Below are positions 1 through 64,000 of a stretch of DNA of 64,000 nucleotides, in pieces. This stretch comes from Crossaster papposus (Eukaryota > Echinodermata > Asteroidea > Velatida > Solasteridae), in contig JBAIAA010000095.1 in assembly GCA_037893245.1 (NCBI GenBank), positions 558,001 through 622,000 of the forward strand. Direction: 5' to 3'. Within the stretch, counting starts at the first letter, position 1; every line of letters begins with the position of its first letter. A program made the position numbers and the translations under genes. The notes under the pieces are model-generated. The model was not told the DNA's origin, ran no database searches, and was given only the letters and a program-made list of their open reading frames with translations.

Positions 1-72
1 ATGGTGTATACAATGTACATTGTGTACTATATTTTTAATTCTAAATTACAAAAAAAACCTGATTAAAAAAAA

Positions 73-480
73 TATGTGACCCGTTCCTACGAAACCCGAC
101 ATAAGTCGCACAGGCTATTTCGAGATACAGCTCATTAAAGTTAAAATGGGGTGAAAATTCTGTTGGACATCGATTTTTGTTTTTCGTTATTCTTTAATAT
201 GTATACTTTAACCCTCAGTTAGGTTAAACAAAATCACCTTTATTTATGAGAAAGTACAACAAATCATGCAGTTATTAAGGCAAACTGTGTCAAAAAAGTG
301 CTAATTTATCTCCCAAACACATCGATCGAGATAAAATCCTCATAAAATTGAAAGTATGTATGGTATAAAGGTGGTTTTGGTACCAACTGAAAGCTGAAGA
401 TGTGTACTAAATGGAAATAACAATATCTCACTTAAAAAAATACCACACTTATGTCTGTTTTTGTGGGAGCAGGTCACATA
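73..480. mobile_element. TGTGACC-type MITE (family A1)
   Basis: Terminal inverted repeats of about 33 bp: left end reads TGTGACCCGTTCCTACGAAA, right end in reverse reads TGTGACCTGCTCCCACAAAA, continuing with GACATAAGT on both sides. Flanked by TA. No coding capacity. Ends resemble the Tc1/mariner-type TA-inserting MITEs. Confidence 0.7.
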
Positions 481-484
481 TTAA

Positions 485-565
485 CTTGAGCAGGATTTGA
501 ACTGGCGACCTCTGTATTGCCATTCTGGATTGCCCTTATACCAACTGAGCTATCCCATGTCTCTG
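485..565 (-). pseudogene. tRNA-like relic or SINE head
   Basis: Minus strand contains GATAGCTCAGTTGGTA (A-box like) and GTCGCCAGTTCAAATCC (B-box like) at tRNA spacing, but stems do not pair well and the right-hand acceptor is missing. A similar relic lies at 58966-59037. Confidence 0.45.
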
Positions 566-609
566 TTCACAAGGGGCATTATTCAAAATCCATAAACATG
601 GTTATAGCG

Positions 610-1003
610 AGTTATATACATGGTTAAAAAGCCCACAATGTAAGCTTTCATTTGGTATATAATAGAGCTCCTTAACCCCTTCCATTCTGGAGATATAACG
701 TGTTTACATATTGATTACTTTCTTGGAGTTCAAATTACACAACTGAGAAAACAGGCTTTGATTGAAATAGCTGGCTCTGATGTACTACAACAGAACGATG
801 CACACAACATGGTTGTTTTTGCACTTTATTCATTAAAATGAACATTTCTTTAAATGAAACCTGAAACTGTAGGTGTATTAAATATGTCATTCATGACAAA
901 ACATGAAATCACATTTTGTTGAAATGTTTACCTAGGCCTCTCAACCTTGAGCGGGCCATTACATGATAGTGCATAGCGCGACTTTTTGTAGAGCCGGTCA
1001 CAT
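610..1003. mobile_element. TGTGACC-type MITE (family A2), left end truncated
   Basis: Shares the internal sequence ATATACATGGTTAAAAAGCC and the right end GTAGAGCCGGTCACA with the copy at 62972-63374, which retains both ends. The right end is fused directly to the next MITE. Another right-half fragment lies at 2835-2960. Confidence 0.65.
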
Positions 1004-1680
1004 AAAATGAGAGTAAAGTCGGAAATATTGAAAATTGAGTTATTGGTATTTTCAAATTCTTGAGAAAGAGAGCTTTCCAATGGTATATAACACTTGGGGG
1101 TTTTGCGATAAATACTTTTTACAGCGCTCTAGAAAGTCGTGGGTTTCACAAAACGTGTTTGGGAGAAAACTTCTTTAACCCTAACTCCCTCACCATTGTT
1201 ATTGAACAATACAATTCCTTCAAAATCCTCCAACTTCCTTTGTTGTATAGGGAGTTAGGGTTAAACATCTTAAACAAAAACACGCAAAAGATTACAAAAC
1301 AGGACAAGTAAGATTTGGTTGAGCATAGCAACGGCTATGTTCTAATCATTATTTCTTCTTGAAATTGTATAAACAACAAAATACAAAAATTTCGAAAACG
1401 TGGAATACTAACGAGAACCTGATTTGCATATTTAATTACCGTGTTAATTAGACCACTAATGGACTTTAATCCAAACACTAACTACGCAAAATCGCGTAAT
1501 TTAAGAGGTTTTCGATCATGTGATCTCACCCAAAAAATTGGAATATGTAGAGGAGGACTTGGGCTTTCCAAATAACGCAAAATCTTAAAATTGACCACCC
1601 CTTCATATTTTGACTTTGGATAGCCATATCTCTGAATCACATTGTGCGACTTTACTCTCATTTTGTGATGACAGGTCACA
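1003..1680. mobile_element. TGTGACC-type MITE (family A3)
   Basis: Ends AAAATGAGAGTAAAGTCGG and, in reverse, the same motif before TGTGACCTGTCATCAC. Highly similar along its length to the copy at 3759-4390, which retains the full left terminus. Small open frames inside are not coding. Confidence 0.7.
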
Positions 1681-2327
1681 TACAGCTTATAGCTTATAGC
1701 TAGGGATCACGCCCAAAGTATGTCAATGCCAGCAATATACAGAATTATGTTTTAAGCATCATAACATGTTGGACATTGCTAGCAAGCCGTTTCCTCATCA
1801 CGTCCCACGTTTGGCTTCGGGCCGACATCGACCCCTGTCATCAAACGTAATTGATTACTTCCACTAAAATCCCCCCAAAACAATCATCTACAATTTCACA
1901 CACACATTTTCTCTTTTCCTCCCGAGCTATTTGCACACAAAAAATGATCAAATTTCCCAGGAGCTTAAACTAGGGGGTGGTGAGTCAAGTTGGGGGAAGA
2001 AAAAACTGTCTCGACCCAACTTTGACTACTATCCTTCAAGCCCTAGTCGAACCATCTGCCAGATCCAATGAGAAAACATTAAGAAGCGGAGAAAACGACA
2101 AGACAAAAAAATTGACTTCGTGATGACTACAGAGCAAAAGACCCTTAAAAATATAGGAGAAGGATAGTGTTGAAACTTGGTAGGAAATGAAACAATTACC
2201 CCAAGGTCAAAACCGACGAATGGGGTTTGTGAAAAGTAGCGACAATGCCCAGTTTTGAAGATGACGTTGGGATTCGAAACGAGATTTGAGTCGTTGGTCT
2301 CTACTGGAATACTTGTCCTGATTGGTT

Positions 2328-2354
2328 GGGGGGGGGGGGGGGGGGTGGGGGGGT
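2328..2354. repeat. G homopolymer tract
   Basis: Nearly uninterrupted run of G. Comparable G or C runs occur at 5116-5138, 39419-39436 and 59731-59752. Confidence 0.9.
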
Positions 2355-3758
2355 AGGAGGCGACAGGACAGGAAGGGAGAGACACAGATGGATATAGGCA
2401 AGGTTGAGCTTTGGTTAGGGGCACGGGGTTATGGATGGGTTTTGTGACAGGATTTGTTCGGGAACCGAAAAGTCACCAAAGTGGAAGGTTGAGTCTGCAT
2501 GGGATTGCAACAGGGTTTCGTGCAGAGCAAAGATTGCTGTGTCCTATATTTGTGTGCTGTGCGGGTTTTCTGTCAACCGTGCAAATTTTATATTTACCAA
2601 AGCACTGCCAACCAAGTGCCAAGTATAAAATACAGTTGGACTTAAGTGGACAAAATCAGGATAACAGTTTCAGATTTAATTAACAAAAAGCTGGAATTCG
2701 ATAAATAAAGTGAAACAAAACTTTTAAGAGTGCATGGTTCCAATGTATTGTCTTTAGTTTTGTTGTGTTTCGAAGCCTGTTTTTTCAGTAAATGTATTTT
2801 GATTTCCATGGAACCATTAATATGTAAAAACGTCATATCACCGGAATGGGAGGGGCTATGGAGCTGTACTATGTACCAAATGAAAGCTTATATCCTTGAC
2901 TTTTCAATCATGTACATAACTCTATTTTTATGCCACCTTTTCCTGGAGCGGGTCACATATTAAAAACAAGTTAACAAGCGGAGAACCAGTCACTATCAAT
3001 AAAAACTGTGCAGCATTTTGGCTGGCAACAATGTCTTTGTTATTTAGCAAAACTTGGCAATACGCTTGGAAAAATTATTCACCAGGATTCTGCAGATTTT
3101 TTTTGTGGAGGTCTTTATTTTGTCGATCAATTATGCGACAAAATATCCCTGGATGGCTCAATAATAAGATGACTGTCGGAGCCCGCCTAATCCCTTCGAT
3201 TTGAAACACCTGTCCGCGAAATTAGAACTGTCTCTTCCTTTGCAAATAGCCGAAAGATGATCCGTCCAATGTACAGCGACGAGAGAACGTCAGCGTGAAT
3301 TTAATTACAACGGAAGTATCAATCCATTGTCGAGAATGTATCGCTGAAGATAATTACGGGAGTGACATTAGAGCTGGTTGGCCTTTGATACCAACAAAAA
3401 AACATAAGCATTCTTGTTGAACTTCAGGATAAATGCAGACTTTGTAAACCGGTTATTGTGAGTTCTGGCCAAATGACACAGAACTGCATGGGTAAATGTT
3501 GAAATGAGGGTTTGCAAGTATTGTAGAAAAAAAAGATAAAATTCTCCTAAGACTAGTTCACTTCAATCAGACATTCCATAAATAAGTTATGGCTTTTTAA
3601 AGTTTGCATTCAAAGTTCGACATATGTCACAAAACTTTAAAGTTTTGAGTTGTGTATGCATGTGATACGGAAAAATTATAATTATTTTTCCTTAAAATAC
3701 TTTTATTCACTATTTTCATACTATTTCTTTAAGAAAATATAGTTAGTAGGCACACCAA

Positions 3759-4390
3759 TATGTGACCTGTCACCACAAAATAAGAGTAAAGTCGGAAATT
3801 TTGAAAATTGAGATATTGGTATTTTCAAATTCTTGAGAAAGAGAGCTTTCCAATGGTATATAACACTTGGGGGTTTTGCGATAAATACTTTTTACAGCGC
3901 TCTAGAAACTCATGGGTTTCACAAAACGTGTTTGTGAGAAAACTTACTTTAAGCATCTTAAACAGAAACACACAAAAGATTACAAAACAGGACAAGTAAG
4001 GTTCGGTTTAGCATAGCAACGGCTATGTTCTAATCATTATTTCTTCTTGAAATTTTTCACATATACAAAATATTGTATAAACAACAAAATATTAAAATTT
4101 CAAAAATGTGGGACACTTACAAGAACCTGATTTGCATATTTAATTACCGTGTTAATTAAACCATTAATAGACTTTAATTCAAACACTAACTACGCAAAAA
4201 CGCGTAATTTAGGAGGTTTTCGATCATCTGATCTCACCTTAAAAATGGGAATATGTAAAGGAGGACTAGGGCTTTCCAAATTACGCAAAATCTTAAAATT
4301 GACCACCTCTTCATATTTTGACTTTGGATGGCCATATCTCTGAATCACATTGTGCGACTTTACTCTCATTTTGTGGTGACAAGTCACATA
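3759..4390. mobile_element. TGTGACC-type MITE (family A3), complete
   Basis: Left terminus TATGTGACCTGTCACCACAA, right terminus the inverted equivalent ending GTCACATA; about 630 bp with subterminal TAAGAGTAAAGTCGG. TA on both sides. Same family at 1003-1680 and 37469-37896. Confidence 0.8.
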
Positions 4391-4652
4391 TTACAAAAGT
4401 CTTCTATCAACAAATCTAAACAAAAAAAATCTTCCATTATTCATTATTTTGCAGAGTACTTCACTATGCTCTGTGCCCATTTTGGTCCCATTTTGCCAGA
4501 ACGTTCCAACATTTTTGCTACTGATTAAGGATTGGGCAGGCCAACGGGAAAAACAAACAAAAATACAAAAAATACAAAAACAAAACAGGGCAATTATCTG
4601 AACTAACTTCAGTCAAAACAAATTTACTGCCAATTCACTAAAAGATTTCTTC

Positions 4653-5048
4653 CTTAAAGGTAGTAAACACCATTTGCAGACATCGAAAATATTTACTACC
4701 GAATTATTAAGAATTATCTTACTAATTTGAAAGTAAATAATGATTCTAGGCATCCAGCAAAATGATTGCGCTAAATATCCTGTAAATTATTCCGAAAAAT
4801 ATAATTTAATTAAAAAAAAAAAATTCGCGATCACTTGAAAGCGATTGCAAAAAAACAAAGATAACATAAGAATAACTGCTCGACGCCGGTTGAAAACAAA
4901 CACTGTTTTTCGTACTTTTCTCGGCATCCATAATTGTAAAACTTCGGACAGATCAGTTAAAACGATGTTTACTATAAAATACAACCCCCTCAAATCTACC
5001 CATTCATGATAATTCAAGCAATTACCAATGGTGTATTCTACTTTTAAA
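4653..5048. mobile_element. Family-C MITE, full length
   Basis: Ends TTAAAGGTAG...CACCATT and, in reverse, the same sequence at the right end (AATGGTGTATTCTACTTTTAA). About 395 bp. Interior includes AAGTAAATAATGATTCTAGG and AACGATGTTTACTATAAAAT, shared with copies at 12151, 17087, 23232, 46091 and 52021. Confidence 0.8.
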
Positions 5049-5115
5049 CGTTTGGTAAATTGTTTTTTATACGAGTCTGCAGTTTACACAGTTTTGTTTT
5101 AAACAAAATAAAGAG

Positions 5116-5138
5116 GGGGGGGGGGGGGGGGGGGAGGG
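5116..5138. repeat. G homopolymer tract
   Basis: Run of G with one A, followed by GGGGAGGGGAAGGG; potential four-stranded G structure on this strand. Confidence 0.85.
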
Positions 5139-5780
5139 GGAGGGGAAGGGACAGCAGATTTTGTTTCCTGCCTGAGAAACAAACATTCCATTTTCACTCT
5201 CACAGTTCACAAGACAAAACCAAATTGAAGACCTAGTACAGTTTAAGCACGACATAAGCAATACCACGGCTAATTTGTCAACGAACAGCCGACAAGCAAA
5301 ACACAGGTGTAACTCTCATTAAATCCCATTCATGTCAGCCGAGCCTTTATGACCGGGATAACCCGATACGAAACGGGTTAACTACCTATTAAGTACCTAC
5401 AGCAAAAGAGACGAAGCTGGAATCCTTAGTGAAAAAAAAAATATGTGACACTCACGTCAAACGTCATCGAGACTGACAGCGTCAGAGTTCTATAAAGGAA
5501 TGTAGGGTTTAAATTTGCAACGGGCTGATATGTCGTGGAGGATTTTTTTCTTTCTAGGGTTTTGTCAAATAAAAAATTTAAATCAAAGTTACAGATACTA
5601 AATTGCAGAAGAATTATTGTTTTGATGATTCGATGACAACGTAGTAAAACAAGGTTTGTTTAGCTGCAGGTATTTCTACCTTAATTATTTAGACAGCCCA
5701 AAAATTTGTTTACTAAACAATTTTATAAAGTGGAAAAATTTACACTAAAAAGTTGCAAAAAAACTTTACTGAGAATGTTA

Positions 5781-5976
5781 TTTAACCAGTTCGCGCCGGG
5801 ATCATTTTAACATCACTGAATATTTTTTACGAAACTCGATCCGAGGCGGGTTCAGGCCGATGGTGCCGGGAAGCACACCCACGCATTTCCGGCCTTGCTC
5901 GCTGCTGACAGACATTTCCGGCCTTGCTCAAGACGTGTTTATGAGTCATTCGTTTGAATTTAGGGAAAAGTCATTC
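5781..5976. mobile_element. Family-D MITE, right end missing
   Basis: Left terminus TTAACCAGTTCGCGCCGGGA, then the family interior (GATCCGAGGCGGGTTCAGGC, CATTTCCGGCCTTGCTCGCT). The expected right terminus GGCGCGAACTGGTTAA is absent; sequence passes into short tandem repeats. Confidence 0.75.
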
Positions 5977-6247
5977 AGCCTTTAGTCATACTCGCAAAAG
6001 TCAGCACAACTCAATTACAACTCAATCGTAAGTCATCCCAAACCAATTACAACTTAATCACAAGTCATCACAACTCAATCACAAGGCAAAACTAAAGTCA
6101 CCCACCATTCCACTGGAGTCCATCAAACACCATTACAAATCAAAACAAGTCAATCATGAATCATCATAAGTCAGTCACAAACCATCACAAACCATCACAA
6201 GACATCCCAAGGCATCACAAGGCTTTTCTTCATCCAGACTGACTTAC

Positions 6248-9200
6248 CTTAGGCAGACAGCTTTCTGGTCCCAGCGTGACCTGCAGGTCAGCCTCCCAGC
6301 CAATCACAGCTTTCAGCCCTCGCTGCAGTGTCTTGTCAATCAAGACGTCGGCACCGTGCAGAAATCCTTGCTTCAGCTCTGGGTCCACCTTTCAATTCAC
6401 AATTCAATCATAAGCCATTAAAATTCAATCATAAGCCATCACAAGCAATCGGAAGTGAACCATAATTTAAAACGGAAAGTATACCCTTTGAAAGTGCAAA
6501 AACAAAATCATGTCAATCATAAGTCACAAGTCAATTAGAAGTCAATTAGAAGTCAATCAGAAGTCAATCAGAAGTCAATCAGAAGTCAATCAGAAGTCAA
6601 TCAGAAGTCAATCAGAAGTCAATCAGAAGTCAATCAGAAGTCAATCAGAAGTCAATCAGAAGTCAATCAGAAGTCAATCAGAAGTCAATCAGAAGTCAAT
6701 CAGAAGTCAATCAGAAGTCAATCAGAAGTCAATCAGAAGTCAATCAGAAGTCAATCAGAAGTCAATCAGAAGTCAATCAGAAGTCAATCAGAAGTCAATC
6801 AGAAGTCAATCAGAAGTCAATCAGAAGTCAATCAGAAGTCAATCAGAAGTCAATCAGAAGTCAATCAGAAGTCAGTCACAAGCATCACAACCAATCGTAA
6901 GTCATCACAACAAATCATAAGTCATCATAAGCCAATAATAAGTCAGTGATCATAATCAAAGCTGAAAAGGGATCAATTAATCAATCGGGAAAACAAGTAA
7001 CGCTCAAAGCAAAACTTACTGTGTCATCGTGCTGCCAGCCGCCCCTCTCCTTGAAAATCCCTACGTCCAGGCGTGCTTTCATGGAGACTTCTCCCACGAG
7101 CTTGGCTAGGAAGACCAGGCACTGGGCTATCTGAGTGTGGGCTTCCGAGATCATGCTGTCGATATCACCATCACAACCCTGACGGAAAAACAATTATCAA
7201 AAATTAAACAGATGTGACAATAACATTTATTTATGCATATTTCTTCGTTTTATCTGAAAACCGAACTTGACTTGCTTGTGAAAAGTTTGGAAATGAATCA
7301 GGATTCACTCCAACCCCCTACTTTGTATTTATTATTTATTAGAAAATTTCTCAGGCAAAATACAACATCTAACAATTAAATAATTTAATTACATTAAATT
7401 CCACCATATGCAGGCCTGAAGGATTGCCTAAAAAGCTATAAAAACTTATCGAGAGGCCCTCCAACTACAATTAGAACAATTTAGCACGAGACACAAAAAC
7501 AAACAAAAACAAAGAACAACAAACAGACATACAAGCACAAACAGAAACACACAGGACACAACAAGCATGAAAAACAAACAAACAAACATCCCACAACCCT
7601 ATCTAACCTCTTACAACCCTATCCCTTACACACTCCCTTCCCCTAAAAAGTCAAATCCTTCATTTCACCAATATCCCTTATTACCAATGTTTTTACATCC
7701 CTTCAAGGTATAGAAATCTTTGACTTCTTACCTGTAGAAGTTTCATTATCATCACAAGGCATCACAAGCCATCACAAGGCATCACACGTATATAAATCTT
7801 TGACCTCTTACCTGTAGAAGTTTCATAATGTGGCCGGCGGTTTTCCGGCACGTGTCCACCATCTGCTCCACGAGTTCTCGCCGCGAATCGTCTTCCGAAG
7901 CCTCTGGACTCTCAACCAAATGGCCCGGGTTCGAATCCCACATGCAGACGAGACTCGTCAGAAGTTGCATGGAGCAAGTTGCTTGCAAGAGCATCTGGTC
8001 TGCGCTTGTCGGACCAGACGGGTCGCCTAAGGAAAGAATTAAATGGGCACGACAACACAAAAGGGGGTTCACAAGTAATACAATCACAAGTCAATCACAA
8101 GTAATACAAGCCATCACAAGTCATCCATAAGCATCGCAAGCAATCATAAATCAAGTCAATCATAAATCAAGTCAATTATATGTCAATCATAAATCAAGTC
8201 AATTATATGTCATGTCAATCATAAGTCATGTCAATCAAAAGTCACAAGTCAGTCATAAAGTTAATCATAAGTCAATCACAAGCATCACAACCAATCGTAA
8301 GTCATCATAAGTCAATCATAAGTCAGTGATCATAATCTAGTTGCTTGCAGGATCATCTGATCTGATCGGACCAGAGAGCTCGTCTAAAGGAAAGAATTAA
8401 ATGTGCACGACAACTAAAGCATGATTAGACAAAAGGGGGTTCTTAGAAAATTTCTGCAATATTTCCCTGAGATATTAAAATAATTCCCGACAAATATTTT
8501 TACTTCATGATAAAGGTTACTGGGAAGACAAGATACCTGCTGACGAGCTCCCGGCTCCCTTTATGCATGTGTTTATGCATTATCCGTTTTGAATCTATTA
8601 ATGTTAGTTCTTATATAGCGCTTTAGACTCCCATAATATGGGTGTATCAAAGCGCTTTACAACTATTATCCCCGTTCACCAGGAACGAGACCATTTCCGC
8701 AGCAGCTCAAGATCAGCGCATGTGGTCTCTACCTTCACAGGTACCCATTACTCCTAGGTGCAGAGAGGCAATTGTAGCAAAGTGTCTTGCCCAAGAACAC
8801 AAGCACCATGTTCCCTGCCAAGGTTCGAACCCACGTACCATCATACAGGAGTCAAACACGGTAACCACTGGACCACAGTGCCCCACTGTTGTAGTAGGTT
8901 TGGTTGGCATGTATGGCAATCATAGCACCCTGTGTGGGAAAAACTTTGCGTGTATATACGCCATATCCGGCGCGAACTGGTTAAAGAGCTTTAGGGAAAA
9001 AATGGGTTTGTGGTTAACTGTAGAAAAATGAAGGAAAAAATTTTGAAAATTCTCACTGGAATCCACGAAGGGCTCATTCCTGGTCGCATATGTCTCCTGC
9101 AGCGCTGTGACGGCCACCTTGACCCTCTGCATGGCCGCAAGGACGCAGTCAGCGATGGTCATTTCATGGGAGCGGGGACAGTCAGTCAAGCTGGACTTTA

Positions 9201-12200
9201 GAAATGACCGACAGAGATTTGCCAGTCCTGGGTTGTGGATAGAATTCCTCTGGCTGTGTATGCTTCCTGTACACAAAAAACAGGATGTTCAGATCCCAGA
9301 TCCTACAAAAACCATCAACTTTGTACTAGGTTTTTTGTAGACTTTGAATAATTACAATGTATAAAGACTGGGCATTGACCCTTACCCTTTCAAATCTTAA
9401 ACAACAAAAAAGTGTGTTTAAAGGTAGGATACCGGTACACCATTGGTAATAGCTTGAATTATCACGAATGAATGGATGTAAAAGGTAGGATACACCATTG
9501 GTAATTGCTTGAATTATCAGGAATGGCCTGGGTGGATGTAAAGGTAGGATATACACCATTGGTAATTGCTTAAATTATCAGGAATGGCCTGGGTGGATGT
9601 AAAGGTAGGATACCCCATTGGTAAATGCTTGAATTATTAGGAATAAGTGGATGTAAAAGGTAGAATACACCATTGTAAATGCTGGAATTATCAGGAATGG
9701 GTGGATGTAAAGGTAGGATACACCATTGGCAATTGCTTGAATTATCAGGAATGGGTGGATGTAAAGGTAGGATACACCATTGGCAATTGCTTGAATTATC
9801 AGGAATGGGTGGATGTAAAGGTAGGATACACCATTGGTAATTGCTTGAATTATCAGGAATGGGTGGATGTGAAGGTAGGATACACCATTGGTAATTGCTT
9901 GAATTATCAGGAATGGGTGGATGTGAAGGTAGGATACACCATTGGTAATTGCTTTAATTATCAGGAATGGGTGGATGTAAAGGTAGGATACACCATTGGT
10001 AATTGCTTGAATTATCAGGAATGGGTAGATGTAAAGGTAGGATACACCATTGGTAAATGCTTGAATTATTAGGAATAAGTGGATGTAAAAGGTAGAATAC
10101 ACCATTGTAAATGCTGGAATTATCAGGAATGGGTGGATGTAAAGGTAGGATACACCATTGGCAATTGCTTGAATTATCAGGAATGGGTGGATGTAAAGGT
10201 AGGATACACCATTGGTAATTGCTTGAATTATCAGGAATGGGTGGATGTGAAGGTAGGATACACCATTGGTAATTGCTTGAATTATCAGGAATGGGTGGAT
10301 GTGAAGGTAGGATACACCATTGGTAATTGCTTTAATTATCAGGAATGGGTGGATGTAAAGGTAGGATACACCATTGGTAATTGCTTGAATTATCAGGAAT
10401 GGGTAGATGTAAAGGTAGGATACACCATTGGTAATTGCTTGAATTATCAGGAATGGGTGGATGTAAAGGTAGGATACACCAATGTAAATGCTTGAATTAT
10501 CAGGAATGGGTGGATGTATTAAGGTAGGATACACCATTGGTAATTGCTTGAATTATCAGGAATGGGTGGATGTGAAGGTAGGATACACCATTGGTAATTG
10601 CTTTAATTATCAGGAATGGGTGGATGTAAAGGTAGGATACACCATTGGTAATAGCTTGAATTATCAGGAATGGGTGGATGTAAAGGTAGGATACACCATT
10701 GGCAATTGCTTGAATTATCAGGAATAGGTGGATGTAAAGGTAGGAAACGCCATTGGTAATTGCTTGAATTATTAGGAATAAGTGGATGTAAAAGGTAGAA
10801 TACACCATTGTAAATGCTGAAATTATCAGGAATGGGTGGATGTAAAGGTAGGATACACCATTGGTAATTGCTTGAATTATCAGGAATGGGTGGATGTAAA
10901 GGCAGGATACACCATTGGTAATTGCTTGAATTATCAGGAATGGGTGGATGTAAAGGTAGGATACACCATTGGTAATTGCTTGAATTATCAGGAATGGGTG
11001 GATGTAAAGGTAGGATACACCATTGTTAATTGCTTGAATTATCAGGAATGGGTGGATGTAAAGGTAGGATACACCATTGGTAATTGCTTGAATTATCAGG
11101 AATGGGTGGATTTAGGGGTTGTATTTTATAGCAAATATCGTTACACTGACCTTTAAAAAAATGTACAATTATGGATGAATGGATGCCGAGAAAATAACTT
11201 TCGTTTTCAACCGGTGTCGGGCAGTTGTTAGAAATGTTGGGTCGTAAAATGAATCAAAGTGTTTACGTCTTTAACTCACCAAAACTTGTTGTAGAGCGAA
11301 CCCGGGGGGAGCCAGTACTATTGCTGGTCAGGGAACCCCAGCGATTAGGGGTGTAGGACCCACTGAAACATCTATTTGGATGGATAGATTATTTTTTCTA
11401 TTAAAATGACAGCAAACCAGACGAACAAATTTCATGGGGCGTTTAGTACCAGTACAATCTTTAATTCAAATTTGTTCTTCTTTATGATAATTGTTTGGTT
11501 ACTTTTGGGCTAAACGTAAATAATCATATTATGCCTTTAACCAGTTTGCGCCGGAGGACGTATATACACGCAAAGTTTTCTCCAGATTCAAAACGGATGA
11601 CGCATAAACACGTCGCGAGCAAGGCCGGAAATGTCTGTCAGCAGCGAGAAAGGCCGGAAATGTTTGTCAGCAGCGAGCAAGGCCGGAAATGTCTGTCAGA
11701 AGCGAGCAAGGCCGGAAATGTCTGTCAGCAGCGAGAAAGGCCGGAAATGTTTGTCAGCAGCGAGCAAGGCCGGAAATGCCTGTCAGCAGCGAGCAAGGCC
11801 AAAAATGCGTGGGTGTGCTTCCCGGTACCATCGGCCAGAACCCGCCTCGCACCAAGTTTCGTTATAATCCCGCGCCTCGGCTCAGTGATGTTAAAATAAT
11901 CCCGGCGCGAAAGGATAAAACAAAAAGACCAGTCTAGTGCTCTATTTAGTATATTTATTGTATGCGACCCCTGACCTTTTCAATGGTGTCAGCGGCGAGT
12001 CAATCTTGTAGTCTTTCTCCCAGTCGTCATTAGGATCGTAGAAGACGTCGTCATCGTCAATAGAATCCCCTCTCCTCCCAACAGACTGGTGGTCAGAGAA
12101 ATAATATGATAGTCAGGTAATTTTTCCAGTGGTCATTCCAACTCTCATTTGTAAGGCAGGGTACACCATTTGCAGATATTGACAATTTTTACTACCGAAT

Positions 12201-14389
12201 TATTGAGAAATATCTTAGTTATTTAAAAGTAAATAATGATTCTAGGCATCCAGCAAAATGATTGCGCTAAATAACCTGTAATTGTTCCAATTTTTTAATT
12301 TTCTTTTAACACGAACAACAAAAATAACTGCCCAACGTTGACATATTGTAGGCATAGGATGAAATGTTTATCTCAAATCTTATTGTTCACAAGCTCAGTT
12401 GAAATACCTAAGGCCTAGGCTATACGCCGTGCTACTGCCGTGCCGAACTCAAATAATTTGATTTTTATTAGTTTAACGCGGCAGTAGAACGGCGTTTAAA
12501 ACCGATTCGGCTCGGCAAATAATTTGGCACGGCAAAGCCCTTTAGCTCGACAGGGCCTGCCGCGCTATCGGTTTTAGCACGACACGGCGCCAATTAAGAA
12601 CGGCGTTTAGTGCAACGCCGTGCTATTGCCGCACTATTGCTGCACTCATTTTAATTAAGTTCGGCACGGCAGTAGCACGGCGTATAGCCTAGGCCTTACT
12701 CGCTTATTGAGACATGATCATTCATTCAGTTCTTTACCTTAAACATCTCCCTCATTTGAATGAGCCTGCCCTCAAGTTTGGCCAGAGACCAGGAGGTCAT
12801 GATGCCTAGTTGGCTGTTTGTGACTCGGACTTGAACTGTCGATTGGAGATCTAGAGACGAGGACCCTGTACTACTTGACGGTACGTCTTGACGATTGAAA
12901 ACCTACAAAGAATAAAAACCAAGTATCACAGGTTTCATCTTTATTCTGTCGATTGGAGATCTAGAGATGAGGACCCTGTACTACTTGACGGTACGTCTTG
13001 ACGATTGAAAACCTACAAAGAAAACAAACCGAGTATCACAGGTTTTATCTTTATTCTGTCGGTTGGAGATCTCGAGACGAGGACCCTGTACTACTTGACG
13101 GTACGTCTTGACGATTGAAAACCTACAAAGAAAACAAACCGAGTATCACAAATTTTATCTTTATTCCCCAAGATGCTTCAAAATCTGCCAGGCAGCATTA
13201 CAAGGTTTCTGTGATGGAATAAGGAAATCATAAGGAAGTCGGTATGGATATCAAGTGCATCACAAGACCGGTCTTGGTGGTGAAGGTATTCGCTTTGATT
13301 CACACGTGCATCACAAGCCCAATTGCAAGATTCTTGTGATGATACCAAGTACATCACAAGTCCGATCATAAGGTACTCGCTATGGATCACAAGTGCATCA
13401 CAAGTCCAATCATAAGGTACTCGATCTCTTTGATTCACACGTGCTTCACAAGCCCAATTGCAAGATTCTTGTGATGATACCAAGTACATCACAAGTCCGA
13501 TCATAAGGTACTCGCTCTGGATCACAAGTACATCATAAGCCCGATCATAAGGTACTCGCTATGGATCAAAAGTACGTCACAAGTTCGATCATAAGGTACC
13601 GCTATGGATCACAAGTACATCACAAGTCCTATCATAAGGTACTCTCTTTGAATCACACATGCGTCACAAGCCCAATTGCAAGATTCTTGTGATGATCACA
13701 AGTAAGTACATCACAAGTCCGATCATAAGGTACCCGCTATAGATCACAAGTGCATCACAAATCCTATCGCATATCCATCACAAGCTTAATATGGCTCATC
13801 AGGCCGACGTTTCTCTAGTTTTCGTGGCATCACTGGATGGGATGCTAGTCCATCGTAGGTATACTCCAATTAAGCTAATTCCGGTACCCATCTTTACTCC
13901 TGGATGGAGAGAGGCAAGTTGGGGTGAAGTGGCTTGCCCAAGGACACAAAACCTGACCATGAGTCACGAACCCCAACCACCAGCGGCCAATTTCATAAAA
14001 CATGTAAGCACAAACATTTGCTTAGCACAAACAAGTCTTGTTATTAAAAACAGGTACCATCCCAAAATCCATTTGCTTTTCATGCTAAGCAAAATCCAGC
14101 TGAATACCAGTCACAAACAATAAACATCATCTGAAAATTGGATTTGTAACCCGTTTTTGCCAAGGAAGAATTTTCATGCTAAGCAATTTTTTGTTGCTTA
14201 CATGTTTTATGAAATTGGCCCAGGCTACAATCCCGGAATGGGTATATAACCAGGTCAGTGAAAACAGTGAAGTCAGTGTAACGCTTTTTCAACTTACCAC
14301 GTGCTTGTTCAGTTTACGGCTGATATTATTAGCTTCTTGTAGCCACATGGACAGCTGCAGTAAGCTCCTTCTGTTCGTAGCTGTCGAAA
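6248..14389 (-). CDS. KIF14: KIF14 exons 18-24: C-terminal helical tail
   Basis: Exon 18 encodes [19 protein letters not shown], aligning with the LSMMIQEANAISSKLK stretch of human KIF14. Exon 19 encodes [16 protein letters not shown] and exon 20 an acidic [17 protein letters not shown] segment, both with clear human counterparts. Exons 21-24 encode helices matching the human tail (for example [20 protein letters not shown]). The 65-66 codon exon 21 has two possible acceptors; 9253 keeps phase with exon 20. Introns are unusually repeat-rich: a 54-bp satellite (intron 20), an 11-bp array (intron 23) and two elements in intron 19. Exons 19 and 22 have partial tandem copies. Human KIF14 continues well past the last exon seen here, so the stop codon is missing from this model. 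Confidence 0.88.
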
Positions 14390-17300
14390 CTGCAACGACA
14401 AACGGCACATTTTGGGCATAAAATTGCTTCAATCGCGGCTTTCTCTTTTTTTGCGCGATTAGTTGTCATTGATTGTCGGTGCTATCGCAAGGCAGGGACT
14501 GAAAACCCAATCCACATGTGGACTAGGGCAGGATTCAAAAAAAAAAAAGAGGAAAAAAAAATTAAAAAGGGAAACAAGTAAAAAAAAAAGAAAAAAGGAA
14601 AAAAAGAAAAGAAAAGGAAATTAGGCAAGAAAAACAAAGAGAAAAAGGTAATATTTCCTATACTTTTGTACACAGAAAACGACGGAGAAAAAAGAGGAAA
14701 ATCAAAACCAAAATAGAGGAAATCTTACATGCATAACCCGGGCCTTCACCAGCAGAAGGCAAAGAAAGTAAACACTGCAACACTGCGCCAACTAACTCCA
14801 AGACAAGAAGTTTCTTGAATCAAATCGCAGTTTGGAATTTCCCCCGTCAACCACCTCCATCCTCCACTTACCCAGTTCTCCGGCCCCCATCTCCTTGGCA
14901 TTCTCTCGTCTCTCCTTAGCCCGTCTCATCTTTTCCATCTCTTTCTCTGCCTTCTCCCGTTCTCGCTCCAGCTCCAGGTAGATGTGGGACTGGTAGGCCG
15001 TGGTCTCGGCGAGGCTCTGCTGGGCGGCTTGCACCTCCATCTCCAGACGGCGCCGACCGCTGGACACCTGGCTCTCCAAAATCTGAGCCACAATAAATAC
15101 AAAAAAATATATTTTGTTTTCTTGTAAAAATATGGAGACAAAAAGGGTATCCTTTATATGCAACTGGATAGCAAGTGGGAGTAAAATGGCTTGCCCAAGG
15201 CAGTGTTGGATTCGAGTCTCTGCAAGTCCTTTCACAATTCCTTTCACAATTCCTTTCACAGGTCCTTTCACAGGTCCTTTCACAAGTCCTTTCACAAGTC
15301 CTTTCACAAGTCCTTTCACAAGTCCTTTCACAAGTGAACAATGACATTGAACAATGACAAAGGAATGCTTTTGTTAACAGTTCATATGAGTAGCTAGTGA
15401 CTGAAGGACTTGTGACGGACTTGTGACGGACTTGTGACGGACTTGTGACGGACTTGTGACGGACTTGTGACGGACTTGTGACGGACTTGTGACGGACTTG
15501 TGATGGACTTGTGATGGACTTGTGATGGACTCGAATACAACTCTGGCCCAAAGACACAACACATGGCCAGCAGCTGGATTCATAATAAGGACTTTAGTAA
15601 TTGTTAACTGACTTTTACCTTATTTTCCATCTTGAGTTCCTGTATTCGTTTTTCAGTGCTCAGGTGGTCTTGGCCGAGGCTCTCCTTCTCTTCAATTTGC
15701 TGTTCCTAAAACGACCCGAAAAATAATGAAAACATTTAGATCTCTTTCAAATGTGACCAGGGGCCAATTTCATAGAGCTGCTAAGCACAAAAATTTGCTT
15801 AGCATGACATTTTGTCCTTGGCAAAAACAAGGTTACAGACCAAATTTTCACCTGATCTTTATTGTTCTGGATTGATAATCAGCTGTTCTTTTGCTTAGCA
15901 TGAAAAACTCGTATAATTTTGGCTGGCAACCTGTTTTTAATGAGCAAGACTTTTTTGTGCTAAGCAATTTGTTGTGCTTAGCAGCTCTATGAAATTGGCC
16001 CCTGCTCCCACAAAAACGGCGTCAAGTCCCGCTATGCTATATTGAATTATGATTGAAAATAGCCGATTTGACAGTGGGGAATCGTTTTGGGGGTTTGACA
16101 TGATACAATTCCCACATATGTTTTCTTTCGAACTACCAAGTATTTTTTGCAGTAGATTAGCAAAAAAATATAAATTTGATTTTACTCAGCGTACCCAAGA
16201 AGTAAAATGTAGCGAAATTAATGAAAATATCCTGATAAAATGATCGTATTTTCACATCAAAAACCGCGGCATTAATTTCCTATTACCCATGGCAATATAT
16301 ATATCATTTTAACGCTAAGAATTCAGAGAATCTGGAAATACCAATATCTCAAAAATATCAAAACGTCAACTTCACTCTGATTTCGTGGGAGCTGGGAGCC
16401 AATTTCATAAAACATGTATTAAGCACAAAAATGTGCTTAGCACAAAACAAGTCTTTCCCAGTAAAAATAAGTTACCAGCCCAAACTTCCTGTACTTTTTA
16501 TGCTAAGCAAAAACCATCTGAATACCAGTCACAAACAATAAACATTAACTGAAAATTGGGTTTGTAACCCTGTTTTTGCTAAGGAACAATTTTCATGCTC
16601 AGCATATTTTTGTGCTTACATGTTTTATGAAATTGAACCCAGGTCACAAATGACATTACTTCATACAGATTGCAACGTGCATCTGAATTTTATAGTGTAT
16701 CAAGTTTTTGTGAAATGCTTCATCTGCTCCAAGCGCACACGTTTGGAACATTTTCCACACTGCGTGCAAGCGAACTTGATTGCATAGAATATGCAGTTGC
16801 AGTTTTCCCATCAAGATGACCATCTATGAGAGGGTTTATATCTGAATTTAGAAAATATCCTGATGCTAAGGAATAAATGTCTCCTACCAATTGAAGACAA
16901 AGCTGCTGTATTTGAGATTCGTACTTCTTTTTCTGCTTGTCGAGCTCAAATTGTGCCGCTTCCTAAAAAGAAAAAAAGGAAAAAAAGGGTACTGAATGTT
17001 TTAAAAATTCAAATTTCTGATGAGAAAAAAAAAAAAAAAAAAATTTGAAAGAAAGTATATGAAAAGTACACAACCTGTTGATGAACTTTAAAGGTAGGAT
17101 ACACCATTTGCTGATATTTTACTACCGAATTATGAGGAAATATCTTACTTATTTGAAAGTAAATAATGATTGTAAAAATAAAGTGTAATCGAGTACGAGT
17201 ATACGAGTATGATTACAACATTCAACAGCGAGTCGGGGTTACAGCAAGTCAGGGCACCAGACTTTTTACCTGTGCACGTTTGATCCCTTCCAGTTTCTCT

Positions 17301-20300
17301 CTGTGATTTCTCAGCCTCTCTTCCTCGACCTCGGCCTCTAATCTGAAGAAAGCAGGTTTGTTTGAGAAGCAGGTTTGAGACAAGGCACGGTACCTTGCAC
17401 TCTGAGCAAGATGAATATTCAGAAGCTAAACATTTGAATGATGAATAGGGCCTAATCAATTTTAAGATATGAATATTCAGTGAGACAAGGCATGGTACCT
17501 TGAACTCTGAGCAAGATGAATACTCAGAAGATGAATATTCAGAAGCTAAACATTTGAATGATGAATAGGGCCCAATTAATTGTAATCAGGGAGTCAGGTT
17601 GGCGTAGCGGTTCTTTCCTCGCCTTCCACCACTTTGACCCGGGTTCGAATCTGGCCTGGGCCAATATGTGGATTGGGTTTTCAGTCCCTGCCTGACTCCG
17701 TGGGTTTTCTCCAGGATATTCTCCTGGGGTTTTCCTCCCACCTCTAAAACTGTACCTTCACTGCGAGCTACAGTGCCTAGAGCGCTTTTGAGAGATCCTT
17801 GGTTTCATTACCAGAAAAAATGAATAATAATAATAATAAAAAAGATATGATTATTCATTGGACAAGGCACGGTACCTTGCGCTTTGAGCGGCGACCAGTT
17901 CGTTTCTTGCAAACTCAAAATCCACGGAACCGACCGATTGATCGGTGAGCTTGGTTCTGTCTTGGACCTGGCCGGGATGGTTGAACCTGAAGTAGTGATC
18001 ACCGACAACCAATCGGTCACCCTAGAAAATAATAGACAAGACAATACAAGCCTCGTAAATAACTAAATGCTTAGCAATAAGCCAGTTCGGTATTCCAACT
18101 GCACAAGGCTATGGGAGACGTGAATCTGCATTATGTGAATTTTTCGTGCAACCGAAAAGACGATGGGAACTTTTGTTCGAACAAAGGCTAGCCAATTACG
18201 TACGTGTTTGAGGGTGTGCGTTCTCATGATGAGCTGACCGTTGACGAACGTCTGCGCGTCGCTCACTGGTCTCACAGTCACAGCGCCCTCTTTGTTGCTG
18301 ATCAAACTACAAAGCAATGAATAAAGCAACAAATGTCTTACACAAAAACGTGAACAAAATGCGGCGTCACAATTGCCCCGGCAATTTACTGTGTTCAATA
18401 ACGAAATTGAAAATCTAACAAAACCAATAAAGATTATCATTAAATAAACCCTTCAAATCTAGCAAGATCCAGCAGTTGGCAATCACCATTTGATCAATGG
18501 CTACAAATAACCAAGTCAGTTGTGTCCGACAAAACATTTCAAAATCTAACTCATTCCATTGATAGCAAACAAAACCCATCCAAACCCCCAACAAAACCAG
18601 TCCCTCTTCTAAAACACTGTCAAAATCCTATAAAATCAACAGAAATCAATCAAAACCCAAACAAACTCTTAATTCTCTCACCAATGGTCATCGGCCACCA
18701 ACGCTCCGGCCAGTTGTATCTGATGGCCAGAGTAGATGGCCAGAGTGGATGGCCAGAGTGTTTGTCCGTCTTACTAGGTCTGTAGTCTACTAAAACACTG
18801 TAAAATCCGTCAAAATCAATGGATATCAAACAAAACCCAACAAAACTCTTCTCTCACCAATGGTCATCGGCCACCAGCGCTCCGGCCAGTTGTATCTGAT
18901 GGCCGGAGTATTCGTCCGTCTTGCCCAGCCTGGTCTGTCCCTCTTTCAAGACGTAGAGCAGGACCTCGGAGAGCTGGGGGTCTTCGTTTAAGTTGACCAG
19001 GTTGGGCAGGGTGTTGTCGAACTTGAAGGCGACTCCTGATTTCTGCAAAAAAAATTATCAGTAGAGATCAGTACATTGTCTTTTGCATTTTACAACTCTG
19101 ACGTTTGGTACTTTCGCCAATAGAGTTAGCACCCACATTTTTTTAAATTGTTGTTATGCAAATTGCCCATCACAAGGTCAAAGGCCACTCGAGGTGTGGG
19201 CTACTAGAGGAAAGTGTTGAAGAACCAGCCCCTCACACTGAAACAAGACAATCTGATCTCTTCACAGCACGAATAGGGTTGGGATTAAACTAGTCCACAG
19301 CAAGGCATTAATAATGCCTCTACCCATATATATGTGTGGAAGTGTTCTAGCCCAGGCTGGGCTCGAACCACCAACCTGCAGAACTATCTGCAGACCACAA
19401 ATTCAATGCTCCTGACAACAAGGCCACGGCACTTCTAGGCCACGGCACTAGGCCACGGCACTTCCAATTCCTTCGGGGTAACCTTTTGTGCAGAACACTA
19501 GGAATGGGCATGATGCGATTTTGCATTCCAAGCGGACACAGCCAGGATGTGAATTTGAACTTTGGAGCTATTGGCCGTTTCCGCTTTAAAGGCAAATTTA
19601 CATCGTGCCCATTCTTAATAGAGTAACCTACCTCCATCTCCTCAATTTCCCGAACCCGTCTCGTCTCGCTGGCTTCCAGTCTCTCCCTCCACGATCCCTC
19701 GGCTTCCCTCATGTGCCGCTCCGACTGCGCCAACTTCCTCCGCAGCTCTGCAATCTCCGCCAGGGATTCCCTGATGGATTCCGTGTGGGTGTCCGTCACC
19801 ACGTCCGTCCCCCTGGGGTTCGGCGCAGGTCGGGGAGCTCGGGTCGGGGTGGTGAAGCCCTGGCCGCGAAGGCGCTCGATCTCGGCTCGCAGTTCTTTTG
19901 GTATGGAATAAAGTTGACAACTGATCAATGTGGTAAGCACAGTACATGTTCGAAGCACAAGCCCCAACCAAGTACCCTCAATCTGAGGCAGAGTGATTCG
20001 GACGGAAGCCAAATGGACAGGAAGAGATGAGGTTAATTTTAAACGACAATCATACTTCAATACACAATGGCAGTTAGTAACGAGCTGCGAACCGCAACTT
20101 TCATACCACACTGTCCTAGAATGAGTAAGAAGATCAAAGAAGCCTTCGCTGGGCAATTCCCAAGTGGGAAACTGTTCCTTTTAAACCAGTAAAGGATTAA
20201 AATTGGCTCCCGGTGGATGAGTGAGTTTAGGGTTTAACGCCGTGCCATCATCAGTGGTCATATTCACGGCGGGAATGTGTACAAATATAAGACAATAGGT

Positions 20301-23300
20301 AGTAATAAAAAACAATCAAGTGAACTGTGGAGAATATAAAAACTTGGAGTCGGAAGGAACAATTATCACAAAGGAAAAGATTGAGAACATTTCAAAAGAA
20401 TGAAAGAACTATTGTATAGAAGTGCAACGATAGATTGATTCTAGGCAGTTTTCCAGAAGAATCCCGTGGAAGGCGGGCCACGAAGGATCTCCCAGACCAA
20501 GGGAACCCTGTCTAAATGGGTCCCGCAAGGCCGGCCGCCCCGGTGGATGAACCAATTGTTAATTGACCTGGATCCTTACCTCTGATGAGTCTCGCCTTTG
20601 GATCCTCGTTCACCTTGGCTAGGTTGATGATGGACCGGGCTTGCTTGGCGTAGCGCATCGTGCTCAGTGTCTCCTCGATGTGTAAGCTGGAGGGACTGAT
20701 GGTGGCGATCATGGCAGTCTTAGAGTTACCCCCGAGGCTTTCCTTCAAGAGCCTGAACGAAAAATAAAAAGTTAAGAAGTCGTCAACATTTGACCAAAAT
20801 ACCACTTTTCCAAACTTAGAAAATAATTTAGAAACAATTTGTTTACCATGTGAGCACGCTGTCCCTGTAAGGAATGAAGAATTTCTTTTTTCGGAGAGCT
20901 GTGTTCTCGGCGAGTTGGGATATGACTTTGCCCAGAGTCATCAGGGATCTGTTGATGTTGGCCCCCTCCTGCAAATAAAAGAAGAACATCTCAATTTTCG
21001 TGCTAAGCAGTTTTCTGTCATGAGAAAGTTTCTGTGATTAGCAATTTTCCATGCCTGGAAGTTTTCTGTGATAAGCAATTTTCTGTGTTAACCAATCCTC
21101 TGTGCCATTTGTGTGCTAGGCAGTTTTCTGTGGTTAGCATGTTATCTGTCTTAGCACCTATTTGTACTTAGGAAATTTCCATGCTTATAATTTTGTTGTG
21201 GTAAGCAATAACGTTGGTTAAGAAATTGTTCATGCTAAACATTTTTGTTGTGCTTAATACTTTTCTTTGCTAAGTTATTATCTGTGCTTAGCAATTTTCA
21301 GTGCTTAGCAATTTTCCATGCTAATCCATTTTCCATGCAAGCAATTTTCTGCGCTAAACAATTGTCTTTGCTGAGTAATTTTCCTTGCTTAGCAATTATG
21401 TGCTTTTTCCATGCTCAGCAATTTGTTCATGCTCAGCAATGTTTTCACACTAAGCTATTTTTCCACACTAAGCAATTTTCCGTGTTCAGCAATTTTCCGT
21501 GTTCAGCAATTTTCCGTGTTCAGCAATTTTCCGTGTTCAGCAATTTTCCGTGTTCAGCAATTTTCCGTGTTCAGCAATTTTCCGTGTTCAGCAATTTTCC
21601 GTGCTCAGCAATTTTCTTGTTTTACCTTGAGTCTGTCTCCGGTGGTCTGAGCTGAGCTACATCTCTCGCTTCCTGCCAAGTCCACTAAGTTAATCTTGCT
21701 GGTCACGTTGTGCGTGTGCTCATCACCTTCTATCAACTCCGCCTGTAGAACAAATGGGGTTAAAATCTTAATCAGGGTTTTATACGAGGCTGTAAAGAGC
21801 ACGCAACAAGCTTTAATTTGATAGATGTTAGAAACTTGTGCGATGGTTGCTTCAAAAGTTATCACTTCTTTAAAAAAATACAATTACATGTACATGTATG
21901 TCTTTATCAACTTTTAACAGCCCTGTATGTGGAAATATGCTGTGCGACAAGCGACTTATTTTCGCAGAGCCCGTCACATATAATCAGCAGCTAGATTCGA
22001 ACCCAGGACCTTCCATTCAGGGGTAGGTATTGTCTTACCTTAGTCTTTGTCATGACGATCGTGAAAACAGAATGCGAGCGGCTGGATTTGTCGTTCATCC
22101 CCGTCGCGGCCGTGGCACGCTGCTTGTTCCCGAGCTCGATCCAACTATGGATATCGCCGTACGAATTGGCTACAAACCTGGAGCCAATTTCATAAAACGT
22201 GTAAGCACACAGAAATTGCTAAGCATAAAAATTCTTCCTTTGCGAAAAAAAGGGTTACAAACCAAATTATCAGGTGATATCGTTTGTGACTAATATTCAG
22301 CTGGATTTTGCTTAGCATGAAAAGCACATGGAGTTTTGGTAACCTGATTTTACTGAGCAAGTCTTTTTTGGGTTAAACAATTGTTTGTGCTTACACGTTT
22401 TATGAAATTGCCCCTGAAGAGGTGAAAGCACAAAACAGGTATTGTTTTAACCCTTGCTCTATGAGAGTTGTTTATTGCATGGCAGTGGTACGTGCCAATG
22501 CACTCCAATTGTGTGCATTGGAGTATTATACACAGGCATTTTGGAGGGCAAATGTTGAAGTCTGTATAGAGTGTAAACAAGGGAGTGGGGTAACCAGTTC
22601 GCGCCTGGAATATTTTAACATCACCGAGCCGAGGTGCGGGATTATTTTTAACAAAACTCAACCCGAGGCGGGTTCAGGCCGATGGTACCGGGTTCAGGCC
22701 GATGGTACCGGGAAGTACACCCACGCATTTCCGGCCTTGCTTGCTGCTGACAGACATTTCCGGCCTTGCTCGTGGCGTGTTTATGCTTCATCCGTTTTTA
22801 ATCTGGGGAAAACTTTGCGTGTATACGTCCTCTGGCGCGGACTGGTTAAGAGTATCAATTCAGTGAAAGGAAACATATTATTGTCAATGCAGTCAGATGT
22901 AACAAGAATCTAAGAATCTGTGAAATCACTACTTACGTGGACAGCCCTTCTACATAGGGACCGAGAACAGGGTGTTCACGAACTCTCAGCTGCAAAGTCA
23001 AGGTTTCAATAGTAATCATCAGAAAAGTTTCAACTCAGAAAAAATTAATTGCAAACTGACAGAAATCATCTCAATATGTGAGGTATCCCAGCAAAATTAG
23101 ACACAATTTTGGCCGCAGACTAAAGTGGAGAAAAATGCAATCAAAAAAATGGAGGATTTTTTTCTCCAATTTTCAAATGTATTCCTATTTATAATCGTTG
23201 TAAAAGGTGGATGCCGAAAAACCTTATTTACTTTTAAAGGTAGGATACACCATTGGTAATTGCTTGAAGAATCACGAATGGGTGGATTTGGAGGGTTGTA

Positions 23301-26060
23301 TTTGATATTAAATATCGTTTAACTGACCTCTCCGAAGTTTAACGATCATAGATGCCGAGGGAAGCAAGAAAAACTGCATTTATTTTCAACCGTTGTTGGG
23401 CATTGGCGATCGTAAAATTTGTTTTTATAAAATTCAATTTTTCGTAACAATTATAGGATATCTAGTGCAATCATTTTGCTGGATGTCTACAATCATTATT
23501 CACTTTCAAATAAGTAAGTGGATTTTAGCAAATGGTGTATTTTTCCTGAATTTTCCTGAATAACTCAAATCTTTTTGGGTCTTTTCCTCAGGTTTTTAAC
23601 TGTTTGAGATGTCCATAAATGCAATCCTTAAACAGACGTTACTCAACAGAATGTCCGATTAAAGCGCAACAAACAGTACTACATGTGTATACTATAAGGA
23701 GAATTTTATTCTCTTTCTTAACACCCGAAAACCCTCATTTCAACGTCTCCTTTTGCCAAAATGCCTCACATATGTGACCCAGCACGAGTAAATGAGACAC
23801 TTTGCGGCAAAAATAAAAATTGAGATTTTGATTTCATCATTTAAAGCTTGTTTAGCTTTAAATGATGAAATCAAAATCTCAAATTTTATTTTTGCCTCAA
23901 AGTGTCTCATTTACTCGTGCTGGGTCACATATGATTATCTAGGTATATTAAGTGCTCAGATATATTCTTATACCGTTTGGCGTTTCTTGCCGATGTCTTT
24001 GACGGAGTCTGCCGTGGTAGCCAGCAGGTCGTGTATCTTTTCGTTGTAGATCTCAAAGAAACTAATCTCAATTGTGTACTTAAGCTGTGAGTTCATAAAA
24101 AATAAAATAAAAAAATTAAAATCCTTTAGAAATTAAAAACCCAACAAAAACCTTAGCAAAGCATGCCACTAAATTTTTTAATTTTATTTTTGCAAATTTA
24201 ATTCTGAAATTTTGTGTAATACAATTTTAATAGCGTTTTTTTTGTAATACAATTTTAATAGCGTCTTACAATAATACATGTATTTTAAAACTGGTATGAC
24301 GTCATGAACTTCAAAAATGAGATTAATTTAGCCTCTAAAAGTCTATATTTAAAAATTAAGTTGGTAATGTAAAACAGGAAGATTTACTTAATAACATTTT
24401 GTGCACGCACATAGGATATTAGTCACCACTGTGATTGGTCGAAATCATGGGGGCGGGGATTCGTTAAATCACTGTATTCTGCAACTAAACATTCAAAAGT
24501 GTTCTTTCCTTTAAATCAAAAATAAATAAATAATCATCGACTAACCCTTTGTTCTGGGCCTTGTTCGTCGACTCTCCGGAACAACTCGCGACAAAATCTT
24601 GGGATGACGCCAGTCTCTTTATTGTAACCCATTATTCTGAAGAAAAAAAAAGAAGAAAATCAAGTGCATTTCTGTAAAAGGACGTGTGTTTTTTCAAAAT
24701 TTGCCGGGTGTGTAAACAAAATTAATGAAAAGAATGTTGCGACCTGACGCTGTTTTTCTTCTTATATCATTTCACTGAAGGTCAATCGGTGCAAAAATGT
24801 TGATAGACATGATTCTAGGACTGAGAAAAATGTCCAACTTTGTTAGAAAATTTTCTTGACTCTCTATAGACTTTGTACACAACTGCTGAAGTAGCGTCAG
24901 GATATACTACAATCTTTCCGCAAATACTTACGTGTAGGATTTTCCGGAGCCAGTCTGCCCGTACGCAAACAAGCACGTGTTATAGCCCTCGAAGGCGTTG
25001 TCTAGCAGCGGCCTCCCCAGCCTCTCGTAGACAGTCTCCTGACTGGCGAACTGACCTCTGACCCGGTCAAACGACCAGAAACAATGGTCGTAGACGAAGC
25101 TGCTCGTCTGACTTGGCTTGGCAGAGATGACCGTTTCGTTCCCGTTCATAGACACCACGCATTTGACGCCTCGCTGATTTTTCTCCCTGCAGAAGGGCAA
25201 ATTAGAATTTGTTGTAAACCAGCGATGTGCTGTGCATGTGTGCGAACGAGAGAGGGCGCTCTTGTATCACTTTTATGACGCAAAGTTTGGAGGTAGAATC
25301 CAGTGGACGAAACATATTTTACGCGCAAACTCGCTCGCGCATATGGCGCACAGCTACGCTGCAGTACAAAATCTTCCAAACTTCAAAAATCACAACAACA
25401 ATTTAATATAGAATTATAGAATGCAGGGCCCACTGACAACTCTCGACTTTATTTACCCTAGGACATAGAATGGACTGACCCTAACCCTGTATACCCCAAT
25501 ACCCATAGAATACAGGGCCACTCCATTCTATGTTATAGGGTAAATAAAACCGAGAGTTGTCAGTGGGCCCTGCATGGGCCCTGCATTCTATAGTTAAGGC
25601 TCCAATTATTAGGGATAGAGATCTTTTATTTGAGTGGTATGCAAATGAGATAGAATGATTTTAAAAGCAATACTTACTTTTCACTGAATGGCCTCACCCT
25701 AACCGCCACAGTCACGCCAAACCCGTCTACCCCGATCGAGGAGTCATCCCCTGATTCAGCCCATCGCACCGATCTCTTAGCATTAGGCGTCTCAAACTCA
25801 ACACGGTTATAGCACTCCGGGGTTCCGAACGGTGTCCTGGCCGGTTCGGGTTTAGCGAGTCGCTGCGTCGGGGTACGAAAGAGGTCCCGTTTGGGGGTGT
25901 TTGCTCCACCGCCGTTCCCCACGGGAGTTAGGGGTGCTGTCATAGGAAAGTAGTTCTCCTTCCCTTTTGTCTTGGAATGTTTTTTGTCTCCGGCCGGTGA
26001 GAAGCGATGATCAGTGGAGGGCTGTAGGTGTGTTGAGGGGCGATTAGCTTTGACCGACAT
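6248..26060 (-). CDS. KIF14: KIF14-like kinesin, 24 coding exons, C-terminus not found
   Basis: Microtubule motor that in animals works with citron kinase and PRC1 at the midbody during cytokinesis. Coding exons in transcript order: 26060-25678, 25186-24932, 24636-24546, 24084-23974, 22989-22937, 22177-22039, 21742-21626, 20968-20847, 20752-20580, 19894-19632, 19042-18858, 18306-18204, 18021-17876, 17342-17270, 16962-16888, 15705-15619, 15082-14872, 14389-14298, 12902-12738, 12085-11976, 9253-9057 (acceptor could be 9266), 8026-7812, 7178-7020, 6388-6248. Phases agree throughout with acceptor 9253; the 9266 alternative would break phase unless another exon is missing. The model gives about 1222 codons. 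Order is N-terminal extension, motor, coiled coil, FHA, coiled coil, helical tail, which matches KIF14 and not KIF1/KIF13. The N-terminal extension (about 115 residues) is much shorter than in human KIF14. The start has a probable 5' UTR intron acceptor just upstream (coding exon begins at 26092). No terminal exon was recognised below 6248; it may lie outside the window. Confidence 0.93.
6530..6872. repeat. 11-bp minisatellite, about 31 copies, KIF14 intron 23
   Basis: Near-perfect tandem units of TCAATCAGAAG. Because three units are 33 bp, some frames stay open for over 130 codons, but this is intronic and non-coding. Related degenerate CATCACAAGTCA-type repeats continue to 6960 and occur at 5990-6235 and 8075-8335. 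Confidence 0.95.
7707..7745 (-). repeat. Partial copy of KIF14 exon 22 3' end with 5' splice site
   Basis: The 38 bp around TTACCTGTAGAAGTTTCAT match 7787-7832, which is the true exon 22 end and its donor. The copy lies downstream in transcript order, separated by CATCACAAG repeats. Confidence 0.75.
8075..8335. repeat. Degenerate AAGTCAATCATAA minisatellite
   Basis: Short 10-13 bp units between exon 22 and its partial copy. The stretch 8268-8338 closely matches 6868-6958 on the other side of exon 23, so part of the array was copied across an exon. Confidence 0.75.
8338..8440 (-). repeat. Diverged partial copy of KIF14 exon 22 5' end with 3' splice site
   Basis: Matches 7976-8071 (GTTGCTTGCA, TCGGACCAGA, AAAGGAAAGAATTAAATG, ACAAAAGGGGGTTC) over about 95 bp with substitutions and a few indels. 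The CTTTAG acceptor is kept. It is older than the other exon-edge copies described here. Confidence 0.7.
8545..8990. mobile_element. Family-D MITE interrupted by a SINE
   Basis: Left fragment 8545-8602 (GTGTTTATGCATTATCCGTT) and right fragment 8932-8990 (AAAACTTTGCGTGTATATAC, then GGCGCGAACTGGTTAA) are adjacent in intact copies; 8603-8931 carries a SINE. The left end of the MITE is missing. Confidence 0.7.
8612..8884 (-). mobile_element. tRNA-derived SINE, family 1
   Basis: On the minus strand the head has an A-box TGGTCCAGTGG and a B-box GGTTCGAACC at tRNA spacing, followed by a tRNA-unrelated body containing CTTGGGCAAGACACTTTGC and ending near GAGTCTAAAGCGCTATATAA. A nearly identical copy lies at 50876-51155. 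Likely Pol III transcribed when active. Confidence 0.8.
9421..11155. repeat. 54-bp satellite, about 31 copies with higher-order structure, KIF14 intron 20
   Basis: Monomer starts GGTAGGATACACCATTGGTA and ends GGGTGGATGTAAA. A variant monomer (TTATTAGGAATAAGTGGATG) recurs near 9637, 10068 and 10778; blocks 9637-10067 and 10068-10490 are close copies of each other, i.e. a higher-order unit of about 431 bp. The right edge runs into family-C MITE interior at 11107-11230, so the monomer derives from the MITE end. As 54 is divisible by three, frames stay open on both strands (one of 319 codons), but this is not a gene. Confidence 0.95.
11537..11911. mobile_element. Family-D MITE with expanded 29-bp internal repeat
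   Basis: Ends TTAACCAGTTTGCGCCGG and CCCGGCGCGAAAGG. The internal unit GAGCAAGGCCGGAAATGTCT, present once or twice in other copies, occurs about six times at 11616-11803. Lies about 60 bp beyond the KIF14 exon 20 donor. Confidence 0.85.
12151..12345. mobile_element. Family-C MITE fragment
   Basis: Left end GGCAGGGTACACCATTTGC followed by the family interior to about 12345; the right terminus is missing or diverged. Confidence 0.65.
12409..12698. mobile_element. Family-F MITE, GC-rich, with perfect ~40-bp inverted repeats
   Basis: Left terminus TAAGGCCTAGGCTATACGCC continuing through GTGCTACTGCCGTGCCGAAC; right terminus is its exact reverse complement. Interior is rich in GGCACGGC and AACGGCG words in both orientations. 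About 290 bp in KIF14 intron 19, ending 40 bp from the exon 19 donor. Only copy in the window. Confidence 0.85.
12836..13166 (-). repeat. 110-bp tandem triplication over the KIF14 exon 19 acceptor
   Basis: Three units with period exactly 110 bp (12841, 12951, 13061 for the same GATTGGAGAT word). Each unit holds the CTTTGTAG acceptor and the first ~66 nt of exon 19. Only the unit nearest the donor continues into the complete exon. Confidence 0.93.
13190..13790. repeat. ~43-bp degenerate minisatellite, CATCACAAGTCCGATCATAA type
   Basis: Repeated units containing CATCACAAGTCC, GATCATAAGGTACTC and CTATGGATCACAAG in KIF14 intron 18, directly adjoining the 110-bp triplication. The decamer TCACAAGTCC also builds the arrays at 15229-15335 and 15401-15533. 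Confidence 0.85.
13845..13980 (-). mobile_element. SINE family 1, partial
   Basis: Contains GGTACCCATCTTTACTCCTG and AAGTGGCTTGCCCAAGGACA, the body shared with the complete copies at 8612 and 50876. The head is missing. Confidence 0.55.
13984..14222. mobile_element. Family-B MITE, full length
   Basis: Ends GGCCAATTTCATAAAACATG and the inverted equivalent. Interior carries TTTTCATGCTAAGCAA. About 240 bp in KIF14 intron 18. Other copies: 15760, 16394, 22180, 29617, 34310, 60798. Confidence 0.85.
14488..14540 (-). mobile_element. SINE family 2 fragment
   Basis: Reverse complement of the GGATTGGGTTTTCAGTCCCTG part of the SINE at 17589-17841, followed by an A-run. Confidence 0.6.
14536..14648. 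repeat. Polypurine tract, polypyrimidine in KIF14 RNA
   Basis: About 110 bp of almost only A and G. In the KIF14 transcript this is a long pyrimidine tract 150-260 nt upstream of the exon 18 acceptor. Confidence 0.85.
14872..19894 (-). CDS. KIF14: KIF14 exons 10-17: neck coiled coil, FHA domain, second coiled coil
   Basis: Exon 10 (19894-19632) encodes a heptad-rich segment after a Pro-rich linker. Exons 11-13 encode a forkhead-associated domain (about residues 575-690), recognised from [12 protein letters not shown], the ADDHC strand completed across the exon 11/12 junction, and the [16 protein letters not shown] strand, each closely matching the human protein. FHA domains bind phosphothreonine peptides; in KIF14 this region is linked to partners such as Radil. 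Exons 14-17 are charged, Glu/Lys/Arg-rich coiled coil. Exons 11 and 13 each have extra partial copies of their 3' end, with the 5' splice site, in the following intron. A tRNA-derived SINE sits between exon 13 and its partial copies. Confidence 0.92.
15229..15335. repeat. 12-bp minisatellite CCTTTCACAAGT, about 9 copies
   Basis: Tandem units in KIF14 intron 16, left member of an inverted pair with 15401-15533 (shared decamer TCACAAGTCC in opposite orientation). Confidence 0.9.
15401..15533. repeat. 11-bp minisatellite GGACTTGTGAC, about 12 copies
   Basis: Near-perfect units, inverted relative to the array 65 bp to its left; changes to GGACTTGTGAT at its right end. Confidence 0.92.
15750..16650. 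mobile_element. Family-A5 MITE with a family-B MITE in each terminal repeat
   Basis: TGTGACC at 15752, then a complete family-B MITE (15760-16002), then TGCTCCCACAAAA and the A5 interior to GTGGGAGC, then another complete family-B MITE (16394-16640), then AGGTCAC. The A5 copy at 54977-55662 has both terminal repeats uninterrupted. Lies in KIF14 intron 15. Confidence 0.8.
17087..17177. mobile_element. Family-C MITE, left-end fragment
   Basis: TTTAAAGGTAGGATACACCA then the family interior to AAATAATGATTGTA; the remainder is lost. Confidence 0.7.
17378..17580 (-). repeat. Two partial copies of the KIF14 exon 13 3' end with 5' splice site
   Basis: GACAAGGCACGGTACCTTGC with CTCTGAGC occurs at 17378 and 17483 (about 105 bp apart) and matches the exon 13 end and donor at 17861-17890. 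Shared GATGAATATTCAGAAGC flanks. A SINE separates them from the true exon. Confidence 0.8.
17589..17841 (+). mobile_element. tRNA-derived SINE, family 2
   Basis: Head with A-box TGGCGTAGCGG and B-box GGTTCGAATC, body with GTGGGTTTTCTCCAGGATAT and CCTCCCACCTCTAAAAC, tail of AAT trinucleotides. Complete copy inserted in KIF14 intron 13. Confidence 0.85.
18609..18789 (-). repeat. Partial duplicate of the KIF14 exon 11 3' end and intron start
   Basis: About 180 bp repeating 18790-18935: TAAAACACTGT, ACAAAACTCTT, the CTCACCAATGGTCATCGGCC donor region and GCTCCGGCCAGTTGTATCTG. The copied 5' splice site at 18675-18681 is intact. The copy contains an extra GATGGCCAGAGT expansion. Confidence 0.88.
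19348..19440 (-). mobile_element. tRNA-like SINE head fragment
   Basis: Minus strand carries a GGTTCGAGCCC B-box and a GTGGTCTGCAGATAGTTCTG stretch similar to the SINE at 55890-56066. Confidence 0.5.
20580..26060 (-). CDS. KIF14: KIF14 exons 1-9: N-terminal extension and kinesin motor domain
   Basis: Residues 1 to about 115 are a polar, basic, Ser/Thr/Pro-rich extension encoded wholly by exon 1. The motor starts with [13 protein letters not shown] at the end of exon 1 and runs to [14 protein letters not shown] around residue 483. The nucleotide-binding P-loop GQTGSGKS closes exon 2 (about residues 203-210). Switch I is the NDKSSRSHS stretch in exon 6, switch II is DLAGSER in exon 7, and the microtubule-binding region with [13 protein letters not shown] spans exons 8-9. 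All catalytic motifs are present, so the motor looks functional. Exon 6's 3' splice site abuts a family-B MITE. A palindromic MITE lies about 40 bp from the exon 4 donor and a 17-bp array lies right beside the exon 7 donor. Confidence 0.95.
20995..21612. repeat. Degenerate to perfect 17-bp array in KIF14 intron 7
   Basis: From 20995 the words GTGCTTAGCAATTTTC and variants recur imperfectly; from 21481 to 21605 they become eight near-identical 17-bp units of GTTCAGCAATTTTCCGT. The array stops about 15 bp from the exon 7 donor. The words match the family-B MITE interior. Confidence 0.85.
22180..22416. mobile_element. Family-B MITE abutting the KIF14 exon 6 acceptor
   Basis: Left end GGAGCCAATTTCATAAAACG begins within 1-2 bp of the acceptor AG (22178-22179). 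Right end TTTTATGAAATTGCCCC. The polypyrimidine and branch region of intron 5 must therefore be MITE sequence. Confidence 0.85.
22589..22849. mobile_element. Family-D MITE, full length
   Basis: Ends TAACCAGTTCGCGCCTGG and CTGGCGCGGACTGGTTAA; contains a doubled GTTCAGGCCGATGGTACCGG. In KIF14 intron 5. Confidence 0.85.
23232..23550. mobile_element. Family-C MITE
   Basis: Left end TTTTAAAGGTAGGATACACC, right end CAAATGGTGTAT. About 315 bp in KIF14 intron 4. Confidence 0.75.
23771..23931. mobile_element. Family-E palindromic MITE
   Basis: 161 bp, nearly one perfect hairpin: TATGTGACCCAGCACGAGTA at the left, its inverted copy at the right, arms of about 70 bp around an AAGCTTGTTTAGCTTT loop. Second copy at 26585-26746. 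In KIF14 intron 4, about 40 bp from the exon 4 donor. Confidence 0.93.
25414..25592. repeat. Inverted repeat / foldback element in KIF14 intron 1
   Basis: Arms of about 55 bp: TAGAATGCAGGGCCCACTGA ... TTTATTTACCCT and the inverted copy. Outer ends TATAGAATGCAGGGCCC on both sides. MITE-like; single copy here. Confidence 0.75.
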
Positions 26061-26584
26061 GGCTCAATAAAGGTGTTGCTGCCTGGTAAACATAAAAAAA
26101 AAAAAATAACAATGGGCAATAATTGAGTAAAGAAATAACGTGTCACCAGTTTATCTTCCCAGCCCCATTTTTTCTTCAACATTTTTGCAATAGCAATGAA
26201 AGTAATAGGCTAGGCTAGACCCGGGAACTTGGCGTTGTTTACAATGCCACACACTAATGTTTTTCCAACTATTTTTCGATAACAAAACACCACGTCCTTT
26301 GCCACAAAACGTTTCTTACCATTTATTACTATTTAGTAATACACATTACACATTGCTCTTTTACACACACAAAAACACAAAAATAGCTACTTCCGTTTCC
26401 AAGAAATCATTGAAAAATGGTGGAGTCCAATACAAACTTGTTGCCTGTTTTGGTTCGCACGGCGCGGTGCCCTGAATCCTTACATGGAAATAGTGGCACT
26501 GTAGTAAGGCTGGAGCCATACAGCCGGAACTCTAGGCCATGGGTATGCCTAGGCCTACATTATATAAAAAAACGCTTAGGCCTA

Positions 26585-26746
26585 TATGTGACCCAGCACG
26601 AGTAAATGAGACACTTTGAGGCAAAAATAACAATTGAGATTTTGATTTCACCATTTAAAGCTTGTTTAGCTTTAAATGATGAAATCAAAATCTCAATCTT
26701 CATTTTTGCCTCAAAAGTGTCTCATTTACTCGTGCTGGGTCACATA
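26585..26746. mobile_element. Family-E palindromic MITE
   Basis: Same hairpin as at 23771-23931, with a few differences; between the KIF14 and TYW3 start codons. Confidence 0.92.
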
Positions 26747-27631
26747 TTTTCGGGAAGAATGTCGCATCTTGACGCCACTTTCTTCATCAAACATTAACCC
26801 TAACCTCCCTGAGTCCATCAAAATCAATTTCCTGTTTTGGAGGATTTTAGCGGATTGAGGATTCTCCCATATTGAACAAACTGGAGGAGTGTGATGGATT
26901 GAGGATTTTAAGCCTAGCGTTACTGCAGGAGTTTGATGGATTCATGATTCAGAAATTTAGGTGATGGACTGTGATGGACTCTATGGAGAAACACACTGCA
27001 ATTTTTTGTATGCCACCATGGTATCCTGAATCTGCCAGAGTCCATCAACTTTTGCTGATGGATTATTGATGGATTATTGGTGGAGTCTGATGGACCCAGG
27101 ACACCAGCAGTTTTTGCAAACCAAACTTGGTGGATTGTACTTTAGTTGTAGCGGATTCAGGATACTTTCAAGAAAAAGCAGTGATGAGTCATGAGGGGTT
27201 AGGGTTAAATATCTCATTTCTCAGTCATTGCAAAACATTGCAAAACAAAAGACATAGAAACATTTCTAATTTTGTGATACTAAGTTTGAAAATGATATTA
27301 GCAGCAGATAGCACTCGACTCTCCACATATAGACTTTACACAAAAATTGAGAAATAAGAACGCAACAAAATTAAACTCCAGTCCGACATTAAACATTTTT
27401 GGGCCTAAACCGTTTCCTACACATGATACATGCAGGAGCTATTTGCACCATAATATAGCTCAAACTACACATTGTTTTACCTCTGCACAAGTTTAATTTG
27501 CCAAAAGTTTGAGCCCATAATGTTGGGAAAGTTACCCGCTCGGTTTCGCTTGTTGAATTTTAGTGTTTTTTCACCCAAATGATCCGCTCTACAAAAATTC
27601 TTGAAGATGATTGGTTAATGGTCAATTTATG

Positions 27632-27650
27632 TAGCGCCCTCTTGTGTCCA
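27632..27650 (-). promoter_or_regulatory. CTCF-like motif upstream of TYW3
   Basis: TAGCGCCCTCTTGTGTCCA differs at about three of 19 positions from the reverse complement of the vertebrate CTCF consensus. It lies 19 bp before the TYW3 start codon. Confidence 0.35.
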
Positions 27651-27668
27651 TTGTCAAAAACTTCCAAT

Positions 27669-30600
27669 ATGGCAGCGCCCATGAGCTTCTCCCAAGCAAA
27701 GAAAACGCGTCAGAAAAATCAGGATTTGAGCAAGAAAGGAAGCTTGGACGAAGATATTGTAGATTTGATCAATTGTATAAATGATACAGAATATCTGTCC
27801 ACAACAAGTTCTTGTTCTGGTCGCATAATCATCATTTGTGAGGTATAAATTATTGGTCGATTGTGTTTAACGTTTACGGTATGAAATCGACATAGCGTAG
27901 CCGTAGTCTTTATCAAGACGCCCTTTACGTTAACCAGTTCACACCGGTACCGGAAGACGTATATACACGCAAAGTTTTCCCCAGATTCAAAACGGACGAC
28001 GCATAAACACGTCACGAGCAAGACCGGAAATGTCTGTCAGCATCGAGCGAGGCCGGAAATATGTGGGTGTGCTTTCCGGTACCATCGGCCTGAACCCGCC
28101 TCGGATCGAATGTCGTAGTTTGTTTAGAGTACTTAAAGCATTTTAAACTCCCTTTTCTTGTTTGATTTAGGATAATGATGTTATCAAAAAGAAAGGCTGT
28201 CGCTGGCTGTATGTTTCACATAAGATGGCAGACCTGAATTCTGTTGTAAGTTTTTTTTCTCTTGAAATTTTGGGCAGGTAAAAACTAACTAAAACTATGA
28301 ATATAAATATATCTTTGTCTTATCAACTTCTAAATAAATAGACAATAATTAATTGAACAAATTTGAATCATTTGTATGATTTAATAAGAAATACAGGGAA
28401 ACGCCGCTATATAACGGAGTCCACAGATTTTGTTCGGTATATCGATCAGTCAGTACAGCAATTTTCAGATACTCCATCACATACTCCGAATTCAAAATTT
28501 GAATTTAATTAATTAATTACTCACCGTTGGCCGATTTTTATTTATGTTGTTTTCCCTTTGGGATGTCTTATTTGAAAGCTTATCATAACAAATGCAATTC
28601 TGGAAAATTACCAATTCAATTTAAAAATCTTTTTCTCAAGGTGGGCCGAACCCCCTAAAATAAAAGCACGGACACACCAACTTTATACACATCTATTTAT
28701 AATAATTATTTTATCCACCATGACAGGAAAGTGCACTGACGAATCTTCAAGGCAATGCAATATTCAAATTTGAACCTTTTATACTTCATGTGCAGTGCCG
28801 CGCATTGGGAGATGCAAAACTGGTGGTAAGTGAAGAAGATTTGGTAACAGTTGTTTTTTTACCCCTGTACATCAGGCTATGAGATTAGTTTTCCACGCAG
28901 GTGGAGAGAATTATAAAGGCAATTGTAGTAAAGTGTCTTGCCCAAGAACACAGGTACCCTGTTCCCATGTCAGGGTCCAAACCCATAACACTATCGCGCG
29001 AGTCCGATGCCGCGCCCATTGGGCCGCGCCCATTGGGCCGCGCCCATTGGGCCGCGCCCATTGGGCCGCGCCCATTGGGCCGCGCCCATTGGGCCGCGCC
29101 CATTGGACCGCGCCCATTGGACCGCGCCCATTGGACCGCGCCCATTGGACCGCGCCCATTGGACCGCGCCCATTGGACCGCGCCCATTGGACCGCGCCCA
29201 TTGGACCGCGCCCATTGGACCACGCCCATTGGACCACGCCCATTGGACCACGCCCATTGGACCACGCCCACTTACTGTTTGTTACTTTTTTTCTACAGCA
29301 TATGGTGGCAGTGGAGTCTGGATTTAGGAACTCTGGAATCACAGTGGGCAAAGCTGGCAAAACCATGGTGGTATGTTATGTACATTTATATGCACTCAGA
29401 GTTCGGGGGTTCGAGTCCAACCCGAGTCAGTGATTTATCTTTTTTCGAATGAATCCCTCGGGACAATACTTTATACATCGTCATTCGTCAATACACAACG
29501 CTAAAGGGCTAAAATCTAATATTGAATTTCTGCACCTTCCATCTTATGATAATTTGGGATCTTAGTTATTGCCAAACGCTTAGTATATAGCAGCGCCTGT
29601 TACATATAAAGCATTCTACCAGGAATTTCATATAGCTGCTAAGCACAACAATTTGCTTAGCACAAAAAAGTATTGCTCAGTAAAAGCAGGTTACCAGCCA
29701 AAACATCATGTGCTTTTCATGCTAAGCAAAAAGCAGCTAAATACCAGTCACAAACAATATATATCACCTTAAAATTTAGTTCGTAACCCTGTTTTTGCAA
29801 AGGAAGAATTTTCATGCTAAGCAATTTTTGTGCTTTGCAGCTCCATGTAATTGGCCCCTGATTACCACTCATGTTCAAGTTGTCTTTGACTAATCTTCTA
29901 ATCTTCAATACAGGCAGTAAGGAGCACCCATGGTTTGGAGGTGCCTCTCTCCAACGCAGGACGTCTTCTGGTTTCCTCCCAGTACCTTGCATTCTTGGTG
30001 CAACAAGCCAACTCTAAACTTGGAGAAAACGCCAAACGAATCGATAGGTATGCAACAATGTTCATAAACCAAAACTATGGTTGAGCTCTCAGAAACAAGT
30101 CCTCAATTGTCATTCGATCACAAGCCCCGAGCTATTGAATTGAACTAGCGCTGGGATAAATCGAAGATTTCGAAATCCGTTTATCCTAATATTTGTCAAA
30201 TAACTGAATAACGATTTGATTTCACCGAAGGTTCTCATAAAGTTCACGCCGGAAGGCTTCTTGCATTATTGACAAATGACTTTACCAATTTATTCTTTGC
30301 AGGTTTCACGAGAATTTGATGAAGCGACTCGAAAACTACAAACCGCGTATCCCTTCGGATGCTTGCGATAATTCCTGCAAAAAGTGCTGCAAAACGTACG
30401 AAAAGAGGCATTCGGGCAAGTCAGCACGGGACAACAGGGATCCAAACACCAGCTCGGCTGACTCAATGCACGGGCATTCTGAAAATGGCAAAAGCAAAGA
30501 CGTAATTAGTGAGCAACGCGACGGGGAACCAGTTTTATCAGCAGCATGCAGCAGTCAGGGAGTTGTTCAAATGGTCGACGCGGATACCAGTGAACGGAAC

Positions 30601-30696
30601 GCCGCTGTTGACAATTGTCAGAGAGTGGTACCACGTACGATGGAAACCAGTGATGTCGGAGATGACGTCGAATTTCCATTCGAGTTGTTCACGTGA
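27669..30696 (+). CDS. TYW3: TYW3, wybutosine-pathway tRNA methyltransferase
   Basis: TYW3 is the SAM-dependent methyltransferase that modifies yW-86 during synthesis of wybutosine at position 37 of tRNA-Phe. Exons: 27669-27842, 28171-28245, 28727-28825, 29299-29370, 29914-30047, 30303-30696, all phase-consistent, giving about 317 residues (human 259). Diagnostic family segments are [24 protein letters not shown] in exon 1, [13 protein letters not shown] in exon 3, [17 protein letters not shown] in exon 4 and [18 protein letters not shown] in exon 5. The C-terminal exon adds a Cys-containing ([11 protein letters not shown]) and acidic tail that is longer than in vertebrates. An in-frame upstream ATG exists at 27579, but the start at 27669 fits the family length and sits in a YY1-like AATATGGCAGCG context. 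Intron 3 holds a 14-bp array ending about 25 bp from exon 4. Confidence 0.95.
27929..28118. mobile_element. Family-D MITE, right end missing
   Basis: TTAACCAGTTCACACCGG left end and family interior; in TYW3 intron 1. Confidence 0.75.
28905..28992 (-). mobile_element. SINE family 1, partial
   Basis: GGCAATTGTAGTAAAGTGTCTTG and GTTCCCATGTCAGGGTCCAA match the SINE body. Directly precedes the 14-bp array. Confidence 0.6.
28993..29272. repeat. 14-bp minisatellite CGCGCCCATTGGGC, about 20 copies, TYW3 intron 3
   Basis: Three homogenised sub-blocks: CCGCGCCCATTGGG, CCGCGCCCATTGGA, then CCACGCCCATTGGA. Each unit contains ATTGG, the NF-Y core. The array ends about 25 bp from the exon 4 start. Open frames on both strands are shadows. 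Confidence 0.95.
29617..29870. mobile_element. Family-B MITE
   Basis: AGGAATTTCATATAGCTGCTAA left end, CTCCATGTAATTGGCCCC right end; TYW3 intron 4, ending about 40 bp before exon 5. Confidence 0.8.
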
Positions 30697-32581
30697 CACA
30701 ACAAAGTTAGTCGGGAACATCACATAATTAATATTGTACGATCAATGTTATACTGTAATAATATTCTATTTTATTGCTTTGTACATTTGATCATAATCCA
30801 TTTGGTTAGAAAAATAACTAAGGATAACAAAATTAAGTTGAGGAAGAAAGTTTACTTTACCCTAACGATCCTCATCCAGCCAAACTTTGACACAAGGGTT
30901 TGGTATTTGCAAAGATGAGAAAGGTTCTCAGTAAGAGGTTAGGGTTTTAAGAGGGCTGCCCCCAATTTGTAATTATCAACCAAATAGCGCGCAATGGCAT
31001 ACACACCTGTTATTTTAATGGTAAAGGTGCGACAATAGAATCACCTGTTGGCTTTTTGTTTCCGTCCTTTTAACAGGTTATTGAAGTTGGGTCCAACATC
31101 CCAAGGCCAACTACATGCAAAACTTTCAAATAAATAAAGACTAAATAATGGCCCCCTAGCCCCCCCCCAAAAAAAAAATTAAAAAAATAAAAATAAATAA
31201 AAAATATTTAAAAAATGGACAGACCTACAATTTGTTAAATCTTCTTAAATAAATATAATTTCTACAAAAATGTCTACAAAAATATTACATAGTATTTGTG
31301 TCTTTTGTATAAAATAGTTCTACAAGTGGCTATCTTAGCATGCATCTGTTGGGTTTGAACCCTACCATCCTGGTCATACAGTACACAGTAATACAAAATA
31401 GTACTTTTGTATTACGTTAGTAGTCACAAAACACAAAAGGTAACACCCTCTAAGATGGCTACTATGCATAAGGTTAGAAATTAAGAACATAAAAAAGAAC
31501 CCTGCAAAAATATTGTCTGTTATGTACTAAGGCACAGTTATTTCGGTCGCGTAAAACTCAAACTTTTATATTCTAGCCATTAATTTCCTTATATTAACAA
31601 TGTCGTGAACCACAAAATACAATGTTTTTTTTAATCTGAATAATTTTCACAAAATAGGTTCTATTGAAGAATAGGACGAACAGCCACCAACTATCTGAAT
31701 ATGTTCCGTACACGCTCACTACGGTCGCAAGGTAAACAACAAAATGTCCGTAGATCGAAAATTTGAAATTGTGCATTATTTAATTGAAGCTCGCATTGTG
31801 CGACGATCTAGATTTGTCGGTGGCAAATATTTGTACATTTTGGATTTGGCAATGATGTGACCGACTTAAAAATGTTTGCAGAATACGTTTCAGTATCTTC
31901 AACTCTCTTTTACCCTAACAAACCCAATCTAGTCAAACTCCAACACCAGGTTTTGTTTAGATCTGTTAGGATGGGTACTGGACCCCTAAACTGACAGTCT
32001 TCTTCACTGGGTTAGGCATACATGTACCTCCAGAACCAGAGTCCAACAGTTTGTGTGTACAGTTTGCCACATGTGACCCGCTCTATCGTAATCAGGATCA
32101 AGTCGCCGAGGCCATTTTACACAATCGGCCGTTGAAGTGAACGCATGGGTGAAAATCGTGACTAAGTCGATTTTCTGAACATTGTATTTTTAGGTGTAGT
32201 TATCACAGATTATTGTCATTAATTTAATGTCTTGTATGTAAAAACGATCAATAAAGATGAAAATGAAGAGAATTTGTGTACGCTGTCCGTATGATTTTGG
32301 TTAATTTTGTTTATTCCAAAGCTGTTTTTCTCGGAATGTGGATTCGGCAAATAAATATACACCTGTCATCTTCATCAGTCCATAACTCGTTAACCTAAGA
32401 AGATACACACTTGTGATGGGTATCATTAGAAAGCTGCTGAAATTCCCTTTCTCACCATGTGCGACTTATTCCTGATTTCGATGGAGCGGGTCACATGGTG
32501 TTGGGATTTGCAAGGATGGGTATATGGTTCCTAGTAAATTACACTAGAAAGTTGCGGCTAAAATCAGCTAAGATTTTCTTC
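30697..32581. other. TYW3-GORAB convergent intergenic region
   Basis: TYW3 3' UTR with a candidate AATAAA polyadenylation signal near 31131, an A-rich stretch 31165-31215, and a TGTGACC-type MITE at 32070-32496. Nothing coding was seen. Confidence 0.55.
32070..32496. mobile_element. TGTGACC-type MITE (family A6)
   Basis: Left end CATGTGACCCGCTCTATCGT, right end GATGGAGCGGGTCACATG. Homologous to 56549-57225, which carries an extra ~225 bp. Confidence 0.8.
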
Positions 32582-35500
32582 CTATTTCGGGGTCAAATTG
32601 TTATTTAATGCTTCTGTTGCGCCGAGTGTCTTCATACCTGCGTTAACATTCCGACTTACAAAATTTGGGTCCGAGGTTGAAACCGGCTCTGCAGCATCTT
32701 GCTGTGTCATTACCTGGTCCCCTGAGGTGGAGGATGACGAACTCTGACCTGGTATAAATGAGACGGAGGGTGAGTCGGTTTCGCCAGAGGTCCGAGTTGA
32801 ACTTTGACCCTGTGTGGCCTTAGTCTCTTCTCCAGCAGTCAAGTTTGTTGATTGATGGGATTGTGAATTAGAATCTGCTGTTAATTCCTGTGTCGTTTTG
32901 GTTACAGCTGCCATGTTTGTTTGGCCCAGTTCTCGAGGAAGGTTTTCCATTGGTGGGTTTGGACCGGATGAGATCGGGGTCGTCTTCGTATCGTCCAATG
33001 ACGATGATGGATGGCGTTGTGACTCCGCCTTCTTCACTGCCTCCCCCGCCTCCGTTTCGGCCTCGTAGCCCGCCAAGGTTTCCGTTTCCAGTTTCTCGAC
33101 CAGCTCCTGTAGTTTCTGAGACTTGCGTAATTCGTTCTCGCGGATGATAGTGCACAGATGCTCCGTCAATGCCTCCTTGTGCTCGGACGCCTTGTGGAAA
33201 TGAATTTTGGCCGTCACAAACTCCGCCTCTGCCTTTTGATACCTCTTCCTAAAAAAAAAAAAAAAAAATACGATCCAATTTTATCAGTTCAGCAGGGAAA
33301 ATATTGCTTAGCATAATTGCATGCAAAGCAAACAAGGGACTGGGAACCAGTCACTCGTAATATACAATGCATAAAGTGTTAGCTGGTAACCCGTTTCTGC
33401 TTAGCAAATATTGTCTGCGCTTAGTGACTTTCTGTGCAAATTAGAGCATTAGAGTGTACGCTAAGTCTATTACTTACTTAATCCTCTTCATCCCTAGTGG
33501 GACATACATGTAAAGACGCACACAAAGTTTATGGGGTTAGGTTATAGTATAGGAACAAAGGGAAACACAATAGTCGATCCTCGGTACATTATACATTGTA
33601 GAGCACAGCGGTGTGCACTTGAGTATGTAAACTCTGGCAATTGGGACAATTAGGTTAGGGCATTTAAACAAACGGTCCACGATTGAAAAACCATGTACAA
33701 AACCTATGGGAGGCCTTCCGAAAAAATGAAAGTACAAACAAAAGAGGGACAATGGGGAAGATGTAAGATGTTTACATACATGTATATGGGGGTTTGTCTT
33801 TGGTGTAAATGGAGGACACATCCCTGATGCCACGTCGGTGAATTGGGGTTAGGTGTGCAATCGAGGACGACCTCGATTGAGATTCGTGTACAAAACCAAT
33901 GAGAGCCGTCGGAAAAAGTTAAAAGTACAAACAAAGGAAATCATCGAAAGAAATCATTGATTTACACCATAAACAAACGTGTGTAGATGTTCTAGCCTCC
34001 ACCTAGTTGTGGGGACAGGTTCTTTCGTTTGGGAAAAAAACAGACCCAGTATTGGAGACATTTTCGAGTCCCCATAGCGCGTTGGGTCATCAGTAAAGGC
34101 AGAACAAGGTAAAATTGGGTTAGGGTATAATGAAAGAAAATATAGAAGACAAATTAGGGTGATGTTGAAAATTTTAGAGTTTGAGATTAGAGAGATTTCC
34201 CTTAGCACACAAACCCTATGGATTGTCCCCATAACGCAACGTACAAAAATAATTGATGTGCATTTTCCAACTCAAACCACATTCAACCAATTGCATGACA
34301 GCTCTGGGGCCAATTTCACAGAGCTGCTAAGCACAAAAATTTGCTTAGCACAAAAAAGTCTTGCTCATTAAAAACAAGTTATCAGCCAAAATTCTATGTG
34401 TTTTTCATGCTAAGCTAAAAAACAGCTGATTATCAATCAAAAACAATAAAGATCACGTGAAAATTTCGTCTGTAACCTTGTTTTTACAGAGGGCAAATTT
34501 TCATGCTAAGCAAATTTGTGTGCTTAGCAGCTCCGTGAAATTGGCCCCTGAAGTATTTAGGCTCTCTAAAGCCGCGTTCGCATTGGACTTTTTTTGGTAA
34601 ACCCACGGAGAACTTAACCAAATTAAATCCAATGCGGACAGGCGGTAACATTGTCAAATCGTTCATTTTACCCTCCGCAACAGTAAGATCTACAGGCCCA
34701 AGCTTCTAGCGGAGGATTTAACACCGTGAACTTTGACAATCATGTACCGTAACATTTGACAATATTAAGTCCAATGCGAACGCGGCTTAAGTCTACTCAC
34801 CGAGCTTCAGAGTAGTGGCGGCTCGCCTCTTCGATCTTGTCGCGGAGGATGTTGACGTCGTTCGTCAGGAATTCTTCAATCTTACCCAGCTCCTTCTGGA
34901 TGCAGGCAAGCCTCTTGACTTCAGCTTGGGTTTTCTTCCTCCTGTGAGACACCAAAAATAAAATAAAAGAATCAGAGATTACAATTCCGTACATTAATGT
35001 TCACAGGATTTCAACTAGACCCAGATAAAAAATATAGAAGAAAAAGAAGATAAAAATGATTTAGAAAAAAAAACAAAAAAAAAAACAGACATAATTTGAA
35101 CTTTGGAGGACAAATCCAGGACTTTCTTGGGAGGAGAGTTCTGCTTATACTATTTCCACAGCCTCACAAACCTCGTTTGGCATGTTCTGTACTCACAACA
35201 CTTGTGCTCCATCCTCAACTAAGCTCTTGGAAGTACAGTTGCAGTACTCCTGCACCCAAGCCCTTCATTGCGTGATTTACATATGACAGTGTGTAACACT
35301 TGTGCTCCATCCTCAACTAAGCTCTAGGAAGTGCAGTACTCCTGCACCCAAGCCCTTCATTGTGTGATTTACATACGACAGTGTGTAACACTTGTGCTCC
35401 ATCCTCAACTAAGCTCTTGGAAGTACAGTTGCAGTACTCCTGCACCCAAGCCCTTCACTGTGTGATTTATATAGGACAGTGTGTAACACTTGTGCTCCAT

Positions 35501-38500
35501 CCTCAACTAAGCTCTTGGAAGTACAGTTGCAGTACTCCTGCACCCAAACCCTTCATTGTGTGATCTACAGATGACAGTGTGTAACACTTGTGCTCCATCC
35601 TCAACTAAGCTCTAGGAAGTACAGTTGCAGTACTCCTGCACCCAAGCCCTTCATTGTGTGATCTACATATGACAGTGTGTAACACTTGTGCTCCATCCTC
35701 AACTAAGCTCTAGGAAGTACAGTTGCAGTACTCCTGCACCCAAGCTCTTCATTGTGTGATTTACATATGACAGTGTGTAACACTTGTGCTCCATCCTCAA
35801 CTAAGCTCTTGGAAGTACAGTTGCAGTACTCCTGCACCCAAGCCCTTCATTGTGTTATTTACATATGACAGTTTGCAACACAGTTATCACCCCGTTTATC
35901 AGGCCACACGGCAGCCGACATCTGCACACATTTGGTTTCTACCCCCACAGTTGCCCATTTAGACCATTTAACCAGTTCGCGCCGGGATTATTTTAACATC
36001 GCCGAGCCGACGGGCGGGATTATTTTTAACGAAACTCGATCCGAAGCGTGTTCAGGCCTATAGTGCTGGGTAGCACACCCACGCATTTCCGGCCTTGCGC
36101 GCTGCTGACATACATTTCCGAACTTGAACTTGGCGTATATATTCGTCATCCGTTTTGAATTGGGGGAAATTTTTGCGTTTATATTCGTCATCCGGCGCGA
36201 ACTGGTTAAGAGATAGGCAATTGCGGTAAAGTGTCTTGCCCAAGGGCATAAACACAACCACTGGTCCTTGGCTATCCAAATGATTTTGGAGTCACTTGGT
36301 GCACAACAGAAATGGATTTGTGACTTGTGGTATCCATTAAATCGTAATAAACTTTTTTTTTAAATAGCCTTTTCTCCCCCCTCCCCTCCCCTCCCCTCCC
36401 CCTTCCCCACCCCTTCTCTGACCTGTCGGCGATGGCCATTGTCAGTAGGTTTTTCTTCTTCTGATTCTCATCTTCGATTTCTTTCTGTCGGTGCTGAAAT
36501 TCCTCCAGTTTAGACATTTCCCGGCTGTGAACACAAAATGACAAAGTTGGATAAAGAAAAAAACACAATTGCTTTACGGCTCAAATGCAGTCGCGACCTC
36601 ACAAGTTATGAAGTTAGTCTATGAATTGCGCTATCGTATAGCGACTATAAGATAATGTGAGCAGATTCTGTGATTAAATATGCAAAACACAACTGTGCCT
36701 TGACCTCGAATTCAGTCCACTCAGCCAGGCTTTTATCACACCTTCCATAACCCCTTGTTGTACACGGTTAACCGACCGTTACATGGTTACATTTTTCCTG
36801 TTCGGTTAACCTTTTTAATTTTTGTAAATTTTTGTAAATTTTTGTAATTTTTTGTAAATTTTTGTAAATTTTTGTAAATTTTTGTAAATTTTTTTAACGT
36901 TGGATACGGTTAACCGTTAACCGAACCGCAAAACATACGGTTACATGGATAATTTGATAACCGCAAACTTGCAGGCTTAATAACAACCAAATTTACCACT
37001 CAACCATAACTTGACTGATGACAATAACCTTAGAAAGTTTTAGCTCTGTGAATGTTGTACATACTTCCGAGAAAATAATGTTCCAAGATTTCTATTTTGA
37101 ACGAACTACTAAAAATGCGTCTCCGAGACAAATGTTTGGACTTCTTTGATCATTTCCTTCAAAATGACGGCATGCCTGAATGAATTACTTTCACAGTGAG
37201 TTTAGAGTCATTAATCTCTTTTACATTAAATAAGCTTTTAAACAATATTTTGGTTGGTTACTTTTTGTATAGTTTCAAAAAGTGTACTGTCTCTTTAAGT
37301 TTTAAACGTTCTTCATTTGAATTATTACAGGGAAAAAACGATCTGCATAAGAAGCAATTGATTCTATTTGCCTTTATGAGTGAGAGAGCATATCTTTTAT
37401 ATGTGACTATCCACGACAAAAGGGCTGTAAAGTCACCAGAGCTTATTTAGAGAAAAGGACCATTAAAATATGTGACCTGTCATCACAAAATGAGCGTAAA
37501 GTCGGCAAAATCAAAAATTGAGATATGGGTATTTCTAAATTCTGTGGAAACAGAGCTTTCCAATGGTATATAACACTTGTAGGTTTGATCCTCAATATTT
37601 TTTTGTATTTGTATTTTTTAGTCTGGAGTCTTAATACAGAGATTATGAGAAAACGGGCATTTCTTGCGAGAAATTGTGTGAACGCGCAAAGAAAGGCATA
37701 GTCAAAAATTTTCTCAAAAACTATTTTTTTTGTATCTGATCGTCCTGAAAAATTGGGAATTGATTGTTGGGAATTTAGTCTTTAAAAAAACCATAATCTC
37801 AAAACCGACCACCCCTTCAAATTTTGACTTTGACTGGCCGTACTGAGAAATCATTCCGTGCGACTTTACGCTCATTTTGTGATGACAGGTCACATATGTG
37901 AAAAACAATAAAAAAACAAAGAATGTTCATATTCAGTGTTACGTGTTGTACATGTAGCTAACCATAAATACCAACTATGTCTTGTAATACATCACTTTAA
38001 AGCTTATTTCTTGTAGATTTCATTTATCTAAATATCTCAAAGCGTCAAGATGCCTACTTTACAGCCCTTTCGTCGTGGACGGTCACATATCAATTATCAT
38101 TGTTCCTGCTATGATAAATACAATCAAAGTTTTCAACATACCTTAATCCTTCTTTCTCGTTGAGCTCTTTGCCCATTGAAGCCTTGCTGTTGTCTGCCGT
38201 TCTGTCGACCGTCTTCACCCTGGGCGATCCATCAACCGGTGTCTCTCCCCCCAATGCACTCCTTTCCTTGCCCGAGTTAGTTCGCTTCACTACTCCCGAT
38301 TCATCGGATTGTTCATCACTGGGCGTATGTTGATCCGATTGGCTATTCTGAACGGGCGGTTTCATTCTATCCGATTCGTAATTACACGGAGCCCCGTCAG
38401 CGTCGGGGCTACGGGTTTCCGTCGGACTCGATCTCTGATTGGCTCGTTGTCTTTGTTGCTGTGGTAACGGCTTCGGCTTGGATAGCAGCTGGCTCTGATT

Positions 38501-38839
38501 GAGTGGCAGGGGTTCTGCTCGGTGGGCGGGGTTTTGAGCGGACGAGGGTCCCCTCCCCCTCTGGGGTGGGGGTCTGTTAGCCTGGGGTTTGATGCGTTGA
38601 CTGTGGCTTTCATTGGCTCTTCTGATTGGTGGGTTACTGGCGCGGGAATCTAGAATTAAAATAAAAATATAAATATTCTTTATGCTATTTCGAGTTTGAC
38701 CGTTTTCTTGTTCGAGTTCGAGATTTCTTATTCAATCGCTATTTTCCAAGCAATATAATTTTAATTTGCATGATTTACCTGGCTCGGAACCAGACTTGAA
38801 TCGTCGCAGTTGTTCATCCGAGAATCCCGTCCACTCCAT
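32582..38839 (-). CDS. GORAB: GORAB, Rab6-interacting golgin
   Basis: Golgi coiled-coil protein that binds Rab6 and ARF5, supports COPI traffic and, in flies, centriole duplication. Coding exons in transcript order: 38839-38779, 38649-38142, 36524-36423, 34941-34801, 33248-32582; total 1479 nt, 492 residues (human long form about 394). The N-terminus MEWTGFSDEQLRRFKS matches the family GFSEEELRRLK motif. Exon 2 is a low-complexity Pro/Gln/Ser-rich linker. Exons 3-5 are the conserved coiled coil ending in EALTEHLCTIIRENELRKSQK, the family signature. The C-terminal about 150 residues are Ser/Thr-rich and not conserved. The start exon has an acceptor 3 nt before the ATG, so the 5' UTR is spliced. 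A G-rich run follows the exon 3 donor and a MITE abuts the exon 4 donor. Confidence 0.95.
34310..34549. mobile_element. Family-B MITE, full length
   Basis: GGGGCCAATTTCACAGAGCTG left end and the inverted equivalent; GORAB intron 4. Confidence 0.85.
34567..34790. mobile_element. Family-G MITE abutting the GORAB exon 4 donor
   Basis: Terminal inverted repeats AAGCCGCGTTCGCATTGGAC on both ends (about 24 bp); about 224 bp. Its right end lies 2-3 bp from the GTGAGTAG donor segment at 34793-34800, i.e. at about intron position +11. Confidence 0.85.
35165..35885. repeat. ~97-bp satellite, about 7 copies, GORAB intron 3
   Basis: Units contain ACACTTGTGCTCCATCCTCA, GTACAGTTGCAGTACTCCTG and AAGCCCTTCATTGTGTGATT. 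Dispersed single or double units with the same left flank occur at 54690-54785 and 57750-57990. Confidence 0.93.
35968..36209. mobile_element. Family-D MITE, full length
   Basis: TTAACCAGTTCGCGCCGGGA left end and CCGGCGCGAACTGGTTAA right end; GORAB intron 3. Confidence 0.88.
36369..36415 (-). promoter_or_regulatory. G-run cluster beside the GORAB exon 3 donor
   Basis: In GORAB RNA the sequence from about +8 after the 5' splice site is a series of G3-G5 runs (GGGGTGGGGAAGGGGGAGGG and onward). Such runs can fold as a G-quadruplex and intronic G runs near donors are known splicing enhancers. Confidence 0.6.
36823..36893. repeat. 11-bp T-rich array TTTTTGTAAAT flanked by GGTTAACCG words
   Basis: About six units; ACGGTTAACCG-type words lie on both sides (36765-36810 and 36905-36925) in inverted orientation, suggesting a degenerate foldback element. 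Confidence 0.7.
37400..38089. mobile_element. Family-A4 MITE containing a nested family-A3 MITE
   Basis: Outer ends TATGTGACTATCCACGAC and GTCGTGGACGGTCACATA. The inner A3 element occupies 37469-37896. The A4 copies at 48874-49131 and 55079-55342 are uninterrupted at this point. Confidence 0.88.
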
Positions 38840-39388
38840 GGCCTGCTGTTGAAGATTTTCAACAAAATATTGACACGTCCAGTCATTTTAATCAATATTC
38901 ACAACTATATATAAGAACTTGGCAGAAATATACAAGAATTTGGCAGAAAACTGAAGAACATCTGGTGCATTCACTGTGTGATCAAGCAGCCATTAGGCGA
39001 TGTTTCTACGATATTTATAATTAATGGTCCAAGATAATTTACGTTTACAGATCACTATCATTTTGCCTACTACAGCTACTGAGCTAGCTAAAAAATTCAA
39101 TGTTTACAATACAATGTTTAGCTTTTATAGGCCAATTTACAGTTCCAAAGCTACTTCAATAAACTAGTTGGTACCCAGTAAAATGACGTGATTACAGCGC
39201 CTTCACGCGACCAGGAAAACGGTCTATTGAAAAACGAAAACGTTGAAACATGGAGAAATAAGTCACAGGGAGTTACAACGACCTTTGGATCAAACGTTTA
39301 GGCAGTGGTACCGCGGTCGTTAAACAACAATGGATAATTGACTGTAAACACCCCGCGGGCAATCTCGCGACCGCAGCCACACGAATTC

Positions 39389-39585
39389 ATATGAAGCGCG
39401 ATATGTGGCAGAGAAACCCCCCCCCCCCCCCCCCCCTCTTTTGTGTTGATCATTGTGTTCCTGGAATCTCAGGAATTCCTTTCAGGTTTCAAGGGGGGGA
39501 TGGGTTAGGTTACAATAGTGTTGAGTGCGTATAAAGTATAGGGATAAGAGGGGGGTACCCCTCTGCCACATATCGTGCTGGGTAT
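39389..39585. mobile_element. MULE-like small element with 10-bp flanking repeats
   Basis: Inverted ends of about 25 bp sharing GATATGTGGCAGAG, flanked by the 10-bp direct repeat ACACGAATTC at 39379-39388 and 39586-39595. A long C run fills 39419-39436. The 9-11 bp duplication is typical of Mutator-like elements. Between the GORAB UTR exon and start exon. Confidence 0.65.
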
Positions 39586-39601
39586 ACACGAATTCGGAAA
39601 G

Positions 39602-39650
39602 ATGTGCGCCTGCGCACTAGCGCGCACTCACGCTAGTGCGCAGGCGCATA
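39602..39650. promoter_or_regulatory. Inverted pair of NRF1-like sites
   Basis: GTGCGCCTGCGCACTAGCG is followed after 8 bp by its inverted copy CGCTAGTGCGCAGGCGCAT. Each arm contains TGCGCNNGCGCA, the NRF1 palindrome. GCGCATGC occurs again at 39993. Confidence 0.45.
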
Positions 39651-40493
39651 TCGAAATAGTACGTAAGTTTCTAAAAAAAGTTAGATTTTCTTATGCAAAA
39701 AAAATAAACGCAACACGCCGCACACCGTTGAGTGATACACGAATGGGCAGACAAAAGCCTCAACGAGCAAACCCTTCCATTTCTGGCCGGCCAAACTCGG
39801 CCTTAAGTCGTCAAAATCATAAAAATATGCTACCATATTTCCATGATTGTACCGTTCATATTTTAAAAGGATAACAAACGTAACTTGCCATCAGAATGTC
39901 GGATTTCGACAACAAAAATATCGGCAGATTCAGTTTTTCACGGCGCATCGATTTTTCACAATGGCTCACGTGTTTCGACGACAGAGAGCTACTGCGCATG
40001 CAAAAACTGGTTCGTTTGCTTGATAGTGAACTATTAACTATTGACCGCACGAGCAATTCGTTTCTCCAGTAAGTGGTGGCGAGCGGTACCAAACCTTGCG
40101 ATGTGAGAGATCTTATCGCGGTCGTAAATCGGGAGGCCTCCATGCCTTTACCACTGGTCATCCAGGGCGAATCATCCAGGGTCGCTAATTGGTCAGTGAA
40201 TACCCTGTTGGGGATTAGCGGGCCGTTCAAACTCCCTGTGACTTATTTCTCCATGGTTGAAACAAGTTCAAGTTCAACTCAAGTTTAACTTGTCTTAAGA
40301 AGTTAAGTTAAGTTCATCAACACTCAACAGAAAAACTTCACTTTCTTTCACTCTTACTAGTTTAGTTAGGCCTTACAATCAGTTTTACTTCTTAATTACT
40401 TTCTTAATTTCTCATTTACACTAATCGAATACAAAATAATTTGAATACATTCATTCTTTTTTTGTACAAATATAAACAGAAACTCAAACTCAC

Positions 40494-40600
40494 CGCCAGT
40501 GCATTTGCCGGTAAAGCGATGCCACGTTCACTGATTTTTTGGGACCAGAGAATATAAATTGCGCCCTCAAGAGACAAGACTAGGCTGGTTTTTAAACTGG
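40494..40600 (-). other. GORAB: Probable GORAB 5' UTR exon
   Basis: A strong 5' splice site (GGCG|GTGAGT on the minus strand) ends at 40494, about 1.65 kb upstream of the acceptor immediately before the GORAB start codon. No other minus-strand coding exon lies between, so this is most simply a non-coding first exon. The right boundary (transcription start) is a guess. DR1 starts on the other strand about 1 kb away. Confidence 0.45.
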
Positions 40601-41552
40601 TGTCCACACAGTACACGTGTCGATATGTACGGAGTACGTACGTCCGCTGGTATTCACGTATCGGCAAACGGCACACGACGTAACGTTAGGTATTTAGACC
40701 TAATTCACGGCTATTTTCTCCTTTATTCTATTTTGTTTCGTCGCAACATTAGCTTTGGTTTCAAGAGTATGTTTGTAAGCATTTCCCGTGATTGTCGCAT
40801 TCGTACAGATGAGAGAAATATTTTAAATGTTAGTTTTTATTGCAACATGATGTCATCAAGACTTGCAATAAACGAAGCCAAGCCCAAGCGCCCTCTATTG
40901 TCAGGCCTGGCATGTTTTTGCCTGGGGGCTGGATGGGAGGGGCTGGAAATAAAAATTCTGTCCTCATCAGCCAGATTATTAAAACCTGCCATCTGTATCA
41001 TGCTGCTAGGTAGACCCGTGAATGTGAACATGGCGTTGTTATAACAAGGCCATATTCAGTAGATTCACGGGGTAGTCGAAGTGAAGTTGCGCTCTTTTTA
41101 ACATTTGGACATGATCTGGCAATAAAACTAGGCTGGGTCTGATCGAGCTAATAAACCCACTATATAAACTGGAACCCTAGAACTTTTTTTAAAATGTTGG
41201 ATAAAGCTTGTCGTACTAAAGCCCCACTGAGAATAAATAAACAAATTGCAAGATATCTTTAAAACATGCAGCTAAAAAAACATCACCAAAACCACGGCAA
41301 TACTTAGCAAAAAAAAAACCCCAAAAATATGTCTCAAAATCGCCTAAATCGCGTTTTATATATATGTGTCCAAAATCAACTTCCGGGTCTTGGATATTAC
41401 TCACGATCAATTCTTGATCTGCAAATCCAAAAAAATTGACGAGGGGCCCCAGTTAGTTGGGGATATAGGCCTAGGCCCTAATTTCTTTGTACAAAATTTA
41501 CTTGGTCTTTATATTATTAGTTCCAGCCGAATCGAGTTCAACGCTAATGACA

Positions 41553-42700
41553 ATGGCGGAAAGCAGGACACCGGAGGACGATGTGAGCATTCCCCGCGCT
41601 GCTCTCAACAAGATGATTAAGGAAATGCTGCCCGCGGTCCGCGTCTCCAACGACTCGCGAGAGCTGATCCTGAACTGTTGCACTGAGTTCATCCATCTTG
41701 TCTCCTCCGAAGCCAACGACATGTGCGTCAAGGGCCTGAAGAAGACAATTTCCCCAGAGCACGTGCTTGCCGGTGAGAATCGAGCCGATTACGAAACCAA
41801 TTCACAATGGCCGTAGCGAACCAATACACAAACCATTAACCAGTTCGCGCCGGATGACGTATACAAATGCAAACTTTTCCCAGATTTAAAACGGATGATG
41901 CATAAACACGCCACGAGCAAGGCCGGAAATGTCTGTCGGCAGCGAGCAAGGCCGGAAATTCCTGGGTGTGCTTCCCTCCCTGTACCATCAACCTGAACCC
42001 GCCTCGGATAGAGTTTTGTTAAAAATAATCCCGTGCGTCGGCTCGGTGATGTTAAAATAATCCCGGCGCGAACTGGTTAACCAACAACGTCATAGGGTCT
42101 CTACATGCACAAGGTCCTACATGGGATTTTCCAGGCAATACTGTTCCAAACACATAGATCCCAAATTTAAATGTGAACCAAAACTAATCTCAACTCGGAC
42201 CTGACCTGACCATTCGATTGTTTTATTCGTTTAATCTAGCCCTGAAAAGCTTGGGATTCGGTGAATACCTCGAAGACTGCAGATCGGTGTTGGAAGAATG
42301 TAAAACGGTTGCGGCGAAGAAGAGGCGGGCTAGCAATCGACTAGAAAATCTTGGAATACCGGTGGAGGAGTTACTTCGGCAACAAGAAGAATTGTTTGCT
42401 CGAGTAAGTGATGACAAAACGACTTTTTGGGAGATTTTTTTTCTATGATACTCTGACTACATGTATTATTAACTTCACAGAAAATTACCTTGATGAAATG
42501 TTTATTATAAATATTTTTAATTTTTTTTGTAGGCGAGAGAGGAACAAGCCGTAATCGAACAAGAGGAATGGTCGCAGCTGCAAGCAGCGCAGGCCGCGCA
42601 ACAGCAGCAACAGCTCCTACAACAGCAGCAACAGCAACAGGACAACGGCCAAGTGCAACAGCCGACGCCCGCAAACCACGCCCAACAAGGCGATACGTGA
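41553..42700 (+). CDS. DR1: DR1 (negative cofactor 2 beta)
   Basis: Histone-fold protein that pairs with DRAP1 to form NC2, which binds TBP on DNA and blocks TFIIA/TFIIB recruitment; also an ATAC complex subunit. Exons 41553-41772, 42240-42403, 42533-42700 give 183 residues (human 176). Residues 1-75 match IPRAALNKMIKEMLPAVRVS and the CCTEFIHLVSSEANDMC helix; exon 2 gives LGFGEYLEDC and RRASNRLENLGIPVEELL; exon 3 gives the Gln-rich tail, here with long CAG/CAA runs around 42593-42650. Another in-frame ATG lies two codons upstream at 41547; the MAESRTPEDD start follows family practice and sits in a YY1-like ACAATGGCGG context. Intron 1 contains a complete family-D MITE. Downstream of the stop lies a 66-67 bp satellite. 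Confidence 0.96.
41836..42080. mobile_element. Family-D MITE, full length, in DR1 intron 1
   Basis: TTAACCAGTTCGCGCCGGAT left end, CCCGGCGCGAACTGGTTAA right end. Confidence 0.9.
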
Positions 42701-43019
42701 ATCTTGACATTAACAAATCATCGACAGTGAAATTGGACACTATAGGCAGCGCAGGATTATGTCGATCCAGTGAAAACATCTTTTCATTACCACAAGCGTT
42801 TCCACTGGTGGTTGTGTCACTTGTGTGTTGCCGTTTGGCACTCCAGACCCAAGAACTATTGATTTTTAAGTAAATAGGTCTGGAAACTAGACGTGGCATT
42901 GTAAGAACCTACTAGATTTCCGCACTCGCCTGGTCGACACAACAAACAATAATCGGTCCTGGGTTCAAATCCACCAGCGTCCCATATCCACTTGCATTTT
43001 TTGTGGGGTTATAATATTC

Positions 43020-44075
43020 TGGGAGACCCTATCCCCTGCTGAATGCAACGCTGGTCAAAAGTTGTTGCATCTTGTTGCTTTGAGCGACCGACTCAAGGTC
43101 CAGTGCTCTGTTGCATCTTGTGGTATTTAACATGGTAACGGCTGATACAACAGAATCTACTGTTGCATTTAGTGTGGTAACTGCTCATAGTGCCATGGCT
43201 GATACAACATAATCTACTGTTGCATTTGGTTGCATTTAGCATGGTAACTGCTCATAGTGCCATGGCTTATACAACAATCCCATGTTGCATTTGGTTGCAT
43301 TTAGCACGGTAACTGCTCATAGTTCCATGGCTGATACAACATAATCCCATGTTGCATTTGGTTGCATTTAGCAGGGTAACTGCTCATAGTGCCATGGCTT
43401 ATACAACATAATCCATGTTGCATTTGGTTGCATTTAGCATGGTAACTGGTCATAGTTCCATGGCTGATGCAACATAATCCCATGTTGCATTTGGTTGCAT
43501 TTAGCATGGTAACTGCTCATAGTGCCATGGCTGATACAACATAATCTACTGTTGCATTTGGTTGCATTTAGCATTGTAACTGCTCATAGTGCCATGGCTG
43601 ATACAACATAATCCCATGTTGCATTTGGTTGCATTTAGCATGGTAACTGCTCATAGTGCCATGGCTGATACAACAGAATCCACTATTGTATTTGGTTGCA
43701 TTTAGCATGGTAACTGCTCATAGTGCCATGGCTTATACACCAATCCCATGTTGCATTTGGTTGCATTTAGCATGGTAACTGCTCATAGTGCCATGGCTGA
43801 TGCAACATAATCCCATGTTGCATTTGGTTACATTTAGCATGGTAACTGCTCATAGTGCCATGGCTGATACAACATAATCCACTGTTGCATTTGGTTGCAT
43901 TTAGCATGGTAACTGCTCATAGTGCCATGGCTGATACAACATAATCCACTGTTGCATTTGGTTGCATTTAGCATGGTAACTGCTCATAGTGCCATGGCTG
44001 ATGCAACATAATCCCATGTTGCATTTGGTTGCATTTAGCATGGTAACTGGTCATAGTTCCATGGCTAATTTTAAG
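43020..44075. repeat. 66-67 bp satellite downstream of DR1, about 14-15 copies
   Basis: Units contain GTTGCATTTGGTTGCATTTA, GCATGGTAACTGCTCATAGT and CCATGGCTGATACAACATAA. The left end has shorter, diverged units without the doubled GTTGCATTT. May be part of the DR1 3' UTR if the transcript extends this far. Confidence 0.93.
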
Positions 44076-44935
44076 AATTTACTAGCAGTTGTTTGAGAAG
44101 TTAAATGTCCAGCTGAAACAAATTCATTTTTTTACACAGATTATTAATAATAGTTGCATATTAAAATACCTCAGTTGTGAAAAAAAATGTGTGGGCTCGT
44201 GTTCCTTGTTTCAAATTTTTGATGGACTTCATTTATTCATTACCTAATCTTATTTTGTGCCTAATGTACTCTTATACCAAAAAGTAGTCCCCTCCTAATT
44301 ATTTCCAATATTACCGCTCATTATATGCTGAAAAAGAGCAAAAAATTAAATGCCATGTTTAACCTTGGGTCTTTTCGAATTTCTGGCTTCGTCTTCGTCT
44401 TTGACTTAAGGCGATTTTTGACTCCCAACTGCAAGATCTCCAGCCACATTCTGACGCCTGTTGTACTTCAGAAACATTCACTCGATTGATGTGAACCCAA
44501 AAGTTAGACTATTTCAATTTTCTTCCATTTCTATTTGCTTCTCAGTATTTCGGAATTCGGAGGCAAAGCCAAAGACGAAGCAACGGTTTCGAAAAGGCCC
44601 CTTGATGGGTTGGACAGATATCCCTGACCCTGTGATGTCGATTGGTGGCGCTAGTCTCTCTGCACGTGGCGCACATAATTTAAACGCACAAGTCATCTCG
44701 CGAAGATAAATTGAACACGGTCGGCAAATATTATAATTAGAGGGTCGTAAAAGCATCAATATTTAACACCAAGCCAAGGTAATTATTTATTAAAATCAAA
44801 TTTACTTTTATTGATTCATTTGTGTGCGTAGATTAAAATAAACATCTCGATGTGAACATAGTTTTCTGTAATTGTAACACTAACAGTAACACAAGTAACA
44901 CTGTGCATGGAGGTAGGAAACATGCACTGTGTAAG

Positions 44936-45065
44936 GCCGAAAAAACGGGGAACCCCGTTTAAATCCACCCATTCATAATTCAAGCTATATGGTGTATATC
45001 AAAGATCGTAGAGCGCCGTACCCTAGGCCGCTCTAGGGTCTTTGGTGTATATAGTCTACCTTCAA
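44936..45065. mobile_element. Family-C MITE end fragment carrying a nested 45-bp element
   Basis: AAATCCACCCATTCATAATTC and the following GGTGTATAT...GTCTACCTT match the right end of family C, split by the element at 45000-45044. Confidence 0.75.
45000..45044. mobile_element. 45-bp hAT-like mini-element with 8-bp target duplication
   Basis: Ends CAAAGATCGTAGAGCG and, inverted, CAAAGACCCTAGAGCG. Flanked by GTGTATAT at 44992-44999 and 45045-45052. CAAAG fits the hAT terminal consensus YARNG and 8 bp is the hAT duplication length. Confidence 0.75.
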
Positions 45066-45216
45066 GTTTTGGAACTTTCAATAGTACATATTTAGAGTCC
45101 CAAATTTGGACCAATGAAATGCCAGCCATCTACATACAATTATTATTATTATTTAGTATTAAAATATAATTTCTCCTAATACTATACCTTAGGCTTAGCA
45201 TTTTTTTTTGACCAGA

Positions 45217-48200
45217 ATGGCAGGATTGTCTCCTAAGAAAGCAAAGGCGGTCTTGGACCTCGTGTTTGTGACAGGGAATGCAAAGAAGTTCGAAGAAGTA
45301 AGTGGTCTGCTAATCGGTCAGATAAGAGTGGGTATTAGAAAAATAAACGGACTAATAAAAAAATTAAAAACGGTGTTGACATAAAATCTAACGGCCTCCC
45401 CCCCTCCCCCCCAAAAAAAAAAAAAAAAAAAAATAATAAAAAAAAAATACAATGCATTCTTATAAGCAGATATATAAATGATACACACACGGTCATGATT
45501 TGTGTGACTACACGCCTCAGCCAAACTAATTTTATTGAAAACGTTCTCAAAACAATTTTCCCGGCTACCGTTTTTTCTGAGGGGCCACCGGGAATTGTGT
45601 AGCACCAAAGGTATTTAACTTCACTTGTTATGGGGCACCATCAGCCCCCAGAGCACCATCATGCTCTGTATCAATGTCAGAGTTTGGGCACCAACAGCCC
45701 CTAGGCACCAACAGCCTAGACCATTAATCATTCTACACAATGGGCGCCAAATGCCCCTGGGCATCAAACTTTCCAGTCACCATCTTGTCTTTTATGTATG
45801 TACAGTTTTCTTGCGGCTTAGACTCAGTGCGGTTTATACACGCATTGCTATAGCTATACGCTGGGGGCCTGAAGCGGCCTTCGCGGTAATTCCATGTTCC
45901 TGCTTATAAATAATTTGATCTTTCAGGGATAACATTTGAAATTAATTATTATTATTATTATTTTTTTTAATAGGTAGTGGTCATTCTGGGAGATAAGTTC
46001 AATGTGATGTCCCGAAGCATAGACCGTAAGTTTAAAACAAGATTCGGAACTTGCCCAATGCCGTATCCTACCTTTAATAAGCAATTGTAGTTTAAAGGAA
46101 GGATACACCATTTGCAGATATCAAAACAATTTACTACTAAATTATTAAGAAATATCTTACTTATCTGAAAGTAAACAATGATTGTAGGCATCTAGCGCAA
46201 CGATTGCGCTAGATATCCTGTAATTGTTACGAACAATTGAAGTTTATGAACAATGGCGATCACGAAAATACAAGAACAACATAAGAACAACTGCCCGACG
46301 CTGGTTAAAAACGAACGTCGTTTTTCTTGCTTTTCTCAGCATCCATGGTTGTAAAACTTCAGACAGGTCAGTTAAACGATGTTTACTATAAAATACAACC
46401 CTTCAAATCTACCCATTCATGATAATTCAAGCAATTACCAATGGTGTATCCTACCTTTAAAAAGTAGTCTCTCTTGATATTTTTTTCAGTTCCAGAATTT
46501 CAAGGCGAACCGGACGACATATCGATAGCGAAGTGTAAAGAAGCGGTCAAACATGCAAGTATTTTGTATTAAACTTCAATTTTATTTAAATTCAGTGACA
46601 ATGAAGGGGCAAAAATCCGCCTTGCGTGAGCAAATAATAGATTGTAATAAAATAATATCAAACGTGCGCGCGAGATGTGGCATGATGTGGCAGTGCTGTT
46701 GTACGTAAAACTGTGAAATATGGTCTTGTTGGTGGTAATGCACCTACCTTGGGAGGTTTCAACCAATAAAAACGGTAAAAACGGGATCAGAATTTACAGG
46801 CTTCCAAATTTCATGTGACACCAGAAAAAATTGTTTAACCAGTTCGTGCCAGAGTACGAATATATACACGCAAAGTTTACCCCAGATTCAAAATGGATGA
46901 CGCATAAACACGCCACGAGCAAGGCTGGGAATGTCTGTCAGCAACAAGCAAAGGCGAAAAAATGTCATGGGTGTGTTTTCCGGTACCATCGGCCTAAACC
47001 CACTTCAGAACGAGTTTCATTAAAAGTTATCCCGCGCCTCGGACTCTCGACCATTAGGAATGGATAAACTGTCTCAGAAAGTATGTTTGTTAAAATTAAA
47101 TTAAATATGGAAAGTCTAATACCACAACTTTGTGAAATACCGCTAAAATACCCGACCACTGCATAAAAACATAAATGCAAACCTATTTTCCGTTCTGCAG
47201 GTGAAAGGCCCTGTTATTGTTGAAGATACCTGTCTGTGTTTCAACGCATTAGGAGGGTTACCGGGCCCTTACGTGTAAGTTTTCCTCAAAGCTCAATTTT
47301 GTTTTAATTCATCATTCTTGATGTTTTTGTTTCAGCTTTCTATCAACAAAAGTTTGCTAAAAAAATCTCGGTTTTTATTAAAAGATATAATGAAGTTAGA
47401 TTAAACTGTTGAATTTCCTTATTATTTCAATAAAAAGAAAGTGTTTATTTTCTTTCTGTTTTCTATTTTTATTGTAGAAAATGGTTCCAATCAAAACTAG
47501 GACCATCTGGTAAGTAGTGAATCCTTCCTAAAGTTCCTCAAACTATACCAATAACAGCCATGGCAGTCAATATATTTATATTCAATTATACAAGTTATAC
47601 CGAGAGTATCACGGGATATTTGTAAGGCACTATACTACTATGCCACGACAGTTAATATTTGAATATTCCCCTCTTGAAAGGTATGCATTGTTTACGAGGC
47701 CAGGAGTCTGCCTATGCAATACATGCATATTTTTAGGGCACTAGTTGTACTATGACATGGCAGTCAATATGATATTCATCCGTTGCAAGAATTGTAAATA
47801 AGGGAATATGTTATTACACCACGAGCAAGAGTACATATAATACATCACATAATATTTTCAGGGCACTAGTTGTACTATGCCACGGCAGTCAATATTTTTT
47901 CTATATTCCTATTGTAGGTCTGCATCGTCTACTAGCAGGCTGGGAGGATAAGTCAGCCTATTCACTGCATGCATACTTCCAGGGCACTAGTTGTACTACG
48001 CCACGGCAGTCAATATTTGTTCTATATTCCCTATTGTAGGTCTGCATCGTCTACTAACAGGCTGGGAGGATAAGTCGGCCTATTCACTGCATGCATACTT
48101 TCAGGGCACTAGTTGTACTATGTCACGGCAGTCAATATTTGTTCTATATTCCCTATTGTAGGTCTGCATCGTCTACTAACAGGCTGGGAGGATAAGTCAG

Positions 48201-50815
48201 CCTATTCACTGCATGCATATTTCCAGGGCACTAGTTGTACTATGTCACGGCAGTCAATATTTGTTCTATATTCCATATTGTAGGTCTGCATCGTCTACTA
48301 ACAGGCTGGGAGGATAAGTCAGCCTATTCACTGCATGCATATTTCCAGGGCACTATAGTTGTACTATGCCACGGCAGTCAATATTTGTTCTATATTCCCT
48401 ATTGTAGGTCTGCATCGTCTACTAACAGGCTGGGAGGATAAGTCAGCCTATTCACTGCATGCATACTTCCAGGGCACTAGTTGTACTATGCCACGGCAGT
48501 CAATATTTTGTCTATATTCCCTATTGTAGGTCTGCATCGTCTACTAACAGGCTGGGAGGACAAGTCAGCCTATTCACTGCATGCATACTTCCAGGGCACT
48601 AGTTGTACTGTGCCACGGCAGTCAATATTTTGTCTATATTCCCTATTGTAGGTCTGCATCGTCTACTAACAGGCTGGGAGGATAAGTCAGCCTATTCACT
48701 GTGTACATTTGCCTATTCCAACGGGAACCCAAAAGATCCAGTACTGACCTTCAAAGGCAAAACACACGTACGTTGAACTTTACCCTTTGCCCTTTAATCC
48801 TCGTTGTGTTGTCAACTTTATTTCCTATGCTCTCCGGCTCCATAGCTAGATATCTCACCGTGAGATTGTCACATTTGTGACCGTCCACCATGAAAGGGCT
48901 GTAAAGTAGGCATCTTGACGTTTTGAGATATTTAGAGAAATGAAATCTACAAGAAATAAGCTTTAAAATTATGTATTACAAGACATAGTTGGTATTTATG
49001 GTTAGCTACAACAAGTAACACTGAATATGAAAATTCTTAGTTTTTTATTGTTTTTCACATATTTTTTAATGGTTCTTTTCTCGAAATAAGTCTGGCGACT
49101 TTACAGCCCTTTTGTCGTGGATGGTCACATTTGGTTTGGCACCAGTCTTTTGATGCTTGAAAAAAAAATGTCATTTTCAAAGATACGTTTCAGAGACTTA
49201 GTAGTTGGTTTGTATTCTGTGAATGATGTGCGTGGCTGCTATCATTGGTCGGTTCAGTGCGTGACACGTGATTTACATGAATAAGAACGCGCCCCGAATG
49301 CCGATTGTGGTCGCAAATTCAATGTGTGACTCGTCAAATATTGAAATAAAAATGTCTTGTTTTCCCAGATTATAGAGCATTCATAGAGATAAAACTTCAC
49401 CCGTTTAGTTGTCAATAACCATGCTTTAGATTTGGGGCACTTTTGCTGCTTCAAACGAGAAAAACTGACAAATGGTCTACTATACCTTGAAGCCTAATGA
49501 AGTGGCCATGACAGGAGTCGAACCTGGATCATCCGAGCTGACGGTCGAGTCGTAATCTTACTTTTTTTGGCTTGTTCCTTTCATAGGGTACCATTGTGTC
49601 CCCGCGTGGCCCCCCAAGTTTTGGATGGGACCCTTGCTTTCAACCAGATGGCTTCACTCAAACGTAAGTAGACTCACAAATTTTGGGCTTTCATCACTTC
49701 TGTCAGGAAAAATAAATCATTTTATATGCATATACATGATGGTCACAGAGGGGCCAGACTATAATCCTCTCTGTACCTTTTAGTGTAGGCCGTGTCCGAA
49801 ACGGGTGTCTAGAGCTACAGCTACGGCTATTGTCTACGTCGGCCATTTTGTAGCGCTGTCCGAAATGCCGTCTAGAGCTACAGCTACGGCTAGAACGCCA
49901 CAAAAATCTAGCCGTAAAGGAAGTTGTCTAGCTCAGGCAAAATGGCAGCAGCACTAATGTTAATTTTGAAGCAAATTTTAGTTTATTTTTCAATGATAGT
50001 GCATTGAATTGAAACGACAAATACGACAAATACGTCAATATCAGCAGGTATTTCGACTGGCTGTAAACAAACATTGCGTAACATCTAGCAGACGAAAATT
50101 GTTGTAAATTCTTACGTCGTAATTTCACAAACACTAATTCAAGCATCGCTTGGGGGCGCAATAACTTGCCGTAGGCTCTACCGAATTTCATTTGTCTTAG
50201 CGCCTACATAGACGTAGCTCTAGACACTCGTTTCGTACACGGGTCTATGGAAAATCGCCAAAAACAAAACCAGGTTACCAGCCAAAACTACATTTGCTAT
50301 TAAGCATAAACCAGCTGAATACCAGTAACAATCATAACCCTGTTTTTATCTAGAAAGAATTTTCATGCTAAGCACATTTTTGTGCTTAGCCCCAGTACAG
50401 AGTTTTATTAGACTTGCATGAGTCTCACCTTAACCCCCAAATTTGAATATCTGTGGGGGCTAACCTAGTCCTCATTTAGACTTGCATAAGTCTCACATCT
50501 GTCTCTAAATTTGACGAATACAGAGACCCCTGTACCAAACTAGTCTTAAATCAAATGACTGTGCTTTAAAACAAAAACATTGATGATTATAAATGCAGGT
50601 TGAAAAAAATCCTAAAACAGAATCCTAAAAGTGTTCGGTACGTCTCACAAACATTAATCCTCAGAAATTTGCAAATTTAACATCCAATTTTCATTTTATT
50701 TTAAATTCTCCCCGGCCTCAGTTATGCAGAGATGGAATCGGCAACCAAGAACAGCATATCGCACAGAGGAAAGGCACTGAAAATACTCGCTGAACATTTC
50801 TTGAACATGTCGTGA
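45217..50815 (+). CDS. ITPA: ITPA, inosine triphosphate pyrophosphatase
   Basis: Hydrolyses ITP, dITP and XTP to monophosphates and pyrophosphate, cleaning deaminated purines from the nucleotide pool. Exons: 45217-45297, 45974-46025, 46490-46554, 47201-47274, 47478-47509, 48652-48767, 49587-49663, 50722-50815; 196 residues (human 194). Signature segments: [12 protein letters not shown] (substrate loop), [60 protein letters not shown] and the C-terminal SHRGKAL motif. Intron 3 uses a GC donor (CAT|GCAAGT). Six partial extra copies of the exon 6 start, each with a 3' splice site, lie upstream of the true exon 6. The poly-T plus ACCAG just before the ATG suggests a spliced 5' UTR. Confidence 0.96.
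46091..46461. mobile_element. Family-C MITE, full length, in ITPA intron 2
   Basis: TTTAAAGGAAGGATACACCA left end and GGTGTATCCTACCTTTAAA right end; 371 bp. Its right end lies 28 bp before ITPA exon 3. Confidence 0.9.
46835..47045. mobile_element. Family-D MITE, right end degraded
   Basis: TTAACCAGTTCGTGCC left end with family interior; ITPA intron 3. Confidence 0.75.
47560..48680 (+). repeat. 122-bp tandem array over the ITPA exon 6 acceptor, 7 good plus older copies
   Basis: The exon 6 start word GTCTGCATCG recurs at 47918, 48040, 48162, 48284, 48408, 48530 and 48652, each preceded by a TTGTAG acceptor. Units 47918-48651 carry the first ~50 nt of the exon and then CATGCATACTTCCAGGGCAC. 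Only 48652 continues as the full exon. Diverged older units extend left to about 47560. Confidence 0.96.
48874..49131. mobile_element. Family-A4 MITE, uninterrupted
   Basis: TTGTGACCGTCCACCATGAA left end, TCGTGGATGGTCACATT right end; ITPA intron 6, opposite orientation to 37400. Confidence 0.85.
49500..49560 (-). pseudogene. tRNA-like relic
   Basis: Minus strand has CCAGGTTCGACTCCTGTCAT, a B-box with T-arm like context; the rest of the cloverleaf is not convincing. Confidence 0.4.
49787..50246. mobile_element. Family-H MITE in ITPA intron 7
   Basis: Left end GCCGTGTCCGAAACGGGTGT then CTAGAGCTAC; right end GTAGCTCTAGACACTCGTTT then CGTACACGG. The subterminal block CTAGAGCTACAGCTACGGCT is repeated inside. 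About 460 bp, one copy in the window. Confidence 0.8.
50255..50398. mobile_element. Family-B MITE fragment
   Basis: AAAACCAGGTTACCAGCCAA through TTTTCATGCTAAGCAC; both termini incomplete. Confidence 0.6.
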
Positions 50816-50875
50816 TGTTGACAAGGACTTTTCTTTCCGCAGCAAAGTTTGACATCCCTTAACTCCCTATAATGT

Positions 50876-51155
50876 TCGTTTTTTTATATAGCGCTTTAGA
50901 CTCCCACAATGTGGGTGTATCAAAGCGCTTTACAACTATTATCCCTGTTCACCAGGAACGAGACCATTTCTGCAGCAGCTCAAGATCAGCGCATGTGGTC
51001 TCTACCTTCACAGGTACCCATTACTCCTGGGTGGAGAGAGGCAATTGTAGCAAAGTGTCTTGCCCAAGCACACAAGCACCATGTTCCCTGTCAGGGTTCG
51101 AACCCACGTACCATCGTACAGGAGCAAACACGGTAACCACTGGACCACAGTGCTC
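50876..51155 (-). mobile_element. tRNA-derived SINE, family 1, complete
   Basis: Same structure as 8612-8884: A-box TGGTCCAGTGG, B-box GGTTCGAACC on the minus strand, tail near 50880. Just downstream of the ITPA stop codon. Confidence 0.85.
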
Positions 51156-52020
51156 TACTTACTTTGGGCTAAAGAACTGCATACTACAGAATACTACTTC
51201 GTTTTTTGTAGCACTGGGTCTCTCCGTGACTGATGATTGGGTGTGTACTGACAGAGTACAGATACTGCCAACTACAAAATACTAATAGTGGCAATACAGG
51301 TCAGTAATACTTACCTGGCAAAAAATGCAGTAGTCCAGCCTTGACCCAATGCTGTGTCCCAAGTGACAATTTTTGCTGTAGAGTTGAGAACACCCTACAC
51401 AGCATACATGGGCCATGCACATGCAGCAAGCAGAGGGACCCAATGCTAAAAAGTACTATGAGTGCAATTAGGGGTGAAGTACCCAATACTAAAAATTACT
51501 ACAGGCATTGCACACAAGTCAGTGAGAGTACTGCATACTACTTTTTACTACTAGTAGTAAAAAGTAGCATTAGGTAGGGTTAGGGTTAATAAAGAAACTG
51601 AACGTTTGTTTTTTTTACTTTTGGGTAACATGGAGTTACAACATTTATTAAAACATGACTTTAAAAATATGTTTTGTCTCTAATTTTCTACCATAGTTCG
51701 TATATATTTGTCCCGAAATCAGTAATTTCAAAATATATATATGAAATTTTACTGGTTTCTTATGTAAATACTGCTTTAGTTTTGTATTGAAAGGGAGGGC
51801 TGATTAAAACGGGCAGGTTTTTTTTTTTATCAAAATATTTTTTGTCTGTAGTGACTTTATAGAATGTTTTACATCTTTTGGAAAACTAACTTTTGGTCAA
51901 CTTTTGGAATAGAAGATACTTAATATTGCCCTGCAAATAATAAAGGGTCAAAATTTGAGGGAGAAAACTATAAATTTAAGATTGCCATGTAGCAACTTTG
52001 ATATTTTTACCGAGATTGTT

Positions 52021-52233
52021 TTTAAAGGTAGGATACATTGTATTTAATAGTAAATATTGTTTAACTGACCTGTTCAAAGTTTTACAATCATAGATGCCAA
52101 GAAAAATGGCATTCGTTTTCAACCAGCATTGGGCAGGTTTTTTTTATATATAAATTTTAATTTTTCAGAACAATTAAAGAATATTTAGCGCAATCATTTT
52201 GCTATCTGCAAACGGTGTATCCTACCTTTAAAA
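52021..52233. mobile_element. Family-C MITE, internally deleted
   Basis: TTTAAAGGTAGGATACATTG left end, GGTGTATCCTACCTTTAAA right end; 213 bp. Confidence 0.8.
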
Positions 52234-52878
52234 TGACCACTAACAGTTGTCGGTGTAAATCCCATAATAGCTATGGAATGTTAATAAAGAAAAATGAATC
52301 AATAAATACATGTTCAACATTCAGATGTACAGATAATAATAAAAATCATTAAAACGAAATTCGGCAGCATTATCTTAGCGGTTTGGTATTTATGTGCTCC
52401 AGTAAGCTGCTTTGCTGAGTACATAAAGCAAACAAACGAACATCTGCATACAATAGAAATTAGAATTCTTGATTTGATGACTAAAATTGTGACCCGTCTT
52501 CACAAAATGGGCTGTAATTTTTAAGAAAAATGGATAAAAAAAAAGACTACCAACATATTATATATACTTAAAGTGGTAAAACTAATTCTCAATAAAATGG
52601 CATTTAAAATTCCTGCTGTTGTGTTACAAAATTGTATTTTTGGTTACTTAAAAATTTGAATTACAACCACAATCTGCATTCAGGGGGCACGTTTTCAGCC
52701 AGCGGATTGTAGCTACTCGCGTGTCACACACTGAAAAGACAAATAATTGCGCCGCGTGTTGTTCAAACACTTGCGCGCACTATTTGTGGAAATGTGCGTT
52801 TCCGAGACACACATTTGGAAATGACAGCATCCCAGACGTGAGTTTAGAATCATTATTATCTTTACAATAAGTAAGCTT

Positions 52879-53077
52879 TTAAACCAGTTCGCGCCGGGAT
52901 TAATTTTAACGAAACTCGATCTGAAGCGGGTTCAGGCTGATAGTGCCGGGAAGCACACCCACGCATTTCCGGCCTTGCTCGCTGCTGACAGACATTTCCA
53001 AACTTGGCGTGTTTATCCGTTTTGAATTTGGGGAAAACTTTGCGTTTATATACGTCATCCGGTGCGAACTGGTTAAC
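52879..53077. mobile_element. Family-D MITE
   Basis: AAACCAGTTCGCGCCGGGAT left end, CCGGTGCGAACTGGTTAA right end. Confidence 0.85.
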
Positions 53078-53626
53078 AGTATTTTGGTTGGTTACTCTTT
53101 GGATAGTTGCAAAAGATATCTTCCTTCTTTAAGCCCATTCTGCGATGACGGGTCAGATAGATACATTATGTGCAACGTAGATTTTATACAATGAGAAATC
53201 TACAAAATTACGGTTAAGTCTGGAATGTACGCATGCATGTATGGGATTCAAGTAAAAATGAGGTTTCCAAAAAATTCCAAGAAAATTATAATTATAATTC
53301 TAATTGTCGATAACTTGTACAATCGGCAACTTTTTCTTTGACAGAAAAGCAGATCCTTCGAAAAAAAGAAAACTTAGATTTTGAGGAAACCTTTTTTTTT
53401 ACATCATCCCTGAAATAAAAAAAATGGGCAAATATATAATCAATTTATAATTTTAACTCGTGATTAAATTCTCAAAAACAAATCGGTACAACTAGGAAGC
53501 TATAAATACAGTTAAAAATACTGATAGTTTTCACGTAAACATTTTGTGCTTTTAATGTTTGAGATTTGTTAAACAAAATTACCCGAATAAGCTTCCTTGA
53601 AAAACATTAACAATATAATTTATTTA

Positions 53627-53816
53627 GTTTCAATTCGTGCCAGGATTATTTTGACCAGGCCCAGGCACGAGATTGTTTTTCATGAACCTCAATACGAGAC
53701 GGGTTCAGGCTATCATCTGTGGATAGCACCCCCAGATATTTTCCTTTTTGCCCATGACAGGGTTTATCCGTCAAGAATCCGCGTGTATACACGTCATTCG
53801 ATCCGAATTGGTTAAA
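53627..53816. mobile_element. Family-D MITE, diverged
   Basis: CAATTCGTGCCAGGATTATT left end and GATCCGAATTGGTTAAA right end; older copy. Confidence 0.75.
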
Positions 53817-54689
53817 TTAACTTCAGAAAAAAATATATATATTTTTCCATTATTTCTGCCAGCAACATTTGGCTAAAATGCAATTCATCCATCCCCACAC
53901 ACCTGGTTTTCACCTAAAATACTTCTTATATAAGAATATTACAAGAATATACCAATATTTTGTGTAACATATATTACACATAATAGATTACATATGATTT
54001 ATACAAATAGAATACAGACTTTTTTTAGTTATAATACAAAACCGCGAGAGTTGTTCATTCGAGACTGTGTAAAATTCAATCTGATTAAAAAATATTTATA
54101 GTTACACGTATATAAGCTGCTAAAATACTTAGCTTGGAAAAGTAGTTGGAAATTAGTTTCTACACATTTCAAGATTTTGTTTTTATTTATAAAATGTGTG
54201 AGAAGTATCGAGGTAAAAATACGAAAATGTTCAGGAATTGTAAAATTTTCAGCCTTCTAAACCAGGAACACACCTAAAATACACTTGTATTTTAGATAAA
54301 AGTATCTTTCTAAAATAAATATTTATACACTTTACATTGAAAAATTACTCTCCTGGGAACTAAATAACTGTTCTTTTTCACCAAAATCCTACAGGATCCT
54401 ACACAATTTTCCACCAAAAGCCAATTTGGAATGTTCAAGTAATTCTTTTAGATTTAGGATCAGAAATTAGATCCTTAAATTTAATAGACGAAAACCAAGT
54501 TCTTGTTGTTCGACTTTAAAATGACCACAATCCTCTCACCAGAAAACCTTGGGCGTTTTTTTCCAAGTCAACTATTTAGAACTAACCCAGGCTGTCAAAA
54601 AAACGACTTTGGAAGACAAAAATCAAGATTAAAGTAGGACTTTTTGCAGTCTTTCAGGAGTAATTTTCATTGATACTCGTTCATGTCCA

Positions 54690-54785
54690 CAGCATCATAA
54701 GCCTCATTTGACAAATTCTGTACTCGCAACACTTGTGCTCCATCCTCAACTGAGAACTTAGAAGTACAGTTGCAATACTCCTCCT
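54690..54785. repeat. Single unit of the ~97-bp repeat
   Basis: CACAGCATCATAAGCCTCAT flank and CACTTGTGCTCCATCCTCAA unit, as at 35165 and 57750. Confidence 0.8.
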
Positions 54786-54976
54786 ATGAACAAATATTCA
54801 ATGAGGATTTATTTTTTTATGTTGTCGGACAAGAAAGTAGGGAATAGAATGAATTTCAAAACAAAAATGGAAAAAATTAGGTGTAAAGTAAAAAATAATA
54901 ACCTAGACAAAAGTAGAAATACTTGACAGTCTACGGCAAGGACGGATTGGGGCAGTACAGGGAGTCGCAGTCCAAA

Positions 54977-55662
54977 CGTGACCAAACGCTCCCACAAAAT
55001 CAGAGTAAAGTTGACATTTTTAAATATTTTGAGATATTGGTATTTCCAGATTTCTTTGAATTCCTAGCTTTAAAATGATATGTGACCATCCGGAACAAAA
55101 GGGCTGTAAAGTAGGCATCTTGACGTTTTGAGATATTTAGAGAAATGAAATCTACAAGAAATAAGCTTTAAAATGATGTATTACAAGACATAGTTGGTAT
55201 TTATGGTTAGCTACATGTACAACAAGTAACACTGAATATGAACATTCTTTGTTTTTTATTGTTTGTCATATATTTTAATGGATCTTTTCTCAAAATAAGC
55301 TCTGGTGACTTTACAGCCCTTTTGTTGTGGTTGGTCACATATATAATTTATTGGGTAGGGTATCAATGCTGCGGTATTTTTTAATGTGAAAATACGATCA
55401 TTTTATCATGATATTTTGTATATTTTCATTAATTTCAGTACATTTTACTTCTTGGGTACGCTCAGTAAAATTAAATGTGGATTTTTTCTGCTAATCTTTT
55501 GCCCCCCAAAAATACTTAGTAGTTCGAAAGAAAACTTATGTGGGAATTGTATCATGCCAAAACCCCCAAAACGATTCCCCACTGTCAAATCAGCTATTTT
55601 CAATCATAACTCAATATAGCATAGAGCGACTTTACGCTGTTTTTCGTGGGAGCAGGTCACAA
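54977..55662. mobile_element. Family-A5 MITE containing a nested family-A4 MITE
   Basis: Outer ends CGTGACC...GCTCCCACAAAAT and CGTGGGAGCAGGTCAC; inner element 55079-55342 flanked by TA. The A5 copy at 15750-16650 lacks the inner element at that point. Confidence 0.85.
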
Positions 55663-55794
55663 ATGGTTTTGGAGAGTACAGGGATTAATAGGCAGGCAGT
55701 TTGGGGCAGTACAGGGAGTAACAGGCAAGGTTTATGCAGTACAGGGCGTAACAGGTAATAATAATAACAGATTTTTACATAGAGTTTTCAATTC

Positions 55795-56068
55795 GGATCA
55801 AAACGCTTCACATTATCATTACCCCCGATCATAGGGCCAATGAAACCTTTTTAATACCATTTCGGCGCAAGACAGCTACAGTAAATCAACCACAATAACC
55901 ACCTCAGCCCTCACAGTACCCATTGACTCCTAGGTCGGGAGAAGCAATGAGTGTGACAAAGTGCCCTGCCCAAGGGCACACGCACCACAACCCTAGGCTG
56001 GACTCGAACCCACAACCAGCAGAATAACCCACAGACCACAAGTTCTCAATGCTCCAGACCACGGAACT
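55795..56068 (-). mobile_element. tRNA-derived SINE, diverged copy
   Basis: Minus-strand head AGTTCCGTGGTCTGGAGCAT with a GGTTCGAGTCC B-box and the CTTGGGCAGGGCACTTTGTC body. Confidence 0.7.
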
Positions 56069-56236
56069 CCACTGTAGGGTGGTTGGGGCGGTACAGAGAG
56101 TAACAGGCAGACGGTTTGGGGCGGTACACCAAATAATAGGTTACACGAGATGACACGGACACGGACATTTGCATCCACAATTCCACCAAATTTAAATACT
56201 GGTTGCCGTTTGTTTTTCTCCGCCTAAATCGTCTTG

Positions 56237-59200
56237 TCACGAATCGTGGCTCTCGTGTATCCAGGACTTTCTTGTCCTTCGAGACTTTACGGTTGTGCGT
56301 TTGATGACCGTGCCTGGGGGCGGTTTTCTCTTGAGCATAAAGTTCGGCTCGACGGTGGTGTTCATTGCATAGTACACGTTGGCATTGTCGGGTATACGGA
56401 GTTCTGAAACAAAAGTCAGAATTGTTTTTCACAAAACGTTACTTTAAACTACTCGCTACTCCAATACTCGTTTCCCATCTGTTGCTTGTTGCTTTTTTTA
56501 CTCACCTCCTGATAAACTGAACTTACATTCTTTATTCAAATTATTCATTTGTGACCTGTATCATCGTAATCAGGAATAAGTCGCTGGGGCCGTTTTACGC
56601 AATCGGTCGTTGAAGTGAACGCATGGTTGAAAATCTTGACCAAGTCGATTTTCTGAACATTGTATTTTTAGGAAGTGTAGTTATCACAGATTATTGTCAT
56701 TAATGTCTTGTATGTAAAAACGATCAATAAAGATGAAAATGAAGAGGTTTTGTGTGCGCTGTCCGTATGATTGGGGTGCATTATTGATATGATATTTATA
56801 GGTTTCATATTTCCAAAAATATTAAAGATATGAAATACAAACTACGGGAGATTGTTGTTAAGGGAGTGACCATGGAGGAATAAGAAGCTTCTTATTCCTC
56901 CATGGTAGTGACCAACTAAAAATGTAGAAACTGTTATGACAATCAGACAACAGGAAGTATGCCGTTGCTATGGTTGTTTATTGGAAAGCCTGCAATTGCG
57001 TTTACTTTTACAACTATTTATTTCAAAGCTGTTTTTCTCGGAATGTGGATTCGGCAAATAAATATACACCTGTCATCTTCATCAGACCATAACTCATTAA
57101 CCTAAACAGATACACACTTGTGATGGGTATCATTAGAAAGCTTATGAAATTCTCTTTCTCACCATGTGCATATCTCAAAAAGTCATTTCGAGACTTATTT
57201 CTGATTACGATGAAGCGGGTCACATTTAATCACCTCACCAGTCTTCCAGTTTTACTTGTTTCTCATTGTTCATTGTTACTCATCACTCACTATACTGCTT
57301 ATGACTCACCTCCCATAGGCAGATTCTGCACCAGCATAAACTCAGACAGGTTCTCCTCGGGAGGCAAATTGTGTTTATCGGCCGCAGTTCGGATGACCAA
57401 GGGCGTGTGTTCCTGCTGCGTGATCTAAATGTAAATATCAATTAACAGCAACAAAATATATCAATACTCTATCAGTTTCAATTTTGGCACGGAATTTTGT
57501 TTTGTATTTTAGAACTACCTTAAGTATTTTTAATAATTTTTTTATTTGTTTGAACGGAGGAAGGTTTAAATCCAGTTTCTTAATTGTTGTGTCCATGGGC
57601 AAGCCACCTTATATGCTTCTCTCCACCGAAGAATGTAAGTGAGCATTGGTACTGGTTTTCTGGATTGGCATCTTGGGGATTCAAAATCCAGCTGCTGACC
57701 TTATGTTGTGTCCATGGGCAATCTATTTTACCACAAGCTATTTTACCACATGTCCACAGCATCATAAGCTTTATTTGGCATGTTCTGTTCTCACAACACT
57801 TGTGCTCCATCCTCAACTAAGCTCTTGTAAGTACAGTTGCAGTACTCCTGCACCCAAGCCTTTCATTGTGTGATTTTTATATGACAGTGTGTAACACTGG
57901 TGCTCCATCCTCAACTAAGCTCTTGGAAGTACAGTTGCAGTACTCCTGCACCAAAGCCCTTCATTGTGTGATTTACATACAACAGGGTGTAACACTGAGA
58001 TTTCATTGGGTTTTTTTCGGAGGTGGGGCAAAAACTAGCAGGAATTTCAAGAAGGAAATTAAGAAAAGAAGGAGCAATTGTAAAAGAAAAAGTAGGAAGT
58101 AGAAAGTAGGAATACTAACCACAATACTCTTGTAGACGTTGCACTCGCTGTCTTCTAGCGAGACTCTAATGATGCGACAGGAAGACGAGGGGAAGGCTTC
58201 AGAAGTCTTTTGCTTCTCGGGAATGATCAGCTGGGTCAGGTCTGTCATGGAATAAGACGCTGAAATCTGAAAGAGACATTTTAAAATCAGATCCAAAAAG
58301 TCCAAAATGGAATCCATGCAATGCCTATGAATCTTTGAAATAAAAAAAGGAAAAAGAAACTAGATGTATGTCTCTTTCTAAATTGAACATCCTCTCTGTG
58401 GATTATTTCCACATTAACTGGGCCTAGCCGCAGGATTGTTTTTCACGAACCTCGATCCAAGTCGGGTTCAGGTCGGCATCTGTAGGTAGCACACCCTGAT
58501 TTTCCCAGCCTCGCTCACTGCGAGCTGGTTGCTGACAGATATTTCCAGCCTTGCTTGTGACGTGTTCATTCGTCATCCATTAAGAGTTCAGAAAAAAACT
58601 CTGTGTGTATACATGTCCTCCGACACAAACTGGTTAAACATGGAGAGATCAGCAAAAACACAAGACAGAATTTGGTCTGCACCTTGCGAACAAGTTTCTC
58701 CTTCTCCTTCACCCCTGTTGTGGTCTTCCTCATTTCCACCCTCCGCAGGCGTGGATTCTCCCCGCCGTTCAATGACGTGGCTGGGGAGTTCTCACTGGAG
58801 AGGCTCATACCATCGTCCAGGAGAGGGGTGTCCACTGAGCCGACCGACCCCGTGGAGCTGGTGCTGTTCAGGCTACTGCTGCTGCGGTGGCTCTTAGTTG
58901 TGTCTTCGGCCGTGTAGCTGAATAACCGCCTGACATAAAATGAATTTCAAAGTGAACAAAGAAATTGGCAAGGCGGGACTTGAACTTGCGACCCCTAGGA
59001 TATCGGACCAACGCTCTACCAACTGAGCTATCTTGCCTTATGTTGGCGGTCTTCCAGTATCTTGTCAGTATCTTTGTTCGAGGGCGCTAGTCAGAAGTCA
59101 TAAACACCAGAATGATGCATATTTGAAGTTCAAACTTTGTGTATGCATAGACAGGGACGTCATGATGTGTGCAGTGGTCCAATTGTTACTTATCTTATTG

Positions 59201-62200
59201 CCTTTTCACCATGCAAACCTTCAAATCTCAGCAAGTAGCAAGTTTTCAAAAGACTTAAACTTACCTGAGAGCGCTTCCTTTTCTTTCGGGCGAGTTGAAC
59301 ATCTGCAACGGCGAGGTTGGCGTTGACCCTGCAATCTCTTCAGAAACTTCACAACTGCAAGCAATAAAAAAATTTAACAAAATTTCAAGTAGGCCACAAG
59401 ACAAGCAAAAGTCAGTCACAAGTCAGTAATAAAACAGTCCGAAGACAACCACAAGTCAGTCCCAAGACAAGCACAAGTCAGGTGCAAGTCAGGTGCAAGT
59501 CAGTCACAAGTCAGTCACAAGACAGTCACAAGACAGTCACAAGACAGTCACAAGACAGTCACAAGACAGTCACAAGACAACCACAAGACAACCACAATTC
59601 AGTCATAAAACAGTCCCAAGACAACCACAAGTCAGTCACAAGACAAGTGCAAGTCAATCACAAGACAACCACAAGTCAGTCACAAAATCAGTTCTCGTTT
59701 GACAATCAGAAAGGGAAATCATTTTCTAATTCCCCCCCCCCCCCCCCCCCCCCACCCCCCACTCCCCAGTTTTCCCAGACTGGAGAAATGGAAACAAGAT
59801 TTTCACTGAGTAACGTGAAGATTTTAGGTAAATAAAGTGCTCACCCGTATTATTGGCGGGGGCCAAATTTTAGAACGTGGCGTCCTTCTTTAGGGCTAGT
59901 CTAGAAGTTCGGCCCCGCCAATAATACGGGTGAGCACTTTATTTACCTAAAATCTTTACGTTACATTGTTATAGTGCTACGCAGCTCTCTCTTTTTTTTT
60001 CACTGAGTAGTTGGGAACCCTGACTCACCACTCTTCGTACGTCATGACGTTCATATTGGTGAACCAGTCCACAAATTCCGGCGCTAGAAGTATACGATAG
60101 TTTTTGGCCGCATTCTGAAGTAGTTTGATCTGAGCTATCACCTCAAATTCCTGCTCCCGCCAAAAAAAATTATAATAATACAAAAAAATAACTAAATTGT
60201 TATAAATAGCTTTAAAGTGTAACAGGTAGAGTCATAGTCACAGTGCTTGTGATCGATCACAAACATATCACAAGACTCGGCAAGCCAAATCATAAATCTC
60301 AAATGTTTTTTTTTATTTACGCTTAAAGACGGTCCCTACCTTTCGCTTCTTTTCAAAGTTGATAAGCCCGTCCCCGATCGTGTCTGGGTTGGCCACGTCG
60401 ATCTTAATCAGATCCGTCAGAAAGGTGCCCAGATAGGGTACGGTGCCGTGAACCCGAGCCTGGGGGCAGAAACAAAGGGTAAAAAGAGTACTAGATTAAA
60501 GGGGCATTATTAAAGGGGCATTATTAAAGGGGCATTATTAAAGGGGCATTATTAAAGGGGCATTAACAAAGGGGCATTAACAAAGATCTCAGACTATAGC
60601 TGTGCGTATGTATTGACCGCCAATCGTGGTCGTCAGAATTTGGTACGTCCACGATTGACAAAACGTCCACGATTCCAAATCGTGTACAAATCCTATGGAG
60701 GTCATCCTAAAACGTTAGAGTACAAACAAGAGAAGGGAAGACGGTCGGACAAGGCCCCGTCCACGATTGGCGGGTGTTTACCAACCGCTGTGTACTGGGG
60801 CCAATTTCATAGAGCTGCTTAAGCATAAAAATTGCTTAAGCACAAAACATTCTTGCTTAGTAAAACCAGCTTACCAGCCACAACTCTATGTGATGTACAT
60901 TGTTTGTGATTGGTACTTAGCAGCTGTTAGTTTAGCACAAGAATCGCATATAATTTTGGCTCCTTACCTGATTTATTAAGCAAGGGTTAAGCCTTAGACA
61001 AAGACGAAGCCAGGGATTCAAAAAGGCCCTATGTTTGACCAAAATTTGTGAATTTTGCATAACGGTCTACTACCGTAATTTCCTGCGGATAAGGCGCTCG
61101 GCGGATAAGGCGCAAGTCTCTAAAATCACCCCCAAAAATTCAAACGTCAACAGATAAGGCGCACCGCCGAATAAGGCGCATGCTTGAACGCACCCAAAAT
61201 AACACCAGGCGCCACCCGGTGTAGGTACATCGCCAGAAAGGGGTCATTTTGTTGCCTTAGAACGATCCCACTAGTCCAACCTTCATCTATCAAGCCAACG
61301 CTGTGCATGATTGCGGTTTCTGACCCTACAATGGTGCGTCTTTTTCCAAAAGAAATAAGGTTCAATGAACTAACCCTTTGAGTGAGCCGACACGAAATGT
61401 ATCAACAATCGCAAACCCCAGATGTTCCTGACCGCAGAGTTTATACAATGGAAACCGATACATGTGCCTCTCCCGCAGATATCGGTTTTCAAAACCACGT
61501 TTAATGTTTTGGTCTGTGGATTGTAAAATAATTCAGTCAGTGATATAGTTTCTTTCCAGACAACGTAATCAGACAACATAGAGTTAACTTAATATAATTT
61601 TGCACAAGCTATAATTATTAGAATATTTTAGAGTAGGCACAGGCCCAATTTAAAAACCTACATTTATATAAAATCAAAAAAATAAATGTCTATAATTCTA
61701 AAGTCTAAAGTGTTTTTCAGTTCATCTTATTTTTTTGCTAAAGTTGTCTTTTGTGGCCGTTCTGTTTACTCGATGTCTGTCTTAGATGGAGGGTTACTGG
61801 TTATTCTTCCGACACACGTCAAGTTATAGGCCTGCCGTGCGTAATTAATGCCTATACCGAGCACACGTACTGCACGTGGTCACAGTCGCGCCAATCTACA
61901 CTACACTCGATCGACCGGACACGCGGTGGGAAAATAATATCATCAATGACCGCGTCGCTGGTTCACGTGCAGTATTAGGATACATATTGCAGGGAACCGC
62001 GCTGCATTCGGTATAATATTTTCACATCCTACTGCGCGTCTGGGCCAGTGTTAACTGCGAGCGAATGTGCGTGTGTAATGTGTGTATGAGAGGTAAGTTG
62101 TTTGCAAAGACCATAGAGCGCCGCGCAGCGGCGCTCGACTAGTCCTCTAGGATCTTTGGTTGTTTGTTGCGTTAATTGTTTTTTGTGGGATCTGCAGATA

Positions 62201-63550
62201 GATCACACAGACATCGCAAGTTTTGACAGTCGCTATATTTCAGCTCATTTTCTGTGTCATTTTTTAAGATTTATGTCGCATGCAGAATTTCGTTTAATAT
62301 ATTTTTTCAGGAGAAAGGACACGGCGGCAATAACAAAAAAGGGCACGGCAACAATTGCCGTGGAAAGGGGGATTTTTGAAGGGCATTGCGGCAATCGGTA
62401 GGGGCATCGACGGCAATTGCCGTCGTTGCCGTCGTGAAGTATCAGGGCTGATTTTACACACGTACCCAATGGCAATGAAGTTTTTTTAACTGGACTTCAG
62501 GGTTGGATAACGATCTTTTCACGGTTGTAGGGGATCAACACATCGCGGCATTGTTGGAAGGGAAGCACGGTTGTAGGGGATCAACACATCGCGGCATTGT
62601 TAGAATGAAAACATGGCCACAATGTCCGGAGAGTTAAGCTAATTGGTTGACCGCATTATTGAGTAAGATTGCGGCGTTCAAAGAATTCTTCACACAAAGA
62701 CCGTCACTTTGAACTCAAGCGACATCAGATAAGGCGCACCGAAAGATAAGGCGCGGCGATGTTTTTGTGGTCTAGAAAGTCAGATAAGCCGCGTCTTGTC
62801 CGCAGGAAATTACGGTACAATGAAATCTCTAAATTACGAAATTTCTAAAATTAAGTCCAATGCGAATGTGGATGTGGATTTTGTCACTCCGAACCAAATT
62901 GGTATTTGAAGCGACTTATAGTTTGACCAAAATAGATTTTGATGTGAAGTATGCGAAATTGTGCAAAATAATGTGTGACCGGCTATACAAAAAAGTGTAT
63001 TATGTTGCAAAAGAAATGAAATTGAGTTATATACATGGTTAAAAAGCCCACAACGTAAGCTTTCATTTGGTATTTAATAGAGCTCCATAGCCCCTCTCAT
63101 TTTAGAGATATGACGTGTTTATTGATTACTTCCTTGGAGTTCAAATTACACAACTGAAAAAACAGGCTTTGAAATAGCCGGCTCTGTTGTACAAAAATGG
63201 TCGGTTTTTCCACTTTATTCATCAAAATCAACATTTCTTTCAATGAAACCTGAAACTGTAGGTATTAAAGATGTCATTCATGACAACAAATAAAAATCAC
63301 AATCAACGTTGAGCGGGCCATTACATGATAGTGCATAGCGCGACTTAATACACCTTTTTGTAGAGCCGGTCACAGATATCCTACCTTTACGGTGTGGTAT
63401 TTTTTTTATAAACAGGAAGTTCTTGTACAAACTCACGTGTTCGCGTCTGTATCCTGACGTCTTTTCATTGCTTAGTCTGCGCACCAGATTTAGTATCGGC
63501 TTCCGGGAAATCCTGGGGGAGTCTACAAAGGCAAATTTGGCCGTGCCCTC
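56237..63550 (-). CDS. RGL1: RalGDS/RGL-type Ral guanine exchange factor, C-terminal half
   Basis: Ras-activated exchange factor for Ral GTPases. Eight exons in transcript order: 63550-63437, 60459-60340, 60150-60029, 59354-59265, 58929-58683, 58266-58120, 57424-57310, 56403-56237 (stop TGA at 56239-56237), all phase-consistent. The first three encode the end of the CDC25 RasGEF domain ([45 protein letters not shown]). Exons 4-5 are a Ser-rich linker. Exons 6-8 encode the Ras-association domain ([45 protein letters not shown]). The N-terminal REM domain and most of the GEF domain lie beyond the window's right edge. The invertebrate gene is pre-duplication, so RGL1, RGL2, RGL3 and RALGDS are equally its co-orthologues. 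The exon 5 donor (AAG|GTGCAG) is weak but phase demands it. Confidence 0.93.
56549..57225. mobile_element. Family-A6 MITE with a ~225-bp insertion
   Basis: Ends TTGTGACCTGTATCATCGTA and GATGAAGCGGGTCACAT. Relative to 32070-32496 it has extra sequence at about 56778-57000 that includes a 38-bp perfect palindrome. In RGL intron 7. Confidence 0.8.
57750..57990. repeat. Two units of the ~97-bp repeat in RGL intron 6
   Basis: CACAGCATCATAAGCTTTAT flank followed by two ACTTGTGCTCCATCCTCAAC-type units at 57798 and 57897. Confidence 0.85.
58413..58637. mobile_element. Family-D MITE, in RGL intron 5
   Basis: TTAACTGGGCCTAGCCGCAG left end, CCGACACAAACTGGTTAA right end. Ends about 45 bp from the exon 5 donor. 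Confidence 0.8.
58966..59037 (-). pseudogene. tRNA-like sequence, degenerate
   Basis: Minus strand starts GGCAAGATAGCTCAGTTGGT and ends CAAGTCCCGCCTTGCC, so acceptor stem and D arm pair, and the anticodon position reads GAT. The T stem has two mismatches and one base is missing, so it is a tRNA pseudogene or SINE head rather than a working tRNA. Confidence 0.55.
59485..59690. repeat. 11-bp minisatellite CACAAGACAGT, RGL intron 3
   Basis: Tandem and degenerate units of CAAGTCAGTCA and CAAGACAGTCA, related in sequence to the KIF14 intron arrays. Confidence 0.88.
59731..59752. repeat. C homopolymer tract
   Basis: Run of about 22 C followed by ACCCCCCAC; G-rich in RGL RNA. Confidence 0.9.
59811..59963. 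repeat. Inverted repeat with 51-bp near-identical arms
   Basis: Arms 59811-59861 and 59913-59963 (TAACGTGAAGATTTTAGGTA onward) differ at one position; the spacer is 51 bp. In RGL intron 3, about 60 bp from the exon 3 donor. Confidence 0.93.
60498..60588. repeat. 14-bp array AAAGGGGCATTATT
   Basis: About six units in RGL intron 1, changing to AAAGGGGCATTAAC at the right. Confidence 0.9.
60798..60980. mobile_element. Family-B MITE, right end missing
   Basis: GGGGCCAATTTCATAGAGCTG left end and interior; truncated after AATTTTGGCTCCTTACC. Confidence 0.75.
61070..62818. mobile_element. Unclassified ~1.75-kb DNA transposon remnant
   Basis: Ends TACCGTAATTTCCTGCGGAT and, inverted, TACCGTAATTTCCTGCGGAC, about 20 of the first 25 bp matching. 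Subterminal GATAAGGCGC words recur at both ends. The interior has no recognisable transposase. A 54-bp hAT-like element and a 46-bp tandem duplication (62520-62605) lie inside. In RGL intron 1. Confidence 0.8.
62105..62158. mobile_element. 54-bp hAT-like mini-element with 8-bp target duplication
   Basis: Ends CAAAGACCATAGAGCG and, inverted, CAAAGATCCTAGAG. Flanked by GTTGTTTG at 62097-62104 and 62159-62166. Same family as 45000-45044. Confidence 0.8.
62972..63374. mobile_element. TGTGACC-type MITE (family A2), complete
   Basis: TGTGTGACCGGCTATACAAAA left end and TTTGTAGAGCCGGTCACA right end; about 400 bp. It ends about 60 bp before RGL exon 63437-63550 in window coordinates, i.e. in the intron after it. 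Confidence 0.8.
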
Positions 63551-64000
63551 CTGAAATGCAAAACGGACAGGAAATGTTGAATCAAAAACCTAGTTTTGTG
63601 AAGCCGATTACATGTACGTCGCTTAACAAATTATCATGCTAAGCAAGAAGATCGCAGGGAACCAGTCACAGGCATTATACCTAGCATGAATTTCCACCGG
63701 TGACGTTTTTTTTTTTTTTGCTTAGCAAAAAGTTTTTCAGTACATTAAATGTAAAAGCGGCAGAAATAAAAAAAGACACCGTTTTTAAAACAAAAACCTA
63801 CTAGTCTTAAAATAATGGGCTGGTCGGAATTTCCCAATTTCCTGTAGAAGATTATCCCTATTTCCGTTGTGCTAGAAATGGAAGACATTCAAAACCTCAA
63901 GGAATTATCTTGAAAGCTTGGGGATTTGTTTGTAGTCACATCTACCGAGTTTCTAACGTTGCTTTGTCATCGTTCGCACTTTTAATTTTTTCCCTGTAAT

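What the first reader, a model, noticed from the sequence alone, without database searches (positions are those of the whole stretch)
6248..48770. Recurrent process: exon edges, with their splice sites, are captured in tandem duplications
Five exons in two genes (ITPA exon 6; KIF14 exons 11, 13, 19 and 22, the last at both ends) have extra partial copies in the neighbouring intron. Acceptor-side copies lie 5' and donor-side copies lie 3' of the true exon, as expected if the intact outer copy is retained by selection. Six independent cases in 64 kb suggest a local mutational habit that makes decoy splice sites, which I have not seen described as such.
Basis: partly seen in the sequence, partly recalled or inferred. 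Interest (0 to 1): 0.88.

Follow-up and report, generated by a model that had tools for sequence, protein, structure and literature searches.

The report
Duplicated splice sites in sea star
In a sea star genome, short head-to-tail DNA duplications have copied the edges of exons together with their splice signals, leaving false splice sites that look as good as the real one; the same thing was described before in amphioxus, and here it looks like random hits of an abundant duplication process.

Summary
Six exon edges in two genes (ITPA exon 6 acceptor; KIF14 exon 11 and 13 donors, exon 19 acceptor, both edges of exon 8026-7812) have partial copies carrying the splice site, on the side stated. 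The decoys score like the true sites on a simple matrix. The window is from a sea star: its KIF14 is 82% identical to Acanthaster planci. The pattern recurs in other genes: an anoctamin, an NB-ARC gene and two kinesin types. It is not undescribed: amphioxus 'mirages' (PMC3087553, PMC3902484) are the same thing at both exon edges. A preference for exon edges is not shown. In KIF14+ITPA 6 of 57 splice sites are captured, while 27-28% of noncoding bases there lie in local duplications. An event-based test does give an excess (6 of 10 clusters, expected 1.5-2.9), but only in the window that suggested the idea. Elsewhere 2 of 174 predicted sites are captured, about 2.1 hits expected (after stated drops). 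The copy order follows from tandem geometry, not selection. Best reading: mirages, extended to an echinoderm, made by random local tandem duplication.

The parts
47852..48701 (+). ITPA exon 6 acceptor array, unit 122 bp x 7; decoy acceptors with first exon base at 47918, 48040, 48162, 48284, 48408, 48530
   Evidence: TRF; acceptor matrix 6.4-6.7 vs 6.7 for the true site; use of each of the 6 decoys gives an early stop
48652..48767 (+). true ITPA exon 6 (Ham1p_like protein)
   Evidence: Pfam PF01725
47608..47850 (+). diverged copies of the ITPA unit upstream of the array
   Evidence: self-blastn
18605..18734 (-). copy of KIF14 exon 11 donor edge (decoy donor after 18682)
   Evidence: 87% identical to 18786-18910; donor score 3.97 for both
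18858..19042 (-). KIF14 exon 11
17376..17585 (-). two copies of KIF14 exon 13 donor edge (decoy donors after 17499 and 17394)
17876..18021 (-). KIF14 exon 13
12836..13166 (-). KIF14 exon 19 acceptor array, 110 bp x 3 (decoy acceptors at 13012 and 13122)
   Evidence: TRF; acceptor score 10.3, 10.3 vs 9.5 true
12738..12902 (-). KIF14 exon 19
   Evidence: 81% to 7977-8056; score 6.1 vs 6.3
7708..7749 (-). copy of donor edge of KIF14 exon 23; decoy donor after 7732
   Evidence: 93% to 7788-7829; score 8.2 vs 8.2
7812..8026 (-). KIF14 exon 23, captured at both edges
6248..26060 (-). KIF14 gene, 25 coding exons seen in the window (the gene runs on beyond it)
   Evidence: best hit Acanthaster planci KIF14, 82%

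Best explanation
These are 'mirages': minisatellite-like tandem duplications that happen to span an exon-intron boundary, here in a sea star. The introns of this genome gain local head-to-tail duplications often, and some have one breakpoint inside an exon. The intact exon stays at one end by geometry, and the duplicate becomes a partial exon edge with a full-strength splice site in the intron. Arrays then grow or shrink as minisatellites do. Shown: the copies, their structure, their recurrence in other genes, and a rate in line with random hits outside this window. Inferred: that the cell ignores the decoys because only the site next to the exon body pairs with the other exon end over a normal exon length (exon definition); and that slippage or break repair made the duplications.
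For: Copies and arrays. Same structure in other genes: anoctamin L018, donor 75 bp x 5 and acceptor with about 87-bp copies; NB-ARC gene L006, 146 bp x 6; KIF2-like L037 donor, 133 bp x 8; KIF1-like L035/L036 donor, 145 bp x 8.3 and x 3.2. Capture of splice sites (6 of 57) lower than local duplication cover of noncoding bases, 27-28%. 2 of 174 predicted sites captured elsewhere, about 2.1 hits expected from random placement (after drops). Decoys as strong as true sites on a matrix; each of the 6 ITPA decoys leads to an early stop. Prior description, with RT-PCR support for regular splicing in amphioxus (PMC3087553, passages).
Against: Inside the discovery genes 6 of 10 duplication clusters capture a splice site, expected 1.5 or 2.9 by unit length (P 0.001 or 0.015), and 6 of 57 differs from 2 of 152 elsewhere (Fisher P 0.006). 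Pooling window and outside (my arithmetic, smaller unit length) gives 8 captures against about 3.7 expected, the excess coming from the window. This is post hoc, but could mean a local or partial preference. No RNA data exist here, so regular splicing is not shown. The sets are small, the exon models elsewhere are predictions, and all loci come from one assembly.
Confidence: 0.8

Rival explanations
1. A mutational process that prefers exon edges (for example, duplication primed at splice-site-like sequences or at transcription- or nucleosome-related marks at exon borders).
For: 6 of 10 duplication clusters in KIF14/ITPA take in a splice site, expected 1.5-2.9; two anoctamin edges in one 10-kb stretch; pooled with the outside set, 8 captures against about 3.7 expected (my arithmetic).
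Against: Per base, introns are covered more than splice sites. Outside the window 2 of 174 sites, about 2.1 hits expected (after drops). Copies over exons should stay recognisable longer because one copy is under selection, which would inflate their count (inference, not corrected for).
Confidence: 0.1
2. The decoys are functional: kept to tune splicing or expression, for example by feeding some transcripts into decay.
For: Decoys keep full-strength sites; each of the 6 ITPA decoys would give an early stop.
Against: Recent tandem copies are expected to be intact. Some outer copies have decayed (ITPA 47608-47850; the last two units of the KIF2-like array). At least six genes or gene types here have them. 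Selective upkeep was not tested.
Confidence: 0.05
3. Assembly artefact (stuttered copies).
For: All sequence is from one assembly; some loci appear on two contigs with near-identical scores. In amphioxus, copy number differed between two versions of the PGBD5 sequence (PMC3902484, passage) and one globin mirage was called aberrantly assembled in the draft (PMC3087553, passage).
Against: Copies are not exact (about 75-98% identical pairs), have different unit lengths and occur on several contigs. The amphioxus PGBD5 repeats were confirmed by re-sequencing (PMC3902484, passage).
Confidence: 0.03

Closest known systems
Amphioxus 'mirages' (Adh3; globins BflGb6 and BflGb9; PGBD5; troponin C)
   Same: Tandem, minisatellite-like copies spanning the exon-intron boundary; either edge; units of 10-72 bp (Adh3), 60 and 108 bp (PGBD5) and 150-160 bp (globins) there, 75-146 bp for the arrays here; splice signals in many copies; true exon intact. 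Read in PMC3087553 (passages) and PMC3902484 (passages).
   Different: Described in cephalochordates; here an echinoderm (best KIF14 hits sea stars at 82% and 76%, amphioxus hybrid 49%). The original 2002 paper (PMC117041) is not held and was not read.
Intron gain by tandem genomic duplication (e.g. potato RdRp, PMC4974935, seen in search listings only; Rogers model as cited in PMC3087553)
   Same: Short tandem duplication brings duplicated splice signals.
   Different: There the duplication makes a new intron within the coding sequence; here copies lie in existing introns and no new intron is shown.
Tandem exon duplication (recalled)
   Same: Head-to-tail copies with coding sequence.
   Different: Copies here are partial exons with one splice site, not whole exons with two.

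Membership tests
Mirage (amphioxus) | Tandem repeats whose unit spans an exon-intron boundary | tested here: met
   clear tandem arrays at ITPA exon 6 and KIF14 exon 19, one or two copies at the other edges
Mirage (amphioxus) | Both acceptor and donor boundaries can be affected | tested here: met
   acceptors: ITPA 6, KIF14 19 and 23; donors: KIF14 11, 13, 23
Mirage (amphioxus) | Copies carry AG/GT splice signals | tested here: met
Mirage (amphioxus) | Regular splicing is not disturbed | not testable with these tools
   no RNA data
Mirage (amphioxus) | Copy-number instability between haplotypes | tested here: inconclusive
   KIF1-like array 8.3 vs 3.2 copies on two contigs, but alleles or paralogues is not decided: aligned parts 86-94%, downstream intron does not align
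Intron gain by tandem duplication | Duplication inside an exon creates a new intron | tested here: not met
   copies lie in introns of a KIF14 model whose exons 1-20 align to A. planci KIF14 over their whole length
   per base lower; per event higher in this window; not higher elsewhere

The most novel reading that the evidence does not exclude
Mirages are common across this sea star genome. If the 2 of 174 rate holds, about 1% (wide interval) of all splice sites have one or more near-identical decoys: a natural experiment in how the spliceosome chooses between equal sites, and a steady source of new exon-intron structures outside cephalochordates. A real preference for exon edges is not excluded either.
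Probability: 0.45. Interest if true: 0.6.

Novelty: new member of a known kind. Interest (0 to 1): 0.42.

Why it matters
It takes a little-known amphioxus oddity to an echinoderm and puts a rough rate on it. Genes with several equally scored splice sites in a row, of which one should be used, allow a direct test of exon definition and splice-site choice. They also warn that gene predictors and exon-duplication counts in such genomes can be misled. If arrays vary between haplotypes, their effect on splicing can be tested within a species.

Tried and rejected
Exon-edge preference: a per-base test and an event test disagree inside the window, so I sought independent genes. Chance similarity: rejected by copy lengths and identities. 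Amphioxus as the source: rejected. KIF1-like contigs C1238 and C1108 as two haplotypes: not settled. A mitochondrial-code test of the taxon (PF00115), a search for a second haplotype of ITPA and censuses with PF00176 and PF00063 (calls listed below) did not complete. Flags dropped from the outside count: L005 (77% alignment into an 11-bp array), L006 (a real array, but the locus was fetched for matching a minisatellite of the window) and L010 6368 (a predicted 'exon' made of an array). Predicted chains not used: 2 of the 10 scanned without a Pfam family (L003, L017), L009 (none) and L011 (weak NUDIX match), and the other chains, which were not scanned.

Full report
What was checked. The window is base 558001-622000 of contig C95 of a 1.02-Gb, 1841-contig assembly. 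I read the six claimed places and ran self-comparisons. All six exon-edge copies are there. A 25-exon KIF14 model on the minus strand and ITPA exons 4-7 on the plus strand give 57 splice sites; the edges of one small KIF14 exon near 11375-11278 are approximate.

Organism and genes. The joined peptide of KIF14 exons 1-20 is 82% identical to KIF14 of the sea star Acanthaster planci, 76% to Asterias rubens, 53-55% to three sea urchins and 49% to an amphioxus hybrid (best 120 of 7983 listed; A. planci lineage). ITPA is supported by Pfam Ham1p_like; genes with PF04949, PF00808 and RasGEF/RA domains also lie in the window (the names ITPA, GORAB and DR1 are recalled). At 14 predicted exons of these three other genes no capture was flagged.

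Anatomy. Each unit has an intronic part and an exonic part, with the splice junction between. ITPA: 122 bp x 7, 50 exonic bases. KIF14 exon 19: 110 bp x 3. The others are one or two copies. On a position matrix trained on these genes the decoys equal the true sites: ITPA 6.4-6.7 vs 6.7; exon 11 3.97 vs 3.97; exon 13 3.96 and 3.78 vs 3.78; exon 19 10.3 vs 9.5; exon 23 acceptor 6.1 vs 6.3, donor 8.2 vs 8.2. The true sites were in the matrix's training set (27 acceptors, 28 donors), so this is a comparison only. Splicing to each of the 6 ITPA decoys, or to either exon 19 decoy, gives an early stop.

Geometry. A head-to-tail duplication with one breakpoint in an exon leaves the intact exon at the end joined to the exon body. 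Acceptor copies must therefore lie 5' and donor copies 3'. This is no evidence for selection.

Is it more than the background? In the spans of the two genes 27-28% of noncoding bases and 4.4% of coding bases lie in local duplications, against 6 of 57 (10.5%) splice sites, so per base the sites are hit less than introns. Per event the picture is the reverse: 10 duplication clusters, 6 capturing a site, expected 1.5 or 2.9 by the choice of unit length, P 0.001 or 0.015. That test was suggested by the same data.

Independent genes. In 18 further 10-kb stretches, at positions I chose without looking, on contigs named, 5.7% of bases are in local duplications, against 11.5% in the window. These contigs had matched a minisatellite of the window, so they are not a random draw of the genome. 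I wrote a small gene finder and used two kinds of check: six loci with chaperonin exons (33 of its 52 rows given to the script, 8 of the 33 got no exon) and predicted chains with a Pfam match (8 of 10 scanned); 136 sites, 5 flagged, 26 clusters, 4 capturing, 2.7 expected, noncoding cover 6.8%. Dropping L005 and L006, loci fetched for matching a minisatellite of the window (the L005 flag is also doubtful), leaves 114 sites, 2 captured, 1.67 expected. One search adds RasGEF, ubiquitin and sulfotransferase genes and four kinesin loci: 62 sites, 1 flagged, 0.44-0.83 expected; the flagged one is an array misread as an exon, and without it and its partner 60 sites, none captured. Together 2 of 174, about 2.1 hits expected with the smaller unit length. 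A Fisher test on the earlier tally, 6 of 57 against 2 of 152, gives P 0.006: the window is rich in captures, and it is also rich in duplications. Pooled over both sets (my arithmetic, smaller unit length) there are 8 captures against about 3.7 expected; the excess comes from the window. Exon calls in these loci are predictions.

Recurrence. Both captured sites of this set are in one anoctamin gene (L018; PF04547): a donor edge, 75 bp x 5, and an acceptor edge with about 87-bp copies. An NB-ARC gene has a 146-bp x 6 array over an exon end (L006). In the kinesin search (132 matches, 122 of 243 candidates scored) repeated matches to the same profile part mark three arrays, so 3 of 119 exon matches when each array counts once (my count from the table): on C17, 133 bp x 8, and on C1238 and C1108, 145 bp x 8.3 and x 3.2, all at donor edges. 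I call them KIF2-like and KIF1-like from recall; Pfam says kinesin for the first. C1238 and C1108 may be alleles or recent paralogues, so these may be two genes or three. I see no such repeats in the 52 chaperonin rows. This census sees only copies with a long exonic part.

What is known. [quoted passage not shown] earlier cases were in Adh3 and other loci; 150-160 bp units, 6 and 3 copies on two haplotypes, both edges, many copies with AG/GT, and RT-PCR suggests regular splicing is not disturbed (PMC3087553, passages). Amphioxus PGBD5 has 60- and 108-bp repeats over splice sites, confirmed by re-sequencing though copy number differs between sequence versions (PMC3902484, passages). My searches with sea urchin, sea star, echinoderm and starfish terms found no such report for echinoderms (open-licence papers only), so 'first in echinoderms' is likely but not shown.

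Conclusion. These are mirages in a sea star. The most economical account is an abundant local tandem-duplication process that strikes exon edges at about the random rate and is tolerated because splicing picks the site next to the exon body. The first part has support here; the second is inferred.

Noticed in passing
window 6524-6945; 8069-8325; 59395-59685; L002-L008: Dispersed 10-11 bp minisatellites of the kind TCAGAAGTCAA/CATCACAAGT: a query from the window finds 61 matches on many contigs (40 of 285 candidates scored).
   Followed up: partly
window 9436-11111: 54-bp x 31 array inside a KIF14 intron; related sequence also near 5040 and 23300, so the unit looks dispersed.
   Followed up: no
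L037 517-1665 (minus strand): KIF2-like exon end repeated 8 times at 133 bp; donor sites intact in the first six units, decayed in the last two.
   Followed up: yes
G000 contigs C518/C1092, C275/C741, C103/C912, C697/C1439: Kinesin matches with equal or near-equal scores on two contigs: the assembly seems to keep both haplotypes in places.
   Followed up: no
window 35197-35881 and 57795-57997: Nearly the same 98-bp unit forms arrays 22 kb apart.
   Followed up: no
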